DNA of 40,476 bases. Source: Calothrix sp. HK-06. GTDB taxonomy: Bacteria > Cyanobacteriota > Cyanobacteriia > Cyanobacteriales > Nostocaceae. Both the position numbers and the translations under genes were made by a program. The stretch spans positions 1 to 40,476 of the forward strand of contig NZ_MRCD01000082.1 of assembly GCF_001904745.1 (NCBI RefSeq), read 5' to 3'. The notes under the pieces were generated by a model. That model searched no databases, was not told the origin of the DNA, and worked only from the letters and a program-made list of their open reading frames with translations. Below, in pieces: positions 1 through 40,476 of this stretch; the first letter of the stretch is position 1; the number at the start of each line of letters is the position of its first letter.

Positions 1-39
1 TTTCTGTAAACTCAGTGCTACTGGGCTATTTTGTGCTGC

Positions 40-177
40 TTAGTCTAAACTCCAGTCATAAGGAATATCAGCATATCGTTGGGCATTAGAAGAAGTTTCA
101 AGAATAAAAAACTTTTGGTCTATAACTAAGTATTCTGTGTAGTACGGGACTAATAATTTTTCTAAAATTGTGTTCAT
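40..177 (-). pseudogene. 45-codon remnant resembling the N-terminus of a larger signalling protein
   Basis: An ATG at 175-177 (complement) opens a 45-codon frame that ends in TAA at 40-42. It begins MNTILEKLLVPYYTEYLVID and continues with FFILETSSNAQRYAD. This pattern (a short leader, then EYLVID, then a sensor-like ILE-S--QR-AD stretch) reminds me of the extreme N-terminus of longer cyanobacterial PAS/cyclase-type proteins, but I cannot name the family securely. A weak AGGA lies about 11 bases upstream of the ATG. The frame stops where a full-length protein would continue, so I read it as a truncated leftover. It could also be a genuine small protein. Confidence 0.35.
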
Positions 178-198
178 TATAATTAAAATCCTGGAAAT

Positions 199-234
199 AG
201 AAACCAGGTTTCTTTGTTGATAAAAACCCGGTTT
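199..234. repeat. Shortened copy of the GAAACC-GGTTTC dispersed palindrome
   Basis: A perfect 15-base inverted repeat around agaaaccaggtttct (199-213) is followed by ttgttgata and a second arm, aaacccggttt (224-234). Compared with the fuller copies at 2303, 10138 and 28038, the middle (ttattacaatatatcga in those) is largely missing, so this looks like an internally deleted copy in reverse orientation. Confidence 0.6.
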
Positions 235-567
235 ATGCAGCGTAAGTCCTAAAATTAATTAACTTTTTTAGTTCTTATCAGTCTTATCATTTTTATGTGT
301 TTTTTTTAACAGGCATATACATACAGTACCAAATCCCTAACTCCATTCATACAGTATAAATACTAGTTTACTTACAAACATTATATTACATAATTTCTAA
401 GTGAAACTAGAAATTATACGTAAAAGTCTTTACTCGCTAGACCAGTATGCTTTAATTTGGAAAAAATATAAACAAATACTTGCTATTAGTAAAAAAATGA
501 TACAATTTAATTATGTTTCAGCAGTAGGCGCCGTCAATTATTTTTAATTTAGCATAATGTAATAATG

Positions 568-608
568 TAGAGACGTTACATGTAATGTCTCCACGTGTAA
601 CGTCTCTA
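568..608. repeat. Inverted repeat with GAGACGTTACATG arms
   Basis: tagagacgttacatg at 568-582 is mirrored by cgtgtaacgtctcta at 594-608, and the left half is itself palindromic (gacgttacatgtaatgtc). A single-unit relative lies at 24381-24404. It can fold into a hairpin in DNA or RNA. No gene overlaps it. Confidence 0.65.
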
Positions 609-1309
609 AGTTCATTTTAATACTTTCTATTTTTGATATTGAGTTGTTTATGACAGCCAATATAATTTATTACACAATTCCGATTGCTTTGACAATATTG
701 ATATATAAACAGTCACATGTGTATTTGACTTAGTATAGAGCAAATACAATAGTTAACATTATTTTTTGTTAACCCTGAAAGCAAATTTATTTTAGGGTTG
801 TGACAATTGTGTGTCAATTGAATGTCAACAGATATATCTATAATTATCGGTAATTTATTAATCTAAAAAAAATCTTAAATTAAGTATTTGGGTATACATT
901 AGTGTTCATTAGTACACATTTTTTTTCGTGATAACTGTCACTAAGGCATCTGTAAAACCCTCTGCGAACTGGTATACTGGCTTGAATAACCAAAATATAG
1001 CCGCCTCCACTTATGTTGCATTTATATCATCATGTAAATAAATGTAACAAGCTGCTACGATGGCTTCGACAAATATGGTACAAAGTAAATGTAAAAATAA
1101 AGAAAATCTTAAGTTTTTCTACAAATCTAAAAAATCGGTTTATGAAATGGCTCAAAACAGGGTGGTCAATGGTGGCTTAGTACTGTAGGTGCTGACAAAT
1201 AGTACAAATGTTGTAAGTAATTAGTTGTAAGTAATCATAAATGAAATTCTGTTTAGTTCCCTGTTTGAGAACATCAAAATTAAGGACTCAGTGAAGAGTA
1301 AAGGTAGCT

Positions 1310-2296
1310 ATGCGACAAGAATTGATGCTAGACCAAGCAACGTTATATCAGCTAAAAATTTTTTATACAGTTGTCAAATTTGGAAGTTTTACTCGTGCAG
1401 GTCAAGAGCTTTTTCTCTCTCAACCCGCAGTTTGTATGCAGGTGAAAAAATTAGCTCAAGCACTTGGTTTGTCGTTATTTGATAAGCTAGGTAAAAATAT
1501 CAGTCCGAGTCTAGCTGGAAAACAATTGATAGAAACATGCGATAAAATTTTCAATACGATGGATAAGTTTGAAGATAAGTTAGCTGATTTACAGACTTTG
1601 AAGCAAGGTACACTAAGACTCTCAGGACTAACTACAGCTAAATATATTATTCCGTTGACTTTAGGAGAATTCAGTCAGCGTTATCCAGATATAAATGTTT
1701 CGCTGAAATTGGCAAATCATAGTGGGATTGCCGAACGGATGATGAAAAATTTAGACGACTTATATATAGTTAGTGAAATTCCCAAATTCATTGATGTTGA
1801 AAGTTTTCCATTTTTCCGAGATGAGTTGGTTGTTGTAGCTTCCTCTCGTCACCCATTAGCTAGAGAAAAGAAGATTTCGGTTCATCAACTTGCCAACGAA
1901 GCTTTTATCATGCGTGAAATTGGTTCTGCAACACGAAATGAGGTACAAAACATCCTCCTACAGCATGATGTCAAGGTACGAGTTAAGATGGAATCGAACA
2001 ATGATGAGATGATTAAGTCTTTCGTAGCTGATGGTTTAGGTATTTCGGTTCTGCCACGTCAGTGCATAATTTCAAATCCTGACAATGAATTAACAATTCT
2101 TAATGTTGAACATTTCCCAATCTGGCGCCAGTGGCATATGGTATATCCAGTTAAAAAGCATTTGTCTGCGCTTGCGAAAACTTATTTACAGTATTTACTC
2201 GAAATATCAGTAGGTTGCTCAGAGGTTGAAATGAGTAATTGTCGATTAATCTCTGACTACACAGTACATAGTTACAACGACTGTATTGCAGCTTAA
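1310..2296 (+). CDS. LysR-family transcriptional regulator
   Basis: This 328-residue protein has the LysR layout. A winged helix-turn-helix at about residues 10-70 contains LKIFYTVVKFGSFTRAGQEL and LSQPAVCMQVKKL, and the recognition helix carries Cys where Ser is usual. After a linker helix the periplasmic-binding-like effector domain starts near residue 97 (GTLRLSGLTT). The N-terminus resembles the RbcR/CbbR type found in cyanobacteria and autotrophs, but the effector and target cannot be read from sequence. The ATG at 1310 has AAAGG a few bases upstream; a GTG at 1291 in another frame is not relevant. The nearest downstream genes are the tandem secreted paralogues, 213 bp away on the same strand, with a dispersed repeat between. 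They are possible targets, but that is only positional inference. Confidence 0.9.
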   Translation: MRQELMLDQATLYQLKIFYTVVKFGSFTRAGQELFLSQPAVCMQVKKLAQALGLSLFDKLGKNISPSLAGKQLIETCDKIFNTMDKFEDKLADLQTLKQGTLRLSGLTTAKYIIPLTLGEFSQRYPDINVSLKLANHSGIAERMMKNLDDLYIVSEIPKFIDVESFPFFRDELVVVASSRHPLAREKKISVHQLANEAFIMREIGSATRNEVQNILLQHDVKVRVKMESNNDEMIKSFVADGLGISVLPRQCIISNPDNELTILNVEHFPIWRQWHMVYPVKKHLSALAKTYLQYLLEISVGCSEVEMSNCRLISDYTVHSYNDCIAA

Positions 2297-2302
2297 AATT
2301 CT

Positions 2303-2368
2303 AGAAACCTGGTTTCTACGCAAATCGTCATTTTTATTACAATATATCGACAAAGAAACCAGGTTTCT
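2303..2368. repeat. Dispersed double-palindrome repeat, copy A
   Basis: Two short palindromes, agaaacctggtttct (2303-2317) and agaaaccaggtttct (2354-2368), flank a 36-base middle containing ttattacaatatatcga. The two ends are also inverted copies of each other, so the whole 66 bases can form one long or two short hairpins. It begins six bases after the LysR stop codon and may act at the mRNA 3' end. Copies B and C at 10138 and 28038 share arms and middle. Confidence 0.75.
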
Positions 2369-2509
2369 TCTTTTCTTCTAAATAATACTCAGTATTTCAG
2401 TGCGATTCGTTGAATGGCATATTTTTCTATAATTAAACACAACTACAGCAACATTTTTACAACTACCAGCGTCTAATGGGGGGTGTTACCCCTATTTGGT
2501 TAGAGTAAA

Positions 2510-3295
2510 ATGCGATTCAAAAAAGCATACGTATTTATAGCAGTAGCGACAATGCTACTGAGTCTTTGTTGTGGCATAAAAACAGTACAAGCAACAGGAC
2601 CAATCAATTCAGTTACGACAATCATTAGCGATATGCAACCACCACAAGACGCTTATCCGCATGGAGTCCCCAAACATTACAGTTGGGCTAATGGTGCAGA
2701 AATTGGGATGGGTAATGACCCCAAAGATTTTAAAGCCATGATGACATGGGGGCAGTTATACGAAGCAGAACAAGGTAATCCTGCAACTAACACGCGCGTT
2801 CAAATACGAGACATCAAAGCTTATTACCTGAGTAAACAAGATAACCAATGGCGCCTGCTGCAAAGTTCAACAGGAGTAGAAGGAGCAGCATATCGTGAAG
2901 ATTTTGCAGGAAATGCGAATAAATCGGCAGATGTTCGTAGTGAATCTGATGGTAGTATTTCAGCAAAAGCCGGAGGAGGATATAACTATCATTTCTGGAC
3001 TCAAGGTGGTCGAGCTTCAATCAATCCGAATGATATCGGTGGTATTTTCACCACTGTAGAAGCAAGACTTATTCTTGATGACCCAAATAAACCTGATGAC
3101 CGCGAGACTGCACGTTATCTATTAAATGTTGGTGGAGACTACTGGCTTGACTTGAGTGCTGGTTGGGATAACTTTAAAACCAACGGTGGAATTGCCACAG
3201 GCAAATTCAAATACGTCACAACCGAATGGCAAGCTTTCAACATGACAACCTTACCAGCAGCCCAAATTAGTGCAAATCCACCACCAATTGAATAG
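2510..3295 (+). CDS. Secreted protein of unknown function, tandem paralogue 1
   Basis: A 261-residue protein with a clear Sec signal peptide: a basic start (MRFKKAYVF), a hydrophobic core, and a likely cleavage after VQA near residue 28. The mature part has no transmembrane segment. It is rich in aromatic and Gly residues, with distinctive stretches GVPKHYSWA, WGQLYEAEQGNP, GAAYREDFAG, GGGYNYHFW, NPNDI-GIFTT and GGDYWLDL, and ends in NPPPIE. That looks like a compact extracellular beta-rich or carbohydrate-binding fold, but I do not recognise the family and assign no function. It is roughly 70% identical by eye to the next gene, so the pair arose by tandem duplication. A small ggggt/acccc hairpin at 2480-2492 lies just before the start; no strong ribosome-binding site is visible. 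Confidence 0.85.
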   Translation: MRFKKAYVFIAVATMLLSLCCGIKTVQATGPINSVTTIISDMQPPQDAYPHGVPKHYSWANGAEIGMGNDPKDFKAMMTWGQLYEAEQGNPATNTRVQIRDIKAYYLSKQDNQWRLLQSSTGVEGAAYREDFAGNANKSADVRSESDGSISAKAGGGYNYHFWTQGGRASINPNDIGGIFTTVEARLILDDPNKPDDRETARYLLNVGGDYWLDLSAGWDNFKTNGGIATGKFKYVTTEWQAFNMTTLPAAQISANPPPIE

Positions 3296-3303
3296 TTAAT
3301 GTG

Positions 3304-3324
3304 GGTCAGGCATCTTGCCTGACC
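3304..3324. repeat. Short perfect hairpin between the tandem paralogues
   Basis: ggtcaggca (3304-3312) pairs perfectly with tgcctgacc (3316-3324) over nine bases with a three-base loop. It belongs with hairpins of similar core at 18047, 29920 and 31172. There is no T-run, so it is not a standard intrinsic terminator, though it could stabilise the upstream mRNA 3' end. Confidence 0.65.
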
Positions 3325-3412
3325 AGCTAAGTGATAAATGTCTTTACCCAAGTCAATTTGAATTGCAGAGTATATATTAAAAAGGTAAATTTGTATAGGC
3401 GTACACGTAATT

Positions 3413-4192
3413 ATGCGTATTAAGCCAATTCATTTATTTCTTGTAGCAGTCGCGATACTATTCAGTTTCGGCGCCAATGTCAGCGCGCGACAGCCAAGAA
3501 TAAATTCGGTAGCAACAATTATTAGTGATATGAAGCCACCACATGATGCAGCACCGCGTGGAGTGCCCAAACATTACAGTTGGGCAAAAGGGCCAGAATT
3601 AGGGATGGGTAACAATCCCAAAAACTTTAAAGCAATGATTGCATGGGGGCAACTATATGAAGCAGAACAAGGGAACCCCGCAAAAAATACGCGCGTTCAG
3701 ATACGAAACGTCAAGTCTTATGTTCTTAGCAAAAGAGATAGAAAATGGCGCCTATTAAAGAGTTCAGTTGGAGTAGACGGTGCAGCATACCGTGAAGACT
3801 TTGCAGGAGATGCCAATAAATCACCAGACGTTCGTACTGAAAAAGATGGCAGCGTATCAACAAAAGCGGGAGGAGGATATAACTATCACTTCTGGTCAAA
3901 AAACGGTAGAAGCAATATAAACCCCAACGACATAGCTGGTATATTCACCACCTGTCAAGCCAGATTAGTAATAGACAACGCAAAAAAACCAGACGATAGA
4001 AGCAAAGCCAAATACGTGCTTAACATGGGTGGAGATTACTGGCTAGACCTCGCGGCGCCGTGGGATAATTTTAAAACCAACGGTGGCATAGGAATGGGGA
4101 GGTTTAAATACGTAAAAACAAACTGGCAAGCATTCAACATGACAACAGTGCCAGAATCTGAACTTCGCCGCAACCCTCCACCAATCGAGTAA
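3413..4192 (+). CDS. Secreted protein of unknown function, tandem paralogue 2
   Basis: A 259-residue paralogue of the preceding gene, about 70% identical by eye with no large gaps. The signal peptide (MRIKPIHLFLVAVAILFSFG, with likely cleavage after VSA near residue 24) is diverged in sequence but preserved in type. The mature core is conserved: GVPKHYSWA, WGQLYEAEQGNP, GAAYREDFAG, GGGYNYHFW, GIFTT, GGDYWLDL, FNMTT and the terminal NPPPIE. Copy 2 is more basic, with many Lys/Arg replacing neutral residues (for example SYVLSKRDRKWRLLKSS). That suggests different binding behaviour after duplication. The 117-base gap to copy 1 contains a hairpin, and the DUF4336 gene starts 49 bases downstream, so the three may be co-transcribed. 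Function unknown. Confidence 0.85.
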   Translation: MRIKPIHLFLVAVAILFSFGANVSARQPRINSVATIISDMKPPHDAAPRGVPKHYSWAKGPELGMGNNPKNFKAMIAWGQLYEAEQGNPAKNTRVQIRNVKSYVLSKRDRKWRLLKSSVGVDGAAYREDFAGDANKSPDVRTEKDGSVSTKAGGGYNYHFWSKNGRSNINPNDIAGIFTTCQARLVIDNAKKPDDRSKAKYVLNMGGDYWLDLAAPWDNFKTNGGIGMGRFKYVKTNWQAFNMTTVPESELRRNPPPIE

Positions 4193-4241
4193 TCAAATAT
4201 AATATTATTGGGAAATTAAAACTGCTTAAACTAACCTAAAC

Positions 4242-5432
4242 GTGCAGAGTAAACTCGCTAATCCGCAAGACTTTTCCTGGTCATTTTGGTACACCCTGCC
4301 GATATATCCATTTGGCAGGCGCCAAACCATTCGTAAAGAAGTTGTAAAAGATACAGTTTGGACGTTCGACCAAATCCAGGGAATTTTTTATGTGGTCGTT
4401 CCCGTGAGAATGACGGTAATTAAGCTTAGTGAGGGTGGTTTATTAGTTTATGCACCCGTGGCGCCAACACGGGAATGCATCCGATTAATTACTGAATTAG
4501 TAGAAGAACACGGTGATGTAAAATACATAATATTACCAACAATATCAGGGTTAGAACATAAAGTATTTGTTGGCCCATTTGCGAGACGGTTTCCATCGTC
4601 ACAAGTATTTATCGCACCAGGTCAATGGAGTTTTCCGGTTAATTTACCGTTGAGTTGGTTAGGTTTACCAGCAAAGCGTACTCACGTTTTACCAGAAGAT
4701 AGTAAACAGGTGCCGTTTGCCTCAGAGTTTGATTATGCCATACTTGGGCCAATAGAACTTGGGCCGGGTCGATTTGCAGAAGTAGCATTTTTCCATAAGC
4801 TTTCAAATACACTTTTAGTAACCGACTCTATCGTCTCAATACCATCGGAACCACCTGCCATAGTGCAGTTAGACTCATATCCATTATTATTTCACGCAAG
4901 AGATAAAGCATTTGATATAGTACCAGACACAGCAGAAAACCGTCGTAAAGGATGGCAACGCATAGCACTATTTGCCTTTTACTTTAGTCCAAGTGTTTTA
5001 GAAGTTCCCAAATGGGGTCAAGTATTTAAAGACGCATTCAAAACCAGCAACCGTTCCAAAAAAGCATATTTTGGTTTATACCCTTTCGAGTGGAGACCTG
5101 ACTGGCAAGGTTGCTTCGACGCTTTATATGCGAATGGTCGCATCTTTGTAGCACCCATTTTACAAGCTCTGATTCTAAATCGGGCGCCTGTGGAAACACT
5201 CGAATGGGCAGATAAAGTTGCAAAATGGGACTTTAAAAGCATAATACCTTGTCACTTAGAGGCGCCAGTCACCACTACACCCCAGCAATTTAGACAAGCA
5301 TTTGCATTTCTAGAGAAACAACCAACCACAACTAGTGCCATATTACCCGAAGCAGACTTTGAAGTACTGCGCGTAATCGATAATAACTTAGAAAAATTCG
5401 GAATAGTACCACCCGCAAAAGAAAAAATTTAA
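4242..5432 (+). CDS. DUF4336 domain-containing protein
   Basis: A 396-residue protein matching the DUF4336 family known from cyanobacteria, algae and plants. The fold is thought to resemble metallo-beta-lactamases, but the usual HxHxDH metal motif is not obvious here. Telling stretches are the N-terminal SWSFWYTLPIYPFGRRQTIR, VRMTVIKLSEGGLLVYAPVA near residues 55-75, and IIPCHLEAPV near residue 335. No signal peptide or transmembrane helix is apparent. The start is GTG at 4242; no in-frame ATG fits the conserved N-terminus better, and the ribosome-binding site is weak. Position after the secreted pair suggests possible co-transcription. No biochemical role is established to my knowledge, so I leave function open. 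Confidence 0.85.
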   Translation: MQSKLANPQDFSWSFWYTLPIYPFGRRQTIRKEVVKDTVWTFDQIQGIFYVVVPVRMTVIKLSEGGLLVYAPVAPTRECIRLITELVEEHGDVKYIILPTISGLEHKVFVGPFARRFPSSQVFIAPGQWSFPVNLPLSWLGLPAKRTHVLPEDSKQVPFASEFDYAILGPIELGPGRFAEVAFFHKLSNTLLVTDSIVSIPSEPPAIVQLDSYPLLFHARDKAFDIVPDTAENRRKGWQRIALFAFYFSPSVLEVPKWGQVFKDAFKTSNRSKKAYFGLYPFEWRPDWQGCFDALYANGRIFVAPILQALILNRAPVETLEWADKVAKWDFKSIIPCHLEAPVTTTPQQFRQAFAFLEKQPTTTSAILPEADFEVLRVIDNNLEKFGIVPPAKEKI

Positions 5433-5465
5433 AGTTATGAAAATGTGTTAGATTAATCTAGCTTA

Positions 5466-5577
5466 TTCGGTTCAAAAAGGCACCAGCCATAAGAGGAAAC
5501 GGGGAAAGCTCGGTGAAATTCCAGCACTGTCCCGCAACTGTAAGCTATAAATGTAGCAAGTCAGAATGCCCGCCGAA
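5466..5577 (+). promoter_or_regulatory. Cobalamin (B12) riboswitch
   Basis: The sequence carries the conserved order of an adenosylcobalamin-type aptamer: a ggcacc segment, taagaggaaac, a ggtgaaattccagcactg core, cccgcaactgtaa, and a B12-box-like agtcagaatgcccgcc near 5559-5574. A closing stem pairs ttcgg (5466-5470) with ccgaa (5573-5577). The downstream ATG is 35 bases away and its GAGGT ribosome-binding site is at 5603-5607. I see no T-run terminator, so translational control is more likely than attenuation. tgtagc (5552-5557) can pair with gctaca (5591-5596), a possible switching helix. A perfect 12-base palindrome (tagattaatcta, 5449-5460) sits just upstream. Cobalamin would be expected to repress the DUF1636 gene. 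Confidence 0.92.
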
Positions 5578-5611
5578 AGCAGTAAAAATAGCTACAATCT
5601 ACGAGGTATAG

Positions 5612-6016
5612 ATGACAGCACACACAATTTTTGTTTGTACAACATGTGCGAGTACATGGGAAAACGGTAAGCGTGTAGGAGAAAGCGGTGGTGAAAAACT
5701 GTTAAAGCGCTTACAACAAGACAACCAAAATTCCCAAAACGATGAAATTAAAATTCAAGCAGTAGAATGCATGAGTGCCTGTAATCGCTCATGTGTAATT
5801 TGCTTCACTTCTAAAGACAAATATACATATCTATTCGGCGACATATCACCAGAATTATCCTCAACACAAGTAGCAGGAATATTCGAGTGTGCTAATAAAT
5901 ACTACAACCACCCACAAGGATTATTACCGTGGGCAGAACGTCCTGACCCCCTCAAAAAAGGAGTCCTAGCACGCATCCCAGCCATCCCTGCAGCTATCCC
6001 CGTAGGTTGGATGTAG
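5612..6016 (+). CDS. DUF1636 family metal-binding protein under B12 riboswitch control
   Basis: A 134-residue DUF1636 (COG5469-type) protein. Six cysteines, C9, C12, C53, C57, C61 and C64, lie in CTTC and ECMSACNRSCVIC patterns like those of thioredoxin-like [2Fe-2S] ferredoxins, so a bound Fe-S cluster or metal ion is likely. The C-terminal half has LLPWAERPDPL and GVLARIPA, typical of the family. The length is normal. ATG at 5612 has GAGGT five bases upstream. The riboswitch directly ahead places it in the cobalamin regulon. It might serve cobalt or corrin handling, or replace a B12-dependent process when cobalamin is low; neither is proven. No other cobalamin gene is present in the window. 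Confidence 0.9.
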   Translation: MTAHTIFVCTTCASTWENGKRVGESGGEKLLKRLQQDNQNSQNDEIKIQAVECMSACNRSCVICFTSKDKYTYLFGDISPELSSTQVAGIFECANKYYNHPQGLLPWAERPDPLKKGVLARIPAIPAAIPVGWM

Positions 6017-6152
6017 CGCGTTTCGGTTCCCAACACATAATTAATTTGTATTTAATCTATACAAATCTGTAATGAAAAATTAAGCATAAATCCTCTTCGT
6101 TAAATTAAGCCGTACAGCCGTTGACCTCTTCCGCTGGACTATCACTGAAGAG

Positions 6153-6484
6153 TTATACAAAGCATTGCACCCCTAAATTATATAGCTTTATGCAAATAAC
6201 AACCAGTCGAATTTCCACTCTAGGGTATGAAGCCATAATTTTACCCAACCTTAAAGCATCACTAGGAAAACCATTAGGTAAAGGCGCCCTATCATTAGCC
6301 ATTCGCATCTGTGCATTTAAATCTTTCATCAAAGCTTGACGTGCCTCTATCCCCTCCTTATACGTTTGGCTCAACTTATCCTTACCACCATAAAGTTGAT
6401 TAAATGCACTACTAACTTGCGGCTTATCTAAAGGTAAGCGATTAGCGGCGCCAACTATCCCAAAACATGTTATACTACAATATG
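6153..6484 (-). pseudogene. Decayed fragment of an unidentified gene
   Basis: On the minus strand a reading frame is open from about 6484 down to a TAA at 6153-6155. Its middle looks like real protein: AANRLPLDKPQVSSAFNQLY, then a charged helical stretch (KLSQTYKEGIEARQALMKDL) and APLPNGFPSDALRLGKI. There is no convincing start codon. The part after MASYP turns into hydrophobic, low-information sequence, as if the frame ran into unrelated DNA. I read this as an internal piece of a lost gene and do not recognise the family. A shorter gene model could begin at TTG 6374, but the conserved-looking sequence extends further upstream than that. Confidence 0.4.
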
Positions 6485-6517
6485 ATTACACTGTGAAATT
6501 ATTAAGGAGACTGAACT

Positions 6518-6577
6518 ATGAGTGAATTTATCGCAACACACCTTCACACAAGGCGCATTCATTCTTGTTCAGTCTAG
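6518..6577 (+). CDS. Possible 19-residue leader peptide upstream of rsgA
   Basis: ATG at 6518 follows a near-consensus AAGGAG with good spacing and opens a 19-codon frame (MSEFIATHLHTRRIHSCSV) ending in TAG at 6575. A TATACT-like box lies about 45 bases upstream (6470-6475). The peptide is His/Arg-rich but not a run of one amino acid, so it does not match a classical attenuator leader. Its end overlaps the left arm of a 10-bp long-range stem (6548-6557 with 6611-6620). It may be a leader peptide for rsgA, a small protein, or the broken start of a lost gene. Confidence 0.25.
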   Translation: MSEFIATHLHTRRIHSCSV

Positions 6578-6620
6578 CTAATCTCGATTTTAGCTTAGTC
6601 CTCGAAGCCTTGCGCCTTGT
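6548..6620 (+). other. Long-range inverted repeat in the rsgA leader
   Basis: acaaggcgca (6548-6557) is perfectly complementary to tgcgccttgt (6611-6620), enclosing 53 bases. The left arm lies in the tiny ORF at 6518-6577 and the right arm lies 33 bases before the rsgA start. Translation of the tiny ORF would disrupt the stem, the geometry of a translation-sensing leader. Functional relevance is inference. Confidence 0.4.
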
Positions 6621-6653
6621 ACAAAACAAGTAGCACATATTGAGGAAAAATAA

Positions 6654-7709
6654 ATGCATTTGAATTCTTTAGGCTGGAGTAACTTTTTTAATTCCAGCTT
6701 TGAACTTTTTCGTCTACAAGGATTTACTGTAGGTAGAGTAGCAATTGAGCATAGAAATACTTACGTTGTTCTAACAGAACAGGGAGAAGTATCAGCAGAA
6801 ATAACAGGTAAAATGCGACATCAAGCTTTGCAACGTCAAGACTTTCCAGCAGTAGGAGATTGGGTAGTTATTCGTACACGAGACTCAGAACAAGCAACCA
6901 TTCACGAAATATTGCCAAGATTTAGCAAATTTTCTCGTAAAACCGTTGGGGGCAAAACCGACGAACAAATAGTTGCAGCGAACGTTGATACTGTTTTTTT
7001 AGTATCCGGGTTGGATGAAGACTTTAATATTAGAAGAATCGAACGTTATTTAATTCTTGCTTGGGAAAGTGGCGCCAATCCGGTAATAGTTTTAAATAAA
7101 GCAGATTTGTGCAATAACCTTGAACAGCGTTTAGTAGAAATAGAATCTGTTGCTCTGGGTGTACCAATACTTGTTTTAAGTGCGGCACATAATCAAGGAA
7201 TTAATGCTTTAAAAACCTATTTACAACCAGGTAAAACTGTTGCACTGCTTGGGTCTTCGGGTGTGGGTAAATCTACCATTACTAATCAACTAATGGGTGA
7301 AACAGTTCAAGCTGTACAATCTGTACGTGAGGATGATAGTAGAGGAAGGCACACGACAACTCATCGAGAGTTAATATTACTACCAACAGGAGGGGTAGTT
7401 ATAGATACTCCTGGAATGCGGGAAATACAGTTGTGGACAGGTGATGAAGGTTTGCAGTCTACATTTGCTGACATTGAAGTTATCGCGCAACAGTGCCGCT
7501 TCCGTAATTGTCAACACGCTCATGAACCTGGTTGTGCTGTACAAGAAGCATTGCAGTCAGGTAAACTTGAGGCGCCGAGGTTTTTAAATTATCAAAAGTT
7601 ACAAAGGGAGCTTGGTTATTTGGAGCGTAAACAAGACCAAAGCTCATATTTGGCTGAGAAGGAACGGTGGAAGAAAATTACTAAATCTATGCGAAAGCAT
7701 AAAAAGTGA
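6654..7709 (+). CDS. rsgA: Ribosome small-subunit-dependent GTPase A
   Basis: RsgA (YjeQ/EngC) is a circularly permuted GTPase that binds the 30S subunit late in assembly and, in well-studied bacteria, helps release RbfA and proof the decoding centre. The 351 residues show an N-terminal OB-fold (about 25-95), then the permuted G-domain with NKAD (148-151), GSSGVGKST (200-208) and DTPG (251-254). The C-terminal zinc site is C281, C286, H288 and C294. The basic tail KSMRKHKK suits rRNA binding. ATG at 6654 has GAGG 8-11 bases upstream; no better start is seen. All motifs are intact, so it should be active. The gene appears monocistronic, with a structured leader and a palindromic repeat just after it. 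Confidence 0.96.
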
Positions 7710-7754
7710 TTTTTTGGCATGGTAAATAAATGCTACTTACTTATTTTTGCTTCG

Positions 7755-7771
7755 GGTGGGCACTGCCCACC
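7755..7771. repeat. Short GTGGGCA palindrome after rsgA
   Basis: ggtgggca and tgcccacc are separated by a single base. A close relative, ggtgggcactacccacc, lies at 24676-24692. The hairpin is followed by CTTACCCT rather than a T-run. It appears to be a dispersed repeat. Confidence 0.5.
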
Positions 7772-7804
7772 TTACCCTCCCAATCGAAGGTGCATTCCGG
7801 TCAG

Positions 7805-8380
7805 TTAACCTTTAACGAATACGTGTGTTAGACCATTAACTTGGTTATCCATTAAGCCATCAACTGTGGCGATGAATTCATGTTCTAAATATGGTTTAGT
7901 CATGTAAGCTGTGGCGCGATGTAGTGTTTTTGCTTTACTAACTCCGCCTTTTTTAAATTCAGTATAAAAGTGTACCATTAATTGTAATGTTGGGATATTA
8001 CGTAATTTCCCATCGAGGGCAAAAACTAGAGTTTTGATGTCTTGACTTTCTTTGAGATATGGTTCAAGGGGTTTGATTAACCAGTTATAGATTTTTTCTG
8101 ATTTTGTTACTGTCACCCGACTAATAATATTCTCTACTCCAACAGGGTTACTAAAATAGGCGCCGCGTTTATCACCAATATTAAACTCCTAAAAACTATG
8201 GAAAAGATTTATACCACGAATGGCACCACCATTTATCTCGTCTACGTCAGGTTTTATTTGTGAACTTTCGGTGCCAAGGGTATTATCTGGGATTATTGAG
8301 GGGGTTTGAGCGGCGCCTCTATTTGGACAAGCAAGTGAACCAGTTAAAATTAGAATAATTATTACTCTCAATTTCTGCAC
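7805..8380 (-). pseudogene. Decayed haemagglutinin/TPS-domain and CHAT-domain gene with in-frame amber codon
   Basis: From ATG at 8380 the frame encodes a signal peptide (ending near GAAQ) and then IIPDNTLGTESS and GGAIRGINLFHSF. These are hallmarks of the haemagglutination-activity (two-partner-secretion) domain. A TAG at 8189-8191 interrupts it where homologues as I remember them have Gln (LFHSF-Q-EFN). The same frame resumes at once with EFNIGDKRGAYFSNPVGVEN, still TPS. It then jumps after ISRVTV to KIYNWLIKPLEPYL and IKTLVFALDGKLRNIP, the signature of a CHAT caspase-like domain, and shortly after to FYTEFKKGGVSKAKTL, which resembles a later CHAT helix. Most of both domains is missing. I infer deletions fused a TPS gene to a CHAT gene, which are often neighbours in cyanobacteria, plus a nonsense mutation. 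The CHAT catalytic His/Cys are absent. Confidence 0.65.
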
Positions 8381-8488
8381 ATCGAAAAACTGATTATTGT
8401 TTTCATTTTTATCATTTCAAGGCACTTTTACGCAAAATTTTTTAAGTAAATTTACGTATGTAGTTAAATGTAAAATTAGTTTACAAAT

Positions 8489-8587
8489 TGTCATTCTGAG
8501 CGTAGCGGAGAATCTAAATTGGTACCATATACTTTTAGATGCTACCCTACGGGAAAAGCTTCGCTTTACACTACGTTCAGCATGACA
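8489..8587. repeat. MITE-like element with TGTCATTCTGAGCG / TTCAGCATGACA ends
   Basis: The left end tgtcattctgagcgtag is matched by an imperfect inverted right end ctacgttcagcatgaca about 65 bases on. This is the general look of small palindromic repeats scattered in many cyanobacterial genomes. It encodes nothing and contains no transposase. It separates the decayed TPS/CHAT gene from murQ. Confidence 0.5.
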
Positions 8588-8596
8588 TTGTTAGGT

Positions 8597-9568
8597 TTAT
8601 TTTTGGTTTTGAAAGTTATCGATTGCGGCTCTAAGATTGCCTTGATGTTGTAATAATAATTGTTCTCCTGCTTGTTTGTCTAAGTTAGTTGAGTGCATTA
8701 ATAGTGCAAGTTTTACCCATTTGCCGCTATTTTCAAGTAGTGAGTTTGCTGCGTCGCGACCCAAACCTGTAAGGTCTTGAAGTATGCGTAATGCACGGTC
8801 ACGCAGTTTGTTGTTTGTGACTGCGACATCCACCATGCGGTTGCCGTAAACTTTACCTAGACGCACCATTGTACCCGTTGACAGAATATTTAAGGCTAGT
8901 TTTGTGACTGTACCTGCTTTTAAACGGGTTGACCCTGCTAGTATTTCGGGCCCAGTTAATAAGCGAATGTTGATGTCAACGTCTGCTTTTACTTGCTCTG
9001 CTGGTACACAAGATATAAATATTGTTGTGGCGCCGCGCGTTTTTGCTGCTTTCAATGCTCCGTGAACATACGGTGTTGTGCCACCTGCTGTGATACCAAC
9101 TACTGCGTCGTTTTTACTTACATTACGTTCGACCATTGCAGTTTCTCCATCTTCTGCTCGGTCTTCTAAATCTTCTGAACTACGAACTAAAGCGCCATTG
9201 CCACCTGCTATTATCCCTTGTACGAGTTCTGGAGGTGTACAAAAAGTTGGTGGACATTCTGCTGCGTCTAATACTCCCAACCTTCCTGAAGTTCCTGCAC
9301 CAATGTAAAATAGGCGCCCACCTAAACTTAAACCTGCTGCAATACGTTCAATTGCTTCTGCTAGTTCGTGTTTGGCTGCTGCAACTGCGTCAATTGCGCG
9401 TTGGTCTTCTGCATTAAATAACTCTACTAACTCAAGCGAACTTAGCTGGTCTAAGTTTAAACTGTTGGGGTTGACTTGCTCCGTCAAAAGATGCCCACGT
9501 TCTTGTAAAAAATTTATCATGTATTTATTGCTAGTAGTTTGGTATGGGTCGGGAAGTGAGAAATACAC
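8597..9568 (-). CDS. murQ: N-acetylmuramic acid 6-phosphate etherase
   Basis: MurQ cleaves the D-lactyl ether of MurNAc-6-phosphate to give GlcNAc-6-phosphate and D-lactate, in cytoplasmic recycling of cell-wall sugars. The 323-residue protein has the family start LQERGHLLTEQVNPNS, the SIS-domain signature AGTSGRLGVLDAAE-PPTF (about 91-109) and the ITAGGTTPYV phosphosugar loop. The C-terminal helical segment with LDKQAGEQLL is also present. The start at 9568 gives a 16-residue extension; the internal ATG at 9520 (MINFLQERGHLL) matches family length better and may be the real start. The gene lies 15 bases after the DUF3110 gene on the same strand and is probably co-transcribed with it. No MurNAc-6-P transporter or kinase is nearby. 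Confidence 0.95.
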   Translation of the reverse strand: MYFSLPDPYQTTSNKYMINFLQERGHLLTEQVNPNSLNLDQLSSLELVELFNAEDQRAIDAVAAAKHELAEAIERIAAGLSLGGRLFYIGAGTSGRLGVLDAAECPPTFCTPPELVQGIIAGGNGALVRSSEDLEDRAEDGETAMVERNVSKNDAVVGITAGGTTPYVHGALKAAKTRGATTIFISCVPAEQVKADVDINIRLLTGPEILAGSTRLKAGTVTKLALNILSTGTMVRLGKVYGNRMVDVAVTNNKLRDRALRILQDLTGLGRDAANSLLENSGKWVKLALLMHSTNLDKQAGEQLLLQHQGNLRAAIDNFQNQK

Positions 9569-9583
9569 ACTCCCCTTTTAGAT

Positions 9584-9991
9584 TCAAATCAATCCTTCTA
9601 GTCGGCGCCTAATGCTATCTAGTTCGCTATCGGCAATATCACTTGCATTCGATTGTTGTTGATTGAAAGCATCAGTATTTTTACTTGAGTTATCTGCATT
9701 GGGATCCCAGTCGGTTTCTTCCACATTTAGCTCAGGAGGAATTGCTAAAGCGCCATTTGAAGGCACAATTTCATAGTCGTAATCCATCTCAGAGCAAAAT
9801 CCTTCCACTTCTTGAGAATCAATAGGCTCAACGGTGGGTACAGGAAAATCCTGAGCCTCAAGTAGCATCGCAAAACGTTCGGCATCGTCGCTTGACTCGA
9901 ACATTAGCACCTTGTTACGGTCGCCAACTCGAATCGTGTGGATACCCTCGTCATCAGTCCGAGCATTAAAAAGTAACACGAAGACACGCAT
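9584..9991 (-). CDS. DUF3110 domain-containing protein
   Basis: This 135-residue protein begins MRVFVLLFNARTDDEGIHTI, the hallmark of DUF3110, a small family of cyanobacteria and plastid-bearing organisms with no known function. The conserved domain covers about residues 1-85: a beta-rich start, a helix DDAERFAMLLEAQDFP, then EGFCSEMDYDYEIV. The rest is an acidic, Asn/Gln/Ser-rich low-complexity tail (DWDPNADNSSKNTD) ending in a short helix IRRRLEGLI. It is cytosolic, with no signal or membrane segment. murQ follows 15 bases later. Upstream lies a 467-base divergent gap shared with tamB. Confidence 0.88.
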   Translation of the reverse strand: MRVFVLLFNARTDDEGIHTIRVGDRNKVLMFESSDDAERFAMLLEAQDFPVPTVEPIDSQEVEGFCSEMDYDYEIVPSNGALAIPPELNVEETDWDPNADNSSKNTDAFNQQQSNASDIADSELDSIRRRLEGLI

Positions 9992-10458
9992 TTTCTGTAG
10001 TCACCAGTCCTTTCTAAATTCACCTCATCAATATTAAAGTTTAAAGAGCCTAAACGCTTATAGCTATGTGAAACAATTACCACTTTTTTTGTATTTTTCC
10101 CGACGATAATATTTTATGGCGCATACTGGATGTAGATATAAACCAGGTTTCTACGCAAAATCCTTGTTGTTATTACAATATATCAATGAAGAAACCTGGT
10201 TTCTGAAGGTTCACTCAATTACAGCACAATCTTACACTACCAACCAGAAACTGAACTTTATGCTAACCTGTAGGTCGTAATAAATCTTTATTTAATTTTA
10301 CAGACAAGTAATGTATGTTCTCCCAAAATCTCAAATAGGTTTGTATTCTGGCAGATGGCATTATTCTCTCATAACATGGGTCTAGCAGGCTCTTGGGCAT
10401 GTTTTTTTGATGCAGTTTGTGTTCCGGTAGTAAAAAGGCGATTAAATAGTAAACTCAT
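9992..10458. other. Divergent intergenic region between DUF3110 and tamB
   Basis: Promoters for both neighbours must lie here. The only clear structure is the dispersed double palindrome at 10138-10204. A 24-codon frame at 10311 (MYVLPKSQIGLYSG...) has no ribosome-binding site and I do not call it. Nothing else is recognised. Confidence 0.5.
10138..10204. repeat. Dispersed double-palindrome repeat, copy B
   Basis: The arms ataaaccaggtttct (10138-10152) and agaaacctggtttct (10190-10204) flank a middle with ttattacaatatatca, matching copies A (2303) and C (28038). The left arm has one change from perfect. It sits between divergent genes, not at a 3' end, so a terminator role is unlikely for this copy. 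Confidence 0.72.
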
Positions 10459-13400
10459 ATGACTAATCCCAATCGCGATAGTAAATCTAAGCCTGTAAAA
10501 GCTCAACGGTTCTGGTTCATGTTGTTGACCCGCAGTGGTATCGCTGCTGGTATTTCGCTGCTTGGACTTGCGGGGTTTGGGTCGTGGCGGTTGTGGAAAT
10601 TTGTTAAGGAAGATTTAACGCCTATAGCTTCACAAAGCGTTACTACCGCGCTCAACCGTCCCGTCAAGTTAGGCGCCGTTCAAGGTTTCTCGTTTGGCAC
10701 AGTAAAATTTGGTGCCTCCAGAATTCCTGCTACACCCAATGACCCAGACAACGGAACTGTCGAATCTGTCGATGTTACTTTTGACCTGCTACAACTGCTT
10801 TTAACGCGGCGCCTTAAACTCGATGTAACCCTTGTTAATCCTATTCTTTATATTGAACAAGACGACCAAGGACGTTGGATAACTACAAAAATTCAACCTC
10901 CTGGTAAAAACGCACCCTTTAAAACTGACCTTGATAAAATACGCTTTCGTAACGGTAATTTAGTACTGGCGCCATCACACACAAAAAAGCAACTCTCGCT
11001 AGCTGACCTTAACGGAGTTGCCGACTTATTAGAAAATAACCAACTCGTTAAGTATGAAGTAGGTGGTAAAGCAGTTAATGGAGGTAGTGTGTTTGTTCGT
11101 GGCGAAACACGTCCTCAAACAATACAACATAAATTAAACCTACAGGTCGAAGATTTACTGGCACAAGATGTTACAACTTTGGTTAAGCTGCCAATAGATT
11201 TACAGTCAGGAAAAGTAAAAAAAGCTGACTTAGATATCGAAGCACAACCACAACAGCCAACTTTATTGCATGGTAATGCGACTGTAGAGGGGGTTAAAGC
11301 TGCTGTCGCACGCTTGCCACGACCTTTTGTAAATGCCCGTGGGTCACTTAGTTTCGATAAAACGGAAGTCAAGTTAGAAAATGTCGTTGCGTCTTACGGT
11401 AAAGTACCTCTGTTGGCAAATGGAACTATTGATAGAAAAGCTGGTTATAATTTAGGCGCCCGTATAAACGAAGTCAGTGCTGCCAATGTTCAAGAAACTC
11501 TAAAATTAAAACTACCTGTTCCTGTTGTTGCTTCGTTGAATGCAGATTTACTGGTGACAGGAGAAATTGATAGTCCAGTACTTTTTGGTAAAGGTAGTAC
11601 AACCAAAACTGCCAAAATAGATAAAGTTGACTTCGATAACGTCGGCGCCAAGTTTGAATTTTTACCGCGTTTACAAAGAATCACTTTTACAGATATTCAA
11701 GGTAAAGCTACTCTTGGTGGTGTTTTGACAGGTACGGGTGTAGTAACAATCGGTCAAAACCCCCAAGTCAATTTTAACGTTACTGCTAAAAATGTACCCG
11801 GAGATGCAATTGCTCAGATATATAATATTAATCCTGACTTTCAAATTGGTGCTGTTGCCGCTACTGCACAACTAAGCGGGGCGCCTGGAAATGTTCAAAC
11901 AATAGTACAATGGCAGTCTCCTAATGGTACATATCCGGGTACTGGAGAAACTACCGTTTACTCCGACCGCTCCTTTACATTTCGTAATGTTAATTTAAAT
12001 GTCGCAGGTGGTAAAGTTCAAGCTGCAGGAAGGTGGGCAAATCAGCAGTGGCAAGTTACCGCTGATACTTCGGGTATACCTGTTGAACGTTTTGTAAATA
12101 AGGAACAGTTAGAGAACGTTAATATAGAAGGTGTAAAATTTAACGGTAGATTATTAGCTTCAGGCTCAACGGCGCCGTTTAAAATTGCTAATGTCCAATC
12201 AGAAAATGCTGGTATGGAACTTGGTGGTGGAAGAGTTGCCATTAAAAACGTTAAGTTTGATGAGCAAAACTTTGCCGCTCAGTTTGTCGCCAATAACGTT
12301 AGATTATCGCGCGTTCTCAAACAATCGGCACCTGTTTTACAAAATCCTTTAGCTGGTACGTTTCAAATTGCTGGTAATCGCGATAATATTACCCTGAAAA
12401 CAATTCAAGGTACAGGCAATGCGGTTTTGAACGTTGGAGGAGGTACGGTAGGTGTTAATAATATTCAACTAGCTGATGGCGCCTATCAAGCTCAACTGCA
12501 AATCAAGGACTCTAATGTTCAAGAGTTAGCACAAGTACCAAATATAGTCCAGGGTCGAGTTACAGGTAACTTACAAGTTGCAGGAACCGTTGACTCGTTC
12601 CAACTACCTGCCATACAAGCAAAAGGTACCGGACGTTTAAATGTAGACGGTGGTTCTTTCAATGCAACTAATATTGTACTTGATAAAGGGCGTTATACTG
12701 CAAAAGTAGAAGCTAATAATGTCCGTTTGCAGCGTTATGCAAAAGTACCAACTTTAGTTGAGTCTGGTTTAGATGGTTTGTTTGACGTTACAGGTACGGT
12801 TGACTCTTTCAAACTAGAGGACATTCAACTTAGTGGTACAGGAAAAGTTAAATACGCTGGTGGTGACGTAACTGCGTCGAATATTCAACTAAATAAAGGT
12901 CGCTATCAAGCTGCTGTCAATGCATCTGGTGTACAACTAAAGCGTATTAACCCACAGCTAGAGGGACTACTTGTTGGTAATTTACAAGTTGCGGGTGCAG
13001 TTAATGATATTAGTCTTGCGAATATAGCAGCAGTTGGTAAAGTTGGACTTTCTCAAGGGTTAGCAGGTATTGAACAACCTTTGGCAGCAGATATTGGTTG
13101 GAATGGTACAAAGTTAACTGTTCAACGTGCAACTTCACGAGATGTGACGGCAACTGGGTATGTTATGGTTAATGCAAAAAATCCCAATACCCCAGAAATT
13201 ACTGATTTAAATTTGGATGTAATCGCTAAAAATTATAACCTTTTAAATTTACCAGCAAAGTTACCAAATGCAATCGCGTTAGGTGGTTTAGCTGATTTTA
13301 ATGGTAAAATTACCGGGCGCCTGCCTGCACCAAATCTCAACGGACAAGTAGCATTACGTAATTTGAATGTAAATAAATTTGCTTTTGATGTTTTAACGGG

Positions 13401-16098
13401 TAGTTTAGTAAGCGAACGTGGCAGCGGTTTAAAATTAGATGCTGTCGGAACACAAGACCGCATTGCCTTAAATTTAGATGCTAACAACCGTCCCAAAGAT
13501 TTTAATATACGTTGGAAACAAGCGACAGCAACAGGAATTGCCAGGGGTGATAATTTAGATGTCAAAGTTGATAATTTTCCACTTTTAGCTTTAAATATTT
13601 CTCCCCCTGCAAATGGATTAATTGGTAAGGGTAGTGTTGCTGGGACTTTAACTGGAAATTTTTTAGTTAACCCCAACACTTTAACCGGAAATGGAAATAT
13701 TGCAGTTGCTAATCCTCAAGTTGGAACTATTAGAGGTAATAGTTTAAGTGCAAATTTTGCTTATAACAACGGCGCCTTAACACTTGAAAATAGTATATTT
13801 AAGAAAAATAATAGTACTTATAGCTTTGCTGGTACTGTGGTTCCGAGTACTCCAATTCCCAAAATTCAAGGTAAACTTGCGGTTGCTCAAGGTAACATCC
13901 AAGACGTTTTAACTACATTACAAATCTTTGAAGTGCAAGATTTCCAACGTGGTTTAACAGAACCATCATATGGCAATGCAGCAAATCTGAGTGGTACAAG
14001 TGCTGTGGGAGTGCGAAACCAACCAGCACTTACTCAAATAAAACGTTTCTCCGAAATTCAAGCTTTACTAGAAAAACAACAATCTGATAAACGTGCATCT
14101 TCACCTTTGCCCGAACTAGCAGATTTAGTAGGAACTTTCAACGGCGAAGTCACATTGGATACTGCTTCTAGTAATGGAATAAAGGCAGACTTTAAAATTA
14201 ATGGTCAAGACTTTGCTTGGGGGCGCCCGGATGACCAAGACCGCTATTTTGGTGCCCAGCAAATAATTGCTCAAGGCAGTTTTGATGATGGAATATTACG
14301 ACTGCAACCCCTGCGAGTCGAGTCAAAAAATCGTCTCCTCGCTTTTGTGGGTAGTATTGGCGGCAAAGAACAATCAGGACAATTGCAGGTAACAAATTTT
14401 CCTGTAAAATTTCTGAATAACTTCGTCAAGCTGCCTGTAGGGTTAACAGGAAATTTGAGCGGACGAGCAGCCATTGCTGGTAATATTCTTAACCCACAAG
14501 CTAAAGGAGATTTTTCAGTTAGCGAAGGCGCCTTAAATTCTAAAGGCGTTCAGTCAGCAAATGCCAGTTTTAGCTATAGTAATGGACGTTTAAATTTTAA
14601 TAGCGAAGTTAATGTAGACAACGCAGACCCTGTTACTATTACAGGTGGCATTCCCTACCAATTCCCAACTGCGGTTCTCCCACCAGAAAATAATAAAATT
14701 GACCTTGATGTCAAAGTTAAAAATAAAGGGTTGGCGGTGATAAACTTGTTAACCAACCAAGTCAAATATGAAAATGGACAAGGAGAAGTCGATTTAAAAG
14801 TACAAGGAACTCGTGACCAACTTATTCTGAGTGGAAATGCAAACCTTAATAAAGCTACATTTAGCTCACCAACAATACCTGGTAATATTACTGATGTAGC
14901 AGGTAAAATAAAATTTGATTTCGACCGTATCATCGTTGATAATTTACAAGGAACATTTAGCCGAGGTAGCGTTAAAGCAATTGGTGAAATTCCGATATCG
15001 GACACAACACTTCAAATCAGTAATCCTTTAACTCTTACCCTTGACCGTATCGCGTTAAATTTGAAAAGTTTATATCAAGGTAACGTTAGTGGAGGTTTAC
15101 AGCTCACCGGCTCTGCTCTCAACCCATTAATTGGCGGTAACATTGAGCTTAAGAACGGTAAAGTGCTACTTGCTGAGTCAACGAACCTAAACCCACAGCA
15201 AAACGATACATTAGAAGAATTAACAACACTGCTCAAATCTCAAACACCTGAGCCTGCAGAAACTTCGGAAACCGTTACACGTTTTAATAACTTACAAATT
15301 AAGCTTGGTAACAACGTTAGAATTACAAGGGCGCCGATTCTTGATTTTATCGCAACTGGCGACCTTAACGTCACAGGCACACTCAACGACCCAGTGCCAA
15401 AAGGAGTTATTAAACTCAAGGATGGAGGAGTTAATTTATTTACCACTCGCTTTAATTTAGCACGTGGATATGAGCATACAGCAACTTTTAAAACAACCCA
15501 ACCGCGCGACCCAGAACTCGATATTCAACTATTTGCAAAAGTACTCGATGTCATTCAAAGTAGCGATTTTAGCCGTAACATAACTGGACTAGCTGCATTA
15601 GAAAGCGTCCGTGTAGAAGCTAAAATTCAAGGACTTGCAAGTCAGCTAAACGAAAATCTCGAACTAAGAAGTTCACCAACACGCGGTCAAAATGAACTTG
15701 TCGCATTGCTTGGAGGTGGGTTTGTAGAAACTCAAGGTCGAGGTAGCGATAGTACATTAGGATTAATTAACATTGCAGGTTCAGCCGTATTTAATAACTT
15801 TCAAAGCGCGTTTAACGAAATTGGTACAGCATTTGGTTTGAGTGAGTTTCGCTTATTCCCAACTATTATTACCCAAGACCCAGAAGCTGGTAAAAACTAC
15901 ACAAGCTTAGAACTTGCCGCAGAAGCAGGTGTAGACATTTCGCCAAAAGTCTCAGCATCCGCACTCAAAATATTAACAACGAATGACCCAATTCAATGGG
16001 GTTTAAACTATCGTATCAACAAAGAAATCCGCTTCCGCACCTCCACAAACTTATTTAACGACAACCGCGCAGTATTAGAATTTGAACGCAGATTCTAG
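10459..16098 (+). CDS. tamB: TamB/TIC236-like translocation and assembly protein (DUF490)
   Basis: A 1879-residue envelope protein. One N-terminal membrane anchor (about residues 25-45, GIAAGISLLGLAGFGSW) is followed by a very long periplasmic part of short beta-strand repeats with alternating hydrophobic residues. The C-terminal TamB (DUF490) domain has LDFIATGDLNVTGTLNDP, a PRDPELDIQLFAKV segment and the terminal LEFERRF. Relatives form a hydrophobic groove bridging inner and outer membranes; TamB helps outer-membrane protein assembly or lipid transport, and plant TIC236 links the chloroplast envelopes. Residues about 648-870 hold at least three successive copies of a 70-72 residue unit (GTG-V--GGG...NIQL-KGRYQA...L--V-GTVDSF). 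The ATG at 10459 places the anchor correctly. No Omp85/TamA gene is adjacent. The reading frame is uninterrupted. Confidence 0.92.
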   Translation: MTNPNRDSKSKPVKAQRFWFMLLTRSGIAAGISLLGLAGFGSWRLWKFVKEDLTPIASQSVTTALNRPVKLGAVQGFSFGTVKFGASRIPATPNDPDNGTVESVDVTFDLLQLLLTRRLKLDVTLVNPILYIEQDDQGRWITTKIQPPGKNAPFKTDLDKIRFRNGNLVLAPSHTKKQLSLADLNGVADLLENNQLVKYEVGGKAVNGGSVFVRGETRPQTIQHKLNLQVEDLLAQDVTTLVKLPIDLQSGKVKKADLDIEAQPQQPTLLHGNATVEGVKAAVARLPRPFVNARGSLSFDKTEVKLENVVASYGKVPLLANGTIDRKAGYNLGARINEVSAANVQETLKLKLPVPVVASLNADLLVTGEIDSPVLFGKGSTTKTAKIDKVDFDNVGAKFEFLPRLQRITFTDIQGKATLGGVLTGTGVVTIGQNPQVNFNVTAKNVPGDAIAQIYNINPDFQIGAVAATAQLSGAPGNVQTIVQWQSPNGTYPGTGETTVYSDRSFTFRNVNLNVAGGKVQAAGRWANQQWQVTADTSGIPVERFVNKEQLENVNIEGVKFNGRLLASGSTAPFKIANVQSENAGMELGGGRVAIKNVKFDEQNFAAQFVANNVRLSRVLKQSAPVLQNPLAGTFQIAGNRDNITLKTIQGTGNAVLNVGGGTVGVNNIQLADGAYQAQLQIKDSNVQELAQVPNIVQGRVTGNLQVAGTVDSFQLPAIQAKGTGRLNVDGGSFNATNIVLDKGRYTAKVEANNVRLQRYAKVPTLVESGLDGLFDVTGTVDSFKLEDIQLSGTGKVKYAGGDVTASNIQLNKGRYQAAVNASGVQLKRINPQLEGLLVGNLQVAGAVNDISLANIAAVGKVGLSQGLAGIEQPLAADIGWNGTKLTVQRATSRDVTATGYVMVNAKNPNTPEITDLNLDVIAKNYNLLNLPAKLPNAIALGGLADFNGKITGRLPAPNLNGQVALRNLNVNKFAFDVLTGSLVSERGSGLKLDAVGTQDRIALNLDANNRPKDFNIRWKQATATGIARGDNLDVKVDNFPLLALNISPPANGLIGKGSVAGTLTGNFLVNPNTLTGNGNIAVANPQVGTIRGNSLSANFAYNNGALTLENSIFKKNNSTYSFAGTVVPSTPIPKIQGKLAVAQGNIQDVLTTLQIFEVQDFQRGLTEPSYGNAANLSGTSAVGVRNQPALTQIKRFSEIQALLEKQQSDKRASSPLPELADLVGTFNGEVTLDTASSNGIKADFKINGQDFAWGRPDDQDRYFGAQQIIAQGSFDDGILRLQPLRVESKNRLLAFVGSIGGKEQSGQLQVTNFPVKFLNNFVKLPVGLTGNLSGRAAIAGNILNPQAKGDFSVSEGALNSKGVQSANASFSYSNGRLNFNSEVNVDNADPVTITGGIPYQFPTAVLPPENNKIDLDVKVKNKGLAVINLLTNQVKYENGQGEVDLKVQGTRDQLILSGNANLNKATFSSPTIPGNITDVAGKIKFDFDRIIVDNLQGTFSRGSVKAIGEIPISDTTLQISNPLTLTLDRIALNLKSLYQGNVSGGLQLTGSALNPLIGGNIELKNGKVLLAESTNLNPQQNDTLEELTTLLKSQTPEPAETSETVTRFNNLQIKLGNNVRITRAPILDFIATGDLNVTGTLNDPVPKGVIKLKDGGVNLFTTRFNLARGYEHTATFKTTQPRDPELDIQLFAKVLDVIQSSDFSRNITGLAALESVRVEAKIQGLASQLNENLELRSSPTRGQNELVALLGGGFVETQGRGSDSTLGLINIAGSAVFNNFQSAFNEIGTAFGLSEFRLFPTIITQDPEAGKNYTSLELAAEAGVDISPKVSASALKILTTNDPIQWGLNYRINKEIRFRTSTNLFNDNRAVLEFERRF

Positions 16099-16103
16099 AC
16101 AAC

Positions 16104-16396
16104 TGTAGGTTGGGTGGAGGAACGGAACCCAACACAAACGACTAGTGAGGGGTTAATTTGCAACGGATACAACGGATAAGTTATTGGTTACAAACAAAAT
16201 CTATTTAACTACTGATTTGCATTATTAGTTTTGGTAGTATTTATTTTTACCACAAAGACACAGAGGAGAGAGTTAAGAAAGTTGTAATTTGGGGTTGATT
16301 TGCAATGGATAGGTTATTGGATACAAACAAAATCTAGTTATTTAAAATCAACCATCCGTTACATCCGTTTATAATCCGTTGCCAATCTTTCTACTT
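16104..16396. repeat. Gap after tamB filled with several dispersed short repeats
   Basis: This stretch is a patchwork: gtaggttgggtggaggaacg with an inverted cccaacac, then gcaacggatacaacggataa followed by ttattggttacaaacaaaatcta. A taccacaaagacacagaggag element (16252-16272) comes next, then a second imperfect copy of the tggatacaaacaaaatcta unit (about 16319-16337) and an inverted accatccgttacatccg. Related pieces occur at 29950, 31120 and 34985. No gene is seen between 16099 and 16464. Confidence 0.55.
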
Positions 16397-16464
16397 CAGA
16401 TTCTTCGCGAAGTGACTAATAGCAGTTTATACTTATCATTAACTTTTCAAACATCTTCATCGCT

Positions 16465-17868
16465 GTGCTTTGCATAAATGACCTCTTAAAGCTGGAATTA
16501 TTTCAACACCTACCTCAACATCGTCTCGACTGGGTGTGTGAGCGTGCGTCTCTTTTGGAACTAGAAGCAGGCGAAATATTAGTTAGCGAAGGAGATGTAG
16601 GACGGGGGTTTTGTATATTATCTTCTGGTCGAATGGGTATAACTCGCCGCAGCGAAGGAGTAGAAATGCCTATAGGACAACACGAGGCGCCACAGTTTTT
16701 CGGAGAAGTTCAAGTACTTACCTCAGAAGTCGTACCTGTAACACTGCGCGCTTTAACTCCATGTCGCCTATATTTACTCTCGCCAGAGGATTTTTTAGAA
16801 TTACTCCATGAATGTCGTGATTTTGAGCGCACTGTTTTTCGAGTTGTACAACGGCGCCTCGAAGGGTTAACATCATTTATTCGTCAGCGCGAGAAAATGG
16901 CAGCACTGGGTACACTGTCTGCGGGGTTAGCGCATGAACTCAACAACCCAGCAGCGGCAGTAGTACGCACACTACAAAATGTTACTCCTGCCTTATTAGA
17001 ATTACAGCGCATGAATATGGTAGCAGGACGAAACCAAATTGATGAAGAACATACTCAAGAATGGCTCAAAGTGCGTGATGCTGGCTACGATGCAATTCTT
17101 AACTCGCGTATCGATATTAATACAATAGCTGAACGTGAAGAAGAACTTCTCGAATGGCTCGAAAACTACGGAGTTGAGCAACCTTGGAAACTTGCCGAAC
17201 CACTAGCAGCAAGTGGAGTTGAAATTAGTACACTAAATAAATTAATCTCTAGATGGCGCCAGCACCCAACCGAACTTCGAGATATGGGAATACGTTGGTT
17301 AGCACTTTCATTTGATGTAATGTCAATGATTAATAGTGGCATCAAAGGTGCCGAGCGTATTTCTGAACTAGTGCAAGTTATGAAATCATACTCGCATATG
17401 GACGAAGGCGCCGTTCAACAAGTAGATATACACGAAGGATTAGAAGACACCCTACAGTTATATGCCCATAAACTAAAGCATGGCATTCAAATTAGCCGTA
17501 ACTATAACTGTAAAGTTCCAAAAATTATGGCTTACGGCAGCGAACTCAATCAAGTTTGGACAAATCTAATTGAAAACGCCATAGATGCAATTACTGACAA
17601 AGGCGTAATAGAAATAACTACAAATTGCACTAATGAAAAAATAAAAATAGAAATAACAGACTCCGGTTCAGGCATTCCCCAAGAAATACAATCACGTATA
17701 TTCGAGCCATTTTTTACCACAAAATCTATAGGTAAAGGTTCTGGTTTAGGATTAGAAATGATAAGACGTATTATCGAAAACCGTCATCGTGGTAGCATCA
17801 CCTTTACCTCAAAACCCGGAGAAACACGTTTCACCGTTTGTTTGCCTATTTCTACATCTACAACATAG
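16465..17868 (+). CDS. Cyclic-nucleotide-binding sensor histidine kinase
   Basis: This 467-residue cytosolic kinase starts with a CRP-type cyclic-nucleotide-binding domain (about 1-125: LELFQHLPQHRLDWV, FFGEVQVLTSE, VPVTLRALTPC). A phospho-acceptor helix LSAGLAHELNNPAAAV follows, with His near residue 155. The ATPase domain has an N-box (NLIENAIDAI, about 366), G1 (DSGSGIP), an F-box (IFEPFFTTK) and G2 (GKGSGLGL). About 210 residues separate H and N boxes, roughly 100 more than usual. The extra Glu/Trp-rich helical segment seems to split the dimerisation hairpin. The start is GTG at 16465; the family start near ELFQHLP fits it. No receiver is adjacent on this strand; the opposed cluster at 18661-24316 could supply one. 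The ligand (cAMP, cGMP or none) is unknown. Confidence 0.9.
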   Translation: MLCINDLLKLELFQHLPQHRLDWVCERASLLELEAGEILVSEGDVGRGFCILSSGRMGITRRSEGVEMPIGQHEAPQFFGEVQVLTSEVVPVTLRALTPCRLYLLSPEDFLELLHECRDFERTVFRVVQRRLEGLTSFIRQREKMAALGTLSAGLAHELNNPAAAVVRTLQNVTPALLELQRMNMVAGRNQIDEEHTQEWLKVRDAGYDAILNSRIDINTIAEREEELLEWLENYGVEQPWKLAEPLAASGVEISTLNKLISRWRQHPTELRDMGIRWLALSFDVMSMINSGIKGAERISELVQVMKSYSHMDEGAVQQVDIHEGLEDTLQLYAHKLKHGIQISRNYNCKVPKIMAYGSELNQVWTNLIENAIDAITDKGVIEITTNCTNEKIKIEITDSGSGIPQEIQSRIFEPFFTTKSIGKGSGLGLEMIRRIIENRHRGSITFTSKPGETRFTVCLPISTSTT

Positions 17869-18046
17869 GCGCAGTCCTAAACGATTACTTAATAATTAAC
17901 AATCAATTAATAAATGATATGTGGAAAGCATTGCAAGAAGGATTTGTAATTCCCACAAATGAAGTTGACTTGACCTTTAGGTATAATTTTCATATTTACA
18001 AACTTAAGTAAGAAATTATTGCTTAATAGTATTATATTTTTAAAAG

Positions 18047-18064
18047 GCGGGCAAGGATGCCCGC
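18047..18064. repeat. GCGGGCA-AGGA-TGCCCGC hairpin before the mocA-like gene
   Basis: A perfect seven-base stem encloses a four-base loop. The core resembles the hairpins at 29920 and 31172. It lies in the leader of the next gene, 14 bases before its ATG, and is included as coding if the longer TTG start at 18019 is used. Confidence 0.6.
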
Positions 18065-18078
18065 TCCACAAGAGAGTT

Positions 18079-18672
18079 ATGAAAAACCTAGTGCAAGTTG
18101 GTATAGTGATATTAGCAGCAGGAGCCTCTACTCGTATGGGCACACCTAAGCAGTTACTAAAATTTCAAGGGCGTAGCTTTTTACGCCACACAATAGAAAT
18201 AGCTCTAGCTTCGGTTTGCAAAGCTGTTATAGTTGTACTCGGAGCAAATGCCTTACAAATTCGTGATGAGGTATCAGAACTTCCTGTTGTTATTGTCGAA
18301 AATCATAATTGGCACCAAGGAATGGGAGGTTCTATTCAAGCGGGTATAAAAACGCTTGAGCATGATAGTAATATTGATGGCGCCATACTTTTACTTTGTG
18401 ACCAACCATTTATTTCTGTGGATATTATTAATAAGCTTGTAGAAGCTTTTTATACTACGGAAAAATCAATTATAGCAAGTGAGTACAAACAAACGTTAGG
18501 AGTACCTGCGCTTTTTGCTCGTCATATTTTTGCTGAATTAATGAATTTAAATACAGCTTCGGGAGCAAAACAAGTTATTCAGAAGAATGAGAAATTAGTA
18601 CATAAAGTTTTTTTTGAATTAGGCGCCATTGATATTGATACACTAGAAGAATATGAGCAATTAAATATCTAA
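18079..18672 (+). CDS. MocA/NTP_transf_3-like molybdopterin-type nucleotidyltransferase
   Basis: A 197-residue protein with the nucleotidyltransferase signature LAAGASTRMGTPKQL (residues 12-26). Further motifs are NWHQGMGGSIQAGI and LLCDQPFI, with the metal-binding Asp, typical of MocA (CTP:molybdopterin cytidylyltransferase) and its relatives. It probably transfers a nucleotide to a cofactor or sugar phosphate. Which one is not readable, and MobA-like activity is less likely. I place the start at ATG 18079 because the longer frame from TTG 18019 merely translates a dispersed hairpin. AGAGAG lies just upstream. No molybdenum-enzyme genes are nearby. Its last 12 bases overlap the 3' end of the opposed kinase gene. 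Confidence 0.88.
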   Translation: MKNLVQVGIVILAAGASTRMGTPKQLLKFQGRSFLRHTIEIALASVCKAVIVVLGANALQIRDEVSELPVVIVENHNWHQGMGGSIQAGIKTLEHDSNIDGAILLLCDQPFISVDIINKLVEAFYTTEKSIIASEYKQTLGVPALFARHIFAELMNLNTASGAKQVIQKNEKLVHKVFFELGAIDIDTLEEYEQLNI

Positions 18673-20637
18673 GGAATTGTTAGTAATAAAATTAATTATA
18701 TCAACCAGTTCATCAGGTTCAATAGGCTTTGATATACTGGCTTGAAAACCTGCTCGCATGATTTTATCATTTGATTCATTAACATAGCCACTAATTGCTA
18801 CTGATTTTAATGGTTCAGTCCATTGTAACCCAAGTGTTTTCGCTTCCTCGATTAACATATAACCATCTTTGTCAGGCATTATTAAGTCGCTAATTAAAAT
18901 ATCTGGTTTATTTGTTTGCAAAATTTGTAAAGCTTGTGTTGCAGAATTAACTGCGGTAACTGTGGCGCCTTCGTTTTCTAAAAGCATTACTAATAAGTCT
19001 AATGTATCTGTTTCATCGTCAACTACCAAAATTTTTAATCCTTGGAGTAAAGAATTTTTTAATGTGCTATAATTTGTATTGGTGCTTTCTATTATTGTAT
19101 TATGTTGGCTTGTTACTTTACTTAATAATGGCAGCCAAATTGTAAAAGTTGCTCCTTGGTTTACACCTTGACTTTCTGCTCGAATAGTGCCGCCATGCAT
19201 TTCAATTAATTTTTTTGCTATCGTCAACCCTAACCCTGCTCCTTGATGAGTGCGAGTCCGAGAACCATCTTCTTGACGAAATTGTTCAAACACATAAGGA
19301 AGAAATTTCTCGCTAATTCCTTGCCCTGTGTCACTAATACTAATTTGAACAGTATTCTCACTATTTCTATTTACATCAATACAAACTTTTATACTCCCTT
19401 TTTGAGGAGTAAATTTTATGGCATTAGATAGTAAATTCAAAATTACTTGATATAATTTGCTTTTATCACCTAATACTTCTACTGTTGAATCATTACTTAC
19501 ATACTCTAAACTTATCGATTTAGCCCTAACTGGTAAATGCGTACTATCAATGGCAGCTTCGATGACAGATTTTAAATCAACAACTTTACGTTCAAACTGC
19601 ATCTGTCCAGATTTTAAACGCGAAATATCTAAAATTTGTTCAACTACACCTTGTTGTCGCTTCAAGTTACGTTCAATAACTTCTAAACGCTGGTTTCGAG
19701 TTTTTTGATCAAAAGGATATTTACGTAGTAACTGCGTCCATCCTAATATGGCATTTAATGGTGTACGTAGTTCATGAGAAGCTATCGATAAAAACTCATC
19801 TTGAACACTATATGCTTGTACTAACTCTTCTGTATATCTTTGCAATGCAACTTCACGCTCTTTTCGGTGGGTAATATCTAAAATAATACCACTAGCTCTT
19901 ATGGCTTTACTCGAATCATCGTAGAAAAAATGTCCTTTACTCGCTATCCAATGAATACTATTATCTGACCAGACAACACGAAACTCTTGATAAAAGTCAC
20001 TCTTATTTTCTAAAGCAAATTCTAATGCTTGGCTAATTAAATCTCTGTCTTGATTATATACACAATTAATAAAAGTTTGATATGTTCCATCGAAACTTCC
20101 TACTTCCAGTCCAAATAATCGTTCATGATTATCATTCCAGGTAATAGTATTTGTTATTAAGTCCCAGTCCCAAATACCCAAATTTGCAGCATCTTGTGCT
20201 ACTCTAAATTTCTCTTGATGTTCGTAGAGAAGTTTTTGATTAGCTGCATACTCTTCTTTAATTCTTTTTTGTTCTAAACACTTTTCAATGGCAACAACAA
20301 GACGACGATAGTGTTGCTTTTTTAGAACATAATCGTCTAAACCTGCTTTCATCGCTTCTACTGCTATTTCCTCACTACCGCTGTCTGTGAACATAATAAC
20401 AGGGCAATTAGGATATTTATCCTTTATTTTTTTTACTACTGTTAGTCCATCAATCCAAAGTAGCTTGTTATCGGTTATTGCTAAATCGAAATTACCTGTT
20501 AATAGTGCTTGCTCTAAATCATCTTCGTTTGTAATTTCGTCAAATGTTATACCTTGAGTAAATTTTAGCTTTAATTCGCGAGCAGCGAGGAAGCGGTCGT
20601 TGGGATTATCATCAATAAGGAGAATGTGTAATAGCAT
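18661..20637 (-). CDS. Hybrid histidine kinase REC-PAS-HisKA-HATPase-REC
   Basis: 658 residues with an N-terminal receiver (1-120, DD at 9-10, phosphorylatable D56 in AITDNKL). A PAS/PAC sensor follows (about 145-265, LGIWDWDL ... GIILDITHRKERE), then HisKA with H near residue 288 (FLSIASHELRTPLNA). HATPase (about 400-505) shows NLLSNAIKFTP, DTGQGIS and GAGLGL, and a second receiver lies at 533-655 (ILVVDDE ... ISDLIMPDKDG). No membrane segments are seen. Input may come through the N-terminal receiver from another kinase. It is the last gene of the minus-strand cluster, 72 bases after the REC-PAS-kinase at 20710. Its 3' end overlaps the convergent mocA-like gene by 12 bases. ATG at 20637 gives the correct receiver N-terminus. 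Confidence 0.93.
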   Translation of the reverse strand: MLLHILLIDDNPNDRFLAARELKLKFTQGITFDEITNEDDLEQALLTGNFDLAITDNKLLWIDGLTVVKKIKDKYPNCPVIMFTDSGSEEIAVEAMKAGLDDYVLKKQHYRRLVVAIEKCLEQKRIKEEYAANQKLLYEHQEKFRVAQDAANLGIWDWDLITNTITWNDNHERLFGLEVGSFDGTYQTFINCVYNQDRDLISQALEFALENKSDFYQEFRVVWSDNSIHWIASKGHFFYDDSSKAIRASGIILDITHRKEREVALQRYTEELVQAYSVQDEFLSIASHELRTPLNAILGWTQLLRKYPFDQKTRNQRLEVIERNLKRQQGVVEQILDISRLKSGQMQFERKVVDLKSVIEAAIDSTHLPVRAKSISLEYVSNDSTVEVLGDKSKLYQVILNLLSNAIKFTPQKGSIKVCIDVNRNSENTVQISISDTGQGISEKFLPYVFEQFRQEDGSRTRTHQGAGLGLTIAKKLIEMHGGTIRAESQGVNQGATFTIWLPLLSKVTSQHNTIIESTNTNYSTLKNSLLQGLKILVVDDETDTLDLLVMLLENEGATVTAVNSATQALQILQTNKPDILISDLIMPDKDGYMLIEEAKTLGLQWTEPLKSVAISGYVNESNDKIMRAGFQASISKPIEPDELVDIINFITNNSLDI

Positions 20638-20652
20638 TTTGGATTTTAATAT

Positions 20653-20706
20653 GGGCGGGTTTATACATATATTAAAAGAAAGTGTAGAATTTTGGTTAAC
20701 CCGTCT
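20653..20706. repeat. GGGCGGGTT...AACCCGTCT hairpin between two kinase genes
   Basis: gggcgggtt (20653-20661) and aacccgtct (20698-20706) form an imperfect stem around an AT-rich 36-base loop. The same arm pair occurs in the gap at 22192-22242. A half copy (taagggcgggttaat) lies near 35168-35182. It appears to be a dispersed element placed between co-directional genes. Confidence 0.55.
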
Positions 20707-20709
20707 TTA

Positions 20710-22182
20710 CTAGATAGATTGCAGTTTTATCCAAAATTTGCTACCTTCTCCTAATTCGGAATCAACACCGCATTGTCCGTTCATCCTTTCAACTCCTTTG
20801 CGTACCATAGCCAAGCCGATTCCAGTTCCTGGGTAAGATTCAACGCCGTGTAAACGTTCAAATACACCAAATATTTTGTCATGATATTCTGGCTTGATTC
20901 CAATTCCGTTGTCTTCTATCCACAGAATGAAATTATTTTGATTAGTTTCTGCACGAATTATAACTTTTGGTTGAACGTTAGGAGGAACAAATTTAATTGC
21001 ATTAGATACTAAATTAGTAAATATCTGTATACATGTAGTGTAGTGCCCTAAAACCGTAGGTAAAGAATTCATAACATCTACTTCTGCTTGTTTTTGCTGT
21101 AGTTCTTCTTCCATTTGTGCTAAGACTTGAGAAACTATAGTACTGATATTAACAGGTTCTAATTGTAACTCTATACGACTGAGTTTACTATAATCTAACA
21201 GGTTTTGAATTAAAGTGTTAGTTAGTTCAGCAGCACTGACTATTCGCTGAAGATAATTTTGGGCTTTTGGGTCTAATGAGGAAATATAATCTTCTAATAA
21301 TGCTTCGGCAAAACCTTGAATGCTTCGCAACGGCGCCCGTAAATCGTGAGATACTGAGTCAACGAACATTTTCAACTGCTCAATCACATCTTCTAAATCA
21401 GCGGTACGTTCTTGTACTCTTACCTCTAACTGTTCGTTAAGTTTTTGTAAAGCTGTTTCCGCTTCTTTTTGCTCGGTGACATCTTCAATAAGTCCCTCAA
21501 TAAAGGGTTCATCTTCTGTTGTAATTAAAGTTTGTGATAACTTAATCCATTTGACTTTTCCATCCTTTTGATGTAAAGCAATTTCTTTTGATTGTTGTTG
21601 CTGTTCAATGGGGTTTTCTTGTTGCCAAAAAAGTTGCCGTAAATCGAGCATTTGCGCTTCTGAAACGGTTTCTAAATTCAACAAACATAAAAATGCGTTA
21701 TTACCTTCTAATATGCGACCTTCGATAGTACAACGAAACACACCTACGTTTAATTTATTTAGAAGTGACTGTAAACGATTTTCGAGACGCGATACTTGAT
21801 GTTCTGCTTTCGCACGCGCTAAACTAGACCGTGCAGCTAGTGCTAAACGTAAATAATGCTTTTGAGATTTAATAATATAGTCATCAAGCCCACTTTTCAT
21901 AGCTTCTACAGCTATTTCTTCGTTCCCGGTGCTGGTAAACATGATGACCGGACAGTTCGGATAATGCGATTTAATGCTCAAAAGTACGCGCAATCCATTA
22001 TTCCAACAAAGTTGGTAATCGGTGATAACCAAGTCAAAGTTATTAATCGCTAAAGCATGTTCTAGCTGTAATTCATCTCCAATTTCAGTCACTTGTAAGC
22101 TAGAAGAAAATTCTCGCTCTAGTTCTCGATGTACAAGTAAGCGGTCATCTGGGTTATCGTCAATTATAAGGATATGAGGCAT
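20710..22182 (-). CDS. REC-PAS histidine kinase
   Basis: 490 residues. The receiver (1-125, IIDDNPDD, phospho-site D55 in VITDYQL) is followed by a coiled linker, a PAS-like domain (about 150-245, VGVFRCTIEGRILEGNNAF ... IEDVTEQKEAE) and a coiled coil. HisKA has H near residue 278 (DSVSHDLRAPLRSI), and HATPase (about 385-490) has NLVSNAIKFVP, DNGIGI and GTGIGLAMVRKG. The ATPase with GVFERLHGVESYPGTG is of the cyanobacterial-phytochrome type, although no GAF/PHY chromophore domain is present. Such kinases usually signal to Rcp1-like regulators, and one lies directly upstream at 22296-22742. It is soluble. Its receiver is close in sequence to that of the next kinase, suggesting duplication. Confidence 0.93.
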   Translation of the reverse strand: MPHILIIDDNPDDRLLVHRELEREFSSSLQVTEIGDELQLEHALAINNFDLVITDYQLCWNNGLRVLLSIKSHYPNCPVIMFTSTGNEEIAVEAMKSGLDDYIIKSQKHYLRLALAARSSLARAKAEHQVSRLENRLQSLLNKLNVGVFRCTIEGRILEGNNAFLCLLNLETVSEAQMLDLRQLFWQQENPIEQQQQSKEIALHQKDGKVKWIKLSQTLITTEDEPFIEGLIEDVTEQKEAETALQKLNEQLEVRVQERTADLEDVIEQLKMFVDSVSHDLRAPLRSIQGFAEALLEDYISSLDPKAQNYLQRIVSAAELTNTLIQNLLDYSKLSRIELQLEPVNISTIVSQVLAQMEEELQQKQAEVDVMNSLPTVLGHYTTCIQIFTNLVSNAIKFVPPNVQPKVIIRAETNQNNFILWIEDNGIGIKPEYHDKIFGVFERLHGVESYPGTGIGLAMVRKGVERMNGQCGVDSELGEGSKFWIKLQSI

Positions 22183-22191
22183 TTACAGTAG

Positions 22192-22310
22192 GGGCGGGTT
22201 TCAAAATATCATAAAGTGTAATTATATTATTGTTAACCCGCCCTTACGGTATGGTGGCAGGTTTCAAAATATCATAAAGTGTAATTATATTATGGTTAAC
22301 CGACTCTTAC
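22192..22310. repeat. Two tandem copies of a 63-base unit overlapping a response-regulator 3' end
   Basis: gtttcaaaatatcataaagt and the following gtaattatattat occur twice, starting at 22198 and 22261, a period of 63. The first unit also has intact inverted arms gggcgggtt (22192-22200) and aacccgccc (22235-22243). The second unit's right arm has decayed to aaccgactc. The stop codon (TAA at 22296-22298) and last codons of the response regulator lie inside the second copy. Confidence 0.75.
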
Positions 22311-22742
22311 GGGAGGTTCGTTGTCTACTAGCCAATATAAGCTTAGAGTTTCCACGACCCTTTTTAGTGCTTTTAGACCGTTTGGTTTAACTAAGTACGA
22401 ATTGGCGCCTAACTCATAAGCTAAGTTTACATCAGCGGGTTCACGCGAAGAAGTAAAAATGACTACAGGTAAAAGATTTAGGCAAGCCTGTTGTCTGAGC
22501 CAAGCGAGGATTTCGTGTCCTGAACGGCAGGGTAATTTTAAGTCGAGTAAAATCAATTTAGGTATGGGAAAACGTTGACGGTCTGCATATTCTCCATCAC
22601 CGCTCAGGTACGCAATTGCACTATCTCCGTCATCAATAATTTGCAGCGAAACATTTATATTTGCCTTTTGAAACGCGCGCTGGGTCAAATAAATTTCGTT
22701 TGGGTCATCTTCCACGAGTAAAATGGTATGTATTGCTGTCAT
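22296..22742 (-). CDS. Rcp1-like single-domain response regulator
   Basis: 148 residues, a single receiver of the Rcp1 (cyanobacterial phytochrome partner) type. It has the acidic pair EDD (11-13), phosphorylatable D67 in LILLDLKLP, the Thr/Ser switch in FTSS, and Lys in YLVKPN. The insert YLSGDGEYADRQRFPIPK is typical of the subfamily. With no output domain, it presumably shuttles phosphate between kinases. The start codon lies two bases after the stop of the upstream kinase, so translation is probably coupled. The C-terminus (EPPVRVG) is encoded partly by a repeat that also provides the stop codon. Confidence 0.93.
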   Translation of the reverse strand: MTAIHTILLVEDDPNEIYLTQRAFQKANINVSLQIIDDGDSAIAYLSGDGEYADRQRFPIPKLILLDLKLPCRSGHEILAWLRQQACLNLLPVVIFTSSREPADVNLAYELGANSYLVKPNGLKALKRVVETLSLYWLVDNEPPVRVG

Positions 22743-22744
22743 AC

Positions 22745-24316
22745 TTACCTACTATCATCTTTCAGTTCAATCCAGAAACTACTGCCTTGTCCCTTTATAG
22801 ACTCGAGACCAACACGACCCCCCATTCTTTCGACTCCTTTACGAACAATTGCTAACCCAATACCTGTACCTGGGTAACGTTCTATTCCGTGTAGACGTTC
22901 AAAAACGCGAAAGATGCGTTTATGGTGTTCAGCTTTTATACCAATACCATTATCCTTTACCCATAACCTTACCCATCCTGGAGTTGTAATTTCTGCCCAT
23001 ATTAGTACCTGTGGTTGTTCGCCAACTCTTACAAATTTAATTGCATTAGTTAATAAATTGGCAATCACTTGTGCTAAGGTATTAGGGTGCGCTGAGACTG
23101 TGGGCAACGGCGCCGAAATTGTTACTTGAGCGTTTTTTGCTTTTAAATCACCATCTAACTGAGTCATTACCTCAAACATTACGTTATTTAAATTGACTGG
23201 TTGCAAGTATAAATCTGCACGACTAAGACGACTGTAAGCAAGTAAATCTTGAATTAGATTTTCCAAACGCTGGGCAGAATTGACAATTCGATTAATATAT
23301 TCGTTTCCCACTTCGTCAAGTAGCTTACCATAATCTTCAGCCAATGCCTCCGCAAAACCCTGCATTGCCCGCAACGGCGCCCGCAAATCATGAGATACTG
23401 TGTAAGCAAATGCCTCTAATTCGTTATTAGCTGCTTGCAACTGGGATGTACGCTCCATAACTTGCTGTTCCAAAGTTTCTGTTAAATGGCGAATTTGTTC
23501 ATGTGCAAGTTTTTGTTCAGTAATATCTTCGGCAATACCAACATAATAATTAAGTGTTCCTGTTTCGTCACGGATCGGAAAACCTCTATCCCATATCCAG
23601 TGAACCGAACCATCAGGACGTATAATTCTGAACTCTATATTAGTAAGTTGCCCGTTTTCCTGTTGTTGTAACTTGCCTAGAACTCGCTCATAATCTTCCG
23701 GATGTACCGCATCGAGCCAAGAAAGTGGCTGACTAATAAGACTATCACAAGAGCGATGCCAAATTTTTTCATAAGCCTTATTTGCATAAAAATGCTGGCT
23801 AGAATCTGGACTAGCAATCCAAATTATGGCATCAAGATTATCAGCAAACAAACGGAACCGCTTTTCGCTTTCACTTAAAGCAGTTTTGATAAACTGTTTT
23901 GATATCTCAAGCTCTAACTCTAAGCGAGTCTGCTCAATCAGTTTGTGAACCGCGAAGCGTAAACAAACCGCATCAATTTTTTCTTTTATCAAATAATCAT
24001 AAGTTTCTTCATCTCCAGCCAAAGCTTCATCTTGCTGAGGTGTTAAAATTACCACAGGCAATTTACTACTTTTATTAGTGTTAAATTCTGCCTGTAACTG
24101 CTCAATAAACGCGCGCGCGTTCATATCAGGCAATATCAAATCGAGTAAAATAGCATCAGGTTTACCTTGCTTACATAACTCTAATCCAAGAGTCGCGGAC
24201 TCTGCCTGCAAAATTCTATAGATATATTGCCTATCTTGCAGCAGGTAACGACGATAAGTTTGTCGGTCTTCATAATTGTCGTCCACAATCAGAACCGTCT
24301 TTTGATTCTGTATCAT
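22745..24316 (-). CDS. REC-PAS histidine kinase, first gene of the signalling cluster
   Basis: 523 residues from ATG 24316. The frame extends upstream to 24355, but the receiver naturally begins MIQNQKTVLIVDDN and AGGT precedes that ATG. Order: receiver (1-120, D59 in ILLDLILPD), PAS/PAC (about 155-270, LFADNLDAIIWIASPD ... VGIAEDITEQK), coiled coil, HisKA with H near 309 (FAYTVSHDLRAPLRAM), and HATPase with NLLTNAIKFV, DNGIGIK and GTGIGLAIVRKG. The ATPase is of the cyanobacterial phytochrome type, like that of the gene at 20710. The receiver's GDEETYDYLIKEKID segment is atypical in the usual Lys region. It is soluble. The two-base gap to the Rcp1-like regulator supports a direct kinase-regulator pair. 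Confidence 0.93.
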   Translation of the reverse strand: MIQNQKTVLIVDDNYEDRQTYRRYLLQDRQYIYRILQAESATLGLELCKQGKPDAILLDLILPDMNARAFIEQLQAEFNTNKSSKLPVVILTPQQDEALAGDEETYDYLIKEKIDAVCLRFAVHKLIEQTRLELELEISKQFIKTALSESEKRFRLFADNLDAIIWIASPDSSQHFYANKAYEKIWHRSCDSLISQPLSWLDAVHPEDYERVLGKLQQQENGQLTNIEFRIIRPDGSVHWIWDRGFPIRDETGTLNYYVGIAEDITEQKLAHEQIRHLTETLEQQVMERTSQLQAANNELEAFAYTVSHDLRAPLRAMQGFAEALAEDYGKLLDEVGNEYINRIVNSAQRLENLIQDLLAYSRLSRADLYLQPVNLNNVMFEVMTQLDGDLKAKNAQVTISAPLPTVSAHPNTLAQVIANLLTNAIKFVRVGEQPQVLIWAEITTPGWVRLWVKDNGIGIKAEHHKRIFRVFERLHGIERYPGTGIGLAIVRKGVERMGGRVGLESIKGQGSSFWIELKDDSR

Positions 24317-24355
24317 TGCTACCTGTGTAATGTATCTATAACATTGGTAATACAT

Positions 24356-24977
24356 CCAAACCCAGATTGGTTTAGATAAGTAGAGACATTACATGTAACG
24401 TCTCCACTTATTATTCGACGATAGTAACAACTCTCAACAAATGTTAAATCTTTCTAATTGAAGGTAGATAACAAATTTAATACTCCATTGTTCGTAAATC
24501 TTAGTTGTTATCTATATAAAATCAGCCTTTAGATAGAGCTATATTTGAATCAACTCAACTCAACTATACGGTCATTCAAAGTTTTCTTAAGTATAAATTT
24601 AATTAGAAACAACAAGGAACTATCTGTAGGTAGTATTCCATGTCATTAATTCTGGCTGGTTGGCACCGAGGGTAAGGTGGGCACTACCCACCCTACAACC
24701 TTCCAAAACTTATGATACGAACCAGTAGTAGATATTAAATATGACAACCTTAAGACGCTTTAGAAATGTCATTATAATAAAATGATAATCATTAAGGTGT
24801 ATTATTTAATTTTATTACTACCGTAAATACCGAAATAAATGTGAGTTTTTGGCAAATACAAACTTCGGTTACAATCATACAGATAAAATTGTTCTCATAA
24901 ATAACTATCTGTGGGTAGGAGAATCTCCTGTAAGTTTGTGATTAAATCGAGCAACAGTAGTCATATTGATATATATT
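24356..24977. other. AT-rich intergenic region upstream of the pentapeptide gene
   Basis: It holds a GAGACATTACATGTAACGTCTC palindrome (24381-24404) and a ggtgggcactacccacc repeat (24676-24692). The rest is AT-rich with no reading frame worth calling. Promoters for the divergent signalling cluster and the pentapeptide gene should be here. Confidence 0.5.
24381..24404. repeat. Second copy of the GAGAC-TTACATGTAA-GTCTC palindrome
   Basis: tagagacattacatgtaacg followed by tctc is nearly self-complementary and matches one half of the 568-608 element. It lies 65 bases upstream of the signalling-cluster start codon, so it could be transcribed in the leader or overlap the promoter. Confidence 0.6.
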
Positions 24978-25517
24978 ATGCTTGGCACAGAAATTTTAGA
25001 CCAATATGCCACAGGTAAAAGAGATTTTACTGGCGTCGATTTAAGTGAAGCAGAACTCGAAAACGCCAATCTCACAGGTATAATATTAGACAATGCGTTA
25101 TTAGACGGCGCCAATTTGAACGGGGCAAACTTAAGTCAGGCAAGTTTACAAAATGCTGACTTGAATGGAGCAAATTTAACAAACGCTGACTTGACTGGTG
25201 CCAATTTAACAGGAGCAATTTTAGAAGGGGCAATTTTAGAGGGTGCAATATTAGATAGCGCGAACCTTAGTCAGTCAGAACTGACGGTAGCTAAGATGAT
25301 AGAAGCTGATTTAACGCAAGCTGACTTGAGCGAAGCGAATTTAAATGCAGCCAACCTTGACAAAGCTAATTTAACAGGAGTTGACGCACATCAAGCTGAT
25401 TTAAGTAGTGCTAACTTGGCAAGTGCTGATTTACATGAGGCAAATCTAAGTGGAGCTAAATTAGACGGTGCTAATTTAGAAGGAACGATTTTAGATGAAA
25501 ATACTAGTATAGATTAA
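24978..25517 (+). CDS. Pentapeptide-repeat protein
   Basis: 179 residues from ATG 24978; a TTG at 24966 adds four residues without support. After a short leader (MLGTEILDQYATGKRDFTGV) the protein is almost wholly A(D/N)L-x-x pentapeptides, about 30 units, for example GANLNGANLSQASLQNADLN. Such repeats fold as a right-handed quadrilateral beta-helix and usually mediate protein contacts; a few relatives mimic DNA and inhibit gyrase, but nothing shows that here. It has no signal peptide, so a cytosolic location is likely. The stop codon is three bases before the next ATG, indicating co-translation with the amylo-alpha-1,6-glucosidase gene. No clear ribosome-binding site is visible. Confidence 0.92.
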   Translation: MLGTEILDQYATGKRDFTGVDLSEAELENANLTGIILDNALLDGANLNGANLSQASLQNADLNGANLTNADLTGANLTGAILEGAILEGAILDSANLSQSELTVAKMIEADLTQADLSEANLNAANLDKANLTGVDAHQADLSSANLASADLHEANLSGAKLDGANLEGTILDENTSID

Positions 25518-25520
25518 TCT

Positions 25521-27671
25521 ATGAACATGCGAGTAACCGTTGGACCCCCACATTTAACAATCAACCACGGCAGCACTTTTATGGTGACTGACTTAAATGG
25601 GCAGATTAATCAAGATAAATTTTTGGGTATTTTTACAGACGATACTCGTTTTTTAAGTTACTACGCTCTTTATGCTGATGCTTTACCTTGGATTCGTTTG
25701 CGGTCTACAACACCAAGATATTATGCTGCACAGATTTATCTGACAAATCCCGAATTAACAACTGAAGATGGAATTATTCCTAAAGGTACCTTATCACTAA
25801 CTGTAGGTAGAACAGTAGAAGGAGGTATTCACGAAGATATAGATATAACAAATTATAGTACAAAGAAAGTTAGTTTTAGTTTTGAAATTGCCCTACGTTC
25901 AGACTTTGCCGATATTTTGGAAGTGCAACAAGGTAAAATTGTTCGTCGGGGATGTATTGAAACAACATGGGATAAAGAGCGTAACGAATTACATACGACT
26001 TATAAAAATAAAGATTTTTCTCGCAGCATCATTTACCAACTGCGTAACTATACATCTCAACCTCATTATGCCAACGGTCGTATTACGTTTGAAATTGTAT
26101 TAGAACCAGGCGCCAGTTGGCATACCTGTGGTAATTTTATTCTAGTTTTAGATAAACTAACGCGTGAACCTTCAGATATATGTTATGACTCTGCTATAAG
26201 TACAGAAGTTAACTATAAGTTAGAACATTTGAATCAAACATGGGTTGAGTCAGTCACTGAACTAACAACAGTAAACGAAGAAGTTTATCGAGTATACAAA
26301 CAATCTGTCAGAGATTTAGCGGCACTACGTCTTTATGATTATGATTTGGGTGACGATATTTGGCTACCTGCTGCTGGTGTTCCCAAGTTTGTAACAGTTT
26401 TTGGACGTGACAGTTTAATTGCTAGCTTACAGACTACAACAGTTCACCCTGGCTTTGCACGCGGCGCCTTAAAAAAGCTATCACAACTACAAGCAACAAC
26501 ATGGGATGATTGGCGTGATGCAGAACCAGGTAAAATACTACATGAAATACGTCAAGGTGAATTAGCGCATTTCCAAAAGATACCCCATACACCTTATTAT
26601 GGTACAGCAGATGCAACTGTTCTATATTTAATAGTTCTGCATGAAACGTGGAAATGGTTAGGGGATAATTCGTTACTGAAATCATATAGAGATACAGCAT
26701 TACGCTGTTTAGAATGGATTGATAATTATGGTGATTTAGACGGTGATGGTTTTCAAGAATATAAAACTCGTTCGAGTCATGGTATAGAAAATCAAGGTTG
26801 GAAAGATTCAGGAGATGCAATAGTGTATCCTGATGGTAGTAAGGTTTCGGCGCCGAAAGCCTTGTGCGAACTGCAAGGTTATGTATATGATGCATGGATA
26901 CGCATGGCTGAAGTATTTGATGCTTTGGATGAACCAAGTTATGCCAACTCACTACGCATCAAAGCATCGCAACTTCAAGCAAGGTTTGAAAAACACTTTT
27001 GGTGCGATGATATTGGTTATTATGCATTCGCACTTGATAAAGACAAACAGCCAGTTAAAACTATTGCTTCAAACCCAGGTCACTGTCTATGGAGTGGTAT
27101 TATTAGTAAAGAGCGTGCGAGTCGTGTAGTTGAAAGACTTATGGCGCCAGATATGTTTACAGGTTGGGGAATAAGAACATTATCAGCAGAGAATCCAGCA
27201 TTTAACCCATTTTCTTATCATCTTGGTTCAATTTGGCCTCATGACAATGGTATCATTGCACTAGGATTAAAAAAATATGGTTTCACCGAAGAAGTAGGTC
27301 GTGTGGCGCGTAGCGTATTTGAAGCTGCCAGCTATTTTGCATCTTATCGTATTCCAGAAGTATATGCAGGTATTGAAGAAAAACCAGGCGCCTTTCCGGT
27401 TCCTTATATAGAGGCAAATGTACCACAAGCATGGGCAGCAGGTTCAATATTCCAACTTTTACAAGCAATATTAGGTCTTACTGCCGATGCACCAAACAAC
27501 AGACTTTACGTTAACCCATGTTTACCAGATTGGTTGCCAGAAATCACGCTGAGACGTTTAGAAATTGGTAATAGTAAAGTTGATTTAAAATTTTGGCGCC
27601 CCCTAAACTCTTGCAATGAACAAACTCATTGGGATGCTTCAGTTGCATCAGGTGATGTTGAAGTTAGATAG
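25521..27671 (+). CDS. Amylo-alpha-1,6-glucosidase / glycogen-debranching-type glycoside hydrolase
   Basis: 716 residues. The N-terminal beta domain (about 10-210) has FMVTDLNGQI, GIFTDDTRFLS and a GLEP-like VLEPGASWHT, matching the glycogen-debranching N-terminal domain of bacterial amylo-alpha-1,6-glucosidases. An (alpha/alpha)6 catalytic barrel follows, with FVTVFGRDSLIASLQT (about 295), IPHTPYYGTADAT (about 355), NQGWKDSGDAI (about 430) and YHLGSIWPHDNGIIALG (about 570). It probably hydrolyses alpha-1,6 links or related glucosides; the exact substrate is open. It is cytosolic, with no signal peptide, and complete. ATG 25521 is used; ATG 25527 (third codon) is nearly equivalent. It is tightly coupled to the pentapeptide-repeat gene. 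Confidence 0.9.
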   Translation: MNMRVTVGPPHLTINHGSTFMVTDLNGQINQDKFLGIFTDDTRFLSYYALYADALPWIRLRSTTPRYYAAQIYLTNPELTTEDGIIPKGTLSLTVGRTVEGGIHEDIDITNYSTKKVSFSFEIALRSDFADILEVQQGKIVRRGCIETTWDKERNELHTTYKNKDFSRSIIYQLRNYTSQPHYANGRITFEIVLEPGASWHTCGNFILVLDKLTREPSDICYDSAISTEVNYKLEHLNQTWVESVTELTTVNEEVYRVYKQSVRDLAALRLYDYDLGDDIWLPAAGVPKFVTVFGRDSLIASLQTTTVHPGFARGALKKLSQLQATTWDDWRDAEPGKILHEIRQGELAHFQKIPHTPYYGTADATVLYLIVLHETWKWLGDNSLLKSYRDTALRCLEWIDNYGDLDGDGFQEYKTRSSHGIENQGWKDSGDAIVYPDGSKVSAPKALCELQGYVYDAWIRMAEVFDALDEPSYANSLRIKASQLQARFEKHFWCDDIGYYAFALDKDKQPVKTIASNPGHCLWSGIISKERASRVVERLMAPDMFTGWGIRTLSAENPAFNPFSYHLGSIWPHDNGIIALGLKKYGFTEEVGRVARSVFEAASYFASYRIPEVYAGIEEKPGAFPVPYIEANVPQAWAAGSIFQLLQAILGLTADAPNNRLYVNPCLPDWLPEITLRRLEIGNSKVDLKFWRPLNSCNEQTHWDASVASGDVEVR

Positions 27672-27848
27672 TAAGCTTATAAACAAAAGTAGACGAAAAC
27701 ATATAAATGAATGTTCCCGATAAATAATTAAAAATCAATAATCAATCCAGAGGCAGAGAAAAACGAAGCTAGAGCGTCCTAGCTAGAGATAGATGCACTT
27801 TGGTGCCAATAAAAGCTATTCAATATATATAACGAAAGGTATTTCTCT

Positions 27849-27929
27849 ATGGAGGAGCTAAATTATTATTATCAACTCGATAGACAAATATCTAGACAAC
27901 ATCATAAAAGTAGGTTATTTGACGAATGA
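27849..27929 (+). CDS. Possible 26-residue small protein
   Basis: ATG at 27849 opens MEELNYYYQLDRQISRQHHK and ends RLFDE before TGA. It is charged and looks helix-forming. AAAGG lies about 12 bases upstream and a TATAAC box further up. I do not recognise it. Its composition looks more protein-like than chance AT-rich sequence, but the length makes this weak. Confidence 0.2.
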   Translation: MEELNYYYQLDRQISRQHHKSRLFDE

Positions 27930-28037
27930 TTTAAGAATTTAATCTCAATATTTTAAGAGAAAGTGATACACGAACATACTAAGATTACAGAAGCTGTGCT
28001 AATTATCCTTCTTCCTCACTACTTTGTTCTTAGTTTA

Positions 28038-28103
28038 AGAAACCGGGTTTCTACGTAAAATCGTTCTTTTCATTATAAGATATCGACAAAGAACCCGGTT
28101 TCT
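28038..28103. repeat. Dispersed double-palindrome repeat, copy C
   Basis: agaaaccgggtttct (28038-28052) and agaacccggtttct (28090-28103) flank tacgtaaaatcgttc and a middle ending gatatcgacaa. The arms have changed to CCGGG/CCCGG while remaining self-complementary. That points to selection or conversion maintaining the hairpin relative to copies A and B. Confidence 0.72.
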
Positions 28104-28183
28104 ACGGTTTCTAATATTTGTACTCACACATAAACAAAATAGCGCAACGTATCAATTTAGACATTTCATAGGAGTGAATTTGA

Positions 28184-29905
28184 ATGTTTAGTCATTTGCA
28201 TCGGTTATTAGCAAGTACTGTAATGGTAATGGGAGTCTCGATTGGTGCAGCTAGCCCATTAATCATTCCCACCTCAGTTCAAGCTCAGGAAACAGTTCGT
28301 GGTAACGCATCAGATTTAAGAATTCCATCTAAAAAACTGTCCCAAACACCAACACAAACACCAACACAAACACCTGCTCCAACACAAGGAACCGTCAGCT
28401 TTCCAGATGTCAGCCAAGATTACTGGGCACGTCCCTTTATTCAAGCGCTTGCAGAAAGAAATATAATTGCAGGTTTTCCTGATGGTACCTATAAACCAGA
28501 ACAACCTGTAACCCGCGCAGAATTTGCGGCAATTATTCAAAAAGCTTTCAATCAAAACCGGGTCAGACAGCTACCAACAGGTGGTTTCAGAGATATACGC
28601 TCTAACTTCTGGGCAGCACAGGCAATTACAACAGCTTTTGAAACAGGATTTTTATCTGGTTATCCTGATAATACTTTCCGACCAAACCAGCAAATAACCA
28701 AAGTACAAGCAGTCGTTTCGTTAGCTAGTGGTTTGGGATTAACTGGTGGTGACACAGCAATTCTCACCAGTTTCTACACAGATGCAAACGCCATTCCTAC
28801 TTATGCAGTATCTCAAGTTGCTGGTGCCACACAAGCAAGTGTCGTTGTCAATTATCCAGACATCAAAGTATTTAATCCAGAAGTACCACTAACACGTGCG
28901 GATGCTGCTGCACATGTGTACCAAGCGTTAGTAAGACAAGGAAGATTGCAACCTATTGCAAGCAACTTACCTGCGGCTAGTTATATAGTAGGTAGTACTC
29001 AAACTGGTACAACTCCTCCAGGTGGTCAAACAGGTAGCGATATTGTTACCACAGCATCGGCAAGCAATTCATTTACAGTTTTAGCCTCGTTGTTAAGAAC
29101 AGCAGGTTTAGCAGAAAGTTTGCAACAGGGTGGACCATTCACAGTATTTGCTCCTACAGACGAAGCATTTGGAAGACTACCAAAAGAAACTCTAGACCGT
29201 TTACAGCAACCAGAAAACCGAGAAACTTTAATTAGAATATTAACTTATCACGTTGTACCCGGACAGTTAACAGCTAGTCAATTAAAAACTGGTGAAATAA
29301 ACACTGCCGAAGGTAAACCAGTTAATGTGAATGTTAATACATCTGAAAATAGAGTTACAGTTAATAACGCTCAAGTAACTCAAGCAGACATTTCAGCGAG
29401 TAACGGTGTTATCCACGCCATCAACAGAGTATTAGTACCATCCGACGTGAGCTTAAATTTAGGTTCACAAAATCAAGCAGGTCGTGCAACCCGTGGTGGT
29501 AGAAGCTACATCGGCGCCGCAGGTAACATTGGTATAACTGGTGGTGGTGGCTCATCACTTGGTGAAGGTAATTTCGCGGTCATCAGTAAAATAGGCTTAA
29601 CCAACAACTTCTCCATACGTCCTAGCGCCGTATTTGGAGACAACACAACTGTATTAGTGCCCTTAACATTTGACTTGGCGCCACGTGCAGCCAACCCAAC
29701 AGGAGGCCAAGCATTCCCAATATCACCTTACATTGGTGCGGGTGTTGCCATTGAAACCGATGACGATGCCGAAGTAGGACTGCTATTAACTGGTGGTCTA
29801 GACATCCCATTAGGTTCGCGTTTCACACTTAACGGTGGTGTAAATGCAGCATTTCTTGATGAAACCGATGTCGGCATACAAGTAGGAGTAGGCTTCAACT
29901 TCTAA
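28184..29905 (+). CDS. Secreted SLH-FAS1-beta-barrel outer-membrane protein
   Basis: 573 residues with a signal peptide cleaved near VQA (residue 34) and a Pro/Thr linker (about 53-69). S-layer-homology repeats follow: FPDVSQDYWARPFIQAL-ERNIIAGFPDGTYKP, then FRDIRSNFWAAQAI...GYPDNTFRPNQQITK, then a weaker third to about residue 250. A second Thr/Gly linker leads to a fasciclin (FAS1) domain (about 285-422; FTVFAPTDEAFGRLP, YHVVPGQLTASQL, NGVIHAINRVLVP). The last 135 residues are amphipathic strands (SYIGAAGNIGIT, FSIRPSAVFG, SPYIGAGVAIE, FTLNGGVNAAF) ending in VGVGFNF with terminal Phe, as in outer-membrane barrels. SLH would bind cell-wall polymer while the barrel sits in the outer membrane; the FAS1 part would be adhesive. 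The ATG start has GGAG upstream. Confidence 0.9.
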   Translation: MFSHLHRLLASTVMVMGVSIGAASPLIIPTSVQAQETVRGNASDLRIPSKKLSQTPTQTPTQTPAPTQGTVSFPDVSQDYWARPFIQALAERNIIAGFPDGTYKPEQPVTRAEFAAIIQKAFNQNRVRQLPTGGFRDIRSNFWAAQAITTAFETGFLSGYPDNTFRPNQQITKVQAVVSLASGLGLTGGDTAILTSFYTDANAIPTYAVSQVAGATQASVVVNYPDIKVFNPEVPLTRADAAAHVYQALVRQGRLQPIASNLPAASYIVGSTQTGTTPPGGQTGSDIVTTASASNSFTVLASLLRTAGLAESLQQGGPFTVFAPTDEAFGRLPKETLDRLQQPENRETLIRILTYHVVPGQLTASQLKTGEINTAEGKPVNVNVNTSENRVTVNNAQVTQADISASNGVIHAINRVLVPSDVSLNLGSQNQAGRATRGGRSYIGAAGNIGITGGGGSSLGEGNFAVISKIGLTNNFSIRPSAVFGDNTTVLVPLTFDLAPRAANPTGGQAFPISPYIGAGVAIETDDDAEVGLLLTGGLDIPLGSRFTLNGGVNAAFLDETDVGIQVGVGFNF

Positions 29906-29919
29906 ATTTGTAACATGTA

Positions 29920-29940
29920 GCACAGGCAGGATGCCTGTGC
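29920..29940. repeat. GCACAGGCA-GGA-TGCCTGTGC hairpin after the SLH gene
   Basis: A perfect nine-base stem with a three-base loop begins 15 bases after the stop codon. A related hairpin with the same GCACAGGC arms is at 31172-31194. It lacks a T-run directly behind it. Confidence 0.65.
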
Positions 29941-29949
29941 ATTCCAAGT

Positions 29950-29999
29950 AATTATTTTTACCACAATGGCACAGAGAACACAGAAAGAAGAGAGTAAAA
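29950..29999. repeat. CACAGAG-type dispersed element
   Basis: ttttaccacaatggcacaga followed by gaacacagaaagaagagagt belongs with taccacaaagacacagagga at 16252 and the reverse copy at 31118-31156. These elements recur in cyanobacterial intergenic DNA; no coding potential. Confidence 0.5.
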
Positions 30000-30059
30000 G
30001 ATTTGTAAAATAGGTGCCATGTTCCCAAAAACTTTAACTTGCGCCAACACGATAAAAGT

Positions 30060-30089
30060 AGTAAACTAAGTCTATAAACTAAGTTTACT
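30060..30089. promoter_or_regulatory. Inverted-repeat operator candidate before the toxin-antitoxin pair
   Basis: agtaaact (30060-30067) is inverted as agtttact (30082-30089). Between them lies a direct repeat of aaactaag and a TATAAAC core. It sits 14 bases before the antitoxin GTG, where Phd-type antitoxins commonly bind to repress their own operon. Confidence 0.55.
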
Positions 30090-30102
30090 AAAGCGTCAAA
30101 TC

Positions 30103-30345
30103 GTGGAAACAGTAAATATTCATCAAGCAAAAACGAATCTCTCGCGACTTTTATCGCGCGTTGAACTTGGAGAAGAAATCATTATTTCAAATCGAGGTAT
30201 TCCGGTAGCTAAATTAGTACCGTTTCGCTCCTCATCAAATCGGCTAAGTAGTTTGGGGCTAGATAAAGGTCGTTTCGTAGTACCAGAAGATTTTAACGCT
30301 CCCTTACCTGAAGATATACTAGCAGCATTTGAAGGTGATGCTTAA
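30103..30345 (+). CDS. Phd/YefM-family antitoxin
   Basis: 80 residues. The N-terminal half is the classic Phd/YefM fold (METVNIHQAKTNLSRLLSRV, then GEEIIISNRGIPVAKLVPF), which dimerises and binds operator DNA. The C-terminal half (about 50-80; VVPEDFNAPLPEDILAAFEG) is an acidic region that would wrap around and block the toxin. Start is GTG at 30103, with no strong ribosome-binding site. The stop codon is directly followed by the toxin's GTG, so the two are translationally coupled. An inverted repeat at 30060-30089 is the likely operator. The pair may act in plasmid-like maintenance, stress response or phage defence; the sequence alone does not say. Confidence 0.93.
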   Translation: METVNIHQAKTNLSRLLSRVELGEEIIISNRGIPVAKLVPFRSSSNRLSSLGLDKGRFVVPEDFNAPLPEDILAAFEGDA

Positions 30346-30729
30346 GTGAAACTATTACTGGATACGCAATGTTGGTTATGGTGGTTCACTGAACCAGAGC
30401 GTTTAAATGAGGATATAGTAACCCAGATTGCCGATGAAGCGAACGAATTATGGTTTTCCGTTACTAGCATTTGGGAAATAGGCATAAAAGCTTCCATTGG
30501 AAAATTACCACTACCAGAACCATTAGACAGTTATATTTCTAGTCGGATGGCAGAACTTGGAGTTCAACTGCTCGATATTAAAGCAAATCATGCAGTGAAA
30601 GTATCTTCATTGCCTTTGCATCATCGTGACCCCTTTGACAGAATGTTAATAGCACAGGCAATAATTGAGAACATGACGCTTGTAACTGCTGATTCAATGT
30701 TTAAGCAGTATGATGTTTCTGTTCTTTAG
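30346..30729 (+). CDS. PIN-domain toxin of the VapC type
   Basis: 127 residues forming a complete PIN ribonuclease domain with the four acidic metal ligands expected: D6 (LLLDTQCWLW), E44 (SIWEIGIKASIGKL), D98 (HHRDPFDRMLIAQA) and D116 (TLVTADSMF). Toxins of this family cut specific RNAs (tRNA or rRNA in studied cases); the target here is unknown. Start is GTG at 30346, with zero bases between the antitoxin stop and this codon. The catalytic set is intact, so the toxin should be active and need its antitoxin. The combination of a Phd-like antitoxin with a PIN toxin is common. Confidence 0.93.
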   Translation: MKLLLDTQCWLWWFTEPERLNEDIVTQIADEANELWFSVTSIWEIGIKASIGKLPLPEPLDSYISSRMAELGVQLLDIKANHAVKVSSLPLHHRDPFDRMLIAQAIIENMTLVTADSMFKQYDVSVL

Positions 30730-30782
30730 GCATTTGATTTTTGACTCACTTCGGCGCCTAAATAATATATTAAGAATACGTG

Positions 30783-31112
30783 TTAAAACGTTCCCAGCAA
30801 AGGAAGTACTTTAATTTTCAGCAAATCAATCAAGTCAGCATCCATATAATTATAGTCGTCTGGTATATCTAAGCAAATAACTCGCTTGCCTTTCAAATAC
30901 GGCTTGAATTTTTTTGATACCTTGTTTCGATGGGCTTTTTCCATGACAAATATAATATCCGCGTGTTCTAGAGCTTCAACAGATAGAGGTACTTCAGCGT
31001 CATGGTTTAAACCCGCAGATTCTACATCTAATCCTTCATATTCAGAAAATATTGCTTCTGCGGTTGGACTTCGGAGTTTATTTTGGCTACATATAAATAA
31101 AAGTTTTTTCAT
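30783..31112 (-). CDS. Low-molecular-weight protein-tyrosine-phosphatase-like protein
   Basis: 109 residues from ATG 31112. The P-loop ICSQNKLRSPTAE has the C-x5-R signature (C8, R14) of low-molecular-weight phosphatases/arsenate-reductase-like proteins. A downstream LDIPDDY segment could supply the general-acid Asp (D82 or D85). The protein is shorter than classical LMW-PTPs (about 150), matching a compact subgroup annotated as predicted protein tyrosine phosphatase. The frame opens further upstream to 31181, but those codons are translated CACAGAG repeat (LPQRHRDHREK), so ATG 31112 is preferred. The substrate is unknown. It lies convergent to the toxin gene, 53 bases away. Confidence 0.85.
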   Translation of the reverse strand: MKKLLFICSQNKLRSPTAEAIFSEYEGLDVESAGLNHDAEVPLSVEALEHADIIFVMEKAHRNKVSKKFKPYLKGKRVICLDIPDDYNYMDADLIDLLKIKVLPLLGTF

Positions 31113-31117
31113 TAATA

Positions 31118-31156
31118 TCTTTTCTCTGTGGTCTCTGTGTCTCTGCGGTAAAAAAT
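31118..31156. repeat. Reverse copy of the CACAGAG element
   Basis: tcttttctctgtggtctctg, then tgtctctgcggtaaaaaatta. It is the reverse complement of the type seen at 16252 and 29950. It lies directly upstream of the phosphatase start and forms part of its leader. Confidence 0.55.
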
Positions 31157-31171
31157 TATAATAAAATAAAT

Positions 31172-31194
31172 GCACAGGCATAGAAAGCCTGTGC
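31172..31194. repeat. GCACAGGC...GCCTGTGC hairpin downstream of secA
   Basis: An eight-base perfect stem with a seven-base loop, 38 bases beyond the secA stop codon. Arms match the hairpin at 29920-29940. It may serve as an mRNA 3' end, but there is no U-tract. Confidence 0.6.
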
Positions 31195-31231
31195 TACAAG
31201 AGGTAATTTACAAATATTTAATTGTTAAACT

Positions 31232-34024
31232 TTACACCATTTCTGATTGCTGCATAGCAGGTTGAGGTTGAGGTTGGAACATGAAGAGCGAGTATACAAC
31301 GTCTCTACGGATATTTGTCATCATATCCAAGAATAATTCGTAACCCTCACTCTTATATTCAATCAATGGGTCTTTCTGTCCATAACCTCGTAACCCTACT
31401 GACTCACGTAAAGCATCCATACCTTGTAAATGCTCACGCCACAAAGTATCAATACGCTGCAAAATAAAGAAGCGTTCGGCTTGACGCATTAAACCAGCTT
31501 GAATTTGGTCGATTTGCGCCTCTTTCATATCATAAGCAATACGAACTTGCTCATGAAGAAAAGCTTTAATTTCGCCCACCGACATGTCTACCAACTGTTC
31601 CGATTGTAAATCAGCTAGTAAGTAAACAAACTCTTTAACTTTTTCAACTAATTTATCGAGTTCCCATTCTTCTGAAGGCAAGTCAATATTAATGTAGTAG
31701 TCAACGATGTCATCCATCGTTTTCTCAGCATATTTAATTACTTGCTCTTTCAGGTCTTGCCCTTCTAATACCCGGCGCCGTTCCGCGTAAATAGCACGAC
31801 GTTGGTTATTCATTACTTCGTCGTACTCAAATACTTGTTTACGAATGTCGTAATAATATGTTTCGACTTTCTTTTGGGCGCCTTCCAAACTGCGAGTTAA
31901 CATACCCGACTCAATAGGCATGTCTTCTTCGACGTTGAACATGTTCATCAAGTTAGCAACTTTCTCTCCCCCAAAAATTCGCATCAAGTTATCCTCTAAA
32001 CTGAGGAAAAATCTGGCGCTTCCAGGGTCTCCTTGCCGTCCTGCACGCCCCCGTAATTGATTATCGATACGGCGCGATTCGTGACGTTCAGTGCCAATTA
32101 CGTGCAACCCACCTAACTCAACAACTTTATTATGTTCAGCTTTGGTAAACTCTTCATATTCGTGTCGAATACGATTATAAGCATCACGCAATTTTTGAAT
32201 TACTGGGTCATCGGTAGGTGCCTTTTCTGCGGCAACAGCAATTCTTTCTTCTGCCTCAAGTTCGGGTAAAGAGCGCTCACCATACTCACGTGCAGCAAAC
32301 TCTACCGCTTGCTTTAATAAATTCTCAGTCTCTTTTCCAATTTGAGTAGGGAAAATTTCTGGAGAAGCACGCCATGTTTTAACCTTTTTACCAGGTACAA
32401 AACCTTGACCACCACCACCATGACCGCCAGGTAAACCACTAGCACGTTGAATACCAAAAGTATCTTCGTCTTCTGGTTGAACAAGACGTGGCATAAAGTA
32501 TTCGCGCACCTTCAAACGTGCCATATACTCAGCATTACCACCCAAAATAATATCAGTTCCACGACCTGCCATGTTAGTCGCAATAGTCACAGCGCCACTT
32601 CGTCCTGCTTGCGCGACAATTTCCGCTTCACGTTCTACGTTTTCTGGACGCGCATTGAGTAACTCGTGGGGTATCTCCATTTGCCGTAACAGTTGACTAA
32701 GATACTCAGATTTTTCAACACTAGTAGTACCTACTAATACAGGTCTACCAAGTTCGTGCATTTCAGCACATTCCCTTGCAATGGCAGTCCATTTACCATT
32801 TTCAGTCTTAAAGACCATATCCGATAAATCTTTCCGCATCCGAACCCGGTTTGTGGGTATTATTGTAACTTCCAGCTTGTAGATTTTTTCAAACTCAGCT
32901 TCTTCTGTTTTCGCTGTACCCGTCATACCGCCTAATTTAGGGTATAAAAGAAACAGGTTTTGATATGTAATTGTCGCAAGAGTTTGGGTTTCTGGCTGAA
33001 TTTCTAAGTGTTCTTTTGCCTCAATTGCTTGGTGTAAACCATCACTCCAACGGCGCCCAGGCATAACACGACCTGTAAATTCATCAACGATAACCACTTC
33101 ACCACCACGGGTAATATAGTTAACGTCCTTTAAAAATAATTCTTTAGCTTTAATAGCATTAAATACAAAATGTGCCCAAGGGTCTTCTGGGTCAAATAAG
33201 TCAGTAACTTCAAGTAATCTTTCAGCTTCTGCAAATCCTTCATCAGTTAACAATACGTTACGTGCTTTCTCATCAACTTCATAATGCTCATCTTTTTTGA
33301 GTGCATTAGCAATTTCTGCGGCTCTGAGATATTTTTCAGTTGGTCTTTCAACCTGCCCCGATATAATTAACGGTGTACGTGCTTCATCAACTAAAATCGA
33401 GTCAACTTCGTCGATAACGCAGTAATTGAAGGGACGCTGCACAACATCCTTGATATCTGTCGCCATATTATCGCGCAGATAGTCAAAACCGATTTCACTA
33501 TTCGTTACATAAGTAATATCGCAGTCGTAATTCTTCTTACGTTCCTGCGGTGTCATACTTTGTTGAATAAGACCTACACTCAAGCCCAAGAACCGATGTA
33601 CCTGACCCATCCACTCAGCATCTCGACGAGCTAGGTAGTCGTTAACGGTTATTACGTGTACACCTTTACCAGTTAGAGCATTTAAATAACTTGGCAAAGT
33701 CGCCACAAGGGTTTTACCCTCACCAGTCTTCATCTCGGCGATTTGCCCTGTATGTAGAATAATACCACCCAACATTTGCACATCAAAGTGGCGCAACCCT
33801 AACACACGCCGTCCGGCTTCTCGAACAGTTGCAAAAGCTTCTGGCAAAATATCGTCAAGAGTTTCACCCTTTGCCAAACGCTGTCTAAACTCTACTGTTT
33901 TCCCCTTCAACTGCTCATCTGAAAGGGACTTAATTTCTTCCTCAAAGAGATTAATATCAGTGATGTAAGGTTGGTATTTTTTAAGTTTACGAGCGTTGGG
34001 GTCGCCCAACAAGGTTTTTAGCAT
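31232..34024 (-). CDS. secA: Preprotein translocase ATPase subunit SecA
   Basis: 930 residues, the usual cyanobacterial length. SecA drives proteins through SecYEG at plasma and thylakoid membranes. Walker A is GEGKT (101-105) and the DEVD box is at 205-208 ([15 protein letters not shown]). The pre-protein cross-linking region, [12 protein letters not shown]-type motif and [19 protein letters not shown] are intact. Near residue 535 there is the glycine-rich insert (GGHGGGGQG) seen in cyanobacterial and plastid SecA. The C-terminal zinc-binding CxC motif of enterobacteria is absent and the protein ends in a Gln/Pro tail, also normal here. ATG 34024 gives the canonical [17 protein letters not shown] start. 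Appears monocistronic. Confidence 0.98.
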
Positions 34025-34252
34025 GGCGGTTAATTAACTAAACAAAAAATGGGAATAATTAATGAAAGGCTTATAGATTATAGACATTTCACATAACCGA
34101 ATTTAATAATTATCATCGGTTATACTCTAACAGACTTATTATATAGACGGTTACAACAGACCAATATATATTGAGACTGTCTCCATATTAACCTAGGTTG
34201 TCCCCAAAGCTTGTCAGGAACTCCGACCATACTACTGTAGCGATATCCCACC

Positions 34253-34804
34253 TTATTGCCACTCCTTGCTTAAACTGCGAAAGTCATAATTATTTGCTCT
34301 CGGATGACATGTTACACAACTACTAACTTGTGGAGGGTTTGGTAGTTTTACTTGAGGATGTAAAGCTTTGAAATAACGTGAGCTATTTAAACGGTACGGT
34401 ATTTGCTCATCAGCGAGTATTGGACGTGAGAAAGTAGAAAGGTATCGCCACACTAACATACGGGGTGGGTCTACTAGCGGTTGAAGTTGTGAACCGTAAT
34501 GTTGACTATCTTCAAGAAGGTTTTTCCAAGTTTGGGTAGGGAAAACTGAGGGAGGCAAAGCAATATGACAAGTGGAGCAATTTTCTAGGTAAAGCTCCTG
34601 TCCAAGTTTAAATTGTGCAGGTACTACATCTACCGTACCAATTGATGGCATTATATCATCATTTGGAGTGGCGCCGTTTACACTTGTAGCAAAAGCGAGC
34701 AACCATCCCATCGCAAGACTCCAAGCCAAAATAATTAAAAGTAAACCAACAGGGTTACGTTTTAGCCTTTTTTCCTTACTTTTGCGTTTAACCAAATTAG
34801 ACAT
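34253..34804 (-). CDS. Membrane-anchored dihaem cytochrome c
   Basis: 183 residues. A basic N-terminus (KRKSKEKRLKRNP) precedes one membrane helix (about 18-40, GLLLIILAWSLAMGWLLAF), which is either an anchor or an uncleaved signal. The remainder faces the periplasm or thylakoid lumen and has two haem-attachment motifs, CSTCH (76-80) and CVTCH (163-167). This matches the small dihaem cytochrome c family of cyanobacteria, whose electron-transfer role is not established. WRYLSTFSRPILADEQIPYR lies between the haem sites. The fixed spacing of the two sites and typical length suggest an intact gene. It lies 229 bases upstream of secA on the same strand, with no evident coupling. Confidence 0.85.
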   Translation of the reverse strand: MSNLVKRKSKEKRLKRNPVGLLLIILAWSLAMGWLLAFATSVNGATPNDDIMPSIGTVDVVPAQFKLGQELYLENCSTCHIALPPSVFPTQTWKNLLEDSQHYGSQLQPLVDPPRMLVWRYLSTFSRPILADEQIPYRLNSSRYFKALHPQVKLPNPPQVSSCVTCHPRANNYDFRSLSKEWQ

Positions 34805-35262
34805 TTGATACTTTTATTATATGGTACAAAAAACCTATTAGCAGCAATGATAGCTTTTGAATTGACTAAAATATAAACTGCATACACGCAATATATATTC
34901 AGAGTCTAATATTAGCTGTTTTGTTGCCGTTACATAGTCTTTAAGGTAACTACTGATGTCTTTGATTGAATTGTGGGGTGTGTGGCAACGGATGTAACGG
35001 ATGTGTGATTTTGAATAATAATATCTAATTTTTGACTTGAACCAAACGAATAGTACTTAACGGCGCCAGCTTAAAAGTAAATCAACCAAGCAGTACTACT
35101 GGTTAATCCTAAACCAGTAGTACCCATACCACAACCCCTCTCCCCATCAAGGCATCGGCGCCAATCGTAAGGGCGGGTTAATCCAAATTAAACATAGTAT
35201 TAAAATATCTCTAGCCCCCCAACACCCCGACACCCCCGACACCCCACACCTGCCACTCTCAA
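34805..35262. other. Intergenic region between dihaem cytochrome and moxR
   Basis: It holds gcaacggatgtaacggatg (34985-35003, related to 16160), a perfect 12-bp hairpin (35093-35123) and two GGCGCC sites. A half copy of the GGGCGGGTT element lies near 35170, and a C-rich run of ccccgacac-type repeats at about 35212-35252. No gene is seen. Confidence 0.5.
35093..35123. repeat. Perfect 12-bp hairpin
   Basis: gtactactggtt (35093-35104) and aaccagtagtac (35112-35123) pair perfectly with a seven-base loop (aatccta). It lies downstream of moxR on the minus strand. The sequence after it in that direction is not a T-run, so it is a weak terminator candidate. It could also be a protein-binding site for the cytochrome gene. 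Confidence 0.55.
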
Positions 35263-36171
35263 TCAAGGTATAGGCACCGACCGTAGTATACGCTCCATAA
35301 CACTCTTAGCTCGGCGCCCACCTACTGGTATCAAACGATGACACAAAACATGAGGCGCCAATAATTTAATGTCATCGGGAATTGCATAATCACGTCCTAG
35401 TAAGAAAGCAAGAGCCTGTGTAGCACGTTGCAAAGCTACAGTACCACGGGGACTGACACCAAGGGTAATTTCTTCATCTTGCCGTGTCGCTCGCACTAGG
35501 TCAAGAATATATTGTTGTAATGAAGTATCTATTTTAACGCTTGCACATAAACGACGTAACTGTGCAAGCTCTTCCAAAGTAATACAAGGCTCTAATGCGT
35601 CAAATTTTACACCATCTATTTGACGTTGCAACATTTGAAGCTCCTCGTTTTCTGATGGATAACCCAGACTTAATGACAGCATAAACCTATCCATCTGAGC
35701 TTCTGGAAGCGGAAAAGTACCTTGATACTCAATAGGGTTCTGGGTAGCAATAACAAAAAATGGTAAGGGAACCGGACGCGAAACACCATCAACAGTTACT
35801 TGATGTTCTTCCATTACTTCCAACAATGCTGACTGAGTTCTGGGTGTAGCTCGATTTATTTCGTCAGTCAGTAAAACATTAGCAAAAACAGGCCCAGATA
35901 AAAAACTAAATTCGCCGCTTTTGGGATTCCAAATATTAGTGCCTGTTATATCGGTCGGTAAAAGGTCTGGAGTACATTGTAATCTTTGAAACCTACCGTC
36001 AATAGAACGAGCTAGCGATTTTGCTAATAAGGTTTTACCAACACCTGGGACATCTTCTAGTAGCGCATGACCACCTCCAAGCAAGGCAACCAGTACCAAA
36101 CGGATAGATGTAGTTTTGCCAACTATTGTTTTTGCTAAGTTTTGTGTCAATGCGTCAATTTTTTCTCTCAT
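35263..36171 (-). CDS. MoxR-family AAA+ ATPase
   Basis: 302 residues from ATG 36171; the frame continues to GTG 36189, but relatives start MREKIDALTQNL. Walker A is GVGKT (43-47), Walker B LLTDEIN (about 100-106) and sensor 1 FFVIATQNP. An arginine-finger segment PEAQMDRFMLS and the C-terminal lid ITLGVSPRG follow. MoxR ATPases act as chaperones that load cofactors or help assemble complexes, often beside DUF58 and von Willebrand-type genes. None is adjacent here, so it is an orphan copy and the client is unknown. The C-terminus ends ILRSVPIP. Directly upstream on the same strand is ribF, 111 bases away. Confidence 0.93.
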   Translation of the reverse strand: MREKIDALTQNLAKTIVGKTTSIRLVLVALLGGGHALLEDVPGVGKTLLAKSLARSIDGRFQRLQCTPDLLPTDITGTNIWNPKSGEFSFLSGPVFANVLLTDEINRATPRTQSALLEVMEEHQVTVDGVSRPVPLPFFVIATQNPIEYQGTFPLPEAQMDRFMLSLSLGYPSENEELQMLQRQIDGVKFDALEPCITLEELAQLRRLCASVKIDTSLQQYILDLVRATRQDEEITLGVSPRGTVALQRATQALAFLLGRDYAIPDDIKLLAPHVLCHRLIPVGGRRAKSVMERILRSVPIP

Positions 36172-36282
36172 GTCCCGCCCTATTCGCACAATTAAATAAA
36201 GGCACGGATATACATCCGCACCCTGGCTTTACTTCTTGAGTCCTATATTGAGTGTTCCCGCAAAAAACAAAAAATTAACACG

Positions 36283-37314
36283 TCAACTAAAAAAAGCTTT
36301 GGCTTGAGAGCAGTCAAGTTGAATTTGGCTCTTTAATGCTTCTAGAGAGGCAAATTTTGTTTCAGGTCGCAAAAATTTCTCTAGCTCAACTACCAACTTC
36401 TTACCATACAAATCACCTGCCCAATCGAACAAATGTACTTCAATAGTTACATTTTCACCATTTACTGTGGGACGGTTGCCAATATTCATTACACCAAGGG
36501 CAAGGAATTCAAGCTGTTCTGAAATACCGGACGCTTCAAATACGCGAACTGCATAAACACCATTGCTTGGTAAAAATTTATCTTTAGGTAACTCAAGGTT
36601 TGCAGTTGGAAAACCAATCGTTCTACCAAGTTGTTGACCTTTGACAACAACACCGTGTAAACTGTATGGTCTTCCAAGAAGTTGTTGTGTGCGTTCAACA
36701 TTGCCCTCTTCAAGGATGGAGCGAATTAATGAGGTTGAAATGCGAGTCATTTCTGGGCGTGTATTTTGTGCAATACTATCGTGCTGAGTATCAATTTCTA
36801 AAGAAACAATCGTTACAGGAATATTGTACTTAGCGGCGATAATTTGTAGGTCATATGCGGTTCCACTGCGCTTTGAACCGAAACGAAAATCTTGCCCAAC
36901 ACTGATTTGGATTGCTTGAAGCTGTTGCACTAAGATTTTCTCAACGAACTCCACAGGAGATAACTCACATAATTCGCGGTCAAAGGGCAGCAGTACTAAT
37001 TGTTCGACACCAAGCAACCGTAATTGCTTAACTTTTTCATTAAGAGGTGTTAGCAATGTACGAGGTTTTCCGCTAAAAAATTCTTGCGGATGAGGGTCGA
37101 AGGTGACTACAGTCGAGTGGATATGAGCTCCCTCCAACTCTCTGGAACTCAAATTTAATCCCATCTCCGTGCTGGATGAGATGGGCTTAATAACCTGCTG
37201 ATGTCCGCGATGTACACCATCAAACTTGCCAAGTGCGACAGCAGTAGGCGTTAGAGCTAATTCAGCTTGATTAGTAACCCGCACAGAACACCCATTTGGA
37301 GACAGATTTAGCAC
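36283..37314 (-). CDS. ribF: Bifunctional riboflavin kinase / FAD synthetase
   Basis: RibF phosphorylates riboflavin to FMN and adenylates FMN to FAD. The 343 residues show the N-terminal adenylyltransferase domain with VALGKFDGVHRGH (27-38), VTFDPHPQEF and a DFRFGSKRSG loop. The switch region RISTSLIRSILEEGN comes next, then the C-terminal kinase domain with GRTIGFPTANLE (about 232-243), GVYAVRV and MNIGNRPTVNG. All catalytic motifs appear intact. The start is GTG at 37314 with little ribosome-binding site; the short leader (MLNLSPNGCSVRVT) is as I recall for cyanobacterial relatives. There is an unusually long segment of about 15 residues (STEMGLNLSSRELEGAHI) before the VTFDPHP strand. No riboflavin riboswitch is seen. 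Confidence 0.95.
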   Translation of the reverse strand: MLNLSPNGCSVRVTNQAELALTPTAVALGKFDGVHRGHQQVIKPISSSTEMGLNLSSRELEGAHIHSTVVTFDPHPQEFFSGKPRTLLTPLNEKVKQLRLLGVEQLVLLPFDRELCELSPVEFVEKILVQQLQAIQISVGQDFRFGSKRSGTAYDLQIIAAKYNIPVTIVSLEIDTQHDSIAQNTRPEMTRISTSLIRSILEEGNVERTQQLLGRPYSLHGVVVKGQQLGRTIGFPTANLELPKDKFLPSNGVYAVRVFEASGISEQLEFLALGVMNIGNRPTVNGENVTIEVHLFDWAGDLYGKKLVVELEKFLRPETKFASLEALKSQIQLDCSQAKAFFS

Positions 37315-37451
37315 TTTTTGGTACTGGGATAAGCGTGTTTATGAGCGATTCACTTCAAAAGACTAACTGTCTAACGACCATTAACTTTTAAAGCTTCTCA
37401 ATCACCAATCTAATCTAAAATCTTCTATCACTCCGGTTATGTATGTCTATT

Positions 37452-38342
37452 TTAAATATGCCTAACAGGAAAAGTTTCCGACAGTGGGATTGAAACAGGC
37501 ACCTCAAGCACCATTCCTTCTTTTGCCATAATAGCGCCAGAAAACTTTTGTGCAGCTTGTTTGCCAACCGAATCCAAAAAATCATCATCGTGTGCTGGGT
37601 CATGATGAAAAATCACCAAAGTTTTGACCTTAGCAGCTTGGGCAATTTTTACTGCTTCTTGCCATGTCGAGTGACCCCAGCCAATTTTAGGAAATTTTGG
37701 AGAATGGTATTCCTCATCTGTATAAGTTGAATCGTAAATTAGAATATCGGCGTTACGTGCTAACCAAAGAACATTTTCGTCGAGATGGTCTGCAAAATGT
37801 TCTGTATCGGTGATATAAGCTGCGGCGCCACCACACCAGTTAACCCGATAGCCAACAGCTTCACCAGGGTGATTGAGCGGTGCCGTTTCAACGACAATAT
37901 CATCAATTTTAATTGGCTCTCCTGGCGCCACATCATAAAAATCCAAATCAGCCTGCATAATTTGTAAAGGTACAGGGAAATTAGGATGCAGCATTTGGTC
38001 ATTCAGACGTTGCTCAACGGTGGAACCATCAGGTGCAATGGCGCCATATATACAAAAATGGTTTCCTCTCACAAATCCAGGAGTGAAAAATGGAAACCCT
38101 TGCATGTGGTCCCAATGCGAGTGAGTAAAAAAGATATGCGCGGTCGTTGGCATTTGGCGCAATAACGATTGCCCCAAAACATGTAACCCTGTACCACCAT
38201 CGAAAATTAAACGCTTACCGCCCACTTGCATCTCAACGCAAGGGGTATTACCGCCATAACGCACGGTGTTCGATCCCGGACAGGGGATGCTGCCGCGAAC
38301 CCCCCAAAAATGCACTTTAAAATGTTTTTCTATCCTAGACAT
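37452..38342 (-). CDS. MBL-fold metal-dependent hydrolase
   Basis: 296 residues of the metallo-beta-lactamase superfamily. The early FWGVRGSIPCPGSNTVRYGG is typical of a cyclic-phosphodiesterase/RNase Z-like branch. The metal motif THSHWDH (73-79, HxHxDH type) follows, then Asp in ITDTEH, further His in PLNHPGEAVGYR, and VIFHHDPAHDDD late in the protein. The substrate is unknown; relatives are annotated only generally, and cyclic phosphodiesters are one option. It is cytosolic, complete and starts at ATG 38342. It lies 137 bases upstream of ribF on the same strand with no overlap; function and operon linkage are unclear. Confidence 0.88.
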   Translation of the reverse strand: MSRIEKHFKVHFWGVRGSIPCPGSNTVRYGGNTPCVEMQVGGKRLIFDGGTGLHVLGQSLLRQMPTTAHIFFTHSHWDHMQGFPFFTPGFVRGNHFCIYGAIAPDGSTVEQRLNDQMLHPNFPVPLQIMQADLDFYDVAPGEPIKIDDIVVETAPLNHPGEAVGYRVNWCGGAAAYITDTEHFADHLDENVLWLARNADILIYDSTYTDEEYHSPKFPKIGWGHSTWQEAVKIAQAAKVKTLVIFHHDPAHDDDFLDSVGKQAAQKFSGAIMAKEGMVLEVPVSIPLSETFPVRHI

Positions 38343-38613
38343 GAGTTAGTCAAAGCTTGATACTGAGTGGGCGATTTAAAACGTGACTGGTTTTGTTTAG
38401 TTTATACGCTATATAAAACCAAATGGCAGCAAGCGTGAATTCACTGGTAATGCTATATACCTAATTTCATTTTCCTTTCCAAAGTTTTTAAACATAGAAA
38501 AGTACTGCCGTTACTCTTGTACAGTTGTAAGGAATCATGCGCGTAAGCTTGATTTGTGAACTGCTCCTACTTTATAGCCTATATTTTGTCATTGTTGCAT
38601 TGACTGACGGTAA

Positions 38614-39441
38614 CTACTCCGTTTGTTTACCTGCTTGCCACTCGCCACCGATTCCCCACTCCCGCTTGCATAGCTCAGTCGCTGCCTTAGAATAAGTAAG
38701 ATTATACTGTAAAGGGGTAATACTTATGTAGTTATCACGTATAACATGCACATCTATTGGTATATTTTGAGGCAAATTTAAGCCAATAGCAGGCTCGATA
38801 TCTTCTTGAACTTCCCCGGTAAGCCAGTAATAAGTTTTACCACGTGGGTCAGTACGCTTGTCAAAAACATCAATGTAACGCCGCACTCCTTGCCGTGTAA
38901 CTACGGCGCCCCTTATTTCTTCCCACTTGACAGCAGGAACATTTACATTTAGCAGCATCAAGTCAGGCAAAGGATTTTTTGCCAGTGTAGCTATCAAAAT
39001 AGAAGCAAAATCTGCTGCGGGCTGAAATTCTCGAATTGTATGACTTGTCAAGCTAAAAGCAATGCTTGGAATACCTTCGATTAAACCTTCCATAGCAGCC
39101 GAAACCGTCCCAGAGTATAAAATTTCTGTACCAACATTGGCGCCTTGATTAATTCCCGACACAACAAAATCAGGCGCCGAATCAAGCAAAGCCCACAGCG
39201 CTAACTTGACACAATCCGAAGGAGTTCCATCACAAGCCCAAGCTTTGATGTTGGGATGAAATAATGACTCAACTATTTCGGCACGAATGGGTTGATGCAA
39301 AGTTAGTCCATGTCCGGTTGCCGAACGCTCCCGGTCTGGACACACCACAGTTACCTCATGACCAGACAGAGCTAAAGTGTTAGCTAGAGTCCGGATACCT
39401 AAAGCAGAAACCCCATCATCATTGCTAATTAGCAGTTTCAT
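38614..39441 (-). CDS. surE: 5'/3'-nucleotidase SurE
   Basis: 275 residues. SurE removes phosphate from nucleoside 5'- or 3'-monophosphates and is linked to stress survival. The N-terminal metal site [10 protein letters not shown] has D8 and D9; [18 protein letters not shown] and the second metal loop [10 protein letters not shown] are all present. The fold is Rossmann-like and the length is normal for cyanobacteria. ATG 39441 is unambiguous. The gene is divergent from pheS across 288 AT-rich bases that include the direct repeat ttgatttaatttgatttaat (39533-39552). This gene pair order is one I would expect in cyanobacteria but cannot confirm here. No partner is on the same strand within 270 bases downstream. 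Confidence 0.96.
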
Positions 39442-39729
39442 TTAGTTAGTAGTGTTGCTATAAACAATTAATAAACAATATCATTAACGATATCGTCGTT
39501 GAACATTCGTGCCGAGTCAGGGACATATAAAACTTGATTTAATTTGATTTAATTTAAGAATTATAGTTTCTTTTTGCGAATCTAACTAATTACAAATACT
39601 TTTCAACTGTATAAAAAAATTAATAAATAACTAATAAAATACATACTACACTATTCTGTCACTATGACATCAGTTCAGGGTAGATGTTGTAAACTCAGTA
39701 TTGCCCAAGCACGTATTAACAATCAAGAG

Positions 39730-40476
39730 ATGAGCAACCCTGAAAACGACTTAGAAGCTCAACTAAATGCACTGCGTACTGATGGAGAAAACGCAATTCG
39801 TAGCGCTGACACCCTTGACCGACTAGAAGAGTTGCGCGTTAACTATCTAGGCAAAAAAGGTCAATTGTCTGTGCTTTTAGGCAGCATGGGCAAACTGAGC
39901 GCTGAGGAACGTCCCAAAATAGGCGCCGCAGCCAACACTGTAAAGGAAGCTTTACAATCTAGCCTTGATAAACAACGCACTGCATTAGAAGCAGCAAAAA
40001 TACAGGCACAACTTCAAGCGGAAACGTTAGATGTAACAATGCCAGGTATTTACCAGCGTCCTCAAGGTCGTATTCATCCCCTCAACGGTATTATCGACCG
40101 TGCCTTAGATATATTTGTCGGTATGGGGTATACCGTTGCACAGGGTCCAGAAATGGAAACTGACTATTATAATTTCGAGGCACTAAACACACCTGCGGAC
40201 CATCCAGCACGCGACATGCAGGATACATTTTACTTACCTGACGGAAATTTACTCAGGACACAAACCTCGTGCGTACAAATACGTTACATGGAAGCTGAAG
40301 AACCACCAATTCGCATTGTGGCGCCAGGGCGAGTGTATCGTAAAGATGATGTAGACGCTACCCACTCAGCAGTCTTTCATCAAATTGAACTCTTAGCTAT
40401 CGACGAAGGATTAACTTTTACCGACCTCAAAGGCACAATAAAAGAATTCTTAACTTCAATATTTGGCGACCTACCC
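39730..40476 (+). CDS. pheS: Phenylalanyl-tRNA synthetase alpha subunit (3' end beyond the window)
   Basis: The frame is open to the window edge, so only the first 249 residues are seen. PheS with PheT charges tRNA-Phe. The N-terminal coiled coil (about 5-85; [19 protein letters not shown]) contacts tRNA. The class II catalytic core has [37 protein letters not shown], the motif-2-like [16 protein letters not shown] and [18 protein letters not shown] use ATG 39730 ([15 protein letters not shown]) because family members begin close to this point and CAAGAG precedes it. An in-frame ATG at 39664 would add 22 residues with no family match. Motifs are intact. Transcription diverges from surE. Confidence 0.95.

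Follow-up and report, generated by a model that had tools for sequence, protein, structure and literature searches.

GGCGCC as a probable alternate HIP across the genus of Calothrix sp. HK-06

The palindrome GGCGCC recurs once per 0.6–0.9 kb in the genus of the cyanobacterium Calothrix sp. HK-06. All 7 genomes examined carry 7,475–20,380 copies each (1,150–1,711 per Mb), whereas the 210 genomes from the rest of the family hold 0–1,053 copies each and none has the repeat. We consider it probable that GGCGCC is an alternate HIP (highly iterated palindrome) of the whole genus, one that displaced HIP1 by descent together with an exchange of methyltransferases, and that a G-m5C-G mark is kept by a weak force. 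This kind of repeat is already published: for Calothrix PCC 7103, Elhai (2015, PMC4390886) named GGCGCC an “alternate HIP.” Its genus-wide presence (7/7 against 0/210) is new, and contradicts the description of alternate HIPs in that paper as “sporadic.” In this Calothrix-like group, the swap of palindromes, the exchange of methyltransferases, and the kept sites make the purpose of such palindromes more testable.

Abundance of GGCGCC in the window and the genome

The window (the whole stretch of DNA that was analysed, 40,476 bases, 39.2% G+C) holds exactly 69 copies of GGCGCC, where 2.29 would be expected from base composition and 3.4 from a first-order Markov chain. These values agree with the by-eye estimates of an earlier note on this DNA (about 69 sites, about 39% G+C, 2–3 expected). 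Four of the six positions it quoted are exact; the other two, 10671 and 29512, lie one base below the true starts at 10672 and 29513. A maximal-order Markov model gives 43.8, a high figure because the model is fed the counts of GGCGC and GCGCC, which are mostly parts of GGCGCC. Across the 9.99-Mb genome, GGCGCC occurs 15,449 times, or once per 647 bp. The same letters reversed (CCGCGG) occur 6 times; this control word is avoided in its own right (0 in the window, 0 in three sampled HIP1 relatives), so the claim of excess rests on the other nulls. In 840 kb of genus DNA, GGCGCC has the top ratio among hexamers with more than 100 copies (1,327 against 72).

Composition, codon use, or repeats alone might be thought to produce such an excess, and frame 0, which reads Gly-Ala, does account for 24 of the 57 sites that lie in ORFs of at least 150 aa in the window. 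However, 200 synonymous-codon shuffles of these ORFs, with protein and pooled codon use preserved, yield a mean of 2.9 copies and a maximum of 7; codon use accounts for about 3 of the 57 coding sites. GGCGCC is also dense outside ORFs (1.14 per kb, against 1.91 per kb within them), as the earlier note had described for genes and gaps; it is conserved there as well, and the repeat is absent from 210 relatives. An origin in composition or codon use is hardly credible. The earlier note had held that a genome-wide count near expectation, or sites mostly explained by dinucleotide and codon use, would speak against its reading; neither was found.

HIP1 (GCGATCGC) has 0 copies in the 40,476-base window, as the earlier note saw, and CGATCG likewise 0; GATC is depleted (4 against 88–144 expected). 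In the whole genome, HIP1 occurs 88 times against 66 for the reversed word and is therefore near background; the seven genus genomes hold 31–163 copies each. The proposal that GGCGCC acts as the iterated palindrome of this lineage is thus supported: it has a HIP1-like density in genes and gaps where HIP1 is near absent, is common to all 7 genus genomes examined, and is conserved in place.

Methyltransferases and a second case

When the best 9 first-look candidates per genome were scored, 198 of the 210 family genomes outside the genus had a candidate CGATCG C5 methyltransferase, and 0 of the 7 within it did. In a cross-check, the best match to the CGATCG enzyme among 70 genus stretches with C5-type matches was 34–36% identical; the same comparison in seven other carriers gave 54–69%. 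HIP1 is still abundant in the 12 relatives without a candidate. The genus carries instead a HindV/HgiDI-like C5 enzyme (7/7 genomes), and this enzyme may be the orphan methyltransferase for which the earlier note had suggested looking. In the six congeners, this enzyme is 80–84% identical to the intact copy of the window's genome, and its gene occupies one chromosomal locus, flanked by RuBisCO-like and SLH/GHL10 genes (6/6). In the window's genome, the inherited copy lies as two fragments at contig ends, and an intact paralogue is present. The genus enzymes form one clade (support 99/99, in a tree with the C42 row left out); together with the shared place in 6/6 congeners, this indicates inheritance with the lineage.

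The copy of PCC 7716 contains a C5 methyltransferase domain (PF00145, 2e-64; TIGR00675, 3.3e-47). For the genus enzyme, a specificity of GRCGYC is predicted from its 53% identity to a plasmid gene that bears the annotation hindVM. A second C5 type (L004) occurs in 7/7 genus genomes and in all 4 other family members examined, so the HindV-like enzyme is not the sole C5 enzyme common to the genus. Near the HindV-like gene of PCC 7103 lies an unassigned 435-aa gene; PCC 7102 and the window's genome have related ORFs.

In the best explanation, the HindV-like enzyme would methylate the third base (GG-m5C-GCC) and so give the local mark G-m5C-G, presumably the same as on HIP1; in Synechocystis, the first C of the CGATCG within HIP1 is the one that is m5C (PMC6604393). 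The cell may use this mark at intervals of roughly 1 kb, probably to recognise a strand or “self” DNA when it repairs or replicates. Deamination of 5mC would keep turning some GGCGCC into GGTGCC or GGCACC; loss of the mark would be slightly harmful or undone by repair, and the resulting scaled force, weak at about 3–5 per site, would let sites persist despite deamination.

A second origin of such a repeat is found in another family, in a genome here called G284: CGGCGCCG occurs 4,834 times, against 0–32 in 49 other family members, an independent case. Like the genus repeat, CGGCGCCG contains GGCGCC, HIP1 is not over-represented (3 against 6 in 266 kb), and an enzyme of the same family is present. 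G284 alone among five congeners carries the HindV-like type, absent from the other 4, and its enzyme sits on a different branch of the enzyme tree from the genus clade. Unlike in the genus, the octamer is favoured over the hexamer (320 of 644 GGCGCC), GATC is not depleted (1,001 against 978), GGCGTC/GACGCC is also raised (358 against 173), and G+C is 54%.

A link to a methyltransferase could also reflect pressure from a restriction-modification system on its target, and the 55 of 210 other family genomes that have a relative of the HindV-like enzyme do hold 0–277 GGCGCC each. Such a system should deplete its own target, and type II restriction-modification, for which the self-target must be depleted or neutral, was rejected: GGCGCC is 15–21-fold enriched. 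Among the neighbours at the genus locus, no conserved partner gene stands beside the enzyme; by Pfam, neither of the two neighbours in PCC 7716 is an endonuclease, and the same neighbours recur in 6/6 congeners. We judge this pressure very improbable as an explanation. Enzyme relatives also occur in 21 of the 49 genomes in the family of G284; the 76 genomes that have a relative and lack the repeat mean that the enzyme is not sufficient.

Persistence and replacement of sites

The earlier note had proposed mapping GGCGCC on related genomes; sites proved mostly kept. Up to 6 relatives were aligned to the window, and each site was recorded as kept or changed. No relative aligned at 527–532, 2124–2129, 2850–2855, 3470–3475, 3747–3752, 4054–4059, 4318–4323, 4460–4465, 5183–5188, 5261–5266, 6283–6288, 6447–6452, 7071–7076, 7571–7576, 8159–8164, 8312–8317, and 35157–35162. 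Where six relatives aligned, sites are kept in all six at 9604–9609, 10672–10677, 10808–10813, 11880–11885, and 23376–23381; in five at 9029–9034, 9313–9318, 12478–12483 (GGTGCC in the remaining one), 13316–13321, and 29513–29518; in four at 10968–10973, 11644–11649, 13771–13776, 14222–14227, 14527–14532, 18964–18969 (GGCACC in two), and 23109–23114 (GGTGCC in two); in three at 12171–12176, 15330–15335, and 29677–29682; in two at 11455–11460; and in one at 25107–25112 (GGTGCC in four). With five aligned, all keep 26849–26854, four keep 21332–21337, 26109–26114, 27143–27148, and 27387–27392, and two keep 26463–26468. With four aligned, all keep 16853–16858, 17255–17260, 17407–17412, 18622–18627, and 22404–22409, three keep 16686–16691 and 27595–27600, and one keeps 18379–18384 (GGTGCC in two). 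Both of two aligned relatives keep 31774–31779, 31877–31882, and 33052–33057; the single aligned relative keeps 30753–30758, 34670–34675, 35062–35067, 35313–35318, 35354–35359, 37824–37829, 37924–37929, 38040–38045, 38905–38910, 39139–39144, 39173–39178, 39922–39927, and 40320–40325.

At 88% identity, GGCGCC was kept in 126 of 147 cases, against 0.516 for other hexamers; overall retention is 86–88% where other hexamers show 52%. Where the amino acids are unchanged, at Gly-Ala pairs, GGCGCC is kept in 336 of 371 and other codon pairs in 80 of 158; outside ORFs, the figure is 34 of 45 against 0.455. Calothrix PCC 7103 is an exception in the window's region: 20 of 34 aligned sites remain, a fraction of 0.588 compared with 0.718 for other hexamers. 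The central CpG transition (GGTGCC/GGCACC) makes up 78 of 120 single-base replacements, a C/T-rich spectrum that looks as if C3 were methylated. This transition affects 8.8% of GGCGCC sites when near pairs are compared and 7.5% when far pairs are; at other CpGs, it climbs from 10.6% to 18.9%. Flanking bases within GGCGCC change about 3 times less than bases around other CpGs, and the surroundings of the sites change about three times as fast as the sites themselves; the scaled strength of maintenance, as an ln-ratio, is 2.8–4.7. By parsimony, losses outnumber gains in 9 of 10 comparisons, with a tie in the tenth, so the GGCGCC system may not be at equilibrium.

Elhai's ratchet reads these sites as devoid of function, a by-product of hypothetical G-meC-directed mismatch repair that favours G-meC-creating mutations until the spacing of sites reaches about 1 kb (PMC4390886). 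Several observations fit: 7 of 9 one-step neighbour words of GGCGCC are depleted to 0.17–0.54 of expectation, as if converted (GTCGCC stands at 0.89 and GGTGCC at 1.12); the replacement spectrum would put the methyl group on C3, which the model requires; the 800–1000 bp distance bin is low (353 against 419); and G230, a genome beside G284 where 60 kb show neither word in excess, suits the model's “window of opportunity.” However, repair directed over 1 kb should shield neighbours equally, and flanks within the site are about 3 times slower. Between 0.1 and 5 kb, spacing is otherwise close to Poisson (gap CV 0.82–1.06), and sites clearly repel one another only at less than about 100 bp. The paper's claim that alternate HIPs are scattered and fail to last within clades does not hold in a genus where 7/7 genomes carry the repeat. 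We consider the ratchet possible but doubtful; a variant with a repair bias limited to the GGCGCC site itself would still fit.

Restored sites, a similar density, and presence in genes and gaps would look identical if GGCGCC were a DNA-uptake or conjugation signal, with marked DNA preferred and recombination with kin restoring sites (molecular drive). To our knowledge, known uptake words are neither palindromic nor linked to a methyltransferase. The exchange of two methyltransferases would be left without explanation, and no uptake assay for the genus was found in the literature examined. In its favour, passages of PMC6604393 report conjugation about 50% lower without the m5CGATCG enzyme and cite higher transformation with premethylated DNA. 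We regard such a signal as rather improbable.

Comparison with known HIP systems

The reading that we prefer, an alternate HIP inherited by the genus, can be set beside the published class. HIPs are GC-rich palindromes, far over-represented, with about 1,000–2,000 copies per Mb; alternate HIPs are confined to genomes poor in HIP1, which encode a methyltransferase that can modify the word, and the word itself is methylated in vivo (Elhai 2015, PMC4390886). GGCGCC agrees in over-representation (the window has 69 copies where 3.4 are expected, and 840 kb of genus DNA has 1,327 against 72), in copy density (1,150–1,711 per Mb in 7/7 genus genomes), and in low HIP1 (31–163 copies per genus genome, and 3 in 266 kb of G284). 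The repeat is not HIP1 proper, as GCGATCGC has 0 copies in the window and 88 in the genome.

The HIP1 system, with its GATC and CGATCG methyltransferases, is alike in its GC-rich palindrome, its spacing of about 0.6–1.1 kb, and its presence in genes and gaps. Its spacing is also near Poisson (gap CV 0.94 in 200 kb of the genome G001, against 0.82–1.06 for GGCGCC), and it is tied to a C5 enzyme, with the marked C within G-C-G, as would hold for GGCGCC. It differs in word and enzyme lineage; GGCGCC has no GATC core, and GATC is depleted.

The closest known case is the GGCGCC repeat of PCC 7103, a congener of the window's genome: the word is the same, the density similar, HIP1 and GATC are low, and methyltransferases of predicted GRCGYC specificity are present (Elhai 2015, PMC4390886). 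That study dealt with a single exceptional strain and a 19-kb fragment of strain D253, whereas here the repeat is present in 7/7 genus genomes. Beyond it, the present analysis adds one inherited enzyme locus, conservation of sites in place, and a second origin in another family.

GGCGCC across the window, the genus and the phylum

The earlier note had claimed, from counts by eye, that GGCGCC is strongly over-represented in the window and that HIP1, the usual cyanobacterial highly iterated palindrome (GCGATCGC, core CGATCG), is absent. Exact counts bear this out: the window holds 69 copies of GGCGCC, where 2.29 are expected from composition and 3.4 from dinucleotides, and neither GCGATCGC nor CGATCG occurs in it. 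The excess extends to the whole genome (9.99 Mb, 243 contigs), which carries 15,449 copies, one per 647 bp. Codon use is not the cause. With predicted ORFs of at least 150 aa standing in for genes, 57 window sites are coding; 200 synonymous-codon shuffles yielded 2.9 on average and never more than 7, and DNA stretches from six congeners behave alike (for example, 259 versus 14.6). Across 840 kb of genus DNA, GGCGCC lies 18-fold over first-order expectation, the top ratio among hexamers with more than 100 copies.

The palindrome follows the genus. In a survey of the family (217 genomes, 56 genera), the suspicion that GGCGCC belongs to this lineage was upheld: all 7 genus genomes, 4 of them named cultured strains, carry it in abundance (7,475-20,380 copies, 1,150-1,711 per Mb), against 0-1,053 copies in the other 210. 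HIP1 is reduced to 31-163 copies per genome in the genus and is plentiful in nearly all other family genomes; few genomes outside the genus are low, among them G182 (30) and G194 (535). G194 (10.7 Mb), which retains the candidate CGATCG methyltransferase discussed below, and G230, from another family, are poor in HIP1 or lack it, and the samples of 77 kb and 60 kb reveal no obvious palindrome in its place.

A phylum survey of 386 genomes used GGCGCC counts uncorrected for G+C, and these are numerous in high-GC genomes. G262 has 6,677 copies against 1,346 of the reversed-letter control CCGCGG (raw counts). A possible third case in another family, G420 (2,493 GGCGCC versus 38 CCGCGG), was rejected because at 49% G+C its GGCGCC count is at expectation (79 versus 70 in 216 kb) and HIP1 is present (78 versus 2.3). 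CCGCGG alone is a poor control, as G420 demonstrates.

No regular spacing of GGCGCC was found (gap CV 0.82-1.06). Counts of site pairs stay close to expectation at distances of 0.1 to 5 kb (bins 0.84-1.15, with the minimum at 800-1000 bp) and fall off at distances under about 100 bp; 74 gaps are shorter than 60 bp, where 151 are expected and 500 placements never gave fewer than 121. There is little sign of saturation at 1 kb.

Several other features of this DNA deserve mention. A second palindrome, CGCGCG, is in excess in all 7 genus genomes (3.6-9.9-fold in samples of 0.04-0.25 Mb per genome, highest in MAG C42_A2020_038 and NIES-4105), and stands at 0-0.6-fold in three HIP1 relatives sampled. 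GATC and GGCC are strongly avoided in the window (4 versus 88-144 expected and 8 versus 60-75 expected) and in stretches of the genus, and GTGCAC, CGTACG, GTCGAC, TTCGAA, GCATGC, and CCGCGG have 0-2 copies each in the 840 kb of genus DNA. The window also contains a cobalamin riboswitch at 5451-5591 on the forward strand (Rfam RF00174, 45.1 bits).

Maintenance and replacement of individual sites

GGCGCC is kept in place. Conservation was counted in blastn blocks of at least 300 bases, with pairs counted in both directions, such that the counts are not independent. In ten directed pairs, GGCGCC is kept at 0.76-0.93, versus 0.49-0.75 for other hexamers; between Calothrix PCC 7716 and NIES-4105 (88% identity), 126 of 147 sites are kept, where other hexamers reach 0.516 and G+C-rich hexamers 0.477. 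The effect persists where the amino acids are fixed: in far pairs, 336 of 371 Gly-Ala pairs encoded as GGCGCC are unchanged, against 80 of 158 encoded by other codon pairs, and GGTGCC persists in none of 27 (4 of 34 in near pairs). The same codons fare differently by position, with glycine GGC kept at 0.916 inside the site and 0.494 outside, and alanine GCC at 0.963 versus 0.570. In DNA not covered by ORFs of 80 aa, far pairs keep 34 of 45 sites (versus 0.455) and near pairs 61 of 76 (versus 0.677).

Window sites, leaving out the 17 of 69 that have no aligned relative, are kept at 82-94% in Dulcicalothrix desertica PCC 7102, Calothrix PCC 7716, and FI2-JRJ7; other hexamers are kept at 71-81%. 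Six of the 28 window sites aligned in at least five relatives are unchanged in all. Calothrix PCC 7103 runs opposite to the trend, with 20 of 34 window sites kept versus 0.718 for other hexamers, as if maintenance were weaker in this strain, the sole one published so far. Within the stretch of PCC 7103 that corresponds to window 9029-29677, the other 14 sites carry a different word, GGTGCC or GGCACC in 9 cases; for a few of the 14, the site may instead have been gained by the window's genome.

The replacements have a characteristic spectrum. Among 174 replaced sites pooled over directed pairs, 120 are single-base variants, with GGCACC or GGTGCC, the transitions of the central CpG, at 78 of them. 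In near pairs, this transition is found at 8.8% of sites (other CpGs, 10.6%), with a per-base rate of 0.020 for the bases flanking the CpG within the site (0.059 for those around other CpGs); in far pairs, the corresponding values are 7.5% versus 18.9% and 0.037 versus 0.109. The central C thus mutates readily compared with the other bases of the site, in the manner of 5-methylcytosine, and its changes do not accumulate, which points to methylation at C3 of GGCGCC together with removal or reversal of losses. The scaled strength, from ratios to one-step words, is 2.8-4.7; its source would be either selection or biased repair, which are indistinguishable here. By parsimony, losses outnumber gains in nine of the ten comparisons (14 versus 0 in one of these) and equal them in the tenth (4 versus 4), so a slow decay of the sites is possible.

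Methyltransferases and a second origin

The earlier note had listed a methyltransferase among the possible keepers of the palindrome, and a candidate was found in all 7 genus genomes: a HindV-like C5 enzyme, whose specificity we assume from the HindV target, GRCGYC. The window's genome has ten PF00145 matches. One of them, the intact L003 (330 aa), shares 53% identity with a plasmid gene annotated as hindVM, and an enzyme 80-84% identical to L003 is present in the six congeners. There, the gene is flanked by a RuBisCO-like gene and an SLH/GHL10 gene; no conserved partner gene was found beside it at these six loci, and the two neighbors were not found at the 13 HindV-like loci of other genera compared. 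In the window's genome, the copy at the inherited locus is in two parts, at contig ends on C29 (51-269, L007) and C207 (36-290, L008), by ORFs resembling both neighbors; either an insertion or an assembly break would account for this. Contig C60 holds the intact L003 and a truncated third copy in tandem.

A second C5 family, the putative CGATCG enzyme (DmtC), occurs in 198 of the other 210 family genomes and in none of the 7 genus genomes (9 best first-look candidates scored per genome); its spread among HIP1 genomes is wide enough for that role. In a check on 70 stretches with C5-type matches from the genus genomes, the best match to it reached 34-36% identity, and seven other carriers gave 54-69%. 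That HIP1 disappeared solely through loss of this enzyme is rejected, since the 12 family genomes without it retain HIP1 (1,285-7,016 copies). A third C5 type, L004, is present in all 7 genus genomes and does not track the swap, because it is also found in all four relatives examined outside the genus (68-72% identity); it is unlikely to be the cause.

Other C5 genes were seen in the genus. At the HindV-like locus of PCC 7103, the RuBisCO-like gene is preceded upstream by a C5 methyltransferase of 661 aa and a gene of 435 aa with no Pfam or NCBIfam match, possibly a separate modification system. ORFs related to this pair occur in PCC 7102 and on contig C29 of the window's genome, not in the other four, and the genomes of NIES-4105 and C42_A2020_038 hold relatives of the 661-aa enzyme at other places. 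A further C5 type (L271-L275, in PCC 7716, NIES-4105, PCC 7102, PCC 7103, and FI2-JRJ7) has 33-36% identity to the candidate CGATCG enzyme.

A similar replacement has arisen in G284, a cyanobacterium of another family, which carries 4,834 copies of the HIP-like octamer CGGCGCCG, against 0-32 in 49 other genomes of its family. In 266 kb of its DNA there are 644 GGCGCC (167 expected), 320 CGGCGCCG (14 expected), and 3 HIP1 (6 expected). Three of its four congeners have HIP1 (34-47 copies in 43-60 kb), and the fourth, G230, has an excess of neither HIP1 nor CGGCGCCG in 60 kb; among the five, G284 alone has the HindV-like enzyme. In a 35-row enzyme tree, built without C42_A2020_038 (stop in the translated stretch), the genus enzymes form one clade of six rows (99/99). 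The G284 enzyme pairs with a Pleurocapsa enzyme (97/94), in a part of the tree with proteobacterial and other cyanobacterial enzymes, split from the genus by a 98/91 branch. From these separate positions, the two acquisitions look independent.

Carriers of the enzyme are far more common than carriers of the repeat. At E 1e-60, at least 55 of the 210 other family genomes (a lower bound, from the best 10 or fewer first-look candidates per genome) have a relative of L003, each with 0-277 GGCGCC; at E 1e-40, 21 of the 49 other genomes of the G284 family have the enzyme without the repeat, scored there by CGGCGCCG. Over both families, the repeat is present in 8 of 84 carriers and absent from all 183 non-carriers; the enzyme thus appears to be required and is not sufficient, with the genus counting as one event and hence two events in all. 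The repeat is missing in 76 of the 84 carriers, and methyltransferase presence as the whole cause is rejected. Restriction at GATC as a general cause of the swap, the scenario of Elhai, fits the genus (GATC observed/expected 0.05-0.30) but does not fit G284 (1.02).

Relation to HIP1 and to published alternate palindromes

HIP1 was reportedly first described in 1995, by Robinson et al., and its purpose has been a question ever since; a natural swap of palindrome and methyltransferase separates the word from the role. In this genus, GGCGCC is a genus-wide, inherited, maintained replacement that accompanies a swap of C5 methyltransferases, and the event has one independent counterpart; that the word is methylated, and what the mark is for, are what we infer. 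We suggest tentatively, at somewhat less than an even chance, that HIPs are interchangeable carriers of one G-m5C-G mark, placed about once per kb, actively maintained across whole genomes and passable between orphan methyltransferases; after HIP1 loss, two lineages would each have taken on an enzyme of the HindV type and built up thousands of sites anew, in the form of GGCGCC or CGGCGCCG. If the role is that of a methylation mark, species on either side of the swap become comparable and the enzyme can be deleted or exchanged; the replacement pattern singles out C3 of GGCGCC as the base to examine.

GGCGCC is a real alternate HIP of the published kind. Elhai 2015 (PMC4390886) names it as the alternate HIP of Calothrix PCC 7103, a strain with two methyltransferases of predicted GRCGYC specificity, and proposes a G-meC-directed mismatch-repair ratchet, a model that requires methylation at C3. 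No further paper that seemed to treat a GGCGCC HIP in a cyanobacterium turned up among the open-licence papers searched. Statistical support for selection on HIP1 is credited to Xu et al. 2018 in a passage of PMC6604393. Elhai 2015 (PMC4390886) also describes exceptional HIPs as sporadic and not clade-wide, one of his two arguments for selection on HIP1 itself; the genus-wide occurrence of GGCGCC contradicts the point that exceptional HIPs are not found in clades.
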